Of a stretch of DNA of 64,000 nucleotides, positions 1 through 64,000 are shown in pieces. The position numbers were made by a program, and so were the translations under genes. This stretch comes from a bacterium (GTDB lineage: Bacteria > UBP18 > UBA7526). The stretch covers positions 1 to 64,000 of the forward strand of contig JAUXAI010000001.1 of NCBI GenBank assembly GCA_030619985.1, written 5' to 3'. The notes beneath the pieces are model-generated. The model was not told where the DNA came from and made no database searches. It saw nothing but the letters and a program-made list of their open reading frames with translations. Every line of letters starts with the position of its first letter. Position 1 is the stretch's first letter.

Positions 1-2
1 GT

Positions 3-443
3 AAACGGTTCACGGTAATTTTAGATGGTGCTCACAATGTAGCAGGAGTAAAGGCCCTCAAGGAAGCCATTAGAGACTCTTTTACCTCGTTAGAGGTCCC
101 CGTCAGAGACGAGGCAGACGCCAAAGGCGTCTTACCTCTAACGGGGTTTAATTATAAGCGGTTAATTCTCCTTCTGGGTATTCTAAGAGATAAAGATATT
201 AAGGGCATTGTAGCCCAGTTAGCACCCTTAGCCTCCAGAATAATCATTACTAGACCTCAGACCCCTCGGGCAGCAGAACCAGAAGAGATAATCAAGATAG
301 CAAAGAAATATTCAGGTTCAATAGTGATTAAGGAAAAATCCTCTCAAGCGATTAGACATGCTTTCCTTTGTGCAGAAAGTAAAGATATCATTCTCGTTAC
401 TGGCTCACTCTATACTGTAGGCGAAGCAATAAAAGTACTTTAA
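3..443 (+). CDS. folC: Folylpolyglutamate synthase/dihydrofolate synthase, C-terminal part
   Basis: This is the 3' end of folC, cut by the window edge; the frame is open from base 3. FolC adds glutamate to folates in the cytosol. The visible part carries the ligase C-terminal domain: an ILDGAHN motif near the start, the LLGILRDKD strand-turn and an ending VTGSLYTVGEA, all typical of the family. Between IRDSF and NYKRLILLLG lies an extra stretch of about 22 residues (roughly bases 82-147) that the family normally lacks and that is encoded by a near-palindromic repeat. The gene is followed by an intrinsic terminator, so it ends its own transcription unit. Identity is confident; activity of the insert-bearing protein is unknown. 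Confidence 0.85.
   Translation, partial: KRFTVILDGAHNVAGVKALKEAIRDSFTSLEVPVRDEADAKGVLPLTGFNYKRLILLLGILRDKDIKGIVAQLAPLASRIIITRPQTPRAAEPEEIIKIAKKYSGSIVIKEKSSQAIRHAFLCAESKDIILVTGSLYTVGEAIKVL
88..143. repeat. In-frame palindromic insert inside folC
   Basis: Perfect 10-bp outer arms (88-97, CGTTAGAGGT, and 134-143) enclose a 6-bp inner stem (GACGCC 117-122, GGCGTC 126-131) with an AAA loop. CCCCGTCAGAGAC at 98-110 shares the CCCCG...AGAGAC theme with the inverted repeat at 7180-7232. It is read through in frame as an extra peptide of about 22 residues. Confidence 0.75.
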
Positions 444-465
444 AGTAGATAAACCTTTAGATAAT

Positions 466-492
466 GGGGAAGGGAAAAGCCTTCCCTTTTTT
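466..492 (+). terminator. Intrinsic terminator after folC
   Basis: A GC-rich hairpin (GGGAAGG paired with CCTTCCC around a GAAAAG loop) is followed directly by a run of six T residues, 23 bases after the folC stop codon. This is a textbook rho-independent terminator. Confidence 0.85.
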
Positions 493-495
493 CAT

Positions 496-524
496 TTGAC
501 TCCTGGAGTTATATGTGATATTAT
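496..524 (+). promoter_or_regulatory. Sigma-70-type promoter for the HTH-transaldolase gene
   Basis: TTGACT (496-501) and TATTAT (519-524) are separated by exactly 17 bases, immediately after the folC terminator and 57 bases before the start codon at 581. This may drive the following genes, since there is no other clear promoter before lptD. Confidence 0.65.
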
Positions 525-539
525 ATGTTTTATTATATG
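520..539 (+). promoter_or_regulatory. Possible operator: direct repeat at the -10/+1 region
   Basis: The octamer ATTATATG occurs at 520-527 and again at 532-539, 12 bp apart, overlapping the -10 box and presumed start site. The next gene begins with a DeoR-type HTH, so autoregulation is plausible, but this is an inference from position only. Confidence 0.35.
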
Positions 540-580
540 CACAATTGAGCCTGAATAAGAATTGATGAAGGAGGCCCAAA

Positions 581-1423
581 ATGTTTAATAGTCAGAGACA
601 CGAAGAGATACTGAAGATCTTGGCAGAGAAAAGAAGCATAACTGTAGAAGAATTGAGCAGATCGTTGAAGGTCTCTTCCTCTACCATAAGGAGAGACCTG
701 GAAGAGATGGAGGGAAAGGGTCTCTTAAGGAGGACCCATGGGGGAGCAATAAGAGAGAGAAAAGAAAGAGCCAGAGGAATGAAGATATTCCTTGATACCG
801 CCAGTATAGAAGAGATAAAGAAAGCCACAGATTGGGGGCTTATCGATGGGGTGACAACCAATCCTTCATCCATAGCAAAAGAGGGAAAGGACCTCGAGGC
901 TCTCATCAAAGAGATTGCCACTATAATGGATGGGCCAATTTGTGTGGAGCCAGTAGCTACTGAGGCAGGAAAGATTATCTCTGAGGCTGAGGAATTAGCT
1001 AAGCTCTATAAGAATATAATAGTCAAGATCCCCATTACCCTAGAGGGCCTAAAAGCGGTAAAGATCCTAAGTAAAGGGGGAATAAAGACTGGGGTAACTT
1101 TAATCTTCTCTTCCTCTCAGGCACTTTTGGCAGCCAAAGCAGGAGCTACCTATTGCTTCCCTTTTGCGGGAAGATTGGATGACATTGGCCAAGAGGGAAT
1201 GGATATGGTGAAGGACATTGTTCAGGTTTATAAAAACTATGGCTTCGGAACAGAAGTAATTGTGGCGAGCATAAGGAGTCCTCTTCAGGTGCAGAAAGCG
1301 GCTTTATCTGGAGTAGGGGGAGTTACCATTCCTTTTGATGTCTTTGAGAGATTGATTAAGCATCCTCTGACAGACGAAGGAATGGAGAAGTTTTTGAGTG
1401 ATTGGAAAAAGATACCGAAATAA
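581..1423 (+). CDS. Fusion of DeoR-type HTH domain with transaldolase
   Basis: A 280-residue protein in one frame. Residues 1-62 are a DeoR-family winged HTH (RHEEILKILAEKRSITVEEL, then STIRRDLEEMEGKGLLRRTHGG). Residues 67-280 are a complete TalC/FSA-type transaldolase beginning at its usual MKIFLDTAS start, with GVTTNPSSIAK, a Schiff-base lysine at about 149 (VKIPIT) and phenylalanine (about 195) in the AGATYCFPFAGRLDD motif. E. coli fructose-6-phosphate aldolase has tyrosine at that position, so transaldolase chemistry is favoured. AAGGAGG at 568-574 supports the start at 581. DeoR HTHs usually carry a DeoRC sugar-phosphate sensor; here an enzyme takes that place. The protein could be a catalytic regulator or simply a two-function fusion. 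Confidence 0.9.
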   Translation: MFNSQRHEEILKILAEKRSITVEELSRSLKVSSSTIRRDLEEMEGKGLLRRTHGGAIRERKERARGMKIFLDTASIEEIKKATDWGLIDGVTTNPSSIAKEGKDLEALIKEIATIMDGPICVEPVATEAGKIISEAEELAKLYKNIIVKIPITLEGLKAVKILSKGGIKTGVTLIFSSSQALLAAKAGATYCFPFAGRLDDIGQEGMDMVKDIVQVYKNYGFGTEVIVASIRSPLQVQKAALSGVGGVTIPFDVFERLIKHPLTDEGMEKFLSDWKKIPK

Positions 1424-1585
1424 TCGGTAGTTGGGCTAGGGTAAAGTAGTGAGTTTGGTAGTTAGGTGAGAGTTAGGTGTTTAAAGACCAACTACCTGAC
1501 CCAACAACTAAACCAACTACCTAACCTTAACCTGACAACTTGACTTTTAAATCCTGCGTGTTGAATTAAATATTTGAGTGAGAGT
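1424..1585. repeat. Repeat-filled intergenic spacer with imperfect inverted repeat
   Basis: The spacer contains GGTAGTTGGG/GGTAGTTAGG-type units (about 1427-1480) followed by their inverse (CCAACTACC twice and relatives, about 1487-1530), so it can fold on itself. Unit spacing is about 8 bp, like the micro-arrays elsewhere in the window. No gene is seen in it. Confidence 0.6.
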
Positions 1586-3679
1586 ATGAGATTTAAAGCA
1601 ATTATCCTATCTGTTATCGTTATTTTGATTCTCTTTGCCTCTTCTCTCATGGCTCAGGAAGAAGAGGAGCCCATCTACTGTGAGGCAGATTATATAGAAT
1701 ACCTGCGGGAGGAGGGGATTATTGTTGCCATTGGGAATGTAAGGATGACCCAGAAGTACACTGTCTTAGAGGCGGATCTGATAAAGATGAATTTAAAGAC
1801 TGGTGAGACGGTTGCCGAGGGGCATGCCTCCCTCTGGGATGGGATAAGGGAGATAAGAGGGGACTCCATTACCTATAATACAAAGACCAAGAAGGGAGAG
1901 ATAAAGAAGGTGGCCGGTTTTCCCGGATCGATCCATGCCGATCCCTGGTATTTCAAAGGAAAAGAGATGATAAAAATAGAAGAAGATAAGTATAAAATCA
2001 AGAGAGGCATCTTCACTACCTGTGAGCGTCCCTCCCCCCACTATCACTTTTGGGCCCATCCTGCCTATATTCGCCTGGAGGATCGGATATGGCTTTACAA
2101 TGCCGTCTTTTTCTTAGGAAAGGCGCCTCTCTTATATCTCCCTTTCTATACTCGCTCCCTGACCGGGGTTCCCTATGGATGGGTGATCGTTCCTGGTGAG
2201 GATAATAAGCGAGGCTGGACAGTGGAATCCAGGTATATTTTCTATTTCCGTCCCAAGGCCTGGAGGAAGGTCTACCGCTCCCGGGGAACGTTATATGGCG
2301 ACTATTTAGGAAGGGCAGGCTGGGGGAAGGGGTTGGGCTATAAATATACCATTTCGAGGAAAGGAAAGGATGTAGGAAGTGGGACCCTATATGGCTATCA
2401 CATCAGAGAACATGAGATAAAGAAGTTCGATGACGGTAAATACTATCGGGTACCGGGAGCGATTACTGAGAGGTGGAAAGGACAGCTGCGTTACTCTCAT
2501 ACTCTGACCAAATATACAAATGCTATGGCCTATGTTAATTATATGAGCGTTGATGAGTTCAATCGGGAGTATGAACCAGAAGCCAGAGAAAGGGTGACCA
2601 AGGAATTGGAATATTATGGAGCAGTAACTAGGACCAAACCCCGCTATTATATGAGGGGTGTGGGACACCTTAAGGAGTCTTGGGATTCCAGTACTGAGAA
2701 GTTCGGTAAGCAAGAACAGAGGCTTCCCGAACTGACCTTGGGGAGTAGTTATATAAACATTGGTCGGCTTCCTCTCTACTATAAGGGAAAGGTCCAGGCA
2801 ACAAGCCTCTATACCAAGACCCAGGGGTTCACGGGATGGAACGCAGACCTTACCCAGCATCTCACCACTCCCATTAAGTTGGGACCCAGGATGGGGGCCT
2901 CTCTTACCGGGGGCTATACCCAGCACTTCTATGATCAGACGAGTAAGCTAAATAAGGATGACGTCTATTGGGGTACCTATGAGGGGATTGGAAGGTTGAA
3001 TACCAGGATTACCAGGTATCTTCAGAACGATATAGTCTATAAGTACTCCCAGAATGTCCATGAGCCTAGCGATGTCTCCTTTGATCCGGGAGAAGGAGTG
3101 AGCAAGGTAGAGGGTGCTTTCAGATTACAGCTGCCTCCCAAGAGATTAAAAGTGAAACTCTCTACCCTCTACGACTTTAAGAAAGAGGAAAAGCATTGGG
3201 ATAAGATAAGGCTCGATTTAAGCCTCTGGCCTCTCAAATGGCTGGAATACGATTTCGATGTAGGATATAGTATCGATAAGCCGAGGAAGATGACCAACCT
3301 GGGCAATAGGTTTGAGTTTGTACCAAGTCACTGGTACTCTTTCTATATTGGTCAAAGGTTCACCCAGGGTTCTGATGAAAATGATGTTCAGCACCTATTC
3401 AGTGGGGCGAAATTCTGGCTGGATCGAAAGAAGAAGTGGAAATTAACAGTATCGAATAGATTCCGGCAGGATCCCCTGGACCACGACTTTGAACTGAGGG
3501 ATGTAAATGCTGAACTGTGGCGAGACCTCCACTGCTGGGAGATGACCTTTTCTTATCGCTATAAGGAGAGGGCCTATCTTGAGTTAGAGGAGCATAAGGT
3601 CTGGATTCAGTTCAATATAAAGGAGTTCCCGGGATTTAAAGTAGGCCATCAGTCCCAATTGGATTTGACAAAGGATTAG
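1586..3679 (+). CDS. lptD: LPS-assembly protein LptD/OstA-type outer-membrane protein
   Basis: A protein of about 697 residues. An N-terminal signal peptide (hydrophobic stretch, cleavage near LMAQ) is followed by an OstA/LptA-like beta-jellyroll (about residues 30-150, with the repeated EADLIKMNLKTGETVAEGHASL and GDSITYNTKTKKGEI pattern) and then by a long Tyr/Trp-rich region of alternating strands expected of a beta-barrel. The FTTCERPSPHYHFWA and FLGKAPLLYLPFYTR segments are typical LptD signatures. LptD inserts lipopolysaccharide into the outer leaflet, so a diderm envelope with LPS-like glycolipid is implied. An in-frame TTG lies at 1574, but the ATG at 1586 gives the normal signal-peptide start. 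At about 700 residues it is in the usual size range. Confidence 0.88.
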   Translation: MRFKAIILSVIVILILFASSLMAQEEEEPIYCEADYIEYLREEGIIVAIGNVRMTQKYTVLEADLIKMNLKTGETVAEGHASLWDGIREIRGDSITYNTKTKKGEIKKVAGFPGSIHADPWYFKGKEMIKIEEDKYKIKRGIFTTCERPSPHYHFWAHPAYIRLEDRIWLYNAVFFLGKAPLLYLPFYTRSLTGVPYGWVIVPGEDNKRGWTVESRYIFYFRPKAWRKVYRSRGTLYGDYLGRAGWGKGLGYKYTISRKGKDVGSGTLYGYHIREHEIKKFDDGKYYRVPGAITERWKGQLRYSHTLTKYTNAMAYVNYMSVDEFNREYEPEARERVTKELEYYGAVTRTKPRYYMRGVGHLKESWDSSTEKFGKQEQRLPELTLGSSYINIGRLPLYYKGKVQATSLYTKTQGFTGWNADLTQHLTTPIKLGPRMGASLTGGYTQHFYDQTSKLNKDDVYWGTYEGIGRLNTRITRYLQNDIVYKYSQNVHEPSDVSFDPGEGVSKVEGAFRLQLPPKRLKVKLSTLYDFKKEEKHWDKIRLDLSLWPLKWLEYDFDVGYSIDKPRKMTNLGNRFEFVPSHWYSFYIGQRFTQGSDENDVQHLFSGAKFWLDRKKKWKLTVSNRFRQDPLDHDFELRDVNAELWRDLHCWEMTFSYRYKERAYLELEEHKVWIQFNIKEFPGFKVGHQSQLDLTKD

Positions 3680-3718
3680 ATATATGATATAGTATAAATT
3701 TAAATGGAGGTATACAGG

Positions 3719-5008
3719 ATGAATATTGCAGTTATCGGTTCAGGATATGTTGGCCTGGTAACCGGGACCTGTTTCGCTGATTTAGGAAACAGGGTCATCT
3801 GCGTCGATAACGATGAAGAGAAGATCAAACTCTTAAAGAAAGGGATTATGCCCATCTATGAACCAGGATTGGAGGAACTGGTCAAAAGAAATGTTAAAGA
3901 GAAGAGACTATCCTTTACTACCAGTATAGAGGAGGGGGTAAGAAAATCAAAGGTCATTTTCATTGCTGTTGGTACTCCACCCAAGAAGGGTGGGGAGGCA
4001 GATTTATCCTATGTGGAGGCGGTCTCCAAAGAGATCGCAAGGAATATGAAAAGTTACAAGGTCGTTGTGGAGAAGAGTACCGTTCCCGTAGAGACCGGGG
4101 AGTGGGTGAAGCATACCATTAAGATCAATAACAGGAAGAAGGTTCCCTTTGATGTGGTCTCCAATCCTGAGTTCTTGAGGGAGGGCTCAGCAATTCACGA
4201 CTTCATGAATCCCGACCGGATTGTCTTAGGAATAAAGAGCAAAAGGGCAGAAAAGATCATGACTGAATTATATAAGCCATTAAAAGCACCTATTATAATT
4301 ACTGATATAAAGAGTGCTGAGATAATAAAGCATGCCTCTAATGCCTTCTTAGCTACCAAGATATCATTCATCAATGCCGTGGCCAATCTCTGTGAGAAGA
4401 CCGGAGCAGATGTATTACAGGTGGCAGAGGGGATGGGCTATGATAAGAGGATCGGAAGGGCCTTCCTGAATGCAGGAATAGGCTTTGGAGGATTCTGTTT
4501 TCCCAAGGACCTAGCCGCCTTCAGACGTATCTCCCAGAAACTGGGCTACGATTTCAACCTTTTAAAAGAGGTAGAGAAAATTAACGAGGCTCAAAAGAGG
4601 CTTTTCGTGGAGAAGATAGAAAAGGCTCTTTGGAACTTGAACCATAAGACAATTGGCATCCTGGGGCTTTCCTTTAAGCCCAATACCGATGACTTAAGGT
4701 ATGCTCCCTCTATTGATATTATCAGAGCCTTACAGAGAGAGGGAGCGAAGATAAAGGCCTTCGATCCTGCGGCCATGAAGAAGGCAGAAAGGATCTTAAA
4801 GAGAGTCGAGTTCTGCCAGGATGCCTATGGGGTAGCTAAGGGGAGTGATTGTTTGGTTATCTTGACAGAGTGGAATGAATTTAAGGAATTGGACTTGAAG
4901 AAGATTAAAAGATTACTCAAAACACCGGTCATTATTGATGGAAGGAATATCTATGAGCCAAAAGAGATGAAGAGATTGGGTTTCGAATACCAGGGAATTG
5001 GGAGGTAG
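3719..5008 (+). CDS. ugd: UDP-glucose 6-dehydrogenase (UDP-glucose/GDP-mannose dehydrogenase family)
   Basis: A 429-residue enzyme that oxidises a nucleotide hexose to the uronic acid using NAD; UDP-glucose is the most likely substrate because a UDP-glucuronate decarboxylase lies at 10631. The N-terminal Rossmann motif GSGYVGLVTG, the GTPPKKGG loop, STVPVETGEW and NPEFLREGSA signatures are present. The catalytic cysteine is residue 260 in GFGGFCFPKDL. The C-terminal UDP-binding domain includes GLSFKPNTDDLR. GGAGG at 3706-3710 lies 8 bases before the ATG at 3719, which decides this start over the in-frame ATG at 3704 that sits on the Shine-Dalgarno itself. Related dehydrogenases acting on UDP-ManNAc or GDP-mannose cannot be fully excluded. 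Confidence 0.88.
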   Translation: MNIAVIGSGYVGLVTGTCFADLGNRVICVDNDEEKIKLLKKGIMPIYEPGLEELVKRNVKEKRLSFTTSIEEGVRKSKVIFIAVGTPPKKGGEADLSYVEAVSKEIARNMKSYKVVVEKSTVPVETGEWVKHTIKINNRKKVPFDVVSNPEFLREGSAIHDFMNPDRIVLGIKSKRAEKIMTELYKPLKAPIIITDIKSAEIIKHASNAFLATKISFINAVANLCEKTGADVLQVAEGMGYDKRIGRAFLNAGIGFGGFCFPKDLAAFRRISQKLGYDFNLLKEVEKINEAQKRLFVEKIEKALWNLNHKTIGILGLSFKPNTDDLRYAPSIDIIRALQREGAKIKAFDPAAMKKAERILKRVEFCQDAYGVAKGSDCLVILTEWNEFKELDLKKIKRLLKTPVIIDGRNIYEPKEMKRLGFEYQGIGR

Positions 5009-5014
5009 AATGAA

Positions 5015-5114
5015 TCCCGCCCCTCTTTGTAATTCGTTGCGAAATCGATATAACAAGAATAATCATACACTATTTATTAAAATAACAAATTGTATTGCAG
5101 AAGGAGGGGCGGGA
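5015..5114. repeat. Inverted repeat enclosing the RBS of the GMD-like gene
   Basis: Perfect 11-bp arms TCCCGCCCCTC (5015-5025) and its inverse (5104-5114). The right arm contains the GGAGGGG Shine-Dalgarno and ends on the A of the start codon at 5114, so pairing in mRNA would hide the ribosome site. Similar GC arms occur at 7802-7903 and 14965-15015. The AT-rich loop holds no gene. Confidence 0.75.
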
Positions 5115-6067
5115 TGAAGGTTCTGATTACGGGAATCACGGGATTTGTGGGAAGTCACTTAGCAGACTTCTTGTTAGAAAAGGGGGATATTGAGGTCTAC
5201 GGAATTGAGAGGTGGAGATCGAGAACAGAGAATATAGAGCATATTAAGGACAGAATAACCTTGATGGGCTGTGATATTCGAGACGCCTCTTCAGTTAAGA
5301 AACTCATCGAAAAGATAAAGCCGGATAAGATATTCCATCTCGCTGCCCAGTCTTTTGTTCCCACATCCTGGCACGCTCCTCAAGAGACACTAACCACTAA
5401 CATCATTGGAGAATTAAATGTCTTTGAGGCGGTGAGGGAATTGGGAATAAATCCTGTTATCCAAATTGCGGGGAGCTCAGAGGAGTACGGCTTAGTAGAA
5501 GAAAATGAACTGCCCGTCAAGGAAAGTAATCCTTTAAGACCTCTATCTCCCTATGCGGTGAGCAAGGTGGGTCAGGACTTATTGGGTTATCAATATTATA
5601 AGAGTTACGGATTAAACATCATTAGAACAAGGGGCTTCAATCATTCTGGTCCCCGCCGGGGAGAGGTCTTTGTCTGTAGCGACTTCGCCAAGCAGATCGC
5701 CAAGATTGAGAAGAAGAAACAGGAGCCTATAATCTACGTGGGCAATTTGGAAGCAATAAGGGACTTTACCGATGTTCGGGATATGGTAAAGGCCTATTGG
5801 CTAGCCACAGAGAAGGGAAAGCCAGGAGAGGTCTACAATATCTGTTCTGGTAAGGGATACAGGATTAAAGAAGTCCTAGACATCCTGCTCAGCATAACGA
5901 AAGAAAAGATAAAGATAAAAAGAGATCCCAAGAGGATGAGGCCCTCAGATGTGCCGGTCTTAATAGGAGATAATACAAAATTTAGAAAAGTAACCGGCTG
6001 GAAGCCAGAGATACCCTTTGAGAAAACCCTTGAAGATCTACTGAATTACTGGAGGGAAAGGGTATGA
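5114..6067 (+). CDS. gmd: GDP-mannose 4,6-dehydratase-like SDR
   Basis: A 317-residue extended short-chain dehydrogenase. The Rossmann motif GITGFVGSHL starts at residue 6; the active-site segments are GSSEEYG and YAVSKVGQD (the Tyr-x3-Lys pair), and GFNHSGPRRGEVFV is characteristic of GDP-mannose 4,6-dehydratases. The product would be GDP-4-keto-6-deoxymannose, the precursor of GDP-rhamnose, fucose or perosamine. A GDP-4-keto-6-deoxy-mannose reductase (Rmd) is an alternative, since the two are close relatives. ManC and a phosphohexomutase, which supply GDP-mannose, lie at 62447 and 63640. AAGGAGGGG at 5101-5109 fixes the ATG at 5114. The stop overlaps the next start by four bases, implying translational coupling. 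Confidence 0.78.
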   Translation: MKVLITGITGFVGSHLADFLLEKGDIEVYGIERWRSRTENIEHIKDRITLMGCDIRDASSVKKLIEKIKPDKIFHLAAQSFVPTSWHAPQETLTTNIIGELNVFEAVRELGINPVIQIAGSSEEYGLVEENELPVKESNPLRPLSPYAVSKVGQDLLGYQYYKSYGLNIIRTRGFNHSGPRRGEVFVCSDFAKQIAKIEKKKQEPIIYVGNLEAIRDFTDVRDMVKAYWLATEKGKPGEVYNICSGKGYRIKEVLDILLSITKEKIKIKRDPKRMRPSDVPVLIGDNTKFRKVTGWKPEIPFEKTLEDLLNYWRERV

Positions 6068-7128
6068 AAGCATTAGTTTTGAGCGGGGGAAGGGGAACGA
6101 GGTTAAGGCCCATTACTCATACTGGGGCCAAGCAGCTCATTCCCATTGCCAATAAGCCCATCCTCTTCTATGGATTGGAGGCCATTGCTGATGCCGGAAT
6201 TAAGGATGTGGGTATTATTGTAGGAGAGACAAAGGAGGAGATAAAGAAGGCAGTGGGCACGGGAAAGAAGTGGGGATTGAGAATAACCTACGTTGAGCAG
6301 AAGGCGCCCCTGGGTCTTGCCCATGCGGTAAAAGTATCCCAAAGATATCTTAAGGATAAACCCTTCGTTATGTATCTGGGAGATAATCTGGTTAAAGAAG
6401 GGATTACATCTTTGGTGCGGGAGTTTAAGAGAAAAAAGCCCAATGCTTTGATCCTACTTTCTAGGGTGAGAGAGCCCCAGAGGTTTGGGGTGGCAGAATT
6501 GAAGAAAGGGAAGGTAGTCAGACTGACTGAGAAGCCGAAGAGGCCAAAGAGCGATTTGGCCCTGGTAGGGGTCTATATGTTCGATAAAAATATCTTTGAA
6601 GCCGTGAATAATATCAAGCCGAGCTTTCGGAAGGAATATGAGATAACGGATGCCATTCAGTATCTCATCGATAAAGGCCACAAGGTCCATTCCCATATTA
6701 TTCAAGGATGGTGGAAGGATACGGGTAAGGTGGAGGATGTCTTGGAGGCAAATAGGCTCATCTTAGAGTTCCTTCAGACCAAGATCGAGGGCAAGGTGGA
6801 TGGAGATTCTCGGATAACGGGAAGAGTAGTCATCGAGAGGGGAGCCCAGGTAGTAAATAGTGTCATCCGTGGACCGGCAATCATTGGAAAAAGGAGTAAG
6901 ATAATCAACTCCTACATCGGTCCCTTCACATCCATCTACTGGGGAACGACGATAAGAAATAGTGAGATCGAACATAGCATCGTCTTGGAGGAGAGTAGTA
7001 TCGATAGCATCTCGGGAAGAATAAACGAAAGCCTCATCGGTAAGGAAGTTTCCATCTTCAAGACCAAGGCCAAACCCCAGAGTTATAGGTTTACTATAGG
7101 GGATAGAAGTAGGCTGGAGGTCCTTTAA
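6064..7128 (+). CDS. rmlA: Glucose-1-phosphate thymidylyltransferase, long form
   Basis: A 354-residue nucleotidyltransferase. The N-terminal half has the LSGGRGTRLRPITHTGAKQL signature for dTTP/sugar-phosphate binding and the LGDN metal site; the C-terminal third shows hexapeptide-type left-handed helix repeats (IERGAQVVNSVIRGPAIIG and following). This arrangement matches the long (StrD-type) RmlA subfamily. It makes dTDP-glucose from glucose-1-phosphate and dTTP and feeds RmlB at 7874. It overlaps the upstream gene by ATGA. A second, shorter relative lies at 39231. The long form can sometimes make other dTDP or UDP sugars. Confidence 0.87.
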   Translation: MKALVLSGGRGTRLRPITHTGAKQLIPIANKPILFYGLEAIADAGIKDVGIIVGETKEEIKKAVGTGKKWGLRITYVEQKAPLGLAHAVKVSQRYLKDKPFVMYLGDNLVKEGITSLVREFKRKKPNALILLSRVREPQRFGVAELKKGKVVRLTEKPKRPKSDLALVGVYMFDKNIFEAVNNIKPSFRKEYEITDAIQYLIDKGHKVHSHIIQGWWKDTGKVEDVLEANRLILEFLQTKIEGKVDGDSRITGRVVIERGAQVVNSVIRGPAIIGKRSKIINSYIGPFTSIYWGTTIRNSEIEHSIVLEESSIDSISGRINESLIGKEVSIFKTKAKPQSYRFTIGDRSRLEVL

Positions 7129-7263
7129 AAATCAATGCAAAATGTAAAATGCAAAATGGAAAATGGGAGAGTGAGCAGGCCCCGAAAGAGACTGAAGTGC
7201 AAGATGAGAGTACAAGCGCGTCTCTAACGGGGTGAATGAGAAAGTGGGAAAAGGAGAAAGACG
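7129..7263. repeat. Repeat-bearing spacer before the RmlC-like gene
   Basis: Bases 7137-7166 hold a run of TGCAAAATG-like units about 9 bp apart. An imperfect inverted repeat follows: CCCCGAAAGAGAC at 7180-7192 against GTCTCTAACGGGG at 7220-7232 (11 of 13 pairs), related in sequence to the insert in folC. No gene is seen. Confidence 0.6.
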
Positions 7264-7725
7264 ATGATTGAAGGGGTAAAGATTAGGAGACTAAAAGTAA
7301 TATCGGATGAAAGGGGAGCATTATTTGAGATTTTGCGCTCGGATGATGAGATATTCAAGAAGTTCGGTCAGGTTTATATCAGCAAGTGCGCCCCAGGATG
7401 GATTAAGGGATGGCATTACCATAAGAAACAGACGGATAACTTCTGCCTTATAAAAGGCAAGGGAAGAGTAGTTTTATATGATAGCCGTAAGGATTCTCCC
7501 ACCGTTGGCCAGGTCGAGGAATACGATATTGGAGAAGATAACCTGGTAGTCTTAAGTATTCCGCCTTTAGTAGTTCACGGCATAGAAAACCTGGGGGACG
7601 AAGATTGCTGGCTGTTAAATATTCCTACCCATCTTTATAATTATCAGAAACCAGACGAGTATCGTCTTTCATTAGATAATCCCTCCGTTCCCTATAAAAA
7701 GTGGAGAGGAAGAAAGGGATGGTAA
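7264..7725 (+). CDS. dTDP-4-dehydrorhamnose 3,5-epimerase-family cupin
   Basis: A 153-residue cupin-fold protein of the RmlC superfamily. The IKGWHYHKKQTDNFCLIKG segment holds the conserved histidine pair, and IPPLVVHGIENLG supplies the second conserved stretch. RmlC inverts C3 and C5 of dTDP-4-keto-6-deoxyglucose on the way to dTDP-L-rhamnose. The protein is shorter than classical RmlC (about 180 residues), and the GWHYH motif differs from the RGLHYQ of characterised RmlC, so another keto-sugar isomerase or epimerase function is possible. Its place between RmlA and RmlB/RmlD supports the rhamnose assignment. Confidence 0.72.
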   Translation: MIEGVKIRRLKVISDERGALFEILRSDDEIFKKFGQVYISKCAPGWIKGWHYHKKQTDNFCLIKGKGRVVLYDSRKDSPTVGQVEEYDIGEDNLVVLSIPPLVVHGIENLGDEDCWLLNIPTHLYNYQKPDEYRLSLDNPSVPYKKWRGRKGW

Positions 7726-7760
7726 GTACAACGGATTACGCGGATACCCCGGATAGAAGG

Positions 7761-7903
7761 ATGAAGATGAAAATTTTAGTTACTGGTGGAGCGGAGGTTC
7801 ACCCCGCCCCTCCTTTGAAAAGGCTAAATCATCATTCCATGTGTTGTTCGAACTTGATTGGAGAGGGATGAGAATGAAAATTCTAATCACAGGAGGGGCG
7901 GGG
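7761..7903. repeat. Duplicated rmlB start plus GC-rich inverted repeat
   Basis: Bases 7767-7801 repeat the first 12 codons of rmlB with divergence (MKILVTGGAEV against [11 protein letters not shown]). They run into a perfect 13-bp inverted repeat (CCCCGCCCCTCCT 7802-7814 with 7891-7903). The right arm is the rmlB Rossmann glycine loop, and the loop of the hairpin carries the real rmlB Shine-Dalgarno and start. CGGAT units 9 bp apart lie just upstream (7733-7757). Confidence 0.7.
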
Positions 7904-8875
7904 TTCATCGGCTCTAATTTCGTCAGATACCTTCTAAATAAATACCCAGACTATGAGATCGTTAACCTTGATAAATTGACTTATTCTGGGAACCCTGAGA
8001 ATCTAAGGGATGCCGAGAACAATCCAAATTATAGATTTATTAGAGGCGATATCTGTGATAAGAAAACAGTGGATGGCATAGTCAGCGATGGAGTTGGTAC
8101 GATCTTGAATTTCGCTGCAGAAAGCCATGTGGATCGTTCCATTCTGGGACCAGAATCCTTTATCAAGACAGATATCTATGGGACCTATACTCTCTTGGAG
8201 GCTACCAGAAGGCATAATCTTAAAAAGTATATTCAGATTAGTACTGATGAAGTCTACGGAAGCGTTGAGGAAGGCTCTTTTAAGGAGACCGACCCCTTGA
8301 ATCCAAGCAGTCCTTATGCAGCGAGTAAGGCAAGCGCTGACCTCCTCTGTTTATCCTATTTCACCACCTATAAACTTCCCGTCATTATTACTCGCTCCTC
8401 AAATAACTATGGACCTTACCAATTCCCTGAGAAATTGATACCCTTATTTATTACCAATGCTTTAGAGAATAAATCCCTTCCTTTATATGGGGATGGCTTA
8501 AATGTCAGAGACTGGCTCTATGTCTTAGATAATTGCCAGGCGATTGATTTAATTCTCCATAAGGGCAGGATAGGCGAGATATACAATGTGGGGGCGGACA
8601 ATGAAAGGACAAATATTGAGATTACTAAAGCAATTCTTAAGATACTGGAAAAGAGTGAGGATCTGATTAAGAGGGTTAAGGATAGACCAGGCCACGACCG
8701 AAGGTATTCTTTGGATTCTACCAAGATCAGGGAATTAGGCTGGAGACCAGAATATAATTTTGAAAAGGCTTTGAGAAAGACGGTCGATTGGTATAGAAAT
8801 AATGAATCCTGGTGGCGAAAATTAAAAGTGAAGGCAGAAGAGTTTTTTAAGAAGCAATATGGAGAATTAGAGTAG
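7874..8875 (+). CDS. rmlB: dTDP-glucose 4,6-dehydratase
   Basis: A 333-residue extended SDR converting dTDP-glucose to dTDP-4-keto-6-deoxyglucose with bound NAD. The Rossmann motif GGAGFIGSN, NFAAESHVDRSI, the catalytic STDEVYG (Asp-Glu pair) and YAASKASADLL (Tyr-x3-Lys) and SNNYGPYQFPEKLIPL are all canonical. GGAGAGGG at 7860-7867 fits the ATG at 7874, whose MKILITGG beginning is the family start. A diverged copy of this gene start lies 107 bp upstream, separated by a GC-rich inverted repeat, so the present start seems to be a rebuilt one. The next gene begins two bases after the stop, so rmlB and rmlD are coupled. Confidence 0.92.
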   Translation: MKILITGGAGFIGSNFVRYLLNKYPDYEIVNLDKLTYSGNPENLRDAENNPNYRFIRGDICDKKTVDGIVSDGVGTILNFAAESHVDRSILGPESFIKTDIYGTYTLLEATRRHNLKKYIQISTDEVYGSVEEGSFKETDPLNPSSPYAASKASADLLCLSYFTTYKLPVIITRSSNNYGPYQFPEKLIPLFITNALENKSLPLYGDGLNVRDWLYVLDNCQAIDLILHKGRIGEIYNVGADNERTNIEITKAILKILEKSEDLIKRVKDRPGHDRRYSLDSTKIRELGWRPEYNFEKALRKTVDWYRNNESWWRKLKVKAEEFFKKQYGELE

Positions 8876-8876
8876 G

Positions 8877-9773
8877 ATGCGCATACTAATTACTGGTGCC
8901 TCTGGAATGCTGGGCACAGATCTGGTAGAAACCTTATCAAAAGAGCATGAGGTAGTGGGATTAGATATTAAAACTCCACCGTTCACAGTTCACCGTTCAC
9001 AGTTCACCGTTTGCGATATTACGAATGAAAAAGAGGTAATGAAAGCGGTCTGTGATGTAAAGCCAGAGGTAGTGATTCACGCTGCAGCCTATACTGATGT
9101 CGATGGCTGTGAAAAGAATGAGGATTTAGCCTACAGAGTAAATGGGACTGGTACCCGGAATGTAACCTTAGCCTGTCAAAAGTGCAAAGCAGTTATGGCC
9201 TATATCAGCACCGACTTTGTCTTTGATGGAGAAAAGAAAGAGCTCTATCTCGAAAGTGATAAGCCCAATCCTTTGAGCATCTATGGAAAAAGTAAATTAG
9301 AGGGAGAGAGATATATTTCTTCCCTTTTAGATAAATACTTCATCATTCGCACTTCTTGGCTATTCGGTAGACATGGAAGAAACTTCGTTAATACTATATT
9401 AAAACTCGCTCAGGAAAAGAAGGAACTAAGAATAGTAAATGACCAAATCGGCTCACCCACCTATACCAAAGATCTCGCCCAATCGATCAAAAAACTGATC
9501 ACCGATCACTGTTCACAGAGCACCGACTTCGGTATCTACCATATTTCCAATAGTGGTTCCTGCTCTTGGTATGAATTTGCTCAAGAGATATTAAGGGTTA
9601 AGGGTTATGGGTTAAGGGTTAAAGGTATTAGTTCCGAGGAATTGGAACGGCCGGCGAGAAGGCCAAAGTTTTCTGTCTTAGATAACAGTCGCTATATCAA
9701 AACTGTGGGTAAACCATTAAGGCCGTGGCAAAAAGCCCTGAAAGAATATATTGGAAAAATTGAGGCAACATAA
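8877..9773 (+). CDS. rmlD: dTDP-4-dehydrorhamnose reductase with repeat-encoded inserts
   Basis: A 298-residue SDR that reduces dTDP-4-keto-L-rhamnose to dTDP-L-rhamnose. The sequence shows GASGMLGTDL at the N-terminus, HAAAYTDVDGCE, STDFVFDG and the Tyr-x3-Lys in SIYGKSKLEGE, then RTSWLFGRHGRNFV. Three segments look foreign to the family and are encoded by 7-bp micro-arrays: PFTVHRSQFTV (residues about 35-45), ITDHCSQSTD (about 207-216) and LRVKGYGLRVKG (about 240-251). All keep the frame. They fall at surface-loop positions between conserved motifs, so the enzyme may still work. It follows rmlB by one base. Confidence 0.88.
   Translation: MRILITGASGMLGTDLVETLSKEHEVVGLDIKTPPFTVHRSQFTVCDITNEKEVMKAVCDVKPEVVIHAAAYTDVDGCEKNEDLAYRVNGTGTRNVTLACQKCKAVMAYISTDFVFDGEKKELYLESDKPNPLSIYGKSKLEGERYISSLLDKYFIIRTSWLFGRHGRNFVNTILKLAQEKKELRIVNDQIGSPTYTKDLAQSIKKLITDHCSQSTDFGIYHISNSGSCSWYEFAQEILRVKGYGLRVKGISSEELERPARRPKFSVLDNSRYIKTVGKPLRPWQKALKEYIGKIEAT
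8981..9008. repeat. In-frame heptad array 1 in rmlD
   Basis: Four 7-bp units alternating GTTCACA and GTTCACC, followed by a partial fifth (GTTT). They encode part of the PFTVHRSQFTV insert. Confidence 0.85.
9497..9524. repeat. In-frame heptad array 2 in rmlD
   Basis: Four degenerate 7-bp units: GATCACC, GATCACT, GTTCACA, GAGCACC. They encode ITDHCSQST, which has no counterpart in typical RmlD. Confidence 0.8.
9595..9622. repeat. In-frame heptad array 3 in rmlD
   Basis: Four 7-bp units of GGGTTAA/GGGTTAT encoding LRVKGYGLRVKG inside the C-terminal domain of RmlD. Confidence 0.85.
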
Positions 9774-9798
9774 AATTAGTCCTATTGTAGGAGGTAAG

Positions 9799-10140
9799 AT
9801 GAAAAATCTTAAATTCCTCAGTCCCAAAGAAGAAAAAGCAGTAAAGGAATTTTGCAAAAGCCTGAGGACGAAATACAAAAAGAGAGTGAAGTTTATCAGG
9901 ATATTTGGCTCAAAAGTTCACGGCAAAAGTGACAAATTCTCGGACATTGATATATTCATCTTACTGGATAAAAAGGATAAGAGAATAAGGGATTATATTT
10001 CTCGGGCTGCCTGGGAGAGAAGCCTAAAGTATGATGTCGTTCTCTCTCCCATAGTCTATGAAGAGCGCCTATTTCGCAGGCCAGTCATCCAGATTACCCC
10101 TTTTATCAAGAATGTTTTAAAAGAAGGAGCTATGATATGA
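9799..10140 (+). CDS. MNT-type minimal nucleotidyltransferase
   Basis: A 113-residue protein with the nucleotidyltransferase motif GS-x10-D-x-D (GSKVHGKSDKFSDID, residues 37-51), followed by a possible third acidic strand (KYDVVLS). MNT proteins pair with HEPN proteins as type VII-like toxin-antitoxin systems, in which the MNT enzyme adenylylates or otherwise neutralises the HEPN RNase. A TAGGAGGTAAG site places the start at ATG 9799; the frame is open further upstream, overlapping rmlD, but without support. The stop overlaps the ATG of the HEPN gene at 10137, as expected for a coupled pair. The partner is disrupted. Confidence 0.85.
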   Translation: MKNLKFLSPKEEKAVKEFCKSLRTKYKKRVKFIRIFGSKVHGKSDKFSDIDIFILLDKKDKRIRDYISRAAWERSLKYDVVLSPIVYEERLFRRPVIQITPFIKNVLKEGAMI

Positions 10141-10606
10141 AAAGGGAACTGGTGGATTTAGCAAAGCATAGATTAAAGAGAAGTAAGGAGGCTAAGAGAG
10201 ACGCCCTCCTTCTCTTTAAGAAAGGGTCTTACGCCAGTGCCATAAATAAGAACCTGCTGAAGCAGAATCTTGTTTATTCCTTATTTAGATGAGGCAAGTA
10301 GAACGCGTCGTCATAAATAGAGCATATTACGCGATATTCTATGCTACACGCGCCTTACTAGCAACAAAGGAGCTGGATTCTTCTAAGCATTCTGGAGTAA
10401 TCGCCCTTTTCAATCGTCATTTTGTTAAGAAAGGATTAGTTCCCAAAGAGTTAAGCAGAATACTCCACACTGCTTTTGAAAAGAGAATAGCCGGGGATTA
10501 CAAGGACTTTCCTGAATTTTCTAAAGAGGAGACTAAAGAAATCCTTTCCAAATGTAAGATATTTTTGAATGGAATTGAAAAGGTTTTAAAGAAATTCCTA
10601 TCTTGA
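10137..10606 (+). pseudogene. HEPN-domain gene split by a 71-bp insertion
   Basis: The reading frame begins at ATG 10137 (MKRELVDLAKHRLKRSKEA) and reaches GSYASAIN, then shifts and stops at 10288-10290. The rest of a HEPN protein (RAYYAIFYATRALLATKEL, SSKHSGVIALFNRHFVKKGL) continues in another frame to 10606. Removing exactly 71 bp, one copy of the 8-bp repeat CATAAATA (10241-10248 and 10312-10319) plus the sequence between, joins ASAIN to RAYYAIFY and restores a normal HEPN protein of about 132 residues. The gene is thus the broken partner of the MNT gene. A frame open from 10289 could still make the C-terminal two thirds, but without the first helices. Confidence 0.88.
10241..10319. mobile_element. 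Small insertion flanked by 8-bp direct repeat
   Basis: CATAAATA occurs at 10241-10248 and 10312-10319, bracketing 63 bp that interrupt the HEPN gene. The duplicated octamer looks like a target-site duplication, and excision restores the frame. The insert has only a short internal inverted repeat (CTGCT/AGCAG near 10254) and no coding capacity, so it would be a non-autonomous element. Its class is unknown. Confidence 0.6.
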
Positions 10607-10630
10607 TAGAATACTCTTGAGGACAAACTG

Positions 10631-11566
10631 GTGAAAGTACTAATAACTGGAGGAGCAGGTTTCTTGGGTTCGCATCTCGTGGACCTTCTCTTAAAAGAGG
10701 GCAACGAGGTCATCTGCCTGGATAATCTAATAACTGGAAGTATGGATAACCTTGCCCATTTACAAGACAATAAAAAGTTTAGGTTCATTAAACAGGATGT
10801 AACGGAGTATATCAAAATAGATGGGCCGATTGACTATGTCTTACATTTCGCCTCACCAGCCAGTCCCATCGATTATCAGAAATATCCCATCCAGACCCTC
10901 AAAGTTGGTGCCTTAGGAGCCCATAAGACTTTGGGTTTGGCAAAAACAAAAACAGCCAAATTCCTTCTGGCCTCGACTTCAGAGGTATACGGGGATCCAT
11001 TGGTTAATCCCCAGAGAGAAAATTACTGGGGGAATGTTAATGCTATAGGGCCGAGGGGAATGTATGATGAGGCAAAACGTTTTGCTGAAGCTATGACTAT
11101 GGCTTATCATAGGTATCACGGAATAGATACCAGAATCGCTCGCATATTCAATACCTTTGGAGAGAGGATGCGGAAGAAAGACGGTCGCGTAGTTCCCACC
11201 TTCATTACTCAGGCCCTAGCCAATGAGCCCTTAACCGTCTTTGGAGATGGTTCCCAAACAAGAAGTTTTTGTTATGTCTCGGATATGATTGAAGGACTAT
11301 ATAAGTTAATGCTATCCGTTATTCATGAGCCCATTAATTTAGGCAATCCTCAAGAGATGACCATCTTGGACTTTGCTAAAAAAATAATTGAATTGACTAA
11401 GAGTAAGAGCAAAATAGTCTATAAACCATTGCCCCAGGATGATCCCAAGGTGAGAAGGCCCGATATCTCTAAAGCCAGGAAACTCTTAAAGTGGGAACCA
11501 AAAATAAGTCTGGAAGAGGGACTAAAAAAAACCATTGCTTGGTTCAAAAAGAGCAAAGAAGCATAG
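10631..11566 (+). CDS. UDP-glucuronate decarboxylase (UDP-xylose synthase)
   Basis: A 311-residue extended [13 protein letters not shown], the [20 protein letters not shown] segment that is diagnostic for UDP-xylose synthases, the STSEVYGDP active-site strand and [10 protein letters not shown] (Tyr-x3-Lys) identify it. It oxidises and decarboxylates UDP-glucuronate to UDP-xylose, continuing from the UDP-glucose dehydrogenase at 3719. The start is GTG at 10631; no strong Shine-Dalgarno is evident. It follows the broken HEPN gene by 24 bp. Confidence 0.9.
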
Positions 11567-11615
11567 CAGAATACAAGTTGACAAGGATACAAGAATACGA
11601 AAATAACTAAACTTG

Positions 11616-11679
11616 TTAACTTGTCAACTTATTAACTTGTTAACTTATCAACTAATCAGCTAATCAACTTGTCAACTAA
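11616..11679. repeat. Intergenic octad array, eight units
   Basis: Eight consecutive 8-bp units of the form T(T/C)AACT(T/A)(G/A), for example TTAACTTG and TCAACTAA, in the spacer between the UDP-xylose synthase and the Trm112-like gene. Looser relatives (GTTGACAAGG, ATACAAGAATACGA) precede it from about 11575. Confidence 0.85.
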
Positions 11680-11699
11680 TAAGTATGGGGGTGGAAAGA

Positions 11700-11858
11700 A
11701 TGATTGACAAGGAATTGTTAGAGATTTTAGCTTGTCCAGTATGCAAAGCAAGTGTAAGATTAGAGCAGAATAAAATTGTCTGTATCAAATGTGGCAGAAG
11801 GTATCCCATTCGGGACGGTATTCCCGTGATGCTGGAAAGCGAAGCAGAAAAAGAGTGA
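11700..11858 (+). CDS. Trm112-like zinc-ribbon protein
   Basis: A 52-residue protein, MIDKELLEILACPVCKASV onward, with two CxxC pairs (CPVC near residue 12, CIKC near residue 28) and the RYPIRDGIPVML ending of the Trm112/YcaR family. Bacterial members are small and often sit beside methyltransferases, kinases of lipid A synthesis or glycosyltransferases; their role is thought to be as partner proteins. GGTGGAAAG precedes the ATG. A related domain is fused to a methyltransferase at 24444. The flippase starts five bases after its stop. Confidence 0.85.
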   Translation: MIDKELLEILACPVCKASVRLEQNKIVCIKCGRRYPIRDGIPVMLESEAEKE

Positions 11859-11862
11859 CTGA

Positions 11863-13119
11863 ATGAAGTTTGTCGGCACCTTCGAGAGACAAGTCTCTTT
11901 CATATTCATTGCTCTCACATTGGGCAATATAGGTAACTTTATATTTCACATTTTTATGGGGCGTCATCTACCAGAAACGGAATATGGAATCCTCTATAGA
12001 TTGCTTGCCCTTTTAATGATCGTCTCTGTTCCCGCAACTACTATCCAGACAGTAATTACCAAGTATACTGCCCACTTCAAAGCCTTTAGCCAATATGGTA
12101 AGATCCGTTTTTTATTATTTAATCTTCTCAAGAGGCTCTTCTTCTACGGTTTCCTGGGCTCCCTTATATTTCTGACGGCAAGCGGTAGAATCGCTTCTTG
12201 GCAGCATTTTCCCTCTAGCAGGCCAGTTATGATCCTGGGAATACTTTTGTTGTTGAGTGTTATCGCCCCAGCAGCAGGAGGAATAATCCAGGGCCTGCAA
12301 AAATTTAATTACTTAGGATGGAGCACCATATTAGGCACCGCTTCCCGTTTAATATTTGGAATTATCTTTGTCTTCCTCGGTCTGGGAGTAAGTGGGGCTT
12401 TAGCTGCTTCTATTCTCGCCATGCTTGTCGGTATATGCATCCTCTTCTTTCCCCTGAAGTTTCTGTTTAAATCAAAGGAAACAGAGGAGAGGGTAGACTT
12501 TAAAGAGATCTACAGATATTCTGCTCCGGTTATATTCAGCGTCCTCTTCTTCATGATTCTGACCAACATCGATGCTCTATTAGTGGGAAACTTCTTTAGC
12601 CCGGTTAAAGCAGAAATTTATTCTGCTGCTGCCTTTGTGGGAAGGATGATATTATTTCTTCCCATGCCCATTGTGATTGTCATGTTTCCTAAAGCCTCAG
12701 AACTATATGCCCAGAGAAGGGACTCTTCCCTTATCTTGAAAAAAAGTCTACTTTACGTTGGCCTCTTAGCGGGTGGAACAACCCTTGTTTGCCTTTTCTT
12801 TCCCTCTCTCATAATTAAGCTTATCTGGGCCGGTAAACATCAAGCAAGTACCCCATTAATTGGAAAGTTCGCCTTAGCCATGGCCCTATTTGGTCTAGTC
12901 AATATCCTTTTCTTCTATCAGCTCTCCATTCATAGGTTTAGATTTTTATATTTAGCAGGCGCTTTCACCCTTTTACAGATAATCGCTATCACTCTATTCC
13001 ACAATACCCTCTCCCAGGTAGTCTGGATCTTGGTGGCCAATGGAGCGTTACTCTTTTTAATTAATCAATTTTTAGTTTGGACACCGAAAAAGATTTCTGA
13101 AAAAGTCAGAAATCTTTGA
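11863..13119 (+). CDS. Polysaccharide/oligosaccharide flippase (Wzx-like, MOP superfamily)
   Basis: A 418-residue membrane protein with about twelve hydrophobic helices. The opening QVSFIFIALTLGNIGNFIFHIFMGRHLPETEYGILYRLLALL is typical of oligosaccharide flippases, which carry lipid-linked repeat units across the inner membrane. Its position among sugar-nucleotide enzymes and glycosyltransferases supports export of a polyprenyl-linked glycan. The last codons (KISEKVRNL) are part of a perfect 12-bp hairpin ending at the stop codon. The ATG at 11863 follows closely on the previous gene, suggesting an operon. Confidence 0.85.
   Translation: MKFVGTFERQVSFIFIALTLGNIGNFIFHIFMGRHLPETEYGILYRLLALLMIVSVPATTIQTVITKYTAHFKAFSQYGKIRFLLFNLLKRLFFYGFLGSLIFLTASGRIASWQHFPSSRPVMILGILLLLSVIAPAAGGIIQGLQKFNYLGWSTILGTASRLIFGIIFVFLGLGVSGALAASILAMLVGICILFFPLKFLFKSKETEERVDFKEIYRYSAPVIFSVLFFMILTNIDALLVGNFFSPVKAEIYSAAAFVGRMILFLPMPIVIVMFPKASELYAQRRDSSLILKKSLLYVGLLAGGTTLVCLFFPSLIIKLIWAGKHQASTPLIGKFALAMALFGLVNILFFYQLSIHRFRFLYLAGAFTLLQIIAITLFHNTLSQVVWILVANGALLFLINQFLVWTPKKISEKVRNL
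13089..13117. repeat. Perfect hairpin at the 3' end of the flippase gene
   Basis: Twelve-bp arms (AAAGATTTCTGA 13089-13100, inverse 13106-13117) with a 5-base loop lie inside the last codons of the flippase gene. The hairpin resembles a terminator stem, but no T-run follows, so termination is uncertain. Confidence 0.7.
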
Positions 13120-13139
13120 TTACAGTGATTAAAAAATAA

Positions 13140-13180
13140 GATTACACAGATTAGTTATTAACGACGAAATCTGTGTAATC
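13140..13180. repeat. Inverted repeat GATTACACAGATT
   Basis: Perfect 13-bp arms (13140-13152 and 13168-13180) with a 15-base loop. A third, partial copy of the right arm (AATCTGTGTAGTC) is at about 13189-13201. A smaller inverted repeat, CTCTGAA/TTCAGAG, lies at 13208-13227. No gene is present in this spacer. A related AATCTGCGTAATC-type segment is read in frame at about 18752-18792. Confidence 0.75.
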
Positions 13181-13259
13181 ATTCTCAAAATCTGTGTAGT
13201 CAGAGCCCTCTGAAGATTTTTTCAGAGACCTCCGAAAAGAAGATTAGAAAGGATAGAGA

Positions 13260-14003
13260 TTGAAGGAGTTTAAAGGTAAGTTATCCATTCTGGTTCCAGC
13301 TCATAATGAAGGACCCCATATCTATGGTAATATCCGTGAGATTCAGAGGGTCTTCGATGAAATTGGTTGCCGGTATGAACTCATTATTATTGATGACGGC
13401 AGTAAGGATGAGACCCATGAGAATGCTCAGAAGGCGGCAAAGGGGTTCAAGAACATTATAGTAAAGAGGATGCGCCAGAACCGGGGCAAAGGAAGAGCCT
13501 TGAAGTATGGCTTCCGCTTCGCTAAAGGAGATCTGGTGGCCTTTCTCGATGCCGATTTAGATCTCCATCCAGAGCAGATTCAAAACCTCTTCAGGATTAT
13601 GAATAAAGAGGAGGTAGATGTAGTCATTGGTTCTAAAAGGCATCCAGAATCAAAATTGAAGTATCCTTGGCATAGGAAAATTATCTCCAATGTTTATTTT
13701 TTCTTAGTCAAGATTATATTCGGTTTACCTCTCAGAGATACCCAGACGGGCATTAAACTCTTTAAATATGAGGTACTTAAGAAAATATTTCCCAAGGTAC
13801 TTATTAAAAGATATGCCTTTGACTTAGAATTATTGGTCAATGCCCACCATCTGGGATACAAGATTGCAGAAGCACCCATAACCTTAAATTACCAACGCTT
13901 TATGGGACGTATTGGTTTAAGAGCCATTTATCACACTTGGTGGGATACCATGGCCATCTACTATCGTATGTATCTCCTGAAATACTACAATGGAAAGAAA
14001 TAA
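13260..14003 (+). CDS. GT2 glycosyltransferase, DPM1/ArnC-like
   Basis: A 247-residue GT-A fold enzyme. SILVPAHNE at the start, the nucleotide-binding IIIDDGSKDET and the metal-binding FLDADLDLHP motifs are those of dolichyl-phosphate mannose synthase-like GT2 enzymes, as is the RDTQTGIKLFKYEVL segment. It would transfer a hexose from a nucleotide sugar to polyprenyl phosphate. No clear C-terminal membrane helices are present. The start is TTG at 13260 after an AGGATAGAGA site. It overlaps the next gene by 14 bases. Confidence 0.82.
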   Translation: MKEFKGKLSILVPAHNEGPHIYGNIREIQRVFDEIGCRYELIIIDDGSKDETHENAQKAAKGFKNIIVKRMRQNRGKGRALKYGFRFAKGDLVAFLDADLDLHPEQIQNLFRIMNKEEVDVVIGSKRHPESKLKYPWHRKIISNVYFFLVKIIFGLPLRDTQTGIKLFKYEVLKKIFPKVLIKRYAFDLELLVNAHHLGYKIAEAPITLNYQRFMGRIGLRAIYHTWWDTMAIYYRMYLLKYYNGKK

Positions 14004-14961
14004 TTATCCTAAGGTCTCTATTATTATTCCAGTAAAAGAATCTAATGAAAATCTGCAGGAATGCCTTGAACATTGTTTGGAACTCGATTATCCGGATTAT
14101 GAAATTATAGTATTACCAGATAAGATGGAGAGATTATCTTATTCTCAGGTGAAAGTCATCTCTACCGGGACTATTGGGCCTTCTGAAAAGAGGGATATTG
14201 GGATTAAGCATGCTCGAGGGGAGATTCTTGCTTTCTTAGATGATGATACCTTCTCCACCAAGGATTGGCTCAAAAAAGCAATGAAAAACTTTGAGGAGAC
14301 AAACGTGGCTGCTGTAGGTGGTCCAGCCGTTACTCCAGAGAGTGACGGTCTAAGACAGCGAGCAAGCGGCTTGGTCTATTCCTCTCTTTTAGCCAGTGGA
14401 GGATTCACTTACCGCTATATTCCCAAGGAGAAATGTTTGGTAGATGATTATCCTTCCTGTAATTTCCTAATTCGGAAATCGATTATGGAGAAAATAGGAG
14501 GCTTTGGTTCTAAATTCTGGCCGGGGGAAGATACCAAACTCTGCCTTCATATTACTAAAAATTTGGGCAAAAAGATTATCTATGATCCGGAAGTCTTAAT
14601 CTACCATCATCGTCGCCCCCTTTATAAAAAACACTTAAGGCAGGTAGCCAGTTATGCTCTTCATCGGGGTTATTTTGCTAAAAAGTTTCCTGAGACCTCA
14701 TATAAGATATCATACTTTATCCCTTCTCTCTTTGTCATTGGTCTATTCTTTGGTTGGTCATTAGGCTTTATCCATCCTTTCTTTTTCAAGATTTATCTCG
14801 GCGTAATTTTGTTTTATCTTGTCTGCGTTCTACTTACTGGTTTTAAGCATAGAAATCCTAAACTGGCTTTTCTGGTATCCTCAGGTATTCTGGCTACTAA
14901 CCTCTCCTATGGAATCTTCTTTCTTAAGGGTCTATTCTCCCGAAGGCTAAAAGAAGAATGA
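13990..14961 (+). CDS. Membrane-anchored GT2 glycosyltransferase
   Basis: A 323-residue GT2 enzyme with KVSIIIPVKESNENLQECLEHCLELDYPDYEIIVLPD at the N-terminus, LAFLDDDTF as the DxD-type site, an acceptor motif WPGEDTKLC (the ED of many GT2 enzymes) and two to three hydrophobic helices at about 235-310. The nucleotide-sugar donor and acceptor cannot be told. It overlaps the preceding GT2 gene, so both are probably translated from one message and act in one assembly pathway. Confidence 0.8.
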   Translation: MERNNYPKVSIIIPVKESNENLQECLEHCLELDYPDYEIIVLPDKMERLSYSQVKVISTGTIGPSEKRDIGIKHARGEILAFLDDDTFSTKDWLKKAMKNFEETNVAAVGGPAVTPESDGLRQRASGLVYSSLLASGGFTYRYIPKEKCLVDDYPSCNFLIRKSIMEKIGGFGSKFWPGEDTKLCLHITKNLGKKIIYDPEVLIYHHRRPLYKKHLRQVASYALHRGYFAKKFPETSYKISYFIPSLFVIGLFFGWSLGFIHPFFFKIYLGVILFYLVCVLLTGFKHRNPKLAFLVSSGILATNLSYGIFFLKGLFSRRLKEE

Positions 14962-14964
14962 TGA

Positions 14965-15015
14965 ACCCCGCACCTTTAGGCAAGGGCAGAAAATGAATAC
15001 AAAAAGGTGCGGGGT
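14965..15015. repeat. Inverted repeat enclosing a start codon
   Basis: Perfect 13-bp arms ACCCCGCACCTTT (14965-14977) and its inverse (15003-15015). The 25-base loop carries AAGGG and the ATG at 14993, so the start codon lies in the hairpin loop, as it does at 7802-7903. Confidence 0.8.
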
Positions 15016-16546
15016 GAAGGTAATGATTTCTTATCCTCCCTTGAAAGGACCAGGATGTCCTTTATTGAGTCAGAACCGTCAGTTTCAATGGTTCCATAAT
15101 CCTACTTATATCTATCCCGTAGTTCCGGCCTGGGCAGCGACGATGCTTAAGAACGCGGGTTATGAGGTCATCTGGAACGACTGTATTGCAGAAAATTGGG
15201 ACTATAAAAAGTTTTTGGATTTTGTCCAAAAGGAAAAGCCCGACCTCATTGCCTTTGAAACCAAAACCCCAGTAATAAAGCAGCACTGGCAAATCATCAA
15301 CGATTTGAAAAGACCAATCACCAATCACCGATCACCGATCACCGTATTATTCGGTGATCACGTTACTGCTCTACCTGAGGAATCTTTCCACAATTCTCAG
15401 GTCGATTATGTTCTGACCGGTGGTGACTATGATTTCCTCCTCCTCAACCTCTGTAACTTTTTAGCTACCGATAACCCGATTACCCGATCACCTGATCACC
15501 TGATAACCCGATTAGAACCCGGCATCTGGTATCGAGAAAGTGGCGAAATTAAGAATTCCGGTCTTTTCCGATTAAATCATGATTTAGATTCTTTACCTTT
15601 CATTGATCGTGATTTAACTAAATGGAAACTCTATGCTTATGAAAATGGAAATTATAAATTAACCCCCGGGACCTATATTATGGCGGGAAGAGATTGTTGG
15701 TGGCGAAAGGATGGTGGCTGTACCTTTTGCTCCTGGACCGCCCTTTATCCTACCTGGAGGGTGAGGTCGGTAGAGAATGTCTTGGATGAGATGGGCGAGC
15801 TTATTGAGAGATATAAGATTCGGGAGATAATGGATGATACCGGTACTTTTCCGGCTGGGGAGTGGCTGCGAGAGTTCTGTCAGGGGATGATTAAAAGAGG
15901 TTATAATGAAAGGATTAATTTCGATTGCAATCTGCGTTTTGGAGCATTAACCAGTAAAGATTATAAACTGATGGCCAAGGCGGGATTCAGATTCCTCCTT
16001 TATGGGCTTGAATCGGCGAGCCAAGAAACAATTAATAGATTGAATAAGGAGATAAAGATTGCCGCCATTGAGGAGGAATTAAGAGAGGTCAAAAGGGCAA
16101 ATAGAGAGATTAAAGGACATCTCGAACCCCATGTCACCTGTATGGTTGGCTATCCCTGGGAGACAAAAGAGGAGGCAGAGAAGACGATTCAGATGACAAA
16201 GGATTTGTTCAGTAAAGGCTTGATAGACACCCTTCAGGCAACCATTATGATTCCCTACCCAGGAACGGCCCTCTTTAAGGAATGCAGGAAGAATGGATGG
16301 TTAAAGAACGAGGATTGGGATGGGTTTGATATGAGTCAGCCGGTCATGAAGACTCCTCTGAAGGATGAGGAAGTAATGCGACTCACTCAGGGCATTTATA
16401 AATCCTTTATTACCCCACGCTTCTTATTTAGGAAAATAATATCTATCAGGAATATTGATGGCTTAAAGTTTTTCTGGCGTGCTGGAAAGGCAGTTTTGGG
16501 CCATCTCCGGGACTTTATGAAAAAACAATCTAAATTTTTGACATAG
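14993..16546 (+). CDS. B12-binding radical SAM protein with C-x7-C-x2-C cluster motif
   Basis: A 517-residue protein. An N-terminal cobalamin-binding-like domain (about 10-180: ISYPPLKGPG, VPAWAATMLKNAGYEVIWND, KPDLIAFETKTP) precedes a radical SAM barrel (about 225-440). The cluster motif GRDCWWRKDGGCTFC has seven rather than three residues between the first two cysteines. LLYGLESASQETINRLNK and MVGYPWETKEE are standard later motifs. Members of the superfamily methylate unactivated carbon or phosphorus, or rearrange carbon skeletons; the substrate is unknown. Two stretches (NHRSPIT near residue 108 and DNPITRSPDHLITR near 160) are encoded by repeat arrays. ATG 14993 is used; GTG 15014 and ATG 15023 are alternatives. 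Confidence 0.8.
   Translation: MNTKRCGVKVMISYPPLKGPGCPLLSQNRQFQWFHNPTYIYPVVPAWAATMLKNAGYEVIWNDCIAENWDYKKFLDFVQKEKPDLIAFETKTPVIKQHWQIINDLKRPITNHRSPITVLFGDHVTALPEESFHNSQVDYVLTGGDYDFLLLNLCNFLATDNPITRSPDHLITRLEPGIWYRESGEIKNSGLFRLNHDLDSLPFIDRDLTKWKLYAYENGNYKLTPGTYIMAGRDCWWRKDGGCTFCSWTALYPTWRVRSVENVLDEMGELIERYKIREIMDDTGTFPAGEWLREFCQGMIKRGYNERINFDCNLRFGALTSKDYKLMAKAGFRFLLYGLESASQETINRLNKEIKIAAIEEELREVKRANREIKGHLEPHVTCMVGYPWETKEEAEKTIQMTKDLFSKGLIDTLQATIMIPYPGTALFKECRKNGWLKNEDWDGFDMSQPVMKTPLKDEEVMRLTQGIYKSFITPRFLFRKIISIRNIDGLKFFWRAGKAVLGHLRDFMKKQSKFLT
15314..15341. repeat. In-frame heptad array in radical SAM gene
   Basis: Four 7-bp units, CCAATCA twice then CCGATCA twice, read in frame as part of RPITNHRSPIT in the N-terminal domain. 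Confidence 0.85.
15470..15515. repeat. In-frame octad array in radical SAM gene
   Basis: Five 8-bp units (GATAACCC, GATTACCC, GATCACCT twice, GATAACCC) plus a partial sixth, read in frame as DNPITRSPDHLITR. Confidence 0.85.
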
Positions 16547-16610
16547 GGCATTCAAGATGTTATGCTAAATCTGGAAAACCGAACTTTATTTCGGAAATCC
16601 AAATCATTAA

Positions 16611-16700
16611 AAGGACGGGAAATATACTCCATACCTAGACGCAGATATAATATCATCAGAAAATGTTATATCTGAATGCGTAGAAAAATGTGGAGAGTAA
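16611..16700 (+). pseudogene. Fragment of a GT2 glycosyltransferase gene
   Basis: Reading from 16611 gives DGKYTPYLDADIISSENVIS then ECVEKCGE and a stop. This matches residues about 85-115 of the GT2 protein encoded at 18297 (GKYILYLDADMILSKDVIS then ECVEKC). The match stops at the same residue where the other copy carries a palindromic insert, and the AlbA_2 gene begins two bases later. Upstream (16547-16610) there is no clear continuation. Confidence 0.75.
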
Positions 16701-16701
16701 G

Positions 16702-18069
16702 ATGGATATAAAAGCACTAATTAAAGAAGGCGAGTCTGAAGCCTTAGAATTTAAAGAATCTACAGGAGAGTGGAAAGAGATAGTTTCAACTATCTCTGCT
16801 TTTGCTAATACTAAAGGTGGTAGGATAATTATTGGAGTTTCTAAATCGGGTAAACTATTTGGTGCAGAAATTGGCAAAGATACTATTGAGCGTCTAAGCA
16901 ATCAAATCTCTCAGAATACCGACCCCAAAGTTCATCCCCGCATTACTACAGAGAAGATAAAAGGCAAATCCATAATCATTATTGAAGTAAAAGAGTCATC
17001 CGACCATTTGATTCTTGCATTTGGTAGGCCATTCAAAAGGGTAGGCAAATCAACTGTCAAAATGTCCAAGGATGAGTATGAAAAGTTGATTTTAGAAAAG
17101 CATAGAGAGAAATTATATTTTGATTCTCAAATTTGTAAAGGTGCGAAGCTAAAAGATATCAATAAGGAAAGATTATTATGGTTTGTTAAGGAAGCAAGGG
17201 TTCATAGGGGTTTGGATGTAGAAGATATGCTTCCCACAGAAGAAATTTTAGAAAGATTAAAACTTTTAAAGGAAAGGAAGTTAACCAATGCCGCTATATT
17301 GTTATTTGGAAAAAATCCTCAGAAGTTTTTTCTTCAGACGATAATAAAAGCAATCAGATTCAAGGGGACTGATGTAACGGAAGATATGCTAGACTTTAAG
17401 ACCATAGAAGGAGATATCCTGATTCAGCTTAAGAGGGCTGAAGACTTTATCTTTGAACACATTCCGAAACAGGCATGGATAGAAGAAGGTAAACTTCAAA
17501 GACAGGAAAAATGGTTATACCCGCCTAAAGCGATAAGGGAGGCTTTGGCAAACGCATTAGCGCATAGAGATTATGAGACAACATCAAGTGTTCAGGTTAG
17601 AATTTTTGATGATAGGTTAGAAATATGGAATCCAGGAGGTTTGCCATCAGGACTTACAGTGGAAAAACTAAAGAGAAAACATACTTCCATCCCTCGCAAT
17701 CCTCTTATTGCGAGAGCCTTCTTTTGGGTGAAATACGTAGAAGAAGTTGGCACAGGAACAAATAAGATTATCAAATGGTGTAAAGAGTGGGAGTTACCTG
17801 AGCCAGAATTTGAAGATACAGGAACAAGTTTTGTATTAACTTTCCGAAAATTCTATGTGAGTGAAAGTTTATTAGAAGTATTGAATGAACGTCAGAAAAA
17901 GGCTGTAGGGTATCTTAGGGAAAAAGGCAAAATAACAAATAGAGAGTATCAAAAACTTTGCGCTGGTGTAAATAGAGAAACCATAAGAAAAGACCTAAAT
18001 AATTTAATTAATAAAAAAATTATTATTAGAAAAGGAGAAAAAAAAGGGGTTTATTACGAACTTATATGA
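16702..18069 (+). CDS. Schlafen AlbA_2-type ATP-binding regulator-like protein
   Basis: A 455-residue protein. Residues 1-125 match the AlbA_2 domain (ESEALEFKESTGEWKEIVSTISAFANTKGG, IIIGV). A middle domain with REALANALAHRDYETTSSVQVRIFDDRLEIWNPGGLPSGL is the HATPase_c_4 signature of RecG-like putative transcriptional regulators, and the C-terminal 80 residues look like a winged helix (NERQKKAVGYLREKGKITNREYQKL). Such proteins are usually accessory genes, linked to regulation or defence. GGAGAGTAAG fixes the ATG at 16702. It is unrelated in role to the glycan genes around it and sits beside a broken GT2 copy, which suggests insertion. Confidence 0.85.
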   Translation: MDIKALIKEGESEALEFKESTGEWKEIVSTISAFANTKGGRIIIGVSKSGKLFGAEIGKDTIERLSNQISQNTDPKVHPRITTEKIKGKSIIIIEVKESSDHLILAFGRPFKRVGKSTVKMSKDEYEKLILEKHREKLYFDSQICKGAKLKDINKERLLWFVKEARVHRGLDVEDMLPTEEILERLKLLKERKLTNAAILLFGKNPQKFFLQTIIKAIRFKGTDVTEDMLDFKTIEGDILIQLKRAEDFIFEHIPKQAWIEEGKLQRQEKWLYPPKAIREALANALAHRDYETTSSVQVRIFDDRLEIWNPGGLPSGLTVEKLKRKHTSIPRNPLIARAFFWVKYVEEVGTGTNKIIKWCKEWELPEPEFEDTGTSFVLTFRKFYVSESLLEVLNERQKKAVGYLREKGKITNREYQKLCAGVNRETIRKDLNNLINKKIIIRKGEKKGVYYELI

Positions 18070-18070
18070 T

Positions 18071-18103
18071 ATGCCAACTTTATGCCAACTTTATGCCAAC
18101 TTT
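18071..18103. repeat. Three perfect 11-bp tandem repeats
   Basis: ATGCCAACTTT is repeated three times without error, starting one base after the stop codon of the AlbA_2 gene. Its exactness contrasts with the degenerate 7/8-bp arrays. Confidence 0.9.
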
Positions 18104-18207
18104 AAAGATAGTTGTAAAGGAGGGAAGGGTAAGGGAAAATGGTAAACAGAGCATTAAACGGGTGCGAGTTCTCCGCTATCGTGGGGAAGCCGCCAGATAA
18201 TAATTAT

Positions 18208-18282
18208 GCGTCAGATTTGCGCCAGATAGCAGAAATAAAGAATACACGAATTTCACTTTGCGAAAAAGTGAAAATCTGACGC
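18208..18282. repeat. Nested inverted repeat upstream of GT2 gene
   Basis: Outer arms GCGTCAGATTT (18208-18218) and AAATCTGACGC (18272-18282) are perfect; an inner stem TTTCACTT/AAGTGAAA (about 18251-18273) lies inside. It ends 14 bp before the GT2 start at 18297. No gene is present in 18104-18296. Confidence 0.75.
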
Positions 18283-18296
18283 TGAGTGATAAAGGG

Positions 18297-19265
18297 ATGG
18301 AAGAATATCCAGTGGTTTCTGTAGTAGTTACAACTAAGAATGAAGCAAAGAGCATCGAAAATTGCTTGAGGAGCATAAAAAAACAGACCTATCCACAAAA
18401 AAAGATAGAGATAATCATAGTGGATAATAATTCAACCGATAAAACGAAGGAAATTGCTAAAAGATTTGCAGATAAAGTCTACAATAAAGGTCCAGAAAGA
18501 TCAGCCCAAAGGAATTTTGGAGTAGAGAGGGCAAGAGGGAAATACATCTTATACCTTGATGCAGATATGATATTATCAAAAGATGTAATTTCTGAATGTG
18601 TAGAGAAATGCCTGCCCCGTAGGAAGCCAACCTGCCCCGTAGCTTCCGCCTCGGCGGGATGGTATGGGGAGGCTTTCCTTCGGGGTGAAAACGAAGACTG
18701 CGTTGCCCTATATATTCCCGAACGAATAGTAAATTTATCTTCCGATCAGTTAAATAATCGGTGTAATCTAAATTTTAATCTGCGTAATCAGCGTTTCTGG
18801 ATAAAGGTAAGAGATTTTGAGAGAAATTTCTATAATGCCACAGTAATAGATTGTGTGAGATTTATTCAGAGAGATAAATTTTTAAAAATTGGTGGATTTG
18901 ATGAAAAATTAACTGGTCCTGAAGATTGGGATTTTGATCGAAGAATCAAGGAGAAGGGAAAAGTGGACATAATAAACGCTCCTCTGTATCACAACGAAGG
19001 AGAATTTAATCTCAAAGAATATCTAAAGAAAAAAAGTTATTACTCTCGATTTTTCAATAAGTACATTCAGAAATGGGGTAAGGATGATTCTATTATAAGA
19101 AAGCAATTAGGCCCTTGGTATCGTTTATTTGGAGTTTTTATTGAGAATAGAAAGTGGAAAAGATTCATCAGTAAACCTCATTTAGCTTTTGGCATAATTA
19201 TATTGAGATGTTCAGTTGGGCTAGTATTCTTAGTTTCTAAGATTTCAAAAATTACTCGGCGTTAG
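18297..19265 (+). CDS. GT2 glycosyltransferase carrying repeat-encoded inserts
   Basis: A 322-residue GT2 enzyme: VVSVVVTTKNEAKSIENCLRSIKKQTYP, IIIVDNNSTDKT, YILYLDADMIL and the acceptor motif LTGPEDWDFDRRI. The C-terminal WGKDDSIIRKQLGPWYRLFGVFIENRKWKRF block is typical of one subfamily. Between ECVEKC and ENEDCVALYIPERIV are about 25 extra residues rich in Pro, Ala, Gly and Arg, encoded by a CCCCG-type palindrome; a second insert (NNRCNLNFNLRNQR) precedes FWIKVRDFERNFYNAT. Both keep the frame. ATG 18297 is preferred; a TTG at 18258 is in frame but lies in an inverted repeat. Confidence 0.82.
   Translation: MEEYPVVSVVVTTKNEAKSIENCLRSIKKQTYPQKKIEIIIVDNNSTDKTKEIAKRFADKVYNKGPERSAQRNFGVERARGKYILYLDADMILSKDVISECVEKCLPRRKPTCPVASASAGWYGEAFLRGENEDCVALYIPERIVNLSSDQLNNRCNLNFNLRNQRFWIKVRDFERNFYNATVIDCVRFIQRDKFLKIGGFDEKLTGPEDWDFDRRIKEKGKVDIINAPLYHNEGEFNLKEYLKKKSYYSRFFNKYIQKWGKDDSIIRKQLGPWYRLFGVFIENRKWKRFISKPHLAFGIIILRCSVGLVFLVSKISKITRR
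18615..18685. repeat. In-frame CCCCG-type palindrome inside GT2 gene
   Basis: Arms CCCCGTAGGAAGCC (18615-18628) and GGCTTTCCTTCGGGG (18671-18685) pair with one bulge and one mismatch. Inside are a direct copy of CCTGCCCCGTAG (18631-18642) and a small CCGCC/GGCGG hairpin. The whole is translated as an extra segment of the glycosyltransferase. Confidence 0.8.
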
Positions 19266-19298
19266 ATAAGAAAAATAATAAGATAGGAGAGAAAGAGT

Positions 19299-20018
19299 AT
19301 GAAGAAGAGAATAGATGTTGTGATTCTATGCGGGGGTAAGGGAACCCGTCTCTATCCCCTGACTACCAAGGTCCCCAAACCTATGGTTAAGATCGGTGAT
19401 TTCCCGGTTCTGGAACATCTAATAAAGTATTATCAGTATTATGGCTATAAGAACTTTAAATTACTTCTGGGTTATAAAGGAGAGACCATTAAGGATTATT
19501 TTAGCAATTGCTATAAAGATTTGCATATCGAATATTTGGATACCGGTATTGATAGTGGAACGGCAGAGAGAATTTGGCAGGTAAGAGAAAGGCTCTCCAA
19601 GATTTTTCTACTATCCTACACTGATGTTTTGGCTGATATCAATTTAGAAGAGAAAATGGCGTTTCATTTATCCCATAAAAAGGTGGGAACCATGAGCATT
19701 GTTCCCTTAAAAACCTCCTATGGCGTGGTGGAATTTGATTCTCACAGTATAGCCACTGATTATCTCGAGAAACCAATCTTTTACGATAAATGGATTAACG
19801 CCGGTTTCTTCATCTTTAACTCCACTCTTTTTAATTACTGGAGTTGGGAGAGTAAAAACTTTTCCCGAGGTATGCTGGTGAAGTTGGCTAAATTAGGATT
19901 ATTGGGATGTTTTAAGCATTATGGTTTCTGGGGCAGCATGGATACTATCAAAGAGAATAGCATCTTAAATGAACTCTGGAATAAAGGGGAGGCAAAGTGG
20001 GCTCTCTGGCGAAAGTAA
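19299..20018 (+). CDS. rfbF: Glucose-1-phosphate cytidylyltransferase-like (RfbF-like) nucleotidyltransferase
   Basis: A 239-residue nucleotidyltransferase. ILCGGKGTRLYPLTTKVPKPMVKIGDFPVLEHLIKYY and YTDVLADINL are the family motifs, and the C-terminus GFWGSMDTIKENSILNELWNKGEAKW closely resembles the ending of RfbF. With the RfbG- and RfbH-like genes downstream, synthesis of CDP-glucose is the best reading. The protein is slightly shorter than typical RfbF (about 257 residues), so a different NTP preference remains possible. It overlaps the next gene by 22 bases. Confidence 0.75.
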   Translation: MKKRIDVVILCGGKGTRLYPLTTKVPKPMVKIGDFPVLEHLIKYYQYYGYKNFKLLLGYKGETIKDYFSNCYKDLHIEYLDTGIDSGTAERIWQVRERLSKIFLLSYTDVLADINLEEKMAFHLSHKKVGTMSIVPLKTSYGVVEFDSHSIATDYLEKPIFYDKWINAGFFIFNSTLFNYWSWESKNFSRGMLVKLAKLGLLGCFKHYGFWGSMDTIKENSILNELWNKGEAKWALWRK

Positions 20019-20965
20019 GGATCTTGGTAAGTGGAGCCAGTGGTTTTATCGGTGCCCATCTTACTTGGAGACTGATTCAGGAAGGGGCTCAAGTCTTTGC
20101 TTTAACAGAAAAGAATCAACTGGGCAATCTTCCCATTTTTCTAAAGGAGCAACTGAAAAAGGTTAACATTTTTCAGGTTGATTTAAAAGATTATCCACAG
20201 CTTAAATCTATAGCAGAGAAGGTCAGGCCTCAGAAGGTATACCATCTGGCAGCATTTGTTAATCTGGAACGAACTTTCTCTAATGTCCAAAGATGTATTG
20301 AAACTAATATCAAAGGAACGGTCAATCTCTTACAAGCCTTCGAAAGAGTAGGATGCGAGGTCTTTATTCATTCCGGGACATGTGAGGTCTATGGTAATGG
20401 ACCTATCCCCTTTAGGGAAGAGCAACCCATTTATCCCATTTCTCCCTACGCCATTTCTAAGGCCTGCGGAGAGTTCTTCTGCCAAATGTACCAGCAGTTA
20501 TACCAATATCCAGTCGTTATGTTGCGTCTCTCCACTGTTTATGGACCGGGACAGAACCCAGAAAGGCTAATTCCCTCAGTGATCCTTTCGTGCTTAAGAA
20601 AGGAGAAGATTGAGGTAAGTTCTGGTAAGCAGAAAAGAGACTTTACTTATGTTAAGGATATGGTTGATGGTTTTATTCGGGCCTCGACTACTGAAAGAGC
20701 GATTGGCCAGATTATTAACTTAGGAGACAAGAAAGGATGTAGTATAGAAAGCATAGTAAATAGAATTGTGAGAAAGATAGATCCTTCCTTGAGGCCTGTC
20801 TTCGGAGCCAGAAAAGAGCGTCCGTTTGAGGCCCGGAATTGGTGCTCCAGTAATGATCGAGCTTGGGAACTGCTTGATTGGAAACCCAGGATTAGCCTGG
20901 ACGAGGGGTTAGAGAGAACCATTCGTTATTATCGGGAAGTCTCCAGGTGGGGTGAGGATGAATAA
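19997..20965 (+). CDS. NAD(P)-dependent sugar reductase/epimerase, likely CDP-paratose/abequose synthase type
   Basis: A 322-residue SDR with RILVSGASGFIGAHL, HLAAFVNLERTFS, the active-site segment HSGTCEVYGNG and YAISKACGEFF (Tyr-x3-Lys). It is embedded between RfbF-, RfbH- and RfbG-like genes, where O-antigen loci encode the reductase that finishes CDP-3,6-dideoxyhexoses (RfbS/RfbJ). The precise stereochemistry cannot be read from sequence. Start is GTG 19997 with GGGGAGG four bases upstream; it overlaps both neighbours, implying a coupled operon. Confidence 0.68.
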   Translation: MGSLAKVRILVSGASGFIGAHLTWRLIQEGAQVFALTEKNQLGNLPIFLKEQLKKVNIFQVDLKDYPQLKSIAEKVRPQKVYHLAAFVNLERTFSNVQRCIETNIKGTVNLLQAFERVGCEVFIHSGTCEVYGNGPIPFREEQPIYPISPYAISKACGEFFCQMYQQLYQYPVVMLRLSTVYGPGQNPERLIPSVILSCLRKEKIEVSSGKQKRDFTYVKDMVDGFIRASTTERAIGQIINLGDKKGCSIESIVNRIVRKIDPSLRPVFGARKERPFEARNWCSSNDRAWELLDWKPRISLDEGLERTIRYYREVSRWGEDE

Positions 20966-22274
20966 GGGTGAGAAGGTTCGGAAAGAGATCCTGGATAAAG
21001 TAGCAGAATTTTATCGCTGGCGTAAAAGTCAGGAAAGTTTCATCCCGGATAAATCAAAGGTTCATTATGCAGGTAGAGTCTACGATGAAAAAGAGATGAT
21101 GAGTTTAGTAGATGCTTCACTTGACTTTTGGCTAACCGCGGGAAGATTTGCTAATCGGTTCGAAAAAGAATTTGCAGAATTCTTAGGAGTAAAATATTGC
21201 CTTCTGACCAATTCTGGTTCCTCAGCTAATCTTTTAGCAATTTCTGCTTTAACTTCATCAAAATTTGGAAGCAGAAGACTAAAACCTGGTGACGAAATTG
21301 TTACTACCGCCTGTGGATTTCCTACTACGTTAAGTCCCATTATCCAGAACAATTTGGTTCCCGTTTTTATTGATGTTGACTTAGGAACATATAATATTCA
21401 GGTGGATAAAATTGAAAAAGCGATAACAGAAAAAACAAAAGCAATTTTTATTGCTCATACATTAGGCAATCCAGCAAATTTAGGTAAAATTATGAAGATT
21501 ATAAAGAAATATAATCTTTGGTTTTGCGAAGATAACTGCGATAGTTTAGGTTCTAGATATAAAGGCAAATATACCGGTACCTTCGGGCACATTTCTACTT
21601 GCAGTTTTTATCCCGCCCATCACATAACTATGGGAGAGGGTGGGGCGGTTTTAACTAATGACCCTTTATTAAAGAAAATCATCCTTTCCTTTCGCGATTG
21701 GGGAAGAGATTGTTGGTGTGAACCAGGCCATGACAATACCTGTGAAAAAAGATTCAGTTGGCAATTGGGTAAACTTCCCTTTGGCTACGATCACAAGTAT
21801 ATTTATTCTCACATAGGTTACAATCTTAAAGTTACCGATATGCAAGCAGCAGTTGGTGTGGAACAACTAAAAAAACTTCCCGAATTTATAGAAAAAAGAA
21901 AAGAAAACTTTAAAATACTTTATGATGGATTAAGAAAATATGAAAAGTATTTTATTCTCCCTCAAGCAACAAGAAATTCTGAGCCCAGTTGGTTTGGCTT
22001 TCCAATTTTGGTAAGAGAAGGCACCTCCTTTACACGGGATGAAACTGTGAAATATTTAGAGGAGAACAAAATTGCCACTCGAATGCTTTTTGGTGGAAAT
22101 TTGACAAAACAACCTGCTTATGAAAATATAAAATATAGAATCTTCGGGCCATTAGAAAATACCGATTTAGTGATGAATAATCTCTTCTGGATTGGAGTAT
22201 ATCCCGGTATCAGTCAGGAAGAGATAAGTTTTATCTTGAATAAAATAGGGAAATTTATGAAAGGTTATCGTTAA
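20958..22274 (+). CDS. rfbH: CDP-4-dehydro-6-deoxyglucose 3-dehydrase (E1), RfbH-type
   Basis: A 438-residue DegT/aspartate-aminotransferase-fold enzyme that removes the C3 hydroxyl of CDP-4-keto-6-deoxyglucose using PMP and a [2Fe-2S] centre. Two features identify it. The usual PLP lysine is replaced by histidine in SFYPAHHITMGEGG. The cysteine pattern RDCWCEPGHDNTCEKRF (C-x-C-x7-C, with an earlier Cys in EDNCDSLG) is the iron-sulfur ligand set of E1. QLGKLPFGYDHKYIYSHIGYNLKVTDMQAA is also characteristic. ATG 20958 is preferred over the GTG at 20952 because of the GGTGAGG before it. The reductase partner E3 (RfbI/AscD) is not in the window. Confidence 0.93.
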   Translation: MNKGEKVRKEILDKVAEFYRWRKSQESFIPDKSKVHYAGRVYDEKEMMSLVDASLDFWLTAGRFANRFEKEFAEFLGVKYCLLTNSGSSANLLAISALTSSKFGSRRLKPGDEIVTTACGFPTTLSPIIQNNLVPVFIDVDLGTYNIQVDKIEKAITEKTKAIFIAHTLGNPANLGKIMKIIKKYNLWFCEDNCDSLGSRYKGKYTGTFGHISTCSFYPAHHITMGEGGAVLTNDPLLKKIILSFRDWGRDCWCEPGHDNTCEKRFSWQLGKLPFGYDHKYIYSHIGYNLKVTDMQAAVGVEQLKKLPEFIEKRKENFKILYDGLRKYEKYFILPQATRNSEPSWFGFPILVREGTSFTRDETVKYLEENKIATRMLFGGNLTKQPAYENIKYRIFGPLENTDLVMNNLFWIGVYPGISQEEISFILNKIGKFMKGYR

Positions 22275-22289
22275 TAGGAGGATAATGAA

Positions 22290-23270
22290 ATGGTGAAGAG
22301 GAAGTATTGGAAGGAGAAAAATGTTTTAGTAACTGGAGCTACGGGCATGCTTGGTTCCTGGCTGACGGCACGCCTGGTAAAGGAAGGAGCCAATGTGGTC
22401 TCCTTGATCCGGGACTTAACCCCTAAATCTAACTTCTTTTTACTTGGTCTGGATAAGAAAGTAACCATCATTTATGGTGACCTGTGTGATTACCAGATTA
22501 TAGAGAGGACTTTGAACGAATACGAAATCGATACCTGTTTCCATTTAGGGGCTCAGGCTCTGGTTCCGGTAGGGAATAGAAATCCTTTATCTACTTTTGA
22601 GTCAAATATCCGGGGCACCTGGAATGTACTTGAGGCTTGTCGAAATAGTAAGTTATTGAAGGGGCTGGTTGTTGCCTCAAGCGACAAGGCTTATGGTTCT
22701 ACTGACCAGCTGCCCTATACTGAGGAGACCCCCCTCAGGGGATTATATCCTTATGATGTTTCTAAAAGCTGTGCCGATCTTTTAGCTCAGACCTATTTTA
22801 ATACCTATGGCGTGCCCTTGGGCATTGCCAGAAGCGGTAATTTTTTTGGAGGTGGAGATTTTAACCTTAGCAGAATTGTGCCAGGGACGATCCGTTCGGT
22901 GCTTAAGAATGAAAATCCCATTATTAGAAGCGATGGTAGCTATGTTCGTGACTACATATATGTTAAGGATGTTGTAGATGCTTATCTTTGTTTGGCTCAA
23001 AAATTAGATGATCCATCTATTCAAGGCGAGGCATTTAACTTTAGCAATGAATGCCATTATACGGTTCTAGAACTTGTTAATCTGATATTAAAGTTAATGA
23101 ATCAAAAAGACCTAAAGCCAATCATTTTAAACAAAGTCTCACATGAGATAAAGAAGCAGTATCTTTCGGCAAAAAAGGCCCATTCACTTCTAGGATGGAA
23201 ATCCAAATATGATGTTGAAAAAAGTCTTATTGAAACGATAGATTGGTATAAGAGATATCTTAAATGGTAA
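22290..23270 (+). CDS. rfbG: CDP-glucose 4,6-dehydratase
   Basis: A 326-residue SDR. KNVLVTGATGMLGSWLTARLV, GDLCDYQIIERTLNEYEIDTCFHLGAQALVPVGNRNPLSTFESNIRGTWNVLEACR, VASSDKAYGS (the Ser-Asp-Lys active site typical of RfbG) and YDVSKSCADLL identify CDP-glucose 4,6-dehydratase. It provides CDP-4-keto-6-deoxyglucose for RfbH. AGGAGG at 22276-22281 supports ATG 22290. It is about 30 residues shorter than typical RfbG but complete in its motifs. The stop overlaps the next start. Confidence 0.87.
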   Translation: MVKRKYWKEKNVLVTGATGMLGSWLTARLVKEGANVVSLIRDLTPKSNFFLLGLDKKVTIIYGDLCDYQIIERTLNEYEIDTCFHLGAQALVPVGNRNPLSTFESNIRGTWNVLEACRNSKLLKGLVVASSDKAYGSTDQLPYTEETPLRGLYPYDVSKSCADLLAQTYFNTYGVPLGIARSGNFFGGGDFNLSRIVPGTIRSVLKNENPIIRSDGSYVRDYIYVKDVVDAYLCLAQKLDDPSIQGEAFNFSNECHYTVLELVNLILKLMNQKDLKPIILNKVSHEIKKQYLSAKKAHSLLGWKSKYDVEKSLIETIDWYKRYLKW

Positions 23271-24454
23271 ACTATTTTTCAAATAAAAACTTTCGAATAG
23301 TTGTCTTTAACCATACCCAGTATAGAAATCATAAACCAATACATGGCCCTTCTGACACCATCGTTGATTTTTTGAAGGATAATGTTTCAGGAAGGATTTT
23401 TTATGTAATGCATTCTATTTATAAAGGTGATGGCTCTTTGCTTCAGACCTATCAAAATGGCCAGGTTCAGAAAGTTGAAAGAAGTGTTTTTTCTAAAAAC
23501 TTCCCGAATATTATGCGTTATGCTATAGACTTTTTTTCTACGTTTAGGTGGTTTATATTTGAGAAACATTTCCATCTTGCCATCGCTGTTGACCCGTTAA
23601 ATTTTTTTTATGCCTATGTTCTTAAAAAATTTAGGAAGGTGGATAAGATAATTTATTATACCGTTGATTATGCTTATCGACGTTTTGACAACCCATTTCT
23701 TAATAAGGTTTATCACTGTTTAGATTTGTTTGCCGTTAAAAGGGCAGATATGCTCTGGAATTCTTGCAAAAAGATAAGAGAAGTAAGAAGGAGACAGGGA
23801 GTTCATGATAGAAAAAATATCTATCTCCCTAACACTCCAATCTCACATGGGGTAAACATAAAAAACGAAAATGAAATTGATAAATTTTCGCTGGTCAATA
23901 TTTTTTCAAATCATAAACAGGTTGATTTTGACATCATGTTTGAAGCCCTTTCCCGCCTAATTGAACATTTCCCCCAAATAACCCTCAAACTAATAGGGAG
24001 AGGAGATTTCGCAAAAGAAGTTATACCCCAGATAAAAGACTCAGGGATACGAGGCCACGTAAAATTTATGGACATATCCTCTCATACTCAAGCTCTTGAG
24101 GAAATTAGTCGAAGTGCAATTGGGTTGGAATGTAACCCTCAGACGGAGTCTCGGAATGAATTTAGGGAGCCAATAAAGATTATGGAGTATATAACTTTCG
24201 GTCTTCCGATTATTTCCAAACCTGGCCACGGAGTTGTAGATGTAATCGTTAGGGAAAAAATTGGCTTTGTGGTCAATAGTTCCAGAGACTTTTTTGAAGC
24301 AGTCAAGGCGTTTTTGAGTGATTATAATTTTTACTGCAAGATGAGAGAAAAAGTGTTAAGGTTAGCGGAAAAGTATAATAAAGAAAAAATTCTGTTTGAT
24401 GCTTTTACCAAACTCGGTATTACGTTAGAGGCAAGGGATCATCATGTTGGATAG
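23264..24454 (+). CDS. GT4-type glycosyltransferase
   Basis: A 396-residue GT-B enzyme. The C-terminal half has IYLPNTPISHGV, TLKLIGRGDFAKEVIPQIKDSGIRGHVKFMD and EFREPIKIMEYITFGLPIISKPGHGVVDVI, the usual GT4 nucleotide-sugar binding region with the E-x7-E-like pair. The N-terminal acceptor half is poorly conserved. It starts inside the end of the RfbG-like gene (ATGGTAA overlap), so it is part of that operon and may transfer the dideoxysugar. Confidence 0.75.
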   Translation: MVNYFSNKNFRIVVFNHTQYRNHKPIHGPSDTIVDFLKDNVSGRIFYVMHSIYKGDGSLLQTYQNGQVQKVERSVFSKNFPNIMRYAIDFFSTFRWFIFEKHFHLAIAVDPLNFFYAYVLKKFRKVDKIIYYTVDYAYRRFDNPFLNKVYHCLDLFAVKRADMLWNSCKKIREVRRRQGVHDRKNIYLPNTPISHGVNIKNENEIDKFSLVNIFSNHKQVDFDIMFEALSRLIEHFPQITLKLIGRGDFAKEVIPQIKDSGIRGHVKFMDISSHTQALEEISRSAIGLECNPQTESRNEFREPIKIMEYITFGLPIISKPGHGVVDVIVREKIGFVVNSSRDFFEAVKAFLSDYNFYCKMREKVLRLAEKYNKEKILFDAFTKLGITLEARDHHVG

Positions 24455-25364
24455 CAAATTGTTAAAAATGTTGGTCTGCCCTGTTTGCCGTAATGGTCTA
24501 GATTTTAAACACGGGCAACTTAGATGCAGGAATGCTGCCTGCGGGGCAACCTATACCATTAATGAGGATATTCCGATTATGATACCGTCCCATAAATTAA
24601 CAAGCGATTTAGAATTGACATGGGAAAGATGGGAAAGAAGTTATTCCCATGCCTCTCTTGCTGTCGATTTGGAACATGACCGCGGTCTGCAGGATAGTAA
24701 CAGATTTATTCGTCAATACGCTAATTCCCGGAAAAAGGGGATATATTTTGAAGCTGGCTGCGGACTGGCTAAAAATGCTTTGTTATTGGCCCGTGATGGG
24801 TTTACGGTTGTGGGCTTGGATATTTGCATAGGTGCTTTAAAGAAAGCAAAAGAGATCTTTCAAAGAGAAGGCCAAAGAGGTTTTTTCGTCTGTGGCGATA
24901 TGAACTGTATGCCCTTTAGGGATGACTTATTCGGTACCATTTATGCCGGAGGCTCAATCGAACATTTTTCGGATACCTTAAGTTCAGTAAAGGAACTGCA
25001 TCGGGTTCTGGCAAAAAACAGTATTTTGATTGCTACAGTTCCATTGGTCTCGTTAAGTACCTTGACCTATGGACAGCTTTCCGGGAACATACCAGATGTG
25101 CCATTCTTGCGCCAGCTGGCCGAGTTTATCCAGATAAGATTATTCAAAAAACGATTAATGATTTATGGGTATGAAAAATCATTTACTATAAGAAAGATAT
25201 ATAATATTTTCCAAAAAGCCGGTTTTTCCGAGATCGAATACGGCCCCTATCATACGCATTGGGAAATTAAATTTTTCCGGAATAATTATGTCAAGCGTAT
25301 AATCCGGAGAATCTCACGCTGCCGGCCGTTTTGGCCGTTTATTTATATCTTGGCGGAAAAATAA
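24444..25364 (+). CDS. Methyltransferase with N-terminal Trm112-like zinc ribbon
   Basis: A 306-residue protein. Residues 1-50 form a Trm112-like zinc ribbon (LVCPVCRNGL, LRCRNAACGATYTINEDIPIMIP); residues 85-220 are a class I SAM methyltransferase with motif I YFEAGCGLAKNALLLARDG, acidic VGLDIC and AGGSIEHFSDTLSSVKELHRVL. Here the zinc ribbon is fused rather than separate as at 11700. It probably methylates a sugar or lipid-linked intermediate. It overlaps the previous gene by 11 bases. Confidence 0.82.
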   Translation: MLDSKLLKMLVCPVCRNGLDFKHGQLRCRNAACGATYTINEDIPIMIPSHKLTSDLELTWERWERSYSHASLAVDLEHDRGLQDSNRFIRQYANSRKKGIYFEAGCGLAKNALLLARDGFTVVGLDICIGALKKAKEIFQREGQRGFFVCGDMNCMPFRDDLFGTIYAGGSIEHFSDTLSSVKELHRVLAKNSILIATVPLVSLSTLTYGQLSGNIPDVPFLRQLAEFIQIRLFKKRLMIYGYEKSFTIRKIYNIFQKAGFSEIEYGPYHTHWEIKFFRNNYVKRIIRRISRCRPFWPFIYILAEK

Positions 25365-25367
25365 GAT

Positions 25368-26885
25368 ATGAGAATTACCTTTGTACAATCCGAAAGTGAA
25401 AATTTAGCTGTCGAATACTTATCAAGTATCTTGAAATCTCACGGACATTCGGTATATTTAGCCTTTGATTCCAAACTATTTAGTACCACTATCATAAAAA
25501 ATACTCTCGGGAAGAAACTATTAGATATAAAGGATATTTTGATAAAAGAGATCGTTTTATCTAAGCCGGATTTGGTTGCCTTTTCCGTCCTTACAGGTGA
25601 TTATTTATGGGCAATAGATACCGCTAAGTCTCTCAAAGAAAAAATTAATACCCCAATTATATTTGGCGGTATCCATCCGACCTCGGTACCCGAGGAGGTA
25701 ATAAGCAACGAATGTGTTGATATAGTCTGCATTGGAGAAGGTGAGCATCCCTTAGTTGAATTAGCCGATAGCCTTAAATCAGGTCTTGATTATAGTATAA
25801 AGAATTTGTGGTTTAAAAAGAACGGTAAGGTCATCAAAAATGAAATGAGACCCCTTTTAGATTTAGATAGCCTTCCATTTCTTGATAAAGAAATCTTCTA
25901 TAGCAAAGTGCCACTTTATAAAAAGATCTATGTCACGATGGTCAGTCGGGGCTGTCCTTACGAATGCACATTCTGCTGCAACAATATTTTAAAAAAGATT
26001 TATAAAGGGAAAGGCAGATATTTCAGAATTAGAAGTGTAGAAAATGTAATGGAAGAACTTAATGTAGCCAAAGAAAAGTATAAACCTAAATATTTTTCTT
26101 TTCCTGATGATATATTTACGTCGAATAGAGCGTGGCTTGAACAGTTTATTACAAGATACAAAAAAGAAATCAATAAGCCGTTTCTTTGTTATACCCATAC
26201 CAAATTCATTAATGAAGAAATCGCCAAATTATTAAAATACGGTGGATGTTTCTGGTTAAATATCGGTATTCAGACAGCTTCGGAGAATAATCGTCGCAAG
26301 ATCTTAAAGAGAATTGAATCCAATGAAGAGATAGCCCAAGCAGCCGAGAGTTGTCATAAAGCAAAATTAAAATTCTCTATCGACCATATCTTTAACATTC
26401 CTTACGAGGGAGAAAAAGAATACATCGAAGCACTTAATTTTTACAATAAATTGCGTCCCAGCATAATAAATTCTTTTTACTTAAGATATTATCCTAAAAC
26501 AGAAATTATCGATGTGGCCAAAGAAGCAGGAATTATTAATAATGATGTAGTCAAAGATATTGAGAGAGGTAGGTATTTTATACCTTTTACAGTTAGTATT
26601 GGTGGGGGTTCTCAGTCAAAATTCTATAACAAAGAAAAGACACATAATAATTTCCTTTTCCTTTTTTCTGCACTCCCTTTAATTCCTAAAAAGTTAATGG
26701 ATAAGATAATCGAAAAAAAATGGTATAATTTATTTTCATCATTTCCTGTGGCTTTTGCTATTTTGGTAAAGTTTATCGTGAGATTAAGAATCAATCAATG
26801 GTATCTATATACAGATGAAATAAAAAGATTAGTCTACTTTGCTTTTCAAAATTTAAAACTAAAGACCGCATCCCGTAATTTTTAG
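25368..26885 (+). CDS. B12-binding radical SAM protein
   Basis: A 505-residue protein: cobalamin-binding-like domain (about 1-140, with PDLVAFSVLTGDY, PIIFGGIHPTSVPEEVI and CIGEGEHPLVELA), then a radical SAM domain beginning at SRGCPYECTFCCNNILKKIYKGKGRYFRIRSVENV (C-x3-C-x2-C). Later motifs are FPDDIFTSNRAW and GIQTASENNRRKILKR. The substrate is unknown. Its codon usage and AT-rich third positions match its GT neighbours. It starts three bases after the methyltransferase stop. Confidence 0.85.
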   Translation: MRITFVQSESENLAVEYLSSILKSHGHSVYLAFDSKLFSTTIIKNTLGKKLLDIKDILIKEIVLSKPDLVAFSVLTGDYLWAIDTAKSLKEKINTPIIFGGIHPTSVPEEVISNECVDIVCIGEGEHPLVELADSLKSGLDYSIKNLWFKKNGKVIKNEMRPLLDLDSLPFLDKEIFYSKVPLYKKIYVTMVSRGCPYECTFCCNNILKKIYKGKGRYFRIRSVENVMEELNVAKEKYKPKYFSFPDDIFTSNRAWLEQFITRYKKEINKPFLCYTHTKFINEEIAKLLKYGGCFWLNIGIQTASENNRRKILKRIESNEEIAQAAESCHKAKLKFSIDHIFNIPYEGEKEYIEALNFYNKLRPSIINSFYLRYYPKTEIIDVAKEAGIINNDVVKDIERGRYFIPFTVSIGGGSQSKFYNKEKTHNNFLFLFSALPLIPKKLMDKIIEKKWYNLFSSFPVAFAILVKFIVRLRINQWYLYTDEIKRLVYFAFQNLKLKTASRNF

Positions 26886-26896
26886 AAAACAGAAAA

Positions 26897-27889
26897 ATGA
26901 AATCAAAAGATCCTTTAGTAAGCATAATTATTGTGAATTATAATGGACGAAGATTTTTAAAAGAATGTTTTAATTCGTTGAAAAACATAAGTTACCCAAA
27001 TTATGAAATCTTATTTGTTGATAATGCTTCAACTGATGGAAGTATAGCTTTCATTAAACAAAATTATCCACAGACAAAAATAATAAGAAATAGAAAAAAT
27101 CTTGGTTTTACTATTGCAAATAATAATGCTTCATATATGGCAAAAGGGAAATACTTGTTCTTTCTAAATAATGATACAAAAGTTGATCCGAAAGTACTCT
27201 CAAGATCAGTAGAAAAGATGGAAGAGGATCCTACTGTTGGTATTTGTGCCTGCAAAATCATGACTTATGATGGAAAGAGCCAGTTTCATGCTGGCACGGG
27301 ACTGGATATTTATGGTTACCCTGTAGTGGGCAGGAAAATTTTTTACGCAGAAGGGTCTAGCCTGATGATAAGGAAAGTATTATTTCATAGGTTGGGCGGT
27401 TTTGACCCAAAATATTTTATGTTCCATGAGGATATAGACCTTGCCTGGAGGACTTGGTTGATGAACTATCAGGTAGTCCCAATTCCTGAGGCCATTATTT
27501 ACCATATGCATGGAGGTAGCGCTGGCGGTGCAGTAGTAGGAGGCAGATATGTTTCAACGCTATTTAGAAGATATCTATCAGAGAGAAATAATATCAGGAC
27601 AATATTAAAGAATTACAGTCTAAAGACTCTGGCAACAGTTCTACCCAGGTATATTCTGATAAATCTATGTGAAATATTCTTATTTTTGGTTACTTTGCAA
27701 TTTAAGGCGGTGCTTTGCTATCTGAAAGCATATTACTGGAATATGACCAACCTTAGGGATACTATAGAAAGAAGAAGAGAGATCAGGCAGATCAGGCAAA
27801 TTTCTGACAGAGAGCTTGTGAAAAGAATGCATAAAGGCAGTGGGAAATTTCTCGTGTTTAAAGAAACTGGTATTCCAAGGTTTAAATGA
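26897..27889 (+). CDS. GT2 glycosyltransferase, WbbL/rhamnosyltransferase-like
   Basis: A 330-residue enzyme. VSIIIVNYNGRRFLKECFNSLKNISYPNYEILFVDNASTDGS, FFLNNDTKVDP and FHEDIDLAWR follow the pattern of WbbL-type rhamnosyltransferases (YNG, DNASTDGS, NND and the HED acceptor motif). dTDP-rhamnose from the RmlABCD set would be a fitting donor. Hydrophobic helices lie at about 255-280. An adjacent methyltransferase begins five bases after the stop. Confidence 0.8.
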   Translation: MKSKDPLVSIIIVNYNGRRFLKECFNSLKNISYPNYEILFVDNASTDGSIAFIKQNYPQTKIIRNRKNLGFTIANNNASYMAKGKYLFFLNNDTKVDPKVLSRSVEKMEEDPTVGICACKIMTYDGKSQFHAGTGLDIYGYPVVGRKIFYAEGSSLMIRKVLFHRLGGFDPKYFMFHEDIDLAWRTWLMNYQVVPIPEAIIYHMHGGSAGGAVVGGRYVSTLFRRYLSERNNIRTILKNYSLKTLATVLPRYILINLCEIFLFLVTLQFKAVLCYLKAYYWNMTNLRDTIERRREIRQIRQISDRELVKRMHKGSGKFLVFKETGIPRFK

Positions 27890-27893
27890 TTTA

Positions 27894-28505
27894 ATGCTCA
27901 AGAAAGATTATAAAATAGATCGTTTTGTAAATAGTAGCCACAGTATAATCTTTAACCTGATAGGGAATGGCGTTAAGGTATTAGATGTTGGCTGTGCGAG
28001 TGGTTTTTTAGCAGAACGACTAAAAAATGAAAAACAGTGTACAGTCGTAGGAATAGAGTTTAACCCAGAATTAGCAAATCAGGCAAGAACATATTGCAAA
28101 GAAGTATTTAGTGGCGATGTGGAAGAAATAGACATTCGTTATCCTGAGGATTACTTTGATACTATTATCTTTGGCGACATTTTAGAACATACCAAGGATC
28201 CTAAAAAGGTAATTATGAGGTATAAGAAGTATGTAACAAAAGATGGAAGGATAATAATATCACTCCCCAACATAGCTTTTTGGAGTATAAGGTTGAATTT
28301 ATTATTCGGCAGGTTCGATTATCGGGAGAAAGGTATCCTGGATAAAACTCATCTGAGGTTTTTTACTATTAAGTCTGCCCAGAGACTGATCCGAGACTGC
28401 GGATTAAAAATCTTAGAAACTAAATATGCCGGCAGAATGATATATTATCTAAGGTTATTTCCCACCCTATTTGCTTACCAGAGTATTAATGTGTGTAAAA
28501 AATGA
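27894..28505 (+). CDS. Class I SAM-dependent methyltransferase
   Basis: A protein of about 203 residues. The SAM-binding motif VKVLDVGCASGFLAERL, VVGIEFNPELANQARTYC and DTIIFGDILEHTKDPKKVI are those of UbiG/methyltransf_11-type enzymes. The ATG at 27894 avoids a 50-base overlap with the upstream gene that the longer open frame from 27840 would need. The end overlaps the next gene by four bases. Confidence 0.8.
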   Translation: MLKKDYKIDRFVNSSHSIIFNLIGNGVKVLDVGCASGFLAERLKNEKQCTVVGIEFNPELANQARTYCKEVFSGDVEEIDIRYPEDYFDTIIFGDILEHTKDPKKVIMRYKKYVTKDGRIIISLPNIAFWSIRLNLLFGRFDYREKGILDKTHLRFFTIKSAQRLIRDCGLKILETKYAGRMIYYLRLFPTLFAYQSINVCKK

Positions 28506-29671
28506 CAATCAAACCTTATATAGTTTATTTAAGTGGTGGTGGTAGAAAGACAAACAGAGAGAGATTACTAACCCTATGTTGCTTTTGGTCAAAAATCAGT
28601 AGCCGGGTTAGAATTTTGACAACGGAGGCAACAGCCAATGTTCTCTATAACGAGATAAAGGGATTGAGGTCAAATATAATGATTGATCGGATTCTTTTTT
28701 CTAATAGAGAACCAGCTGCATATTGGGAGATATTTTTGGAGACGATTAAAAGGGCTATCCTGGGAAGCATCAAAAAGGTTCCTAAAGATATAAATTTGAT
28801 TTATTCTATGACTGGAATAATCACAGAGGTTATGCCCGGATTTTTCTTTAAGATGAGAAATTCAAAATTAAGATGGGTAGTCTTAATGGATAACCTCGTA
28901 CTCCCCCCTTCCCAAAGGCCCGGGAATTATTTCGTCAATCTGTTAGCATATTTAGGATTTAGGCTCTCAGTTTTGCTATCAAAAAAGGCGGACATTATTT
29001 TACAATGCAATTCATCAGTTAAGAAAGAGTTATTGAAGCTTGGAATTACTGAGGAAAAAATTAAGCCGACCAGCAATGGTATTATGTTGAATGATATCAG
29101 GCAAATTGCCGAGCCTATTGTCAAGAAATATGAGGCGGTTTTTTTGGGCAGATTACATTATACCAAAGGGATTTTTGATTTGGTAAAAATATGGGCTAAC
29201 ATTATCAAAATTAAACCCCGAGCAAAATTAGCTTTAATTGGGGACGGAGAAAAAGCGATAGTTATAAAATTAAAAAGAGAGATTAAAAAAAATAATTTAG
29301 AAAACAACATTCTATTTCTGGGATATCTAATCAGAAAAGAGAAATTCAAGGCTTTAAAAGAGGGAAGGATTTTTGTCTTCCCCAGCAGTGACGAAAGTTG
29401 GGGCGTAGCCGTTATGGAGGCCCTGGCCTGTGGATTACCAGCAGTCGTCTATGATTTAGCGATATACAGAGAAATTTATTCTCCTCACTTATTACAGAGG
29501 GCGCAGATAGGGAACCTTGAAAAGTTTACTAATCAAGTATTAACTCTATTAAATAATAGAAGAATGAGAGAGAAGCTATCAGATGGGGGGAAAGAAGAAG
29601 TAGAACATTTCAGCTGGGATGCCATAGTGCAGAAAGAGATAGTTCTTCTCCGAAGACTCTTAAAGGATTAA
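28502..29671 (+). CDS. GT4 glycosyltransferase
   Basis: A 389-residue GT-B enzyme. AVFLGRLHYTKGIFDLVKIW, ALIGDGEKAIVIKLKREI, NILFLGYLIRKEKFKALKEGRIFVFPSSDESWGVAVMEALACGLPAVVYDL give the complete GT4 donor-binding region with the E-x7-E motif. The donor is not predictable. It overlaps the methyltransferase start-to-stop by four bases. Confidence 0.85.
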   Translation: MTIKPYIVYLSGGGRKTNRERLLTLCCFWSKISSRVRILTTEATANVLYNEIKGLRSNIMIDRILFSNREPAAYWEIFLETIKRAILGSIKKVPKDINLIYSMTGIITEVMPGFFFKMRNSKLRWVVLMDNLVLPPSQRPGNYFVNLLAYLGFRLSVLLSKKADIILQCNSSVKKELLKLGITEEKIKPTSNGIMLNDIRQIAEPIVKKYEAVFLGRLHYTKGIFDLVKIWANIIKIKPRAKLALIGDGEKAIVIKLKREIKKNNLENNILFLGYLIRKEKFKALKEGRIFVFPSSDESWGVAVMEALACGLPAVVYDLAIYREIYSPHLLQRAQIGNLEKFTNQVLTLLNNRRMREKLSDGGKEEVEHFSWDAIVQKEIVLLRRLLKD

Positions 29672-29723
29672 CTTGAGAATAATTGTCAAAATGCTTCAAT
29701 TATACTACTAATTGCCAGTTAGG

Positions 29724-29849
29724 ATGGAGAAAACCAACTTTTATAAGATTAGAAATATATCTTTAGTAAGAAGGCCGAGGAGGTTGCGAAACCTAATATT
29801 CTCAGAACGGTTGGTATGCCTAAATTTGAATGAGAGGGCTCAGTTTTAG
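29724..29849 (+). other. Small open frame in a 211-bp spacer, possible remnant
   Basis: A 41-codon frame, MEKTNFYKIRNISLVRRPRR onward, rich in Arg and Leu. It has no family I recognise. It may be the start of a lost gene, since truncated starts are common in this window, or chance. TTGTCA about 17 bases before TACTAA (29685-29713) is a weak promoter-like pair. Confidence 0.25.
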
Positions 29850-29882
29850 TGCACCATTCTTTAAGAGAGAGGAGTGAATGAG

Positions 29883-30764
29883 ATGGATCCGACGGTAACT
29901 GTAATTGTCCCCTTTTTTAACGAAGAGAATGCCCTACCAAAGGTCTTAAAAGAATTAAAGGCTTTGAATAGAAACTATGAGGTTATTCTGGTAGACGATG
30001 GTTCGACAGATAAAAGTTATATGCTGGCTGAACGATCTAAACTAAAGATCGTACGTCATCATAGGAATAAGGGGTATGGGGCTTCCCTGAAGAGTGGAGC
30101 AAAAAAGGCAAAAGGAGATCTATTGGTTTTCTTTGACGGCGATGGTCAACATAAAACAGAAGGCATCTCTAAGCTTGTGGAATCGATAAAGGAAAATGAT
30201 TTAGTCATCGGCCAAAGAATTAATCAAAGAAAGGTTGCCCCTATGAGGGCCCCAGCAAAATTCATATTAAACCGCATTGCCAACTATCTGACAGGTGAGA
30301 AGATACTCGATCTCAATTCGGGATTTAGAATCATAAAAAGAAAACTTTTTTTAAGATTTATGCATCTCTTTCCTGACGGTTTTTCTTGTTCCACCACCAT
30401 GACTATATTTTTCAGCAAATTCGATTATAAAGCCGCATATTGTCCAATAACTATCAGGAGACGTTATGGCAGAAGCACGGTCAATCCGTTAGTAGATGGA
30501 TATAACACCATTCTTTTGATAATGAGATTAATTGCCCTCTTCGATCCCCTGAGGATTTTTTCTCCGGTGGCCATTTCCCTAATTGTTAGTGGTTTTGCAT
30601 ACGGCTTCTATAAACTTTTACGTAATCAGTTTGGTTTCACTGTTGGCGCCCTACTCCTCTCTTTATCGGGGGTGGTAATCTTCTTTTTCGGAATTCTATG
30701 CGATCAGGTCTCCAGCCCCAGGTTGCATAAATTCATTGAACATGATTCCAAGCATCAGGATTAG
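29883..30764 (+). CDS. GT2 polyprenyl-phosphate glycosyltransferase (DPM1/GtrB-like) with membrane helices
   Basis: A 293-residue enzyme. TVIVPFFNEENALPKVLKELK, VILVDDGSTDKS, GDLLVFFDGDGQH and SGFRIIKRKLF are the DPM1-like motifs; two hydrophobic helices at about 225-275 resemble GtrB. It would load a sugar onto polyprenyl phosphate at the cytoplasmic face, to be used outside by GT-C enzymes such as those at 36391-51007. AGGAG with 8-base spacing supports ATG 29883 over the GTG at 29874. A close relative is at 33815. Confidence 0.83.
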   Translation: MDPTVTVIVPFFNEENALPKVLKELKALNRNYEVILVDDGSTDKSYMLAERSKLKIVRHHRNKGYGASLKSGAKKAKGDLLVFFDGDGQHKTEGISKLVESIKENDLVIGQRINQRKVAPMRAPAKFILNRIANYLTGEKILDLNSGFRIIKRKLFLRFMHLFPDGFSCSTTMTIFFSKFDYKAAYCPITIRRRYGRSTVNPLVDGYNTILLIMRLIALFDPLRIFSPVAISLIVSGFAYGFYKLLRNQFGFTVGALLLSLSGVVIFFFGILCDQVSSPRLHKFIEHDSKHQD

Positions 30765-30766
30765 AA

Positions 30767-32653
30767 ATGTGTGGTCTTTGCGGAGTCTTTAATTTCAGAA
30801 AGGGCGTTCCTGTTATCCCATCTTCTATAGAGAAGATGGTCAACATCCTTAGACATCGCGGACCGGATGAGAGTGGCTTATATTGTCGAGGTAGAATTGG
30901 GTTGGGGTCTTGTCGATTAAGCATTATCGACCTAAAAAAGGGGCATCAGCCACTCCATAATGAGGATAACTCTATCTGGATTGTATGTAATGGCGAAATA
31001 TATAACTATCTGGAGTTGAGAGACGAACTGAAGAAAAAGGGTCACACTTTCTATACCAAAAGCGATACCGAAGTTATCGTCCACTTATATGAGAAGTATG
31101 GGGAAAGATGCTTAGATTATTTGAATGGAATATTCGCCTTTGCTATCTGGAATAAAAGAAAGAAAAAACTTTTTCTCGCTCGCGATCGATTAGGAGTAAA
31201 GCCCTTATTCTACTATCGCGACAAAGATAAATTAATATTTGCCTCCGAGATTAAAGCCATTCTTCAAGAACCAACCCTAAAGAGAGAAGTCAATCAGGAA
31301 GCCCTTTATCACTTTTTGTCCCTTAATTATATACCTTCACCTTTGACTATATTTAAAAATATATATTCCCTTCCCGCAGGACACATGCTCATGTGTTCTG
31401 ATAAAAACTTCAAAGTTTTGAAGTATTGGGACGTCTCTTTTGAAGAGACATATGATTTGGGCAAAATGGAATTTATTGAACAGCTCAAGGATTATTTAGA
31501 TAGATCGATAAAGATGCAACTGATAAGTGATGTTCCTATCGGGGCATTCTTAAGTGGTGGGATTGATTCCAGCACTATCGTTAATTTTATAAGAGAAAAT
31601 TCCAATGAAGCAATTAAAACTTTCAATGTAAGGTTCCAAGAACCATCGTATGACGAATCCTGCTATGCGACCCAAGCTTCTAAATTATTTAACACGCAGC
31701 ATTATGAAATATTCTGTAAGCCTCAGGACTATATAAATTTTTTACCAAAGATTATCCGGCATGCAGATAATCTTACTACGGATGTCTCAATGCTTCCCTT
31801 ATATTTAGTCTCCCAATTGGCAAGTCAGCATGTAAAGGTAGTCTTATCTGGAGATGGAGCAGATGAGTTATTTGCGGGTTATTCAACCTATGCAGCAGAT
31901 AAATTAGCCTGTCTTTATCGATACTTACCAGGAGTTGTTACTACCAAACTTATTCCTTCTTTGGTTAGCAGATTACCTCTTTCAAGCCGGAAAATGAGTT
32001 TCGAATTTAAAGCCAAAAGATTTATCCAAGGAGTAAATTTATCACCGGAAGAGGCACATTACTCCTGGCGGACAATTTTTTCTGAGGAGGAAAAGAAAAA
32101 ACTCCTTGTCAAAGATTTTTTGAATGATAGTTTTAGAGACACTTTCCAGGTCTACCGGAAATTTTATCAAGATACTTACTCCTGGGAAACTTTAAGTAGA
32201 CATCAATATGCAGATATGAAGGTCTGGCTGGTAGATAGTATTTTAGCTAAAGTAGATTCTATGAGTATGGCAAACTCCTTAGAGGTGCGGGTTCCCTTCC
32301 TTGATCATCGATTAGTTGAATTTGCGGCGAAAATACCAGCCAAACTTAAACTGAATGGTTTGGTCAATAAATACATTCTTAAAAGGGCAATGAAGGATAA
32401 ACTACCGAGTTCTATATTGAAGAGAACCAAGGCTGGTTTTGATATTCCGATAGGAAAGTGGCTCAGGACGGACTTAAAAAAATTAATGACCGATATCTTA
32501 AACAAGACAACTGTAGATAGGGTTGGTTATTTTAATTGGGAATACATAAAAAAACTAATGGACGATCACTCATCCCTGAAGAGAGATAATGGCTTTAAAC
32601 TGTTAGGTTTGATTCATTTTTCTCTATGGCATGATTTTTATATTAAGGGATAG
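30767..32653 (+). CDS. asnB: Asparagine synthase (glutamine-hydrolysing)
   Basis: A 628-residue enzyme of usual length. Cys2 (MCGLCGVFNF) is the class II glutaminase nucleophile; HRGPDESG, ARDRLGVKPLFYY follow. The synthetase domain has AFLSGGIDSSTIV (PP-loop), LSGDGADELFAGY and LEVRVPFLDHRLVEFA. In polysaccharide loci such AsnB paralogues often amidate uronic acids or other carboxylates instead of making free asparagine; UDP-glucuronate from Ugd could be related. It starts two bases after the GT2 stop. Confidence 0.92.
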   Translation: MCGLCGVFNFRKGVPVIPSSIEKMVNILRHRGPDESGLYCRGRIGLGSCRLSIIDLKKGHQPLHNEDNSIWIVCNGEIYNYLELRDELKKKGHTFYTKSDTEVIVHLYEKYGERCLDYLNGIFAFAIWNKRKKKLFLARDRLGVKPLFYYRDKDKLIFASEIKAILQEPTLKREVNQEALYHFLSLNYIPSPLTIFKNIYSLPAGHMLMCSDKNFKVLKYWDVSFEETYDLGKMEFIEQLKDYLDRSIKMQLISDVPIGAFLSGGIDSSTIVNFIRENSNEAIKTFNVRFQEPSYDESCYATQASKLFNTQHYEIFCKPQDYINFLPKIIRHADNLTTDVSMLPLYLVSQLASQHVKVVLSGDGADELFAGYSTYAADKLACLYRYLPGVVTTKLIPSLVSRLPLSSRKMSFEFKAKRFIQGVNLSPEEAHYSWRTIFSEEEKKKLLVKDFLNDSFRDTFQVYRKFYQDTYSWETLSRHQYADMKVWLVDSILAKVDSMSMANSLEVRVPFLDHRLVEFAAKIPAKLKLNGLVNKYILKRAMKDKLPSSILKRTKAGFDIPIGKWLRTDLKKLMTDILNKTTVDRVGYFNWEYIKKLMDDHSSLKRDNGFKLLGLIHFSLWHDFYIKG

Positions 32654-32657
32654 ATAG

Positions 32658-33746
32658 ATGATAGATTATGCTGCTTGGTATAAAAGAATTTTAAAGCTAT
32701 ATTCGTTTCTACCTTATTCTTTATTCAAAGGATATGCCTTTCCCCCTTTAACAGTTCAGATGGAAGTTACTCATCGGTGTAATCTCAATTGCTCCTTCTG
32801 TTTTCTAGAGAAAAGTGCCAACTCCTCCTTAGAATTAACTTATGAAGAAATTAAAGAAATCATCGACCAAATACCTCCCTGGTCCCTTTTAACCTTTACT
32901 GGTGGCGAGCCCTTTGTAAGGAAAGATTTTTTTAAAATATTACAGTATGCTTTAGATAAAGGTAAATGTAATGTGGTAACCAATGCCGATTTAATAACCG
33001 ATGAGTTTATTGATCTATTTCTTAGTAAAAATTTATTATTAATGGGGATATCCTTGGATGGTGTGGGAAAAATTCATGATAAGTTAAGGGGTAAGAATGG
33101 GTTATTCGATGTTGTAATTGACGCCATTAAAAGAATTCAAATAGCAAAGAAGAAACAAGGGAAGCGGTATCCACTAATTGATATAAAGACTGTTATCCTT
33201 GAGCAAAATTTGACCTGCCTTTTCAAAATCCTAGAATTAGCCGATAAATTAAAAGTTGATTTTTTTACAGTTTCATTACCCAAACTTTCTGATATCCAAT
33301 TTACCCCTCCCTATTATGATGAATTTCGACAAAATAAATTTTTCTCCCCTCCCTACAAAAAAGGCATCAATAAATCTGTAAACCTTAAGATATTAAAAGA
33401 AGAATTAGATTTAATCAGAGAATATTCTGGTTCTGTATCAGTGCGATTTTATCCCTATAATATGCTAAATGATTATGCTATCAGGCAATATTATAATGGC
33501 GAATTAAAAATTAGCGATTTTTACCCTTGTTTTGTACCCTGGACCACAGTTTGTATTTCACCATATGGGGATATGTATCCTTGTTTGGCCTATCGGATTG
33601 GGAATTTAAGGGAGCACAGATTTAAAGAATTATGGAACAGTCAGCGTTTTAGAACGTTCAGACAATCCTTAAGAAAAGCAGGTATCTTACCAAGTTGTCT
33701 GGGGTGTTGCTATTCAGAGTTTAAATCCGAAGTTATTCCTGAATAA
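32658..33746 (+). CDS. Radical SAM protein with SPASM-type C-terminus
   Basis: A 362-residue protein. MEVTHRCNLNCSFCFLEKSA carries the C-x3-C-x2-C cluster site, TFTGGEPFVRKDFF the GGE motif. The C-terminus (CISPYGDMYPCLAYRIGNLREHRFKELWNSQRF, then CLGCCY) is SPASM-like with extra cysteines for auxiliary clusters. Such proteins modify peptides, sugars or lipids; here, in a glycan locus, the substrate is open. The stretch between 33747 and 33814 holds only an RBS-like GGGGGT for the next gene. Confidence 0.87.
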   Translation: MIDYAAWYKRILKLYSFLPYSLFKGYAFPPLTVQMEVTHRCNLNCSFCFLEKSANSSLELTYEEIKEIIDQIPPWSLLTFTGGEPFVRKDFFKILQYALDKGKCNVVTNADLITDEFIDLFLSKNLLLMGISLDGVGKIHDKLRGKNGLFDVVIDAIKRIQIAKKKQGKRYPLIDIKTVILEQNLTCLFKILELADKLKVDFFTVSLPKLSDIQFTPPYYDEFRQNKFFSPPYKKGINKSVNLKILKEELDLIREYSGSVSVRFYPYNMLNDYAIRQYYNGELKISDFYPCFVPWTTVCISPYGDMYPCLAYRIGNLREHRFKELWNSQRFRTFRQSLRKAGILPSCLGCCYSEFKSEVIPE

Positions 33747-33814
33747 AGAATTTAGTGTGGCAGAGAAATGGTAATAGCTGGTGTGGATACGCCCAAAAGA
33801 TAAGGGGGTAAAAT

Positions 33815-34681
33815 ATGGGTGGTAAAGGTGTTTCTATCATTATTCCCGTTTACAATGAAGAGAAAGGGTTGGCCGTTATGCTTGACGAACTTAAGGCTTC
33901 AGTTAAGGATTGGCCTTTTAAGCCCGAGATTATCGTAGTAGACGATGGCTCTGATGATAACACTAGTTTGGTGGCAGAAAAGAGAAAAGTGAAAGTAATC
34001 AAGCATCCTCGTAATTTTGGATACGGTATGGCAATCAAAACTGGAATCTTAGCCGCTAACCATAATTATCTTGTCACGATAGATGGTGATAATAGTTACT
34101 CTGTGGAAGATATACCCAAATTAGTAGCAGAATTAGACAAATATCATTTAGTATTAGGGACAAGGAGTGGAAAACATTATTGGGATAGATTTTTTAAGTA
34201 TCCCATGAGATTTATTTACAGTTCCTTAGTGAGATATGTTACTGGAGAAAGGGTTCCAGATGCCAATACTGGTCTACGCGCCTTCCGTAGAGATATAGCC
34301 TTAAGATTTTTAGGGCGTCTTTGCACAGGATTTTCTTTCTCTACTACCATGACCCTCGTCTTCATGCTCAATACTTATTTTGTAGGTTTTGTACCAGTAG
34401 ATTATAAAGGTAGAATTGGTAAATCAAAGATAAGACTGGTTCACGATACCTTGAGAACCAGTCAGATTTTGACCTCAGCGATAATGCTTTATAACCCGAT
34501 AAAAGTATTCTTACCTATCAGCCTCTTAGCCTTCTTATTTGGCTTAGGTTTTTTAATTAGATATATAATTTTACCTGAGAAAATAATTTTACTAATTGGC
34601 GTTTTACTCATATTAGCATCACTTTTATTCTTTGCTTTTGGACTTTTAGCCGATCTGATAAGTCAATTAAGAAAAAAATAG
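33815..34681 (+). CDS. GT2 polyprenyl-phosphate glycosyltransferase (GtrB-like)
   Basis: A 288-residue enzyme: GVSIIIPVYNEEKGLAVMLDELK, IIVVDDGSDDNT, VTIDGDNSYSVEDI, NTGLRAFRRDIA, and two C-terminal helices (about 225-280). It is clearly paralogous to the enzyme at 29883 and presumably makes another polyprenyl-phosphate sugar. AAGGGGGTAAAAT precedes the ATG. Confidence 0.83.
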   Translation: MGGKGVSIIIPVYNEEKGLAVMLDELKASVKDWPFKPEIIVVDDGSDDNTSLVAEKRKVKVIKHPRNFGYGMAIKTGILAANHNYLVTIDGDNSYSVEDIPKLVAELDKYHLVLGTRSGKHYWDRFFKYPMRFIYSSLVRYVTGERVPDANTGLRAFRRDIALRFLGRLCTGFSFSTTMTLVFMLNTYFVGFVPVDYKGRIGKSKIRLVHDTLRTSQILTSAIMLYNPIKVFLPISLLAFLFGLGFLIRYIILPEKIILLIGVLLILASLLFFAFGLLADLISQLRKK

Positions 34682-34693
34682 TCCAAAGAAAAA

Positions 34694-34741
34694 CATTTTC
34701 CAGCCTGCTTGGGATGTTGTTATCTTAAACAGAAGAAATAA
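34694..34741 (+). pseudogene. Remnant of a SPASM radical SAM gene tail
   Basis: The 15 codons HFPACLGCCYLKQKK and a stop repeat the end of the radical SAM protein at 32658 (LPSCLGCCYSEFKSE). The rest of that second copy is gone. It suggests an earlier tandem arrangement of radical SAM and GT2 genes that lost one member. Confidence 0.6.
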
Positions 34742-34742
34742 A

Positions 34743-36149
34743 ATGAAGATTGTTTTAATTAATCCAGCAAGCCAAGAGAAAGTTTACGGTAAAATCCATA
34801 AACATCTTCCTCCAACAGCACCCTCTCTAGGTGTGTTGTATTTAGCTGCCGTTTTAGAGGAAAACAAAATTCCTGTTTATGTTATTGATGCTTACGGAGA
34901 AAATTATAATTTAGAGAGGACAGTAGAAGAAATTAAAAGATTAAAACCTGATATCGTTGGTTATACTGTAATGACGACTGTTTTGGGAGTGGTGGTGGAG
35001 TTAGCAAGAAGAGTCAAAGAAGACCTCCCTTGTAGTTTAAACATAGTTGGCGGGCCACATATAACAGCGATGCCAGTCGAATCCTTGATAAATTATCCCT
35101 TTTTAGATATCAGCGTTATTGGGGAAGGTGAATATACACTTTTAGAAATTGCCCAGGGAAGAAATTTAAATGAAATTAAAGGCATTGCTTACCGTCAAAA
35201 AGACGGAGAGGTGGTTTTAAATCCTCCTAGGGAAGGATTTATTGATGTAGATAAACTTCCCCTTCCAGCTAAACATCTTATTGACCTTGCGAAATACCAC
35301 CATGCTTTATTCGAAAGTTATGGAAAACCTCTAACCACTCTTTTGACGAGCCGAGGTTGTCCCTACCAATGCACTTTTTGTTCCTCTCAGGTGACTTTCG
35401 GCCGAAGAATTCGCTTTCGGAATGTGGAAAGCGTAATGGCTGAGGTCGATTCTTTGATCGAAAAATATAGAATTAAAGCAATTGAATTTCGGGATGATGT
35501 CTTTACAGTGAATAAAGCAAGAGTTATTAAACTTTCGGAAGAGTTAGGAAAGAGAAAGATCGCTTGGATTGCTAATGCTCGGCTGGATATAATTGATGAT
35601 GATATGGTAAAGGCGATGAAGGAAGGTGGTTGCAAACTTTTAGAAGTAGGAGTTGAATCCGGGAGCCAAAAAATTCTTGACGAGTACCGGAAGGGAATAA
35701 AAATTGAGCAGATCCTGAAAGCTTTTGAGATTTTTAACCGTTACAAAATTGACACATTAGCTTTTTTTATTTTTGGGGCCCTTTCAGAAACTGCTAAGAC
35801 AGCCCAAAAGACGATTGACCTTGCCAAAAAAATAAAGCCCACCTTTGTAGAGTTTTTCATTCTTAACCCAATGCCTGGTTCCCCCGCTTATAAAACAGCC
35901 TTAGAGAAAGGAATGATGAAATCGATTGACTGGACGGAGGTTTCTTCGCCCCAGTTTTTTAAACCAATTATTAAACATCCAAATTTCTCAGAAGAGGAAT
36001 TAGTCGGGCTAATTAAACGTGCTTACAAGGAATTCTATTTGCGTTTTTCTTATATTTTAAAAATCGCTCTGAGGATGAATTCTCCTTTAAGGATACGAAC
36101 TTATGTAAGGCTTCTGCCGGCAATTTTGAAATTGTCAGGAGTAGAATAA
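34743..36149 (+). CDS. B12-binding radical SAM protein
   Basis: A 468-residue protein. The cobalamin-binding domain (about 1-135) includes TAPSLGVLYLAAVLEENKI, PDIVGYTVMTT and NIVGGPHITAMPVESL. The radical SAM domain starts at SRGCPYQCTFCSSQVTFGRRIRFRNVESV. EVGVESGSQKILDEYRKG and the FFILNPMPGSPAY segment follow. It belongs to the broad BchE/P-methylase-type superfamily. A GT2 remnant follows within three bases. Confidence 0.86.
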   Translation: MKIVLINPASQEKVYGKIHKHLPPTAPSLGVLYLAAVLEENKIPVYVIDAYGENYNLERTVEEIKRLKPDIVGYTVMTTVLGVVVELARRVKEDLPCSLNIVGGPHITAMPVESLINYPFLDISVIGEGEYTLLEIAQGRNLNEIKGIAYRQKDGEVVLNPPREGFIDVDKLPLPAKHLIDLAKYHHALFESYGKPLTTLLTSRGCPYQCTFCSSQVTFGRRIRFRNVESVMAEVDSLIEKYRIKAIEFRDDVFTVNKARVIKLSEELGKRKIAWIANARLDIIDDDMVKAMKEGGCKLLEVGVESGSQKILDEYRKGIKIEQILKAFEIFNRYKIDTLAFFIFGALSETAKTAQKTIDLAKKIKPTFVEFFILNPMPGSPAYKTALEKGMMKSIDWTEVSSPQFFKPIIKHPNFSEEELVGLIKRAYKEFYLRFSYILKIALRMNSPLRIRTYVRLLPAILKLSGVE

Positions 36150-36151
36150 TT

Positions 36152-36289
36152 ATGAAAATTTCAATTACTATCCCTGCTTTTAATGAAGAAGAGGGAATTG
36201 AGGAGATTCTTGATGAGGTTATGGAAGTAAACGACCTAACTAAAAATCATTTAATATGTTTTCTGAAAAGTTTGGTTCTCACTCACTGA
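36152..36289 (+). pseudogene. Truncated GT2 gene (5' remnant)
   Basis: MKISITIPAFNEEEGIEEIL and the next few residues are an intact GT2 beginning, but the frame degenerates after about 25 residues and stops at 36287-36289. No nucleotide-binding DDGS motif follows. The spacer to 36390 holds nothing else recognisable. Confidence 0.75.
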
Positions 36290-36390
36290 ATTTGGGAACA
36301 AACTGAGAAAAAGGTTACCATGAATCTTGGTCTAACGCTGTGGTCTTTTGGACTATTCCGCATATTTGCTCGAGGGAGGTAAAGAAAAGC

Positions 36391-38475
36391 ATGTTAAGAA
36401 GAAAGTTATTTAGTAAATATTTAATATTGATACTCTTAATCTTTATTATATTGAAGAGCTGCCTTGGATGGCCTATGGAAAAGGTGATTCAGGTTATAAG
36501 ATATTTTGGTTTTACTTTAATCCCGGAGTTGTTTATTCTATTTTTTATCATCTCCTTATCGTTTCTTATAGGTAATAAACTACTGAGCGTTTTTCGTCTC
36601 AATTGGAACTCTTTTTTAGAAGAATCCTTAATATCCTTGGGTCTGGGGTTTGGCATTATTGCTTTTGCAAATTTTATTCTTGGTCATTTTGGGCTTTTAT
36701 ATAGTTGGTTGTATTGGGTCATTTTAATCATTCTCCTTCCCAAGACATTTTCGCATATATATTCCTTTGGGTCTCGTCTCAGAGATAAAATACCTGACTT
36801 AACCAGTATTAAGAGATCAAAATTTGAATTGGGTTTAATAATTATCCTTTTAATACATATATTTATGGCTGTTACTCTGAGTATGGTTCCTGATCGTGGA
36901 GAAGGATCTGCTGTCCACTTGGCCATGGCAAGTTATTACAGAATGCATCATGGAATAGTTCATATTCCATTTATGTTCTATGGGGAACAGCCTCATCTGA
37001 CGGAGATGATTTGGCTGAGTTGTATTATGTTATTGAAGAGTTCTGTCCTCTGTAAATTGATGAATTTTACCGCTTATCTTTTAGTCCTGGGTACTATCTA
37101 CGCCATCTCAAGAAGGATTCTTTCCAGGAAGTATGCATTATTAGGTTGTGCTATTTTTTCCATAACTACTGAAATAATTTTTGTTTATTTTCATACTTGC
37201 AAAGAGGAATTTTTCTTAACCTTCTTTACTCTTCTCAGCTTTCTCGTTCTACTCTCATATTTCAAAGAAAGAAAAATAGGATATCTATTCCTCCTGACTA
37301 TAATTCTTGGCTATGCTACCGGCTGTAAGCTTCTCTTCGGTTTCATTCCCAGCTTGGCGATCATTCCCTTACTCCTGTCAAGAGAAATAGTCGCTCATAA
37401 AAAACACAGATGGAAGGTAATCTCCAGTTGTATCCTAATATCAGTATCTGTAATTATTTTAGCTTTTCCCTGGTATATGAGACAGCAGATTTATCATCAT
37501 AGCCTATTTTATCCCTTAAAACCAATCAAGACGGTAACTACTGGAGATCGTTCTTCTGTAGGCTTTATTGAAGAAGATCAGGAAGCCTTTACTGTCAAAT
37601 CGGACCAATTGGTCTTTAGACACACTATCCCTTTCCGAGGGTCAAGGGGAGATAAAGTTAAGGGAATCGTTAAGGGTTATTTTCTATTTCTCTGGCGCAT
37701 GGTAAATGAGCCAAAATCCTTTGGGGGAACCTCAGCCAGCATCCTCTTCCTCATCCTCTTGCCTGGCCTACTGTTCTTAAAGCATCCTTTACCCAACGAA
37801 TATAAATACCTTCTACTCTTTGGACTGTTATTGTATACCTTGAATTTCTTATGTCCAGCAATGATTCAAAGATTCTTCCCCTTAATGGCAGTGTTATCAA
37901 TGATATGCGCCTACATTTATTACAACCTGTCAAAAGCTTCAAGAGCAATTAACCTTTTCCTGCTTCTGATAGTGGGGACGATTTTAATAACATTGACAAT
38001 TACTAAAAATATAAATCATAAGGTCATCAGTGGTTTCAAAAGCTATTGGCCAGTCGCCTTTGGGGCAGAGACCAGAAAAGAACACCTGGAGAGGACAACG
38101 TATGGTACATGCTCAACGGCTAATTTTATTTCTGAGAACTTGACTAAAGATGCGAAGCTGTTTTTCTATGCTCTAGCGCAAGGATTTTATTATGAAAACG
38201 ATTACATATGGGGAGATAAGTTGCATGCCGGGGAATTTATGCAGTACTCCAGAATGAATTGTGCAGAGGATCTGCTTAGGCGATTACATTCTCTGGGGAT
38301 TACCCACTTAGTCATCAGTGCTGGATACTGGCCCCCCCGGAAAGGATATAATGAAGAGAATATACACGCCTGGGTGAAGCAAATTGCAGCACAATACTCT
38401 ACCAAGCTCTTCGAAGATAAGTATATCTCCCTCTATGAGATTGATTATTCGAAAAAGGTTGGGGCAGGAGAATAG
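36391..38475 (+). CDS. Large GT-C-like integral membrane protein
   Basis: A protein of about 694 residues with roughly a dozen hydrophobic helices in residues 10-550 and a C-terminal soluble part (TANFISENLTKDAKLFFYALAQGFYYENDYIWGDKL) containing a conserved-looking tail found in dolichyl-phosphate-mannose-mannosyltransferase-like proteins. The loop MVPDRGEGSAVHLAMASYYRMHHG after the fourth or fifth helix contains the acidic residue expected of GT-C active sites. It probably transfers a sugar from a polyprenyl phosphate outside the membrane. GGGAGG ten bases before ATG 36391 supports this start. Specific activity is unknown. Confidence 0.65.
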   Translation: MLRRKLFSKYLILILLIFIILKSCLGWPMEKVIQVIRYFGFTLIPELFILFFIISLSFLIGNKLLSVFRLNWNSFLEESLISLGLGFGIIAFANFILGHFGLLYSWLYWVILIILLPKTFSHIYSFGSRLRDKIPDLTSIKRSKFELGLIIILLIHIFMAVTLSMVPDRGEGSAVHLAMASYYRMHHGIVHIPFMFYGEQPHLTEMIWLSCIMLLKSSVLCKLMNFTAYLLVLGTIYAISRRILSRKYALLGCAIFSITTEIIFVYFHTCKEEFFLTFFTLLSFLVLLSYFKERKIGYLFLLTIILGYATGCKLLFGFIPSLAIIPLLLSREIVAHKKHRWKVISSCILISVSVIILAFPWYMRQQIYHHSLFYPLKPIKTVTTGDRSSVGFIEEDQEAFTVKSDQLVFRHTIPFRGSRGDKVKGIVKGYFLFLWRMVNEPKSFGGTSASILFLILLPGLLFLKHPLPNEYKYLLLFGLLLYTLNFLCPAMIQRFFPLMAVLSMICAYIYYNLSKASRAINLFLLLIVGTILITLTITKNINHKVISGFKSYWPVAFGAETRKEHLERTTYGTCSTANFISENLTKDAKLFFYALAQGFYYENDYIWGDKLHAGEFMQYSRMNCAEDLLRRLHSLGITHLVISAGYWPPRKGYNEENIHAWVKQIAAQYSTKLFEDKYISLYEIDYSKKVGAGE

Positions 38476-38477
38476 GA

Positions 38478-39209
38478 ATGGGTAGTGAAGGAATTATTTT
38501 GTCCATAGTTGCTCCAGTTTACAATGAAGAGAGGAACATTGAGGAAGTAGTCAGATACTGGAACAAAGTCTTAATGAATAGCAAATTAACCGGAGAGATT
38601 GTGGTGACTAATGATGGCTCAACGGATAGAACAGGTGATATCTTAAGTAGGCTCGAGAACGAATTAGCCAACCTGGTTGTAATAAATAAGGAACACGGCG
38701 GATATGGCCGGGCATTAGCAGCCTCCGTTTCTGCTTCAAGGGGGAGATACGTCATGACCATCGATTCCGATGGGCAGTTCGATGCTGGAGAGTATCACCT
38801 ACTATTGACCAAATTAGAGGAAGAGAATTTAGATCTGGTGACCGGTTATCGCAAGGGAAAGAAGGACTCCCTCTTTAAGGTGGTGGCCGACAGGATTCTC
38901 AACCTGATAATCAGGATTTTATTCGGTTTAAGATTAAAGGATACTAACTGTGCCTTAAAGCTTGGGAAAGGGGAGATATTAAGGAAGATCGATATCGAGG
39001 CCATGGGATATCCTACCCCCACAGAAATTATCATAAAGTTGGCCGCCTCAGGGGCTTCCCTTGGGGAGGTGGGGATTAGTCATCTTCCCAGAGCAGGTGG
39101 TATCTCTAAATTAAGACCGGTAAAAACCGCAATTGAGATGTTAAAGTTCCTCCTCTATTTAAAGTTTAAACTTCACCTCTCCAAATCCAGAGTCATCGCT
39201 AAAATCTAA
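38478..39209 (+). CDS. GT2 glycosyltransferase, DPM1-like
   Basis: A 243-residue enzyme: LSIVAPVYNEERNIEEVVRYW, IVVTNDGSTDRT (Asn in place of the first Asp of the usual DDGS), VMTIDSDGQFDAGEY and LKDTNCALKLGKGEI. It resembles polyprenyl-phosphate glycosyltransferases but lacks C-terminal helices. It begins two bases after the upstream membrane protein, a likely user of its product. Confidence 0.8.
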   Translation: MGSEGIILSIVAPVYNEERNIEEVVRYWNKVLMNSKLTGEIVVTNDGSTDRTGDILSRLENELANLVVINKEHGGYGRALAASVSASRGRYVMTIDSDGQFDAGEYHLLLTKLEEENLDLVTGYRKGKKDSLFKVVADRILNLIIRILFGLRLKDTNCALKLGKGEILRKIDIEAMGYPTPTEIIIKLAASGASLGEVGISHLPRAGGISKLRPVKTAIEMLKFLLYLKFKLHLSKSRVIAKI

Positions 39210-39230
39210 ATTGAAGGATGGGTGACAGAA

Positions 39231-40184
39231 ATGAAGGAGAAGATAGTTGGCGTTATCTTGGCGGCCGGGAAGGGGACCCGCCTTACCCCCTTAAGCATTA
39301 AGTATCCCAAGCCCCTGCTGCCCGTTTGCAACAAGCCCATTATGCAGTATCAAATCGAGTTAATGAAGGAAGTGGGCATCAAAGAGATTATCATTGTAGT
39401 CGGTCATCTCAAAAAGGAGATAATCAACTATTTCGCTGACGGGGCAAAGCTGGGGGTAAAGATTACTTACGTTAAACAAGGCGAGACGCTGGGCCTGGCC
39501 CATGCGGTGGGTCGCTTAGAGGAGTATATCAAGACCCCCTTTCTCCTATTTCTTGGGGATATCTTCTTGATTCCCAGAGATTTTTCCCGAATGATAGCCG
39601 GTTTTGAAGGAAAGAATATGGCGGCGGTCCTCGCTGTCAAGACCGAGCCAGACACTGAAGCAATCAAGAAAAATTTCGCCGTAGTATTAGATAAGAACGA
39701 CCTGGTTAAACAGGTCATAGAAAAACCGAGGTATGTAGTCAATAGATTAAAGGGTTGCGGTGTCTATCTTTTTGACCTTCCTATATTCGACGCCATCAGA
39801 CAAACCCCGAGAACTGCCATGCGCGATGAATACGAAATTACTACCTCTATTCAGATCCTTATCGGGGAAGGATATGGGGTATGTGCTAGAAAAGTCGTGG
39901 ACTGGGATATGAATGTGACTGTGGTCTGCGATATTCTGGAGTGTAACCTGAAACAACTCTCCCTGCTTAGAAAGAAGAATCTGATATCCTCCTCCGCTAG
40001 AGTACATCCTAAAGCTCGGGTGGTGAATTCAATAATAGGGGAGCACTCCCAGGTTGTCTATCCCATCGAAATCAGGGATTCGGTTATTTTCCCCAGAATA
40101 AAAGTTAATACTAGGGATTCTATTTCTCAAAGCGTGGTTATCCCCCACATGACCGTGAAGTGTCCCCAGGAGAGGAAAAGATGA
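39231..40184 (+). CDS. RmlA-like sugar nucleotidyltransferase
   Basis: A protein of about 317 residues. VILAAGKGTRLTPLSIKYPKPLLPVCNKPIMQYQIELM is the NTP-binding signature; LFLGDIFLIP holds the metal-binding Asp; KGCGVYLFDLPIFDAI and DEYEITTSIQILI follow; the end shows short hexapeptide-like repeats (ARVHPKARVVNSIIGEHSQV). It is a glucose-1-phosphate thymidylyl/uridylyltransferase relative. ATG 39231 is chosen; GTG 39222 is also in frame. Its stop overlaps the next start. Confidence 0.8.
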   Translation: MKEKIVGVILAAGKGTRLTPLSIKYPKPLLPVCNKPIMQYQIELMKEVGIKEIIIVVGHLKKEIINYFADGAKLGVKITYVKQGETLGLAHAVGRLEEYIKTPFLLFLGDIFLIPRDFSRMIAGFEGKNMAAVLAVKTEPDTEAIKKNFAVVLDKNDLVKQVIEKPRYVVNRLKGCGVYLFDLPIFDAIRQTPRTAMRDEYEITTSIQILIGEGYGVCARKVVDWDMNVTVVCDILECNLKQLSLLRKKNLISSSARVHPKARVVNSIIGEHSQVVYPIEIRDSVIFPRIKVNTRDSISQSVVIPHMTVKCPQERKR

Positions 40185-41140
40185 GGTATAAAAAGGCATT
40201 AGTGACTGGAGGGGCAGGGTTTATCGGTTCTCACCTCGCCCGGGAACTATTGAGGCATAATTTAGAGGTAGTAGTCATAGATAACCTCCTCACTGGCAAG
40301 CGAGAGAAGGTTCCTCCAGCAGCAGAGTTTATCAAGGGAGATATTCTCAATACCGAATTAATAGAAAGGATTACCTCTCAGGTTGATATTGTCTTCCATC
40401 TAGCAGCCGTGGTGAGTGTGCGCTCCTCAGTTAGAGAATTTTACCCTGATGCCCAGACCAATATTATGGGTACTCTAAATCTGCTCCAAGCCGCTATCAA
40501 GAGTAAGAGGGTCAGAAAATTTATTTACGCTTCTTCTATGGCGGTCTATGCCGATTCTTCCCATCCTTCCCCCATTGATGAAACATATACTACTGAGCCT
40601 CTTTCTCCTTACGGGGTTTCCAAGCTGGCCAGCGAGAAATATGTGCTTCGAGTGGGCCGGCAAAAGAATTTTGACACGGTCATTTTGCGCTACTTCAATA
40701 CCTATGGACCAGGACAGACTTTTACTCCCTATGTAGGGGTGATTACCATCTTCATCAATCGTCTTTTAGCCGGCAAACCACCCATCATCTTTGGTGACGG
40801 AGAACAGAGAAGAGATTTTATTTATGTGGGCGATGTGGTGGAGGCCACTATCCAGGCTATGGAGGAGGATGTCACTGGGGAGATCTGCAATGTCGGTACC
40901 GGGATAACCACCTCGGTCAACGAAATCGCCCAGTTACTTTGTGCAAAGATAGCCCCGGGGATCAAACCAGTACATGCTGAGGAACAACCAGGTGAGTTAA
41001 GGAACTCTATAGCCGATATTTCAAAGGCAAGCAGAATATTGAAGTTCTCCTCCAAATTTAGGATAGAGGAAAAGATTGATGAAGTAATAGAATCAATCAG
41101 AAATCGCAGGCGAAGAATAGGAGGAAGCGACTATGTTTAA
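40181..41140 (+). CDS. UDP-glucose 4-epimerase-family SDR
   Basis: A 319-residue SDR: KALVTGGAGFIGSHLARELL, VFHLAAVVSVRSSV, ASSMAVYADSS and YGVSKLASEKY (Tyr-x3-Lys), then LRYFNTYGPGQ and FGDGEQRRDFIYVGDVV. These point to a GalE/WbpP-like hexose or HexNAc epimerase. The exact sugar is uncertain. GGAGAGGAAAAG fixes the ATG at 40181, overlapping the upstream stop by ATGA; it is therefore coupled to the nucleotidyltransferase. Confidence 0.83.
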   Translation: MRYKKALVTGGAGFIGSHLARELLRHNLEVVVIDNLLTGKREKVPPAAEFIKGDILNTELIERITSQVDIVFHLAAVVSVRSSVREFYPDAQTNIMGTLNLLQAAIKSKRVRKFIYASSMAVYADSSHPSPIDETYTTEPLSPYGVSKLASEKYVLRVGRQKNFDTVILRYFNTYGPGQTFTPYVGVITIFINRLLAGKPPIIFGDGEQRRDFIYVGDVVEATIQAMEEDVTGEICNVGTGITTSVNEIAQLLCAKIAPGIKPVHAEEQPGELRNSIADISKASRILKFSSKFRIEEKIDEVIESIRNRRRRIGGSDYV

Positions 41141-44100
41141 ATTTGATACTAAAAATTTAATCTGTATCGTTTTTCTCCTCCTTCTCTGTTCTCTCTTTTT
41201 CCTCTCCCCCTGGCCCAATGATTTGGGGGATATAGGGATGAGCTTTTTCTCCAACAATTCCCTTTTATTGAAAGCCCACCAATCCAAAATCCCCTTTTCC
41301 AAGTTTGTAATCGAAAAATATGGTGAACCCTCTCGTGGTTATGCCTTAACCTATTATCAGACCACTTTTGCCTATGCTCTCGGTGTTATCGTCCCTTATC
41401 TCATCAGTGCTTTCCTCCATATCTCACCATTTCATAGCCTTCTGATAACTATGATACTTTGTGCCTTTGCCACAGTCTTGGTCAGTTTTTATCTTGGATC
41501 GCTTCTATATAACCGTCTCTTTGGTTTAGTCTTCGCCATATTAATAGGCACAGACATATACTTCAATATTAATATCAGAACAGGGGCACCAATCTTCGTC
41601 TTGCCCATTCCTCTTATTCTCCTCACTTGTTATTTCTTTTTGAGGGCCCACCTTAATGGGGAGAGAAAGATAATCTGGATTATTGCCGCTGGCCTCTTCT
41701 CATCCCTCTGTCTACTTCACGGATATCCTGAGACCTATATCGTATTCCCCATCTTAATCCTGTTTCTCATCCTCGCATTGGCCATTAAGCCTCTGATGAA
41801 GTTAAAAATCCTAAAATCCTCCCAGCGAAGTTATCGCCTCTTACCAGTTACTTATTATCTTCTCTTTTTCCTCTTGACCGCTACCCTCTACCTTTCTTTC
41901 TCCTTCGCCTGGGATGCTTATAACCAGGTTCCATTATTGACTACTCATCAGTGGATCAGCAAGTGTAATTGGGGCCGTTACTCTGGAATGTTCTCTATCG
42001 GCTTACCAGAGTTGAAGACCAGGGTCGCAAAGTTCTTAGAATGTATCTTTATTGATATGGATAAGAACGCCTACTTTGCTGGAGGCGGTGTCCACTCAGA
42101 TACCTCTTTCCCTGGCCAGCCTGTTCTGCCTTTCTTCTCCTCCCTCTTCTTTATCCTGGGCATGATATCCATATTTAGAAAGAGGAGAGAAAATGACCTC
42201 TTCCTTTTTCTGCTCTTTATCCTGACCTCTTTCGTTTTAATATTTCTATTTAAACCCTATACTCCGAGGGTCTACATCTTTTCTACCCCGTTTCTCTTAC
42301 TGGTCTCAAGTTTAGGATATGTGGAGGTACTAAATCACCTCTCAGCGAGAATTAAGTTTCTTAATAAATATCCCAATATAGCTCTGTCCTTTCTCATTGC
42401 CTGTTTCCTACTAATCAATATTCCCCACTACCATAAGATTAGTAGAACCTTTGTAATTGACCGAGGTGGCCAGAAAATCTGGCATAATGGATGGCCAAGG
42501 ATCTATCGCTATCTGCAGAAGGAAAGAGTTGATGATAAGAATCTAGTGGTCTTTGGTATCGGCTTTAGTGGTGTTTACGACTGGCTGCAGGAGCTTTATG
42601 TAGATGGCCATGGAATTGAGACCCAATTCTTTTATAAAGAAAAGGAGATGAGGGAAAGATTTCATCACTGGAGAAATAAACAACTTGAGACTTATGAAAG
42701 CATCTACTTCATATTTCCCTCCGAATATTATCATATGGAGAAGCCCGGGCTAAATTACGCCTTTATTAGCATGCGAGGGGCCCGGGATTCATTCCGTGAA
42801 TCAAACCCAAACCTGCAGCCGATTAAGACAATCTATTCAAGAAAGGGTATACCTCTGCACTATATCTATAAATTAGAAAAAGAACCCAGGCAATTGACTA
42901 AGAAAGTAAGATTAGCCATAAGCAGAGGGGAAGCCGTTAGAATAGGGACAGATAAGGTCTATTCTGGAAAGGCGATCTATATAAGAGGGCCGGCTAAGAG
43001 CATAGTATTCAAGAGTGATGGTGGAGAGCAGAGGATTCCGCTAAATATCACTCGCAACATGGGTATCTACCTCAATTTTAAGGGCAACAGCTGGGTAGAA
43101 TTCTTTCCCAATTTCGATGAGGAAAGAGAGGCCTTTGAGAATGTATATAGTAGAGAACGTATTCAACTGAAAAGGGGAAGAGGGGGATTTAACTGGCTGG
43201 AGATTATGCCTCCCCATAACCAGGGCACACTGACCTATAAAATAGAGTTACCCTACAGAATTATTAGGTTAGATCTGCGCACTAACCCCAGGATATTCAA
43301 CGATTATCTAAAAAGAAATAGGGTCGAGGCCTACTATTCTCTAAATGGCAAAGATTATGAAAAAATATATGAAATAATTAGCAATGGCAATGGACGATAC
43401 GGAAAACTAATCCTTCCCGGACGGGGCGGAGACCGGGATACAAGAATAGATCGGGCTGGGTTTGATGAATACTCCACTTATGATATCCTATATCCAGATT
43501 CAGGAATACTGTATATAAAGTTCATCTTAAAAAGTCCCTTCTCCGGTAGCAATGCTCAGTTGATATCCCATGGGAAGACGATGTTCCTCAGGGCCAGGAT
43601 AGATACCCAGGATATGGAGGAACCAATTATCGAAGATGATACAGAAATCACGATTGAAAGAGACGATGAGTATGAGACAAAAACAGAGGTGGCTATCACT
43701 CTATGCGAAATGGGTTATACCTCGGGATTAATGGAGGGTAAGAAGAAAAGCGAGACAATAAAGAATCTCCTACCTAACGGAGATTTTGAGGTATGGTCAA
43801 ACTACTCTGGTCCGGGAAAGAATATTGCCCCTGATGGGTGGAAACCCGGAGGTGATGTCATTGTCTCTCGTGAGGAGGAGGTTACTCTCACTGGAAACTC
43901 TGCCCTAAAACTTAGCGGTGCCCCATCCGGTGCTGCTAATATTAGTTACCCTTACTACAAGATCCAAACTCTGGCGGGAAAGATTATAAATTTAGATGCC
44001 TATGTAAAGACGAATGTAGCCAATATAGCCAGACTGAGACTATCTGAGGTCACGAAGCAGGGGGAGGTCACTACGGTTTATTCGGACTTTCATTCAGGTT

Positions 44101-44267
44101 CTGGCAATTGGGAGCTCCTGAGAGTTTCAAAGAGGTTAGGACAATCCCCAAGTATGATTCTAGTCACCATTTTCAATAGTAGTAGCTTTCCCGAAGATTC
44201 TGTGTACCTCGATAAAGCTGTCTGTTATAAGGGCAAACCAAGAAGAACGGTTTACTATCTGGATTAA
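41133..44267 (+). CDS. GT-C-like membrane protein with C-terminal carbohydrate-binding-like domain
   Basis: A 1044-residue protein. About ten to twelve hydrophobic helices (residues 8-440) form a GT-C-like core with LLHGYPETYIVFPILIL and an early loop SPWPNDLGDIGMSFFSNN. A large extracytoplasmic part follows. Residues about 880-1040 (LLPNGDFEVWSNYSG, PDGWKPGG, ALKLSG, GNWELLRVSKRLG) look like a CBM4/9-type galactose-binding beta-sandwich. The combination suggests an enzyme that builds or modifies a surface glycan and holds it through its own binding module. The family is not one I can name. It overlaps the epimerase gene by eight bases. Confidence 0.6.
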   Translation: MFKFDTKNLICIVFLLLLCSLFFLSPWPNDLGDIGMSFFSNNSLLLKAHQSKIPFSKFVIEKYGEPSRGYALTYYQTTFAYALGVIVPYLISAFLHISPFHSLLITMILCAFATVLVSFYLGSLLYNRLFGLVFAILIGTDIYFNINIRTGAPIFVLPIPLILLTCYFFLRAHLNGERKIIWIIAAGLFSSLCLLHGYPETYIVFPILILFLILALAIKPLMKLKILKSSQRSYRLLPVTYYLLFFLLTATLYLSFSFAWDAYNQVPLLTTHQWISKCNWGRYSGMFSIGLPELKTRVAKFLECIFIDMDKNAYFAGGGVHSDTSFPGQPVLPFFSSLFFILGMISIFRKRRENDLFLFLLFILTSFVLIFLFKPYTPRVYIFSTPFLLLVSSLGYVEVLNHLSARIKFLNKYPNIALSFLIACFLLINIPHYHKISRTFVIDRGGQKIWHNGWPRIYRYLQKERVDDKNLVVFGIGFSGVYDWLQELYVDGHGIETQFFYKEKEMRERFHHWRNKQLETYESIYFIFPSEYYHMEKPGLNYAFISMRGARDSFRESNPNLQPIKTIYSRKGIPLHYIYKLEKEPRQLTKKVRLAISRGEAVRIGTDKVYSGKAIYIRGPAKSIVFKSDGGEQRIPLNITRNMGIYLNFKGNSWVEFFPNFDEEREAFENVYSRERIQLKRGRGGFNWLEIMPPHNQGTLTYKIELPYRIIRLDLRTNPRIFNDYLKRNRVEAYYSLNGKDYEKIYEIISNGNGRYGKLILPGRGGDRDTRIDRAGFDEYSTYDILYPDSGILYIKFILKSPFSGSNAQLISHGKTMFLRARIDTQDMEEPIIEDDTEITIERDDEYETKTEVAITLCEMGYTSGLMEGKKKSETIKNLLPNGDFEVWSNYSGPGKNIAPDGWKPGGDVIVSREEEVTLTGNSALKLSGAPSGAANISYPYYKIQTLAGKIINLDAYVKTNVANIARLRLSEVTKQGEVTTVYSDFHSGSGNWELLRVSKRLGQSPSMILVTIFNSSSFPEDSVYLDKAVCYKGKPRRTVYYLD

Positions 44268-44320
44268 ATATGCTTCTTCAGTAACTCTTCCCAAATTTTA
44301 AGGATGGTGAACTCTTCATT

Positions 44321-46423
44321 ATGAAGATATTGTTCATTATGCCCCTGGATTACTCCGTCTATCCCTTTCAGATAGGGGCACTATCTGCCTTTCTAAAAAA
44401 ACATAAACACAAGACAGATTATTTAGAACTCATATTAGGCAGAGAATTCAACCAGGATGATGCCCTCCTGGTTGCCCGTAAAATAGAATCGTTTCAACCT
44501 CATCTGATAGGTTTCAGTTCCTATGAAATGAGTTTTGAATGGATCAAGGATATTGCAGGTTTCATTAAGGCAGAATATAATCTACCGATTATTGTTGGTG
44601 GATATCATGCTACCTTAGTGCCTGAGGAGGTGATTAACCACTCTTCGATTGATATGGTCTGTCGTGGAGAAGGGGAATATGCCCTCTTAGAACTATTGGA
44701 AGGAATGGAACAAGATAGAGAGACGGTAGCCATCAAGAATATCTGGTTCAAGAGGAATGGGAAGATCATTAGAAATGGAATGAGACCACTCATTGAGGAT
44801 TTGGACAGGTTACCTTTCTTAGATAGAAACTCCTTTAATTATCAAGAGCAACTTAATAGATATGGGCCAAAGAGATATTTAGGAATGATGGGCAGTCGGG
44901 GATGCCCCTTTAACTGTAGCTATTGTTCTAACCATGCCTTTAGAATGCTCTACCCCAACAAGGAAAGATACTTTCGCTGGAGGTCTGTCGATCATGTCCT
45001 GAATGAAATTGAAGAATGCCGAAGAGAATTTCTCTTTGGGGGAATTAGCTTTGAAGACGATATTTTTACTGGAATCGGGGGTTGGCTTGAAGAATTCTGT
45101 GAAAAATACCCCAAGAGGTTTGCCCTTCCTTTTCGCTGTAATGCCCGACCGGAGACAGCCACCTTTGAAAGAATGACCATGCTCAAGGAGGCGGGCTGCG
45201 AGAGCGTCTCTTTTGGTATCGAATCGGGAGACGAAAGGATTCGAAAGGAGGTGCTACGCAGAGACATTTCCAATTCTCAGATCAGAGAGGCCTTCAGAAA
45301 CGCTAAGAGGGCGGGATTGAAGGTGAGGTCATACAGTATGGTTGGCCTGCCCCACGAGACCCGTTCTTCTCTACTGAGGACCATTCTCCTGAATTTCAAG
45401 GTGGCTCCCCATGAGGTTCAAACCACGGTCTTTTATCCCTTCCAAGGCACCTCCCTAGGTAAATTATGTTATGAGAAAAACTGGGTAGACTGGGAAAGAA
45501 AAAAAGAGGCAAAAATATACGCCAATGATTCCATCTTGAATCTGCCCACTATTTCCCGCCGGGAGATCCAGATAGCCAAGTGGATAAATTCTGCTACTGC
45601 CTTGCGGAGTGGCAACCTTAAGATTGCCAAGGCAGGAATAGGTCTTATTATCTCCAGGTTGAAGACAGTGTTGAGGAGAAAGAAGGTAGGGGGATGGAAA
45701 GAAAACGACAGCTATAAAGTTGAAAAAAAGAGATTAATGTTGATGAAGAGCACTAATAAATTTTCTGAGTTCAATGTCCAGAAGTTCACCAAACCTATTA
45801 ATTATTCCTCTTCAGATTTTAGGCTAAAGGAAGTTCTCGATTTGATTGGTACCGGGAAAAAGGTTTTGGATATTGGCTGTTATGATGGTACGGTTACAAA
45901 GTTGATTAAGGATAAAGGGAATGATGTTACGGGTCTCGAAATTTCGGATGAGGCAATAGTTTTGGCGAAAGTAAAAGACCTGCAAATTATTAAAGCAGAC
46001 CTTTCACAAGAATTTCCTGTGCCTGATAATGCTTTTGATGTGGTTTTCGCAGGAGAGGTTATAGAGCATATTTTTGACACAGACGGCTTTCTGCAGGAGA
46101 TAAGTAGAGTATTAAAAAACAATGGCCATTTGGTCTTGACCACCCCAAACTTAGCTACCTTTGGCAGAAGACTGCTTTTGTTATTTGGCAAGAACCCTCT
46201 TATTGAAAATTCTATTCGAGACAAAAACTCTTCAGGTCATATTAGGTATTTTACTAAAGGTAGTTTGTCAGAATTGTTGTGCTCTAACGGGTTTAAGATA
46301 GATAAGTTAGTATCGAATGTTGTGAATTTTAATTTAAGCGGAACATTGAGGAGCAGGTTATTAGCTAAGCTTTTTCCAACCTTAGGAAGCATACTTATAC
46401 TCAAAGCATCTAAGAGGTTTTGA
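44321..46423 (+). CDS. Fusion: B12-binding radical SAM protein plus class I methyltransferase
   Basis: A 700-residue protein. Residues 1-140 are a cobalamin-binding-like domain (PLDYSVYPFQIGALSAFLKK, PIIVGGYHATLVPEEVI); 180-400 are radical SAM (SRGCPFNCSYCSNHAFRML, FEDDIFTGIGGW, FGIESGDERIRKEVLRR). After a linker (about 440-510) come methyltransferase motifs: KKVLDIGCYDGTVTKLI (about 525), GLEISDEAIVLAK, VVFAGEVIEHIFDTDGFLQEISRVL. Both halves appear intact. Possibly the two domains carry out successive methylations on one substrate. The linker holds no stop, so it is a true single frame. Confidence 0.85.
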   Translation: MKILFIMPLDYSVYPFQIGALSAFLKKHKHKTDYLELILGREFNQDDALLVARKIESFQPHLIGFSSYEMSFEWIKDIAGFIKAEYNLPIIVGGYHATLVPEEVINHSSIDMVCRGEGEYALLELLEGMEQDRETVAIKNIWFKRNGKIIRNGMRPLIEDLDRLPFLDRNSFNYQEQLNRYGPKRYLGMMGSRGCPFNCSYCSNHAFRMLYPNKERYFRWRSVDHVLNEIEECRREFLFGGISFEDDIFTGIGGWLEEFCEKYPKRFALPFRCNARPETATFERMTMLKEAGCESVSFGIESGDERIRKEVLRRDISNSQIREAFRNAKRAGLKVRSYSMVGLPHETRSSLLRTILLNFKVAPHEVQTTVFYPFQGTSLGKLCYEKNWVDWERKKEAKIYANDSILNLPTISRREIQIAKWINSATALRSGNLKIAKAGIGLIISRLKTVLRRKKVGGWKENDSYKVEKKRLMLMKSTNKFSEFNVQKFTKPINYSSSDFRLKEVLDLIGTGKKVLDIGCYDGTVTKLIKDKGNDVTGLEISDEAIVLAKVKDLQIIKADLSQEFPVPDNAFDVVFAGEVIEHIFDTDGFLQEISRVLKNNGHLVLTTPNLATFGRRLLLLFGKNPLIENSIRDKNSSGHIRYFTKGSLSELLCSNGFKIDKLVSNVVNFNLSGTLRSRLLAKLFPTLGSILILKASKRF

Positions 46424-46424
46424 T

Positions 46425-48869
46425 ATGTATTTTATATTTAGAAAGGCGAAATTATTTTTTCTTTTTTGCAAGGTACACCCGGTAGTTGATTTAATATTTA
46501 TCCTCCTGGTTGGATTACATATTTTTAGTTGGTTCCATGGAGACTTTTTATATATCGGAGGTGACTACCTCATTCCTCTTAATCCCATTGAAAATTTGCA
46601 GCACCTCTATACCTGGAAGACCCAGCTGGGCGGTGTTGAATCCTGGGGCTTAAATCAAATCTTAGTAAATGGGTTCTTTGCTCTCTTCCATTTTCTTGGT
46701 TTTTCCCTGCCAACCATACAGCAATTCTATATCTATTTCAGTCATATTTTAGCTGGTTTATTTATGTATTATTTAGCGTCAACCTTTGCCTCTGGTGAGA
46801 AGGATAGACGAGCGGTGAGCCTGATAGCCGCCTTTTTCTATATGTTTAGTCCCTTTATGCTCGGCCTGGGCCAGATAAATGTCTACCTTCCCTATGTCTT
46901 CATGCCCCTGGTGCTGGCTTTCTATGTAAGAGGGCTGTCAGATAGAACAAATCAGATTAGATATGCTTTCTTTACTGCCTTAGCCTTATTAGGCTTTATC
47001 GGGGAGCTTCCTCAGTATAAAATGCTTAGTATAGCGATTGCTTTAATTCTCTTATATACCTTATTTCATATCCTTTTCCTTAGAGGAAGTATCCGGCATT
47101 GTGCTAAATTTTTACTGATTATTATCGTCTTGGCATTCGCCTTGACTGCCTGGTTTATCCTCCCTTATTTTCGAGTCATTACCTACACCGGCCTGATCGA
47201 GACTGCCCGGGCTGCAACATCGAGGATAGGATCAGTAAGAGGCTTTGGAGACTATGGCTTTGCCACATTGAAGGAGCTTTTCAGAATATTGGGTAGCGCT
47301 GGATTCTACTATGGGTCAACCTATTCCCGACCCTATTTCCATAATCCATTTCTAATTCTAATCAGCTATCTCATTCCTCTCTTAGCGTTTAGTTCTCTGA
47401 TATTCAAACCTAAATCCAAGAACGTTATCTTCTTCGCTACTGTTTCATTATTCTTTCTCTTTTGCGCTAAAGGCACCAATCCACCCTTTGGCTACATCTA
47501 TAAATGGATTGTAAATTATATTCCCTTTGCCAGGGTTTACAGGACTTCCTGGACTCTACTTCTGGGCGCAGTAATAGGATACGCTTTCCTCATAGGAGTT
47601 GCTACAATAAGCATCTATAATAAGTTACGTCACCGTAAACCTTACCTGGCCAGAATTTTTATCTTAGTAGTTATCGCCGTTATTCTTACCAATGCCTGGC
47701 CATTAGTAACCGGGGCTTACCTCGAAAATCTCAATAATCCCCCTGATTATAAAGGAGTGGAAATTCCTCCATCATACTATGCGGCCAATGTCTTTTTGAA
47801 TACCCAGGGCACCGAGGATTCTAAATTCCTGGTATTACCACCGAGCGCTAGTTATCTGATCACAGATTGGGGCTATCTGGGCAGTGCCCATTTGCTACCC
47901 TTTATTTTCTCAAAGCCCCTGATATACGGTTACCACACAATAACCTTGACTCAGGCCGTTACCAAGCTCGCCTATCATTCATTCATCCAAGAGGATTTTA
48001 ATCAAGCCAGTAAGATCTTAGGCCTGCTCAACGTTCGCTATTTGCTCTTGGATAATAGTATCGATACCGCCAGCAAGATTATTATTGCGGAATATCCCTT
48101 AGAAAGATATCGAGAAGGGTTGAAGTCGCAGAAAGGAATCCATTTTAAGAGAAGTTTTGGAAAGTTAGACCTCTATCGGGTTGACAATTGTTTACCCCAT
48201 ATCTTTGCCTCCTCTCACACTACATTAGTAGACGGGAGCAGCGAGGCTTTGGTTCCCCTGAGTAATACCAAGTATCTAAGGGAAAAACCATGCCTCCTCT
48301 TCTTAGAACAGCTCCCTGGCTACCAGCAGAGAAAACTTATGAATAGAACAGATGTTCTAATTACTTTCAAGAAGGAAAGTCTAAAAATAAAACCAGTTAC
48401 CTTTAAGAAAAAAACACCCCCTGAAGTCTCTTTTGAAAGGATTAATCCCACCAGGTATGTGGTGAAGTTGAGGAGGATAAAGGAGCCTTTCTGGTTGGTC
48501 TTTTTGGAGAGTTTTCATAAGGGGTGGAAGGCATACATGCTTCAAACTCCAAACTCTAAGCTCAAAACTCAAAATAGACGGGAATGGTCGGCGTTGGTGA
48601 GTGCTTGGAAGGATAGGGGGAGGAGGATTGAACTGAAAGAGCATTATGTAGTGAATGGGTATGCTAATGGATGGTGGATAGATCCGTCCAAAGTCAAAGA
48701 AATAGAGATTGTGTTGGAGTATATGCCTCAAAGACTGGTTGAAGTTGGAATTCTAATATCAGGATTGACTTTTTTGGGATGTATTGGATATTTAGCGGGG
48801 ACTGGAATCAGGAGGAAACGGAGAAAGTTAGCTGATGAAAAAGTTAGCGATCGAGCGGAGAATTTCTAA
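46425..48869 (+). CDS. GT-C/YfhO-like large membrane protein
   Basis: An 814-residue protein with about twelve hydrophobic helices in residues 18-430, a soluble domain (about 440-760) and one more helix near 770-795. VGLHIFSWFHGDFLYIGGDYLIPLNP early on, ISLIAAFFYMFSPFMLG and the C-terminal FWLVFLESFHKGWKAY, HYVVNGYANGWWIDP segments match bacterial GT-C proteins resembling YfhO or arabinofuranosyltransferases. It probably uses a polyprenyl-phosphate sugar. Residues LQTPNSKLKTQNR (about 707-719) are encoded by a heptad array. It starts one base after the upstream stop. Confidence 0.6.
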   Translation: MYFIFRKAKLFFLFCKVHPVVDLIFILLVGLHIFSWFHGDFLYIGGDYLIPLNPIENLQHLYTWKTQLGGVESWGLNQILVNGFFALFHFLGFSLPTIQQFYIYFSHILAGLFMYYLASTFASGEKDRRAVSLIAAFFYMFSPFMLGLGQINVYLPYVFMPLVLAFYVRGLSDRTNQIRYAFFTALALLGFIGELPQYKMLSIAIALILLYTLFHILFLRGSIRHCAKFLLIIIVLAFALTAWFILPYFRVITYTGLIETARAATSRIGSVRGFGDYGFATLKELFRILGSAGFYYGSTYSRPYFHNPFLILISYLIPLLAFSSLIFKPKSKNVIFFATVSLFFLFCAKGTNPPFGYIYKWIVNYIPFARVYRTSWTLLLGAVIGYAFLIGVATISIYNKLRHRKPYLARIFILVVIAVILTNAWPLVTGAYLENLNNPPDYKGVEIPPSYYAANVFLNTQGTEDSKFLVLPPSASYLITDWGYLGSAHLLPFIFSKPLIYGYHTITLTQAVTKLAYHSFIQEDFNQASKILGLLNVRYLLLDNSIDTASKIIIAEYPLERYREGLKSQKGIHFKRSFGKLDLYRVDNCLPHIFASSHTTLVDGSSEALVPLSNTKYLREKPCLLFLEQLPGYQQRKLMNRTDVLITFKKESLKIKPVTFKKKTPPEVSFERINPTRYVVKLRRIKEPFWLVFLESFHKGWKAYMLQTPNSKLKTQNRREWSALVSAWKDRGRRIELKEHYVVNGYANGWWIDPSKVKEIEIVLEYMPQRLVEVGILISGLTFLGCIGYLAGTGIRRKRRKLADEKVSDRAENF
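48545..48572. repeat. In-frame heptad array in GT-C gene
   Basis: Four 7-bp units, AAACTCC, AAACTCT, AAGCTCA, AAACTCA, with a partial fifth, encoding LQTPNSKLKTQNR between two conserved segments (KGWKAY and the HYVVNGYANGWW region). Confidence 0.8.
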
Positions 48870-51007
48870 TGACGTTAGCTAAATTACGCAATATAATGGA
48901 TATATTTCCAAAAAAAGTAATATACCTATTGACAATAAAAGTGTTGCCTATAGCGCATAAAACTCTTCGATTCCTTCTCCATAAACAGAGGAAGATTGAA
49001 TTATTTCTGGTGCTATTGTTTGTTCTATTTACTCTTTTAAATGGCATTAAACTAATTGACAAAATTTTTGAGCAAAATATTGGCTACGCAGATACTATGG
49101 CTAAGATTCGTAGTTCTGACATAATCCTTGATGGCCAGGTTCCTTTCAGGGATTTCTATCGTCCCCGGGGACCGCTCCTTCTCTACCTGGAGACCCCATT
49201 ATATAAGGTGTTTGGGAGAAATCATTTCGCCAGTTTCTTTAGCCATTTTTCTCTGCTTCCTGCCATTTCTCTCATCCTTCTCTATCTCTGGGCAAAGATA
49301 TTCCTGAAGAGTCCCTTCCTCCCCATAGCATTTCTTATCGCTGTCTCACTCCAGAACCTGTTCTGGGCTGGTGATCCTACCCTCCGTATCTTAGCCGCTG
49401 CCTTTGCCTTAGGACTATTTCTCCTCGCTCGGCAGAGACTAAAAAAGAGATACTTCTATCTTTCTGGCTTTCTTTGCGGCTGTTCTTTATTGATTGATCT
49501 TGGATTCGGCATTGCTGCCCTGCTTACCATTATGCTCCTGCTAATTGGTGAGGGATTAATGAGGAAATTTCCTTTTAGGTTTTCTTTCCTCTGGATATTG
49601 GGTATAGTATCCATAGTATTGCCCTTTTCCATCTTTTTTCATTATCAGGAAGCATTATTCCCCTATCTAAGATATACCCTGAAGTTTATGCATCGCTTCG
49701 CAACCGGTTATGCAAAGCCTTTCCCTTTTCCAGGAGAAGACTTCAGATTCTATCTGCCGCCCCTTCTCTATTTCTTCTCCTTTCTACTGGTAATCTTTAC
49801 CATTAAAAGGAAGGGCTGGGAGGAACTCAGGCGTTCCCTATTAGCACTTACCATATTTGGACTCCTGATTTATAAAAGAGCATTTTCTACTCCAGAATTT
49901 GGCTACCTTCTCGCAGTCATACTTCCCGCCACCACTATCTGTTTCATTCTGATTGAGAGGACATCCTTCGGGATTAAGGACTGTCTCTCCCATAAGAAGA
50001 TAGGAAGACTATCCCTCTCCTTTCTTTTTATCTTTATCCTCCTTTTCGGGATATATGCTACAAAAGAGAAATTAAGGGTATATAATCTTTTAAAGATACA
50101 CCAATTAGCCAACCCAAAATTTTGGATTTCTAAACATAGGGATTTAGTATTTTATGACCGGGTAGGTTACTTTATATCCCAAGGGGCAGCTAAAGAATAT
50201 GAAAGAATAATAGAATATATCCAACTTCACACTGATAAAGACGATTTTATCTATGTTTTCCCCTGGGGACCATATAACCATTTTACCGGAAGGCCCAGCC
50301 CAGTAAAAATGGAGGTCCTTCTATGTAATGTGGCAGATCCGGAATACTACAACCGCGAAATAGTAGAAGAACTGGAGAAGAACAAGCCTAAATATGTTAT
50401 TCTCAACCTGTACAATGGCCAGGGAATGGTGGGCTGGAATAAGAGAAGGAATGTGCAGGATTATATCGGCTGGAAGACAGAAGATAGCCCAAATTTCGTT
50501 GTTTCTATTGAGCAAGAACCGATTGTTGAAGAATATATCCTTGAGAATTATCATACAGAGGCCAGGTTCAGATACGCAGCAATTATGGTCAGGAACGAGA
50601 AGAGGAAAGAGTACCACCGCTGCTTCGAGAAAGTATTCTCTCAGGGTGGATTCCAGATCGAAAGGAAGCATTCTTACATTTTGATAAAGACCGGAAAAAT
50701 AGTCGAAGCCACCCATCTGGAATTGAAATACAAGATGGACATTCCCAAATTGATGAAATTTCTCAGCCACAAGTACCTTGTCAAGTTAAAAATCTTCTTT
50801 TTCCTTCCGGGAGAGAAAGGCGAATGCGTGGGGAATCTAAACCTCTCTGCTGATGGTAATTTTCATACCCTTAGACTTGGCTTCTACGGTATACATAAAA
50901 AGACAGATACGATTATGTTGAGTCTCGAGTCTCCTGGCGCTTTTAACTTCCTACCAAGAACCTTTGAGGCGGAATATCTGAATCTTTGCTGTGAAAAGGA
51001 GGACTGA
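48869..51007 (+). CDS. GT39-like large membrane protein
   Basis: A 712-residue protein. About nine to ten helices (residues 42-400) are preceded by a charged N-terminus. YADTMAKIRSSDIILDGQVPFRDFYRPRGPLLLYLETPLYKVFG has the early acidic loop and the P-x-D/R-x-P-style region seen in GT39/GT83 relatives. The C-terminal 300 residues are soluble and presumably periplasmic (DKDDFIYVFPWGPYNHFTGRPSP). It is adjacent to, and overlaps by one base, another GT-C-like gene. Donor and acceptor are unknown. Confidence 0.62.
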   Translation: MTLAKLRNIMDIFPKKVIYLLTIKVLPIAHKTLRFLLHKQRKIELFLVLLFVLFTLLNGIKLIDKIFEQNIGYADTMAKIRSSDIILDGQVPFRDFYRPRGPLLLYLETPLYKVFGRNHFASFFSHFSLLPAISLILLYLWAKIFLKSPFLPIAFLIAVSLQNLFWAGDPTLRILAAAFALGLFLLARQRLKKRYFYLSGFLCGCSLLIDLGFGIAALLTIMLLLIGEGLMRKFPFRFSFLWILGIVSIVLPFSIFFHYQEALFPYLRYTLKFMHRFATGYAKPFPFPGEDFRFYLPPLLYFFSFLLVIFTIKRKGWEELRRSLLALTIFGLLIYKRAFSTPEFGYLLAVILPATTICFILIERTSFGIKDCLSHKKIGRLSLSFLFIFILLFGIYATKEKLRVYNLLKIHQLANPKFWISKHRDLVFYDRVGYFISQGAAKEYERIIEYIQLHTDKDDFIYVFPWGPYNHFTGRPSPVKMEVLLCNVADPEYYNREIVEELEKNKPKYVILNLYNGQGMVGWNKRRNVQDYIGWKTEDSPNFVVSIEQEPIVEEYILENYHTEARFRYAAIMVRNEKRKEYHRCFEKVFSQGGFQIERKHSYILIKTGKIVEATHLELKYKMDIPKLMKFLSHKYLVKLKIFFFLPGEKGECVGNLNLSADGNFHTLRLGFYGIHKKTDTIMLSLESPGAFNFLPRTFEAEYLNLCCEKED

Positions 51008-51010
51008 GTT

Positions 51011-51271
51011 ATGGAGATTTCAATAGTTGTCCCAGCTTTTAATGAAAAGAAAAATCTTAAGTTGCTCTATATGGAGCTAAAAGATGAGTAGACTCTCATT
51101 TAATTTAAGTTTAATCGTTCCCTGTTATAATGAAGAGAAAAATACTGACAGAGAGCATGGTTCAAGTGTGCGATGTTCTTAACCTGACTAAATTGAAATA
51201 CGAAATTATTTTTGTTGACAATATCGTCAATGGCAATATGCTTGCCCTGAAAAAGGGAACAAATTAAGGAA
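51011..51271 (+). pseudogene. Two overlapping GT2 gene remnants
   Basis: The first remnant (51011-51091) reads MEISIVVPAFNEKKNLKLLY and stops. The second starts at 51086 (LSFNLSLIVPCYNEEKNTDR), shifts frame, and continues as VCDVLNLTKLKYEIIFVDN before losing similarity and stopping near 51268. Both are broken GT2 N-termini. The remaining bases to 51295 give a GAGGAAGAG site for the next gene. Confidence 0.75.
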
Positions 51272-51295
51272 AATTCCCGCAGAAAAGAGGAAGAG

Positions 51296-52012
51296 ATGGT
51301 CCCCAAAGGTGAATCAATCTCCGTTGTTTTACCTGCCTATAATGAGAGAGATAATATTGAGAAAGCAGTGAGGAATGCTCAGGCAGCCCTTAAACTGATA
51401 GGCAGAAGATATGAGATTATCATTGTTGATGATGGCTCAACTGATGGAACAAGGGAAATCTGTGATGAAATAAGAAAAAAGGATCCAAGCAGAATAAGAG
51501 TAATTCATCACCAGAAAAACATGGGCTACGGCGCTGCCTTGCGCCATGGTTTTGCCCAAGCTAAGTACGAGCTTATCTTCTATACCGACTCTGATAACCA
51601 GTTTGATATCTTTGAGTTGCGCTACTTCTTGCCCTTGCTCGATAGCTATGATATTGTTGTTGGTTTTCGTATCTTTCGTAAGGATAACAGACTGCGCAAG
51701 TTCATCTCCTGGGGATATGATAGAATTATTGGTAGATTACTCTTTAAACTGCAGATGCACGATATAAACTGCGCCTTCAAGTTATTTAAAAAGAAGGTTC
51801 TGGACCAGATTGAGATAGAATCAGATAATTTCTTCGTCGATCTTGAACTCCTGGCCAAGGCAAGGAAGCTGGGTTTTAAAATAAATGAGGTTGGGGTACG
51901 CCATTTTCCCAGACTAAAGGGACGGACCACCGTTGGTCACCACCATATTCTCAAAACTATAAGAGAGACCATTAAAATCTGGCGCAGCCTGCGTTCAAAA
52001 GATGAGAAATGA
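51296..52012 (+). CDS. GT2 glycosyltransferase, DPM1-like
   Basis: A 238-residue enzyme: ISVVLPAYNERDNIEKAVRN, IIIVDDGSTDGTREI, LIFYTDSDNQFDIFEL and MHDINCAFKLFKKKVL. The KNMGYGAALRHGFAQAK segment is typical for polyprenyl-phosphate mannose or glucose synthases. No C-terminal helices. Its stop overlaps the ATG of the methyltransferase by four bases. Confidence 0.83.
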   Translation: MVPKGESISVVLPAYNERDNIEKAVRNAQAALKLIGRRYEIIIVDDGSTDGTREICDEIRKKDPSRIRVIHHQKNMGYGAALRHGFAQAKYELIFYTDSDNQFDIFELRYFLPLLDSYDIVVGFRIFRKDNRLRKFISWGYDRIIGRLLFKLQMHDINCAFKLFKKKVLDQIEIESDNFFVDLELLAKARKLGFKINEVGVRHFPRLKGRTTVGHHHILKTIRETIKIWRSLRSKDEK

Positions 52013-52734
52013 AGAGACAGAGAAGATATTATGAAATGGGAGAGGATTACTGGTGGTTTGCCAATAAATATAATATTGTCTCTAAATACCTTGATAGGTT
52101 AGCTAAAGGCGGTTCCCAGAGAATCCTTGATTTTGGTTGTGGCCCGGGAAACCTGATAATGCGGCTCTTAAAATATGGAGAAATCTATGGAGCAGATATC
52201 TCTCTGGATGCTCTGCGCTACTGCAGAAATAAGAGGCAGCATTATGTCTTTCAGATAGAGGAAGGGGCAAGAGTTCCCATCAGAGCTAACTCCTTTGATT
52301 TTGTCATCGCTTTAGATGTCTTGGAACATATTGAGGATGATTTCCACGCATTATTAGAGTTGTATCGTATCTGTAAAGTGGGTGGAAGAATAATGCTCAC
52401 TGTTCCCGCCTATCCCTTTCTCTGGGGAAGTCATGACGAATTAGATGGCCATAAGCGAAGATATCAGAAATCCAAATTGGAAAGGATGATGAAAAAAGCC
52501 AATTTTAAAGTAGAGAAGATTTCTTATGTTTATATTCTATTCTTCATTCCCCTTTATCTCTTAAGGAAGTTTAAGAAATTTTTAGGGATTAAGAAAGACG
52601 ATTTTACTAAGGTCTCTCCGGGCTTAAATAGATTATTACTCTGGCTCAATGGTCTGGAGTTACATTTTCTGACCAAGTTCAATCTCCCCTTTGGAACCTC
52701 AATATTCTGTATTGGTGAAAAGGTTAGGGAATAA
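52009..52734 (+). CDS. Class I SAM-dependent methyltransferase
   Basis: A 241-residue enzyme. RILDFGCGPGNLIMRLL (motif I), GADISLDALRYC, FVIALDVLEHIEDDFHALLELYRICKVGG and LTVPAYPFLWGSHDELDGHKRRY are those of methyltransf_11 enzymes of polysaccharide loci. A C-terminal amphipathic part (YILFFIPLYLLRKFKKFL) may touch the membrane. The DNA of its 3' third is duplicated at 54515-54787. Confidence 0.85.
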   Translation: MKRQRRYYEMGEDYWWFANKYNIVSKYLDRLAKGGSQRILDFGCGPGNLIMRLLKYGEIYGADISLDALRYCRNKRQHYVFQIEEGARVPIRANSFDFVIALDVLEHIEDDFHALLELYRICKVGGRIMLTVPAYPFLWGSHDELDGHKRRYQKSKLERMMKKANFKVEKISYVYILFFIPLYLLRKFKKFLGIKKDDFTKVSPGLNRLLLWLNGLELHFLTKFNLPFGTSIFCIGEKVRE

Positions 52735-52735
52735 C

Positions 52736-53137
52736 ATGAGATTCAAAAATCCAATTTTCTCCATCCCATGCTATGATTATAATAAAGAATACTATTCTAC
52801 GCTGGGGACTAAAGAGGGAATCCTGAAGAAAGTTAAAGAAGTGATGCGCTTTGTGGGACTAAAGGAGGGGATGAATGTTCTGGGCATCGGCACGGGAAGG
52901 GGCGAATTGGCCATAGAGTATCCTAGAAAAGGATACTGGGTGAAGGCCATCGATTTCATCTCCCAGGCTACAGAACTGGCTAAGGAGAATCTGCAGGAAT
53001 CCGACTTTGCCATGACGAGACCGGGTTTCTGGAATGATCTCTTTGCCCGGGTATTCTCCTTTGAAAGACATTTTATGGGAAGAATCAGGTTTCCCCTGGG
53101 GGTATCGATCATCATCGTGGCGGAGAAGAAGCTATGA
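52736..53137 (+). CDS. Truncated, probably chimeric methyltransferase
   Basis: A 133-residue frame. Its first 85 residues are the start of a methyltransferase (YYSTLGTKEGILKKVKEVM, MNVLGIGTGRGELAIEY, VKAIDFISQATELAKENLQ), but motifs II-IV are missing; residues about 87-133 (FWNDLFARVFSFERHFMGRIRFPLGVSIIIVAEKKL) match the C-terminal end of such enzymes and are GC-richer. The join suggests a native N-terminus spliced to the tail of an incoming gene. It lacks half of the SAM fold and is probably inactive. The stop overlaps the next start. Confidence 0.7.
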   Translation: MRFKNPIFSIPCYDYNKEYYSTLGTKEGILKKVKEVMRFVGLKEGMNVLGIGTGRGELAIEYPRKGYWVKAIDFISQATELAKENLQESDFAMTRPGFWNDLFARVFSFERHFMGRIRFPLGVSIIIVAEKKL

Positions 53138-54519
53138 GGATTGCTCTTATCCGTCCTCCACGGCCGTTTGACCGTGCATTTCTTTCGATTCAGACCCCTA
53201 TCAATCTGGCCGCCCTTGCCGCCTACTTAATCCGGGAGGGACACGAATGCCGGATCTGGGATTTTGAGGTGGAATCCCGGGATTTACTGGGGGAGAAGAT
53301 CGCGGCATTTCAGCCTGATTTTGCGGGTATAACCTGTATGACTCATTCCGTGGTGGAAGGGGCCCGAATAGCAGAGAGAATAAAAGGCCTTGATCCTTCG
53401 ATCCGGATTGTAACTGGCGGACCACACCCCTCGGCCCTGCCTGAACGCACACTCAAGGAGTTTGAAGCCTTTGACATAGCTGTGGTGGGGGAGGGGGAGA
53501 TTCCACTGGCAGATCTCGCAGGAGGGAAAGACCTGGAAGAGATACCGGGGGTCGTTTACAGAAAAGAAGGAGAAATTGAAAAAGGGCCCGATCCCCACCT
53601 GATAGAGGATCTCGATTCTCTTCCTTTTCCTAACAGGAGTCTTTTCAGCACCGGGGGTAAGGGCTATCGCCATCCTACGCGGGGGATTTCCTTTTCTGCC
53701 CGTAAAATCACGCAGGTGTTTACATCCAGGGGCTGTTCCTTCAAGTGTATATTCTGTGCCATTCACCCGACCCTTACTCACAGGGTCAGGTACAGAAGCG
53801 TGGATAATGTTATGGCGGAAATTGAGGAGTGTATAAAGGAATGGGGGATTGAACATTTTATCTTCCAGGATGATATCTTTACGCTTATGCGGGAGCGGAC
53901 GCTTAAGATATGCCGGGCATTGAAGAAGTTGGGAATCTCATGGTCATGTGACGGCCGTGTGGATACAGTCGATCTGGAAATGCTTGAAGAGATGAAGAAT
54001 GCAGGATGCAGGAAGATAACCTTTGGTGTAGAGGCAGGAAGTCCTCGGATCCAGGAACTGAACAGGAAAGGTATTACGAGCGAACAAGTGAGGGACGCAT
54101 TCCGTTGGGCAAGGACCGCAGGTATTGAATTGATTGAGGGTTCCTTTATGCTCTGCAGCCACCCATCCGAGACAGAAGAGGAAATAAGGATGACCATGGA
54201 CCTTGCAAGGGAGGTGGAACCGGATATCTTTTTTTTATCCGTGGCGGTACCATATCCTGGAACAGAACTCTACAGGATCATGACCGAAAAGGGATATATT
54301 CATGAACTCAACTGGCCCTCCTTCACCATGTATGCGGAGAAACCGTGCTGGAAGACAGAACATTTTTCTTCCATGGACCTTGTCCGGTCTCAGAGAAAAT
54401 ATCTGAATATCTATTATTTTAGACCGAGGTATATTTTGAATAGAATAAAAAAGACAAGGAATATGAAAGATTTAGCCTATTGGATAGCACAGGGGATGAG
54501 GTATTTATGGAACCCATGA
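53134..54519 (+). CDS. B12-binding radical SAM protein, GC-richer than neighbours
   Basis: A 461-residue protein: cobalamin-binding domain (RPPRPFDRAFLSIQTPINLAALAAYLI, PDFAGITCMTHSVVEGARIAERI, IVTGGPHPSALPERTL, VVGEGEIPLADLA), then radical SAM beginning at SRGCSFKCIFCAIHPTLTHRVRYRSVDNV, FQDDIFTLMRER and FGVEAGSPRIQELNRKG. The gene uses more G/C at third positions (CGG, GGC, CTG) than the surrounding genes, and is flanked by direct duplications of native methyltransferase DNA, which suggests recent acquisition. Function unknown but same broad class as the other four B12/radical SAM proteins in the window. Confidence 0.85.
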   Translation: MRIALIRPPRPFDRAFLSIQTPINLAALAAYLIREGHECRIWDFEVESRDLLGEKIAAFQPDFAGITCMTHSVVEGARIAERIKGLDPSIRIVTGGPHPSALPERTLKEFEAFDIAVVGEGEIPLADLAGGKDLEEIPGVVYRKEGEIEKGPDPHLIEDLDSLPFPNRSLFSTGGKGYRHPTRGISFSARKITQVFTSRGCSFKCIFCAIHPTLTHRVRYRSVDNVMAEIEECIKEWGIEHFIFQDDIFTLMRERTLKICRALKKLGISWSCDGRVDTVDLEMLEEMKNAGCRKITFGVEAGSPRIQELNRKGITSEQVRDAFRWARTAGIELIEGSFMLCSHPSETEEEIRMTMDLAREVEPDIFFLSVAVPYPGTELYRIMTEKGYIHELNWPSFTMYAEKPCWKTEHFSSMDLVRSQRKYLNIYYFRPRYILNRIKKTRNMKDLAYWIAQGMRYLWNP

Positions 54520-54787
54520 AATCCAGGGATTGGAAAGAATGATGAAGAAAGCCAGTTTTAAAGTAGAGAAGATTTCTTATATTTACATTCTGCTCTTTAT
54601 TCCCCCCTATCTCCTGAGGAAAGCAAAAATTTTTTTGAGAGTTTAAAAGGATGATTTTACAAAAGTTCCTCCAAGCTTAAATAAACTATTACTCTGGCTC
54701 AATGGTCTGGAGTTACATTTTCTGACCAAGTTCAATCTCCCCTTTGGGACCTCAATATTCTGTATTGGTGAAAGGGTTGGAAGATAA
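54515..54787 (+). pseudogene. Duplicated 3' fragment of the 52009 methyltransferase gene
   Basis: The translated frame reads ERMMKKASFKVEKISYIYIL, with an in-frame stop (TAA where the intact gene has AAG in IKKDDF), then LLLWLNGLELHFLTKFNLPF up to the gene end. It copies 52468-52734 closely; the last 85 bp or so are nearly identical. Homology starts right at the stop of the radical SAM gene. Confidence 0.88.
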
Positions 54788-54788
54788 T

Positions 54789-55031
54789 ATGAGAGTAACG
54801 AATCCGTCCCCAGATTCTTTTTATGATAAAGAATACTATTCTACCTCGAGTACCAGGAAAGAGACCCTGAGAAAAGTAAGGGAGGCACTAAGTCTGGTAG
54901 AATTGAAGGAGGGGATGAGATCGCAATTGAGAAGGGTTCGTAAAATAATTGATAAAGTTAAGAAGCGATGTCAGGAAAAAATGAAAAAAGAAATTAAAGT
55001 AGCTTTTGTAGGTTGTGGTAAACATTCCTGA
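54789..55031 (+). pseudogene. Duplicated 5' fragment of the 52736 methyltransferase gene
   Basis: An 80-codon frame. Residues 1-43 (SFYDKEYYSTSSTRKETLRK, LVELKEGM) parallel the 52736 gene start; the remainder (RSQLRRVRKIIDKVKKRCQEKMKKEIKVAFVGCGKHS) is unrelated and ends with what looks like the opening of an oxidoreductase Rossmann motif. It appears to be a composite of fragments, not a functional enzyme. Confidence 0.7.
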
Positions 55032-55145
55032 TATCCGGGTATCCGGCTATCCTAGTTCCTGATCACCGGTTCGTCAGCTGACCTTAACTGTTCAGCAATA
55101 ACCGGCAAACTCACAAAAGTTAGTTGTTAACTTTGGGTGAGGGAG
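55032..55145. repeat. Spacer with octad units and small inverted repeat
   Basis: TATCCGGG, TATCCGGC, TATCCTAG (55032-55055) form a short 8-bp array. AAAGTTA and TAACTTT lie around 55117-55133 as a small inverted repeat before the GGTGAGGGAG Shine-Dalgarno of the next gene. No gene is seen. Confidence 0.55.
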
Positions 55146-56294
55146 ATGAAAGAGATAATTGAGTTTCTAAGACAGAGGCGGAATGTGAAATATTCTGTCT
55201 GGATGATTATTTTTGGGTTAATATTTGCTTTTAGTTTCCAGGCGAATAAAGTCCAGATTCCCCAAATTTTAGAGAAACCTATCAGAATAGTTCCCGGTAC
55301 CAAAGGAAGCAAGCAGTATTTAGTTTCTGGCTGGCAGGGTGCTTATGCTAAAGGAAGAAGATCTATTCTTAGAGTTTCACTTCCCGAAGAAAAAACTTAT
55401 CCGATGGTTATAAGGGCCTTTTCCTGTAGTCCTCCTGATGCCCGAGATCAAAGAATGGAGGTGCATTTTAATGATGTTGCTCTTGATAGACTGAAATTCA
55501 GAAAAACTTCCAAGTGGCAAAAGTTTTCGGTAGATATTCCTTCTTATCTTATCAAAGAGACCAATACCATAAAGTTTGTCTATACTCAGGATACTCATCT
55601 ATCTCCAATTGCTTTTGATTATCTTGAATTTAGAAACTATATCTTCCGTATTAAAAGCCTCTATCTTTTGTTTGATCTTCCGGGACGGATTAATTATTTA
55701 ACCTCTCGAGCGATTGGTTATTCCTTTGCCTTTGCTCTTTTCTTTCTATTCTTCTGGCTATTCTATTCTCGTTTTCTTTCCTTTGCTGTCAAGATAAAAT
55801 TTTCCCGAGCAATAAGAATCGATTTTTTGAATTATCTTCCCAGTATTATCCTTCTTTCTACCTTCGCCTTATACTCTTTCTTTTCTCCTTGTCATTTCGT
55901 TTATTCCCTTAAGACCTTCTTCGTTCTGGCTATTGTTCCTACCGCGGTCTTAAAACTTTTCCCCTACAGAGATTTACCTTTACGGCTTGCCAGGATTGTC
56001 TTTAGATTTATTCTCCGCAATATAGAAAAAACTTTCCTGGAGGTTAAAAGGGCTTTTTCTTTTTTGAAAACCCAAGGCAATACTTTTAGAAAGTTTCTCA
56101 TTCGATATCATAAGAAAAACTATGCTCTCGCCTTCATCCAAGATTTTATGATTTTGCTTCTTTTGTGTCTCCTCCTATCAATAATGAGAGCTAAAAAAAT
56201 TGCTGAAGGGGTAGCCATTCTGGCCTATTTTCTATTGGTTATGGGGGTGGCTGTCAGGCTGAAAGAACTATTTAGGGAAAACAAGAGAGAGTAG
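55146..56294 (+). CDS. Membrane protein of unknown function with extracytoplasmic beta-rich domain
   Basis: A protein of about 382 residues. A helix at 18-35 is followed by a predicted beta-rich domain (about 40-165: LRVSLPEEKTYPMVIRAFSCSPPD, MEVHFNDVALDRLKF, WQKFSVDIPSYLIKETNTIKFVYTQD) resembling a small jellyroll, and then by five to six helices (about 185-375). I do not recognise the family. GGGTGAGGGAG precedes ATG 55146; GTG 55137 is also in frame. It is followed six bases later by a pair of paralogous proteins and may work with them. Confidence 0.65.
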   Translation: MKEIIEFLRQRRNVKYSVWMIIFGLIFAFSFQANKVQIPQILEKPIRIVPGTKGSKQYLVSGWQGAYAKGRRSILRVSLPEEKTYPMVIRAFSCSPPDARDQRMEVHFNDVALDRLKFRKTSKWQKFSVDIPSYLIKETNTIKFVYTQDTHLSPIAFDYLEFRNYIFRIKSLYLLFDLPGRINYLTSRAIGYSFAFALFFLFFWLFYSRFLSFAVKIKFSRAIRIDFLNYLPSIILLSTFALYSFFSPCHFVYSLKTFFVLAIVPTAVLKLFPYRDLPLRLARIVFRFILRNIEKTFLEVKRAFSFLKTQGNTFRKFLIRYHKKNYALAFIQDFMILLLLCLLLSIMRAKKIAEGVAILAYFLLVMGVAVRLKELFRENKRE

Positions 56295-56299
56295 TATCT

Positions 56300-57268
56300 A
56301 TGAGAAGCAAGAAGCCCTTTAAAAAAGTAACTTTAAGGACGATTGCTGCCTTAGTTGCAATGATAATGGGCTTATTCATCTGGTTAATTCTGCCCAGTAA
56401 GGGGATCGAAATAACCCAGCTCGTTCCTCAGGAGACATTTACCTTTCTCTCCTTAAAGATAGACTCGAAGGATTCTGGGACTTCTGAGTTGCTCAATAAT
56501 TTCAACTGGAGGATTAGGTGGGGGGTACGCCTTCTGGGCCCGGTGGAAATTGCGGCCCTTGCTGCCCCGACGGTTAACAAAGAAGAACCAGACTATCTCT
56601 TTCTGGTCAAGAATGGCCGGCTCATTAGAGTTGTCCGACTCTTCAGAAGATCAATAGATAAAGCAATGATTGATGAGGAGTCGTTTGAGAGAATCGATTA
56701 TAGGGGCTGCCGCATCCTTCACCTGAAGGGTTTAGGGAAAGAGGATGAAGTCTCTTCCTACACCCTCTTTAGAGATATTGCCCTTGCTTCAAATAATCTT
56801 TCTTTGCTCAAGGCCTCCTTAGACCAATATGGAGGAGAGGCTACCTTCATATCTGGGGAGGCCTTGGACGACTTCGGGAAATGGAGAGAATTAGGGGATG
56901 GCATGCTCTTTATCAGTAACATTCATTTTGATCTCTCATATCTTATAAAAAGTCTGGAAGAAAAAAGCGTCTACGCTATATTTCCATCTGTGAATTCGGT
57001 GCAATGGCTGGGGGGCTACTTTGATATTCTCGATGCTGATAATTCAAGGGGGGCTTTAACCTTTAAATATAAAGAGGAAGCAGATATGAAAAAGGGTGAG
57101 GGAGATGTCCGTTTTTTAGCTGGAATCCTGCGACGATTATGTAAAGCTCATGATATAAATTTCACTTACGGAATAATGACAGACAATAATTATATAAATT
57201 TGAATTTTAAGATTTCTGGATTGAGATTACTAACCACCAATCTTTTAATAAAGGAGGAGAAAAAGTAG
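56300..57268 (+). CDS. Membrane-anchored protein of unknown function (paralogue of next gene)
   Basis: A 322-residue protein with an N-terminal transmembrane helix (LRTIAALVAMIMGLFIWLIL, about 13-32) and a large outer domain. LVPQETFTFLSLKID, LFRDIALASNNLSLLKASLDQYGG, VNSVQWLGGYFDILDADNSRGALTF and NYINLNFKISGLRLL align by pattern with the next protein. The opening resembles DUF3352-type proteins, but the match is by general appearance only. Confidence 0.6.
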   Translation: MRSKKPFKKVTLRTIAALVAMIMGLFIWLILPSKGIEITQLVPQETFTFLSLKIDSKDSGTSELLNNFNWRIRWGVRLLGPVEIAALAAPTVNKEEPDYLFLVKNGRLIRVVRLFRRSIDKAMIDEESFERIDYRGCRILHLKGLGKEDEVSSYTLFRDIALASNNLSLLKASLDQYGGEATFISGEALDDFGKWRELGDGMLFISNIHFDLSYLIKSLEEKSVYAIFPSVNSVQWLGGYFDILDADNSRGALTFKYKEEADMKKGEGDVRFLAGILRRLCKAHDINFTYGIMTDNNYINLNFKISGLRLLTTNLLIKEEKK

Positions 57269-58492
57269 ATGAAGAGTAAAATCTTTGTTAGTATTCTGTT
57301 TATTTTGATAGCTACCTTAAGGCTATCTGGAGCGAGTAGAGCTGGGGAAGACTTGGTTAGTCTCATACCTGATGATGTAATGGTTGTTATGGCCATAAAT
57401 AGTATCAAAAGTGATCTTGGACTGTCTTACCTAATGGAGTTAGGAAGAGAGCAATCAAAACGCAAAGAAAGCAGTCAAAATGTGGCGGCCATAGAGAAAG
57501 TATATGCCAGAATGGACCCTCTTCAGGTTGTGGGGGCAGTATTGGCTGAACCTGAAGAAAATATTTTCAGGTATATCATCGCTGTGAACATAACCGACGC
57601 TAGCAAGGAACAAGAAAAATATAGGATTTTGCTCCAGGCCCTGAATACCCTGCTAACAAGGGAAGTGGAACTTCAAACCCTAACTTACCAGGGCCATAAA
57701 ATTACCTATAGTGTTGATCGGTGGCAAAGAGATCCTGAGGATATATCGGCCTATACTTGTATCAATGGAAATGTGATACTGGGTTCAGGCATCGATGTGC
57801 TCAAGAGAGTAATTATGGTCGTTGAAGGTAAGGACCGGCCGGTACTGCAGACTAAGAAGTTTATTAATATGAAGACGAGACTTGCTAAAGGGTTGGACGG
57901 GTTTATATATCTAAATAATAGGGATAGAAAATTTACTAAGATTTTGCGCCAATGGGAAAAAGAATGGCATATGACCTTGTTACTCTCTGCAGAGTCTATA
58001 GAGTCCATGGGCCTTTCATTTGATATAGTTGACCCAGATACAGCCAGAGGAAAGATGGTATTTGAATCTGGTAATGAGCAAGCCCTACCCGATATTCGGG
58101 ATGATGCAGAGTTCGTAGGAGAAGCAATAATGCGGAAATTCATTGCAGAAAAGATCGAGTATACCCGCAGGGTGGCCATCGATGAAGAATATGTTACCCT
58201 GAATTTTGAAGTCATGGGACTAAAACCATTATGGGCAAGAGCATTTGGGAAAGAACCAGAGATAAAAGTGGTAGAACACAGAGAAGAACCAAAGATGAAA
58301 GAAAGAAAGAAAGAAGTTGAGAAAGAACCAGAAATAAAAGAGGTGGCAGAGGAGGAGGTTGAACCTGTTTCTGAGGAGACTCCAGAGAAAATAAAGAAGA
58401 CCTCATATTTACCAAAAGTGATGCTTCTCTTATGGATGCTCGTCATAGCATTGGTAATTATTTTAGTGAAAAGGGAGAGGTCACGGAAGTAA
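57269..58492 (+). CDS. Secreted, C-terminally anchored protein of unknown function
   Basis: A 407-residue protein: signal peptide (IFVSILFILIATLRLSGASRA), a globular domain to about 325 that parallels the upstream protein (LIPDDVMVVMAINSI, IESMGLSFDIVDPDTARGKMVF, YVTLNFEVMGLKPL), a highly charged Glu/Lys linker (about 330-375) and one C-terminal helix with a basic tail (YLPKVMLLLWMLVIALVIILVKRERSRK). AAGGAGGAG precedes ATG 57269. The gene pair arose by duplication; role unknown, probably in the envelope. Confidence 0.65.
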   Translation: MKSKIFVSILFILIATLRLSGASRAGEDLVSLIPDDVMVVMAINSIKSDLGLSYLMELGREQSKRKESSQNVAAIEKVYARMDPLQVVGAVLAEPEENIFRYIIAVNITDASKEQEKYRILLQALNTLLTREVELQTLTYQGHKITYSVDRWQRDPEDISAYTCINGNVILGSGIDVLKRVIMVVEGKDRPVLQTKKFINMKTRLAKGLDGFIYLNNRDRKFTKILRQWEKEWHMTLLLSAESIESMGLSFDIVDPDTARGKMVFESGNEQALPDIRDDAEFVGEAIMRKFIAEKIEYTRRVAIDEEYVTLNFEVMGLKPLWARAFGKEPEIKVVEHREEPKMKERKKEVEKEPEIKEVAEEEVEPVSEETPEKIKKTSYLPKVMLLLWMLVIALVIILVKRERSRK

Positions 58493-58498
58493 GTGAAA

Positions 58499-59599
58499 AT
58501 GCCAATATTAGCTAAATTCAAACACCAGCGAACTGAAATCCTAATTTTCTCATTTTTTGGTATTCTGAGTCTAATGGCTACCCATCCTATGATCTTTAAA
58601 ATGAAGAGTCATATCTACGGATATCCTGGTGATCCCTTAGGAAGTATATGGAGAATTTGGTGGTATAAATTTTCCTGGGTACATCATATTTCTTCTCGGT
58701 TTATTATCATAATAGCCCATCCCTTTGGAGTTGATTTGAGTCAGGAAATAAGCAGTGCTCCTTTTAATTATTTAGTTTTCTTAATGGCTTTACTTAGTAA
58801 TGAAATCTTTACTTATAATTTTATTCTTCTATGTGGGTTTCTACTATCAGCAATTACTATGTACTTCTTGGTTTACCACTTGACCAGAAATAGGGGAGCA
58901 AGTACTATGGCTGGAGTGCTCTATGCCTTCTGTCCTTGGCACTTTGCTCATGCCGGGCAACATCTTTCCTTGGCTTCTATTCAATGGCTACCCCTTTACG
59001 GACTATTTCTCTTTAAACTGTTTAATAAAAGAACCTATAGAAATGCCTTTCTCTGTGCTCTGGGATTTTCCTTAGTCATTTTTACTGATTTTTCCTATGT
59101 CTTTCTAATTTCGATTTTTACTACTGCCTTCATTGTATGGGGGTTATGGTTTACCTTGGGTCCCAACCGTAGATTCTACCCTACAAGTTCTAAGGCCTCA
59201 CTTTTAAAGACAAGTATAGTAATTCTGGTAACTTTTCTCATTGCTTTGGCTATGATACTTCCTTTTACCTATTCTACTTTTAAGACCGCTCTTACGCTGC
59301 CTAAAGTAGAGTCCATGGCTATCTTAAGATACGCCAAGCCTTTTCGAGATCTTACTTCTAATTCTGCCCGGCCTTTGGGTTATCTTTTACCCTCTCAAGA
59401 TAACCCATTTTTTGGCAGGGTCACTAAAAAATTCATTAAAAGTCCCTTCTATGGTAGCCATCCTACGGAACATACCCTTTATCTGGGATGGGTGGGGATT
59501 GTGCTTTCGATTGTCGCGATAAGGGAATGGAGGAGAAAAAATAGGAAGCAGAGGATAGAGAAAAGAGGTCATCAGGTCATCAGGTCATCAGGTCATTAA
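58499..59599 (+). pseudogene. GT-C-like membrane protein, 5' part of a split gene
   Basis: A frame of 366 residues with about eight helices: LMATHPMIFKMKSHIYGYPGDPLGSIWRIWWYKFSW carries the early acidic loop, and AGVLYAFCPWHFAHAGQHLSLASIQWLPLYGLFLFKLF the second conserved region of YfhO/GT-C-like proteins. The frame ends at 59597-59599 inside an octad array after RIEKRGHQVIRSSGH. The rest of the protein continues in another frame (next entry). One extra 8-bp unit in the array would join the two frames. ATG 58499 is preferred over GTG 58493. Confidence 0.75.
59568..59599. repeat. Octad array at the frameshift point
   Basis: GTCATCAG three times plus GTCATTAA. The stop codon of the 5' part lies in the last unit. 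Eight is not a multiple of three, so each unit gained or lost changes the frame. Confidence 0.9.
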
Positions 59600-60365
59600 G
59601 AGGAATAGACAGACAGACCGATCACCGATCACCGATCACCGATCACGGAAAGGGATAAGCTTCTTTCTCTTTGCTGGGATTGTGGCTTTGCTATTTTCTC
59701 ATTCCCCCTATACAGAAATTGGTCCTTTTCGAATACTCTTCCCTTCTTACTTTATGTATAGAATTGCTCCTATGTTTCGCTGTTATGCCCGATTTGGTAT
59801 TGTTGTTATGCTTTGTGTGAGTGCCTTAGCAGGGATTGGTCTTGCTTCAATTTTAGAGAAGATAAGGAGTAGTAAAAGAAGAAGAATTTTTCTTTCTGTA
59901 ATTTTTTTACTTATTTTTATTGAATTTGCTCCTGCTCTGCCAGCCCCCATGGTTAATGCAGTTGATCCTCCTCCAGTCTATGAATGGCTCGCTAAACAAG
60001 AAGGCGATTTTACTATTGCTGAGTATCCCTTAGAAGATGATCAGGAGTACTTCTTTTGGCAGAGGATCCACCAGAAGAGATTAGTCAATGGTGCTCAACC
60101 AGGAACCTACGCTGATGAGGTAAGGAAAGAGATCATTGATATCTTGAAGCCAGAAACTCCGGGTATTCTAAAATATTTAGGAACGAGGTATATCATTTTT
60201 CATCCTGATAAGTATCTGAAGAGTGAGGATGTCCCAGTAATTGGCGAGGTTCCAGATGTAAGCAAGCAAAGGGGGCTAAAACTCATTAAGACTTTTGAAG
60301 ATGCGGGAGTCTATGAGGTGGTAGTGGAGCCGATTAAGCCCAAGACGCGAATTAACGCGAACTGA
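59600..60365 (+). pseudogene. GT-C-like membrane protein, 3' part of a split gene
   Basis: In the frame of the 3' part, translation is open from within the octad array: RNRQTDRSPITDHRSRKGIS, then a helix, SHSPYTEIGPFRILFPSYFMYRIAPMFRCYARFGIVVMLC, another helix and a soluble tail (VYEWLAKQEGDFTIAEYPLED, QRIHQKRLVNGAQPGTYADEVR, YLGTRYIIFHPDKYL), all typical of the second half of YfhO/GT-C-like proteins. A GTG at 59682 could start a shorter product of 227 residues. The last codons (KTRINAN) are encoded by the ACGCGAAT repeat. Confidence 0.75.
59618..59645. repeat. Heptad array inside the split GT-C gene
   Basis: CCGATCA four times without error, then CGG. It would be read as RSPITDHRS in the frame of the 3' part. 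Confidence 0.9.
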
Positions 60366-60580
60366 AAAGCGAGGACGCAAGATAATCGGCACGCGAATTA
60401 TCGCGAATTAAAAGCAGTTACCAAGCTATCAAGTGATTGAGCTATCGAATTGGATGGTTGGATGGTTAGCCTGTTAACCAGTTTGCTGGTTAGCCAGTTT
60501 GCCAGTTGAATTTGGGGGAGAGCAGAGAAAAGAGCTACCAAGCTATCGAGCTATCAAGTAAGGAGTAGTAAGATAATAAA
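60346..60580. repeat. Repeat-dense spacer: ACGCGAAT units and octad arrays
   Basis: From 60346 to 60411 lie ACGCGAAT-type units, including a 44-bp stretch (60355-60398) that recurs with one mismatch at 61566-61609. At 60465-60504 are five octads (GTTAGCCT, GTTAACCA, GTTTGCTG, GTTAGCCA, GTTTGCCA), preceded by GGATGGTT twice and AGCTATCR-type units (60424-60447, again about 60541-60556). No gene is present. Confidence 0.8.
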
Positions 60581-60609
60581 TTGTGGTTGAGTCAGAAATA
60601 TGGTATATT
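60581..60609 (+). promoter_or_regulatory. Possible promoter of the DUF3108 gene
   Basis: TTGTGG (60581-60586), a 17-base spacer and TATATT (60604-60609), 37 bases before the ATG at 60646. The -35 box is only fair. The repeat-filled spacer upstream makes a new transcription start here plausible. Confidence 0.45.
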
Positions 60610-60645
60610 AAGTAGTAATCACAAAGAGAAGAGGAGGAGTGATTT

Positions 60646-61479
60646 ATGAGAAGGACATTAGGTTTTGTTTTAATCTTGGGTGTTTTAGTGGTAAGTGGAT
60701 GCGTGAGAAGGGAACTTCTTGTTCTCCCTGAGGCACCAGAGGTAGGGGTGTTAAAGCCGGTTACCAGGCCAGGGACAGCGGCCTTCAGGGGAGGGGAAAA
60801 ACTAACCTTCTTAGCTAAGTTCCGGTTTATTCCTGCTGGAGAGGTGACTATGGAAGTAAGGGAGATGAGATATAGGGGCCATGAGGTCTACAGTCCTTTA
60901 ATAACTATGAAGGCGGCTAAGTTATTTTCTTTTTTCTGTCCAGCAGAGGTAAATATCAGGTCCTATCTCGATGCCCGTACCTTAGATAGTCTACGTTATG
61001 AGGAGCATACCATAATGGGTCGCCATACCTATGAACGCTTGACGGTCTATGACCAGAGGAATCGATTGGCGACGTATGATGCGCCAGTCTATGATAGAAT
61101 GGGCAAGACAATCAGGATTTATAAGAAGAAGGTAAGGATTCCACCCCATACCCAGGATATGTTATCTGCCTTCTATTATATTCGAACCCAGGAATTAAAA
61201 GAGGGAAAGATTCTAACCATCAATGCCAATGAGCGACACAAGAATTATAGAGTGAAGATAAAGGTCTTGAGGAAAGAGAAGGTTACTGTTCCAGCAGGAA
61301 CCTTCCTCACCTGGGTGATAGAGCCGATTTCCATACAGAGATTGGATAAAGAAAAAGAAGGGGAAAAAGGAACAGGTCTTATCTATCTCAGCGCAGATGA
61401 GAGGAAGCTACCAGTCTTAATGAAAGCCAAGACAAAATTAGGCTCGGTTACTGTTCAACTAATAGACGTTAAACTTTAA
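60646..61479 (+). CDS. DUF3108-type lipoprotein
   Basis: A 277-residue protein with a lipoprotein signal (LGFVLILGVLVVSGCVRRELL; Cys19 in the lipobox). FRGGEKLTFLAKFRFIPAGEVTMEVREM is the opening of DUF3108 proteins, followed by SYLDARTLDSLRYEEHTIMG and VPAGTFLTWVIEPI. The family is periplasmic or envelope-bound with unknown function. GAGGAGGAG precedes ATG 60646. The gene stands between two copies of a 44-bp direct repeat, so it may have moved as a unit or had repeats arrive on both sides. Confidence 0.82.
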   Translation: MRRTLGFVLILGVLVVSGCVRRELLVLPEAPEVGVLKPVTRPGTAAFRGGEKLTFLAKFRFIPAGEVTMEVREMRYRGHEVYSPLITMKAAKLFSFFCPAEVNIRSYLDARTLDSLRYEEHTIMGRHTYERLTVYDQRNRLATYDAPVYDRMGKTIRIYKKKVRIPPHTQDMLSAFYYIRTQELKEGKILTINANERHKNYRVKIKVLRKEKVTVPAGTFLTWVIEPISIQRLDKEKEGEKGTGLIYLSADERKLPVLMKAKTKLGSVTVQLIDVKL

Positions 61480-61617
61480 CGCGAATAATCGCGAACTGCA
61501 AAGCAAAGAACGAAACAAAGTAAACAGGACGCGAATTAACGCGAATAAAAGAGGGACGCGAATAGACGCGAACTGAAAAGCGAGGACGCAAGATAATCGG
61601 GACGCGAATCAACGCGA
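61480..61617. repeat. ACGCGAAT repeat array 5' of the GxxExxY gene
   Basis: Around nine ACGCGAA(T/C)-like units, often 10 bp apart (for example ACGCGAATTAACGCGAAT), fill this spacer. The 44-bp repeat copy is at 61566-61609. The last unit (61611-61619) overlaps the ATG at 61618. Confidence 0.88.
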
Positions 61618-62013
61618 ATGAAAACAGAAACAAAAATATTATATAAGGAGTTAGCTTACCAAATAGTAGGAGCTTTTTACGAAGTATATAATACTCTGGG
61701 GCCAGGTTTTAAAGAGTCCATTTACCATAACGCTTTAGCCATTGAATTTACTTTACGGAAAATATCCTTTGAAACTAATAAGAGACTCACCATCAAGTAT
61801 AAAAAGCAAAAGGTTGGAATTTATGAACCAGACTTCGTTATAGATAATAAGATTCTTGTTGAAATCAAAGCTGTTCCCAGGATGCCCAGAGTTTACGAAA
61901 AGCAGTTATATTACTATCTGAAGGGTACAGAATATAAATTGGGTTACTTAGTAAATTTTGGAGCTGATAAATTAGAAATCAAGCGTAGAATCTACGAAAG
62001 GATTCGCGTTTGA
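61618..62013 (+). CDS. GxxExxY protein (PD-(D/E)XK-like, function unknown)
   Basis: A 131-residue protein with the name-giving motif G30-x2-E33-x2-Y36 in GPGFKESIYHNALAIEF, and a nuclease-like pattern D72...E82-x-K84 in YEPDFVIDNKILVEIKA. The family is widespread, often multi-copy and uncharacterised. The start codon lies on the end of an AACGCGAATG unit and the stop on an inverted copy (ATTCGCGTTTGA, 62002-62013), so the gene is delimited to the base by inverted repeats of the same family that fills the flanks. No conventional Shine-Dalgarno is visible upstream. Confidence 0.9.
   Translation: MKTETKILYKELAYQIVGAFYEVYNTLGPGFKESIYHNALAIEFTLRKISFETNKRLTIKYKKQKVGIYEPDFVIDNKILVEIKAVPRMPRVYEKQLYYYLKGTEYKLGYLVNFGADKLEIKRRIYERIRV
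62002..62010. repeat. Inverted copy of the AACGCGAAT unit at the GxxExxY stop
   Basis: ATTCGCGTT is the exact inverse of the unit at 61611-61619 and is the only inverted copy visible near the gene. It encodes the last residues IRV. Confidence 0.8.
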
Positions 62014-62025
62014 AGGAGGTTTGAG

Positions 62026-62454
62026 ATGGCTTTTGTATTACTCTTTGCTTCTATATTTTTGGCAGTGGTGGGACAGTTATTGCTGAAGAAGGGGATGTGG
62101 ACGGTGGGGATTGTCTATTTCCATTTCTCCCATCTCTGGTCTACCTTCCTTAAAGTCTTTTCTAACTGGTATGTTATCTTTGGATTCGTCTTTTTTGTTT
62201 TAAGTGCCCTTCTGTGGTTGGCGGTCTTATCAAGATTGGATATTAGCAAGGCCTATCCCATGGTGGCCGCGGGCTATATTCTGGTTCTTTTAGCTTCCAG
62301 GTGGGGAATAATTGTGACTAGAGAACCAGTCTCTCCCATCAGATGGATAGGGGCCCTGGTGATTTGTTTCGGTGTTTACCTTATTTCGCGCACTGATTTC
62401 GCGCAGTTGATTAAGGACTTATCAACTTTAATCTTCTGGAGGAAGCATGGTTAA
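62026..62454 (+). CDS. Small DMT/EamA-type transporter, ArnE/ArnF-like
   Basis: A 142-residue protein with four helices: VLLFASIFLAVVGQLLLKKGM, WYVIFGFVFFVLSALLWLAVLSRLDISKAYPMVAAGYILVLLAS, and VSPIRWIGALVICFGVYLIS. These follow the half-size DMT pattern of ArnE/ArnF and related proteins, which flip polyprenyl-phosphate sugars. The location with GtrB-like and GT-C enzymes supports such a role. The C-terminal tail RTDFAQLIKDLS is encoded by two ATTTCGCGC units. AAGGAGG precedes ATG 62026. Confidence 0.8.
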   Translation: MAFVLLFASIFLAVVGQLLLKKGMWTVGIVYFHFSHLWSTFLKVFSNWYVIFGFVFFVLSALLWLAVLSRLDISKAYPMVAAGYILVLLASRWGIIVTREPVSPIRWIGALVICFGVYLISRTDFAQLIKDLSTLIFWRKHG

Positions 62455-63526
62455 GGCGGTCATTATTGCTGGGGGGAGGGGAGAGAGGTTTTGGCCTAAG
62501 AGTAGGATTAGAACACCGAAGCAACTCCTTCCCATAGCCTCTAAAAAGAGTATGATCTATGAGACGGTGAAGAGGATAAGCCCTTTGGTGACATCAAAGG
62601 ATATTCTGATTATTGCCAGAAGAGGTTTGGGGGCAAGAATCAAGAAAGATCTTCCTAAGATCCCCACTAAGAATATTATCTCCGAGCCCTTTGGGCGGGA
62701 TACTGCAGCAGCAGTCGGCTTAGGAGCAATATTAGCGGAGAAGAAAGACCCAGATAGCGTTATGGTTGTCTTACCCGCAGATCATGTAATTGGTGAGCCG
62801 AAGAAGTTTCTAAAAACTTTAAGAGTGGCCATCAAGGCTGCCCGAGATACAGATAATTTAGTGACTATGGGAATCAAACCTAACAGGCCAGAGACGGGGT
62901 ATGGGTATATAGAAATTGGTTCGCCAGTTCGCCAGTTCGCCAGTTCGCCAGTTTATGAGGTGAAGAGGTTTGCAGAAAAGCCGGATAGGAAAAAAGCATT
63001 AAAGTTTATGAAGAGCGGGAGGTATCTCTGGAATAGTGGAATGTTTATCTGGAGAACCTCTGTTATCCTGAAAGCGATGAGAAAACATATGCCCCAACTA
63101 TATAGAGGCCTTTTGGAGATTCAGGAGGCCTTGGGTACTTCTCAAGAAAAGAAAGCGATTGAAAAGGTCTACAAAAAGTTGGACAAAATATCCATAGATT
63201 ATGGTATAATGGAGAAGGCAAAAAATACATTGGTGGTGAAGGCAGATTATCTCTGGGATGATGTGGGGAACTGGCAGGCCCTGGAAAGAATCTCAGTTAA
63301 AGATAAAGAGAGGAATATTACCAAGGGAGAAGTCTCTTCTTTAGATACGAGAGATTCCATTATTCTCTGTGACAAAGGAATGGTAGGAACAATCGGTATA
63401 AAAGATTTAATCATCATCTCAACAGAAGATGCTACTTTAATCTGCCCTAAAGATAGGGCCCAGGAAGTAAAGGAACTGGTCCACAAGCTTGGTAAGAATA
63501 AGAAATTAAAGAAATACATTAAGTAA
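62447..63526 (+). CDS. manC: Mannose-1-phosphate guanylyltransferase
   Basis: A 359-residue enzyme making GDP-mannose. AVIIAGGRGERFWPKSRIRTPKQLL is the GTP-binding signature; SEPFGRDTAAAVGLGA, VVLPADHVI, RYLWNSGMFIWRTS, IDYGIMEKAKN and LWDDVGNWQAL complete the set. No isomerase domain is fused (that form is about 480 residues). Eight residues at about 160-167 within EIGSPVRQFASSPVYEV come from three extra octads and are in frame; without them the sequence reads as usual. GGAGGAAGC precedes ATG 62447, overlapping the transporter gene by eight bases. Confidence 0.93.
   Translation: MVKAVIIAGGRGERFWPKSRIRTPKQLLPIASKKSMIYETVKRISPLVTSKDILIIARRGLGARIKKDLPKIPTKNIISEPFGRDTAAAVGLGAILAEKKDPDSVMVVLPADHVIGEPKKFLKTLRVAIKAARDTDNLVTMGIKPNRPETGYGYIEIGSPVRQFASSPVYEVKRFAEKPDRKKALKFMKSGRYLWNSGMFIWRTSVILKAMRKHMPQLYRGLLEIQEALGTSQEKKAIEKVYKKLDKISIDYGIMEKAKNTLVVKADYLWDDVGNWQALERISVKDKERNITKGEVSSLDTRDSIILCDKGMVGTIGIKDLIIISTEDATLICPKDRAQEVKELVHKLGKNKKLKKYIK
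62919..62950. repeat. In-frame octad array in manC
   Basis: GTTCGCCA four times without error, followed by GTT. Three units equal 24 bp, hence eight added residues with no frameshift. Confidence 0.92.
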
Positions 63527-63575
63527 GGTTCACGGTTAACGGTTTACGGTTAACCGTAAAAAAACGGTAAACGGT
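63527..63575. repeat. Heptad array with inverted tail after manC
   Basis: Four 7-bp units (GGTTCAC, GGTTAAC, GGTTTAC, GGTTAAC; 63527-63554), then about 20 bases containing GGTAAAC twice, which pair with them. It begins right after the manC stop. The hairpin might end transcription, but there is no T-run. Confidence 0.8.
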
Positions 63576-63639
63576 AAACAGCGACAAACAAGGTGAGGAG
63601 CGGGTAAACTGTAAACTATCCGAGCGAAGCGAGGAGAGA

Positions 63640-64000
63640 ATGGAGAGAATAAAGTTTGGTACTGATGGCTGGAGAGGAGTGATCTCAAAGGATTTTACCT
63701 TTGAGAATGTCAAGATCGTCTCCCAGGCCATGGCCGATTATCTAAAGAAAGAAAAGATTGGGGAGAGGGAGATCATCATAGGATATGATGCTCGTTTTCT
63801 CTCTAAGGAGTATGCCCAGCTTGTGGCCTCTGTCTTAGCCGGGAATGGAATAAGGGCTATCTTGAGCGACAGAATCCAGCCCGTTCCTTGTGTCTGTTTC
63901 GCCATAAAGGATAGGGAGGCTGCTGGGGGGATAATGATTACTGCCAGCCATAACCCCTTTCAATATAATGGAATAAAGTTCAAAGGAGAGTATGCGGGAA
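63640..64000 (+). CDS. Phosphoglucomutase/phosphomannomutase, N-terminal part
   Basis: The first 120 residues are visible; the gene runs off the window. IKFGTDGWRGVISKDFTFEN at the start and ITASHNPFQYNGIKFKGEY, with the phosphoserine of the TASHNP loop, identify the alpha-D-phosphohexomutase family. Next to manC it probably interconverts mannose-6-P and mannose-1-P, although glucose phosphate is also a common substrate in this family. GAGGAGAGA precedes ATG 63640. Confidence 0.88.
   Translation, partial: MERIKFGTDGWRGVISKDFTFENVKIVSQAMADYLKKEKIGEREIIIGYDARFLSKEYAQLVASVLAGNGIRAILSDRIQPVPCVCFAIKDREAAGGIMITASHNPFQYNGIKFKGEYAG

Follow-up and report, generated by a model that had tools for sequence, protein, structure and literature searches.

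The window, that is, the whole stretch of 64,000 nucleotides that was analysed, carries short tandem arrays of 7- or 8-nucleotide words between and inside genes; all features described are on the plus (+) strand. Agreement between units was expressed as a self-match, the matches over four units, scored out of 21 (period 7) or 24 (period 8). Twelve arrays had been listed from the letters alone (the sequence-only reading) and all 12 were present, those at 9497 and 60465 being weak. One array was absent from that list, a period-7 AATGCAA array of 4.7 units in intergenic DNA (7134..7166); the related genome G002 has a period-8 array, AAAGTAGG, at this site.

The gene for RfbD (dTDP-4-dehydrorhamnose reductase; 8877..9773; PF04321, E 1.1e-101) hosts three in-frame arrays. 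Loop 1 of the protein is encoded by a CACCGTT array of 5 units (8977..9011; self-match 18/21 from 8981), in place of which a GATCTGG array is found in G002 and a GGTTTAC array in G003; the most distant RfbDs are about 14 amino acids shorter here. Loop 2 contains a weak GATCACC array of 4.3 units (9497..9526; 15/21), with CATCACA, also in 4.3 units, in G002. The third array, TTAAGGG in 5.1 units (9591..9626; 19/21 from 9595), falls in segment 3, the length of which is unchanged relative to distant orthologues.

An intergenic period-8 array of 8.5 units, AACTTATC/AACTTGTC (11610..11677; 19/24 from 11616), is partly common to G002, and the same octamer family was found in an unrelated genome, G218. 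Downstream, a gene for a radical SAM/B12-binding protein (14993..16546) hosts two in-frame arrays: period-7 ACCGATC in 4.6 units (15313..15344; 20/21 from 15314), where G002 has a shorter AAACTCA array, and period-8 CCGATAAC in 5.6 units (15468..15512; 21/24 from 15470), where G002 has period-7 ACCGTTC in 4.6 units. The ManC (mannose-1-phosphate guanylyltransferase) gene (62447..63526; PF00483, 1.8e-43; PF22640, 4.9e-21) contains a pure period-8 array, GTTCGCCA, in frame in a loop (62919..62953; 4.4 units; 24/24). Loops of equal length are encoded in the relatives by GGTTCGCC (period 8) in G004 and by GGTTTAC and GGTTCAC (period 7) in G002 and G003, respectively. A period-7 GGTTNAC array of 4 units (63527..63554; 18/21) begins directly after the ManC stop codon. 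The arrays of RfbD, the radical SAM/B12-binding protein and ManC agree with the earlier description of in-frame arrays inside enzymes.

Further arrays also lie within genes. A degenerate period-7 AAACTCA array of 4.6 units (48543..48574; 17/21 from 48545) is near the 3' end of a GT-C gene (46425-48869). A membrane protein gene (58493..60365) is split into two ORFs (58493-59599 and 59682-60365), the frame shifting in a region with two arrays of 100% match: period-8 AGGTCATC in 3.9 units (59566..59596; 22/24 from 59568) and period-7 ACCGATC in 4.3 units (59617..59646; 21/21 from 59618), the latter a word that recurs at other loci of the same genome. The orthologue in G002 is a single ORF of 655 amino acids, in which an in-frame octamer array of 72 bp occupies the corresponding position. 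A degenerate period-8 array, GTTAGCCA, of 5.4 units (60465..60507; 15/24) is intergenic.

Abundance, period and length

Arrays of the window were called at a stringent period score of at least 13, and 30 dinucleotide shuffles of the 64-kb window served as the null. The window held six period-7 and four period-8 arrays at this score, 10 strong arrays against a mean of 0.00 in the shuffles. Periods 4, 11 and 12 gave one array each, and periods 2, 3, 5, 6, 9, 10, 13 and 15 gave none. Genome-wide counts were made on 531 kb of the source genome (G000), sampled as stretches, and the genome-wide class proposed in the sequence-only reading was found there: 122 arrays, or 230/Mb. The source lineage carries about one patch per 4,000 to 5,000 bases, with 4-5 copies of a 7- or 8-letter word. 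Direct calls gave 39 arrays of period 7 and 37 of period 8 in these 531 kb, and 34 and 16, respectively, in G002. All five family relatives carry arrays (72-307/Mb); most unrelated genomes have almost none.

By placement, 53 arrays were coding, 72 intergenic and 30 ambiguous; in-frame arrays occur in core enzymes that include RfbD, ManC, TrmD, ProC, IleS, ValS and IspG. Perfect arrays made up 30% of those in genes and 6% of those between genes, which would be expected of genic arrays that arise recently and are soon lost.

Array size in the 531 kb peaked at about 4.5 units (29-39 bp), a range that held 37 of 47 period-7 and 33 of 49 period-8 arrays of the sample; for period 7 the real length mode was at 29-34, and shuffles of the 531-kb sample gave almost no arrays of length at least 26. 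Four whole units were present in 37/53 coding and 34/72 intergenic arrays. A preferred length, as first noticed, is real, but the range given for it (28-32 bp) was too narrow, the arrays at 11610-11677 and 15468-15512 measuring 68 and 45 bp. Orthologues differed by whole units in four site comparisons (-21, -28, -21 and -8 nt). Variable positions within the unit clustered weakly for period 7 of G000 (17 vs 10.2 expected) and did not cluster for period 8 or in G002, and fixed variable positions (the GGTNNAC idea) were not adopted.

Orthologous sites

Sites of G000 were mapped in G002, as the sequence-only reading had suggested for related strains. Of 28 sites, 19 were occupied, and at 15 the word was a different one, sometimes with a different period too. 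The differing pairs were about as similar as random pairs, and a gradual drift of words by concerted evolution was rejected on this ground. Distant orthologues lacked the arrays. Chance, or conserved protein segments of an ordinary kind whose sequence is periodic by accident, would be compatible with those arrays that leave protein length unchanged; this explanation is refuted by the orthologue comparison and by the shuffles, many arrays being intergenic besides, and was given virtually no probability.

Selection of the arrays as functional sites (regulator binding, RNA elements or phase variation) was also considered. Heptamer arrays near start codons of Beggiatoaceae have been proposed as regulatory (PMC4679880); a step of one 8-nt unit changes the reading frame, and one frame in the window is broken. 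However, relatives carry differing words at a given site, many arrays fall within the genes of enzymes that are unrelated to one another, and no class of site has a word of its own; we regard such a role as very improbable.

At ProC, a recombinant patch of about 180 bp spans the array, and array exchange in this gene is plainly homologous recombination; this was the sole recombinant patch demonstrated. In ProC, ManC and RfbD segment 3, the stretch with the array is equal in length to its counterpart in array-free outgroups, and the net length change at coding sites ranged from about -2 to +14 amino acids. Genic arrays as insertions of three units (21 or 24 nt) fitted TrmD and ValS, but elsewhere the change was 0, +2, +5, +6, +9, +12 or -2 amino acids, and this idea was dropped.

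Shared vocabulary

Unit sequences do differ between sites, as had been stated, but the same words recur far above expectation, and the description of the units as unrelated is not borne out: they draw on a common vocabulary. Against a composition null, exact words recurred at other loci in 57% vs 13% (period 7) and 55% vs 2% (period 8). Recurrence between species was 49% vs 7% and 27% vs 1%, and words common to coding and intergenic arrays amounted to 42% vs 7% and 33% vs 1%. G000 uses dozens of words, mostly without G-runs. Recurrent period-7 words were not unusually common as singletons (mean percentile 0.54), and background word frequency was rejected as the source of the vocabulary, the mean percentile outside arrays being only 0.55 (period 7) and 0.66 (period 8). 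The degenerate octamer ACTTRTYA was found at 19 sites in G218, which is unrelated to the source, and 284 other genomes lacked it; G077, from the same family as G218, is array-free.

These data bear on local slippage alone, by which a seed present by chance would grow into an array on the spot, and each lineage would have its tolerant loops hit independently. The whole-unit steps and the confinement of arrays to tolerant sites agree with it, and the short allele of one gene keeps a seed with fewer units (G002 L127:475 vs G000 L037). In contrast, the vocabulary far exceeds the composition null with words that are not common as singletons (0.54), and for the DegT array (L154:13658) neither G002 nor G003 shows a seed at the empty site. 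We consider this explanation unlikely. The earlier objection that slippage is insufficient holds for random local seeds, given the shared vocabulary and the wholesale change of words; copy number itself moves in whole units, as slippage predicts.

Candidate enzymes and repair genes

In a dedicated process, a template or protein would place units of 7 or 8 nt, some 30 bp in all, at selected sites, as a telomerase-like enzyme or a tiny mobile element might do. Such a process would account for the preferred length, the wholesale replacement of words at one site, the vocabulary and the distribution of ACTTRTYA. However, a profile search with RVT_1, which matched in 3 genomes as a control, gave no match in G000, G001, G002 (93% complete) or G003, and a telomerase-like or other reverse transcriptase was rejected. 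Inspection of the site alignments by eye showed neither a target-site duplication nor a flanking motif, the net length change varies, and whole-unit steps and recombination explain part of the variation. The ProC exchange is recombination besides. We judge the templated or protein-guided process, which the sequence-only reading had thought conceivable, to be quite unlikely. We hold it distinctly unlikely that an unrecognised dedicated process draws on a limited vocabulary to write patches of 4-5 units of 7 or 8 nt over the existing sequence of tolerant sites, with process or vocabulary common to unrelated lineages such as that of G218.

Ku was found in none of the six family genomes, and end joining by Ku was set aside. 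MutS_V is absent from all six, as it is from the array-free genome G032, and is present in array-rich genomes outside the family, namely G218 and those of L089 and L095; loss of MutS is therefore neither necessary nor sufficient, and mismatch-repair loss was rejected as the cause.

Origin of the arrays

On balance, the arrays probably belong, at very high density, to the known class of heptanucleotide repeats (LSSR/STRR) and arise by slippage in steps of 7-8 nt, words being spread ectopically and arrays swapped by recombination. Replication misalignment with this preferred step would make and resize runs of 4-5 units. Runs would last only in places that constrain neither length nor sequence, namely intergenic DNA and variable surface loops, and within genes only in-frame, stop-free words would survive. 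Existing arrays may seed new ones, short words being copied to other tolerant sites by ectopic template switching or filler synthesis, which would give a genome-wide vocabulary. Lineages would exchange whole arrays through homologous recombination that extends over the flanking gene; seeding and exchange would therefore produce a fast turnover of words at sites that remain occupied.

Slippage with spread and exchange is favoured by the spectrum specific to periods 7 and 8, the whole-unit steps, the vocabulary, the orthologous sites occupied by differing words, the greater purity of genic arrays, the ProC patch and a window gene, intact in G002, whose frame is broken where its arrays lie. Against it, pure slippage alters length, yet ProC, ManC and RfbD segment 3 match array-free outgroups; the length mode at 4.5 units differs from the falling distribution of simple slippage; the words paired at a site seem drawn at random, with no sign of stepwise change; and no donor-recipient copying event was caught.

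The six related genomes offer a natural experiment, with dozens of arrays at orthologous sites, between known neighbours, that differ in word and period. What is constant (site, period near 7-8, about 4.5 units) can be separated from what varies (the word), and this restricts models of repeat origin. Loops of core enzymes, aminoacyl-tRNA synthetases included, hold stretches, among them peptides such as ITDHRSPITDH, that look like the product of a mutational process, and loop arrays bear on annotation and on the evolution of protein loops.

Comparison with known repeats

To our knowledge, heptanucleotide repeats are over-represented in many bacteria by a mechanism that has never been put to the test. 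As summarised in PMC4679880 and PMC4692102, Mrazek (2007) found them to be the most abundant long repeats in most genomes and proposed polymerase slippage. The LSSR of that summary (units of 5-11 nt) are dominated by heptanucleotides and sporadic in phylogenetic distribution, with slippage tied to the polymerase footprint proposed, and are alike in these respects. The present arrays have the features of LSSR, with runs longer than composition predicts, dominant periods of 7 and 8 and copy number changing by whole units. They differ from LSSR as so summarised in that octamers are about as common as heptamers, dozens of words occur per genome and about a third of the arrays are in frame in core enzymes.

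The (GGGANTN)n arrays of Xanthomonas and Nostoc (PMC4692102) are similar in being degenerate, mostly of four units (in Xanthomonas) and at the same intergenic places in relatives with strong variation in length and sequence. Variation in them is limited to certain positions of the unit. They consist of one G-rich, G-quadruplex-capable word family that is about 90% intergenic, unlike the many, mostly G-run-free and often genic words here. TAACTGA repeats of Beggiatoaceae, cyanobacteria and Bacteroidetes (PMC4679880) are likewise scattered heptamer arrays common to unrelated lineages without evident mechanism, but they comprise one word only, placed for the most part immediately before start codons; the words found in the samples of G000 and G002 did not include it. 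Cyanobacterial STRR heptamers (Calothrix), as cited in PMC4692102, also include several tandem heptanucleotides per genome; that description, with three words and no in-frame enzyme arrays compared, sets them apart. Small variable segments or dimorphic loci (PMC2884548), for which illegitimate recombination and slippage were proposed, are short segments swapped for unrelated ones at one locus, as here, but are non-periodic. REPIN/SDR-type mobile elements are fixed or palindromic and have a partner transposase such as RAYT, whereas the present arrays share words and have no fixed ends. Bacterial repeats of this kind are known but have not been explained; the arrays of the source lineage are an extreme case of them and an unusually informative one.

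Occurrence and density of the arrays

All twelve arrays (patches of about four to five tandem words of 7 or 8 bp) listed by the sequence-only reading were present in the window, those at 9497 and 60465 being weak, and a thirteenth, absent from that list, was found at 7134-7166. A stringent period score picked out six arrays of period 7 and four of period 8 in the window, where 30 dinucleotide shuffles averaged 0.00. Leaving multiples of 7 and 8 aside, the other hits of the scan were one array each at periods 4, 11 and 12, plus a single multiple of the 11-mer. A perfect 11-bp tandem repeat (TATGCCAACTT, 3.2 copies) lies directly past a stop codon at 18070-18104, outside the 7/8 class.

The genome containing the window (G000) was sampled over 531 kb of its 1.25 Mb, window included, and gave 122 arrays, a density of 230 per Mb; periods 7 and 8 and their multiples made up 99 of these. 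Densities in its family relatives G001 to G005 were 219, 211, 72, 307 and 292 per Mb, the six family genomes all being fragmented assemblies, partly sampled. In 1.17 Mb of sequence drawn from 74 named genomes, mostly unrelated ones, the density was 49 arrays per Mb and very uneven: arrays of period 7 or 8 were missing from most, and several, mostly of period 7, were present in each of a few, namely a Kiruna bin, the cyanobacterium Dendronalium and some Patescibacteria and Planctomycetes. The same array style and octamer family were seen in G218 (L248-L267), an unrelated, MutS-bearing genome of another family, at 129 arrays per Mb in stretches picked without regard to arrays; its family member G077 had no array of the 7/8 type in 66 kb.

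Array length and host genes

Lengths peaked at 29-36 bp for period 7 and 33-39 bp for period 8, about 4.5 units for both. Coding arrays, a class set by ORF length and not by full annotation, had exactly four whole units in 37 of 53 cases; intergenic arrays did so in 34 of 72 and were more broadly spread in size.

In-frame arrays were located in variable loops of RfbD, ManC, a radical SAM protein, TrmD, ProC, IleS, ValS, IspG, NadC, Fmt, threonine synthase, RluD, an asparagine synthetase homologue, a DegT-type aminotransferase, LolD, TsaB and others (named from Pfam or solved homologues, the rest by sequence recognition). Compared with array-free homologues, length was unchanged in ProC, ManC and RfbD segment 3, and was greater by 7 aa in TrmD, about 8 aa in ValS and about 14 aa in RfbD loop 1. 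Differences from solved structures were +2 (IleS), +5 (Fmt), +6 (IspG and LolD), +12 (threonine synthase), -2 (RluD) and +9 and +5 aa (asparagine synthetase homologue).

Turnover at orthologous sites

Array sites of G000 were mapped to G002 with both flanks required. Of 28 sites, 19 were occupied, four by the same word and 15 by a different one; in the opposite direction 16 of 27 were occupied. With a density of 211 arrays per Mb, about 2-4% of unrelated intervals of 100-200 bp would be expected to hold an array. Different-word pairs were no more similar than random pairs. The comparison covers a few dozen loci with identities of 78-94%, a divergence at which single events are no longer visible.

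The ManC loop was the clearest case: the window has 35 bp of octamer GTTCGCCA (62919-62953), G004 has octamer GGTTCGCC, and G002 and G003 have heptamers GGTTTAC and GGTTCAC, all at equal loop length. At RfbD loop 1 (8977-9011) three genomes had three different heptamers.

Whole-unit steps of 21, 28, 21 and 8 nt were found in four site comparisons. In ProC, about 180 bp around the array were 94-95% identical between G001 and G002 and 75-76% between G001 and G000, and the flanking windows showed the opposite pattern, G001 being closer to G000. The G001 gene (L138:11199-12014 with L216-L219) is thus a mosaic, G002-like for about 180 bp and otherwise G000-like, and recombination between species of the genus is therefore active. 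A pure GAGTTCG array in a DegT gene (L154:13658) was new in an empty site, with neither array nor seed present in G002 and G003.

The membrane protein gene at 58493-60365 is split into two ORFs, the frame changing in the region of arrays 59566 and 59617; the G002 orthologue is unbroken, one ORF of 655 aa whose octamer array at that place is in frame. Since a single octamer-unit change would switch the frame, the split in the window may reflect phase variation, gene decay or an error of assembly.

A dispersed intergenic repeat of ACGCGAAT and GAACTGAAAAGCGAGGACGCAAGATAATCG was noted at 60340-60410 and 61479-61624; the 531 kb sample of G000 has 44 copies of ACGCGAAT, a shuffle 13. At two loci (63527-63640 and L147:6700-6830) a GGTTNAC array precedes a longer sequence that is similar in both, AGCGGGTAAACTG.AAAC.ATCCGAG..AAGCGAGGA, and some arrays therefore travel in a larger dispersed element.

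Shared vocabulary and proposed mechanism

The unit words had been taken as unrelated; this was contradicted, since exact words recur between loci well above a null of letters shuffled within words (words compared in rotation- and strand-free form). The exact word was found at another G000 locus for 57% of the arrays at period 7 and 55% at period 8 (null 13% and 2%), and was common to G000 and G002 for 49% and 27% (null 7% and 1%). Coding arrays had a word in common with intergenic ones in 42% (period 7) and 33% (period 8) of cases (null 7% and 1%), and these words were not notably frequent as singletons outside arrays. Of 290 genomes, five contained three copies of ACCGATC, and each of the five belongs to G000's family. 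Three copies of ACTTRTYA were seen in five genomes of the family and in G218 (19 sites); the 284 other genomes had none, and the reversed ACTTRTYA pattern had no match in any genome searched.

Slippage with a preferred step of 7-8 nt would produce the period spectrum and unit steps, site tolerance would set where arrays sit, and recombination accounts for part of the array exchange. Copying of words between loci, perhaps by ectopic template switching or filler synthesis, would also be needed because of the shared vocabulary and the seedless new arrays; no copying event was caught. No reverse transcriptase was found in G000-G003, and no Ku in the six family genomes. MutS (PF00488) was absent from all six, suggesting loss of mismatch repair (control genomes were positive in 11 of 14 cases). 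This loss was rejected as an explanation of the arrays, as array-rich G218 has MutS and the array-free genome G032 lacks it.

Relation to known repeats

In many bacteria no long simple repeats are more abundant than heptanucleotide arrays, for which a slippage model based on the polymerase footprint has been proposed (Mrazek, 2007, as cited in PMC4679880 and PMC4692102). Xanthomonas (GGGANTN)n arrays have a mode of four units and vary at the same genes between close relatives (PMC4692102), and arrays of the word TAACTGA are known from Beggiatoaceae, cyanobacteria and Bacteroidetes (PMC4679880). The present arrays belong with these, but stand apart in having many words and octamers of equal weight, in lying in frame within core enzymes in many cases, and in exchanging their words at fixed sites, as documented above.
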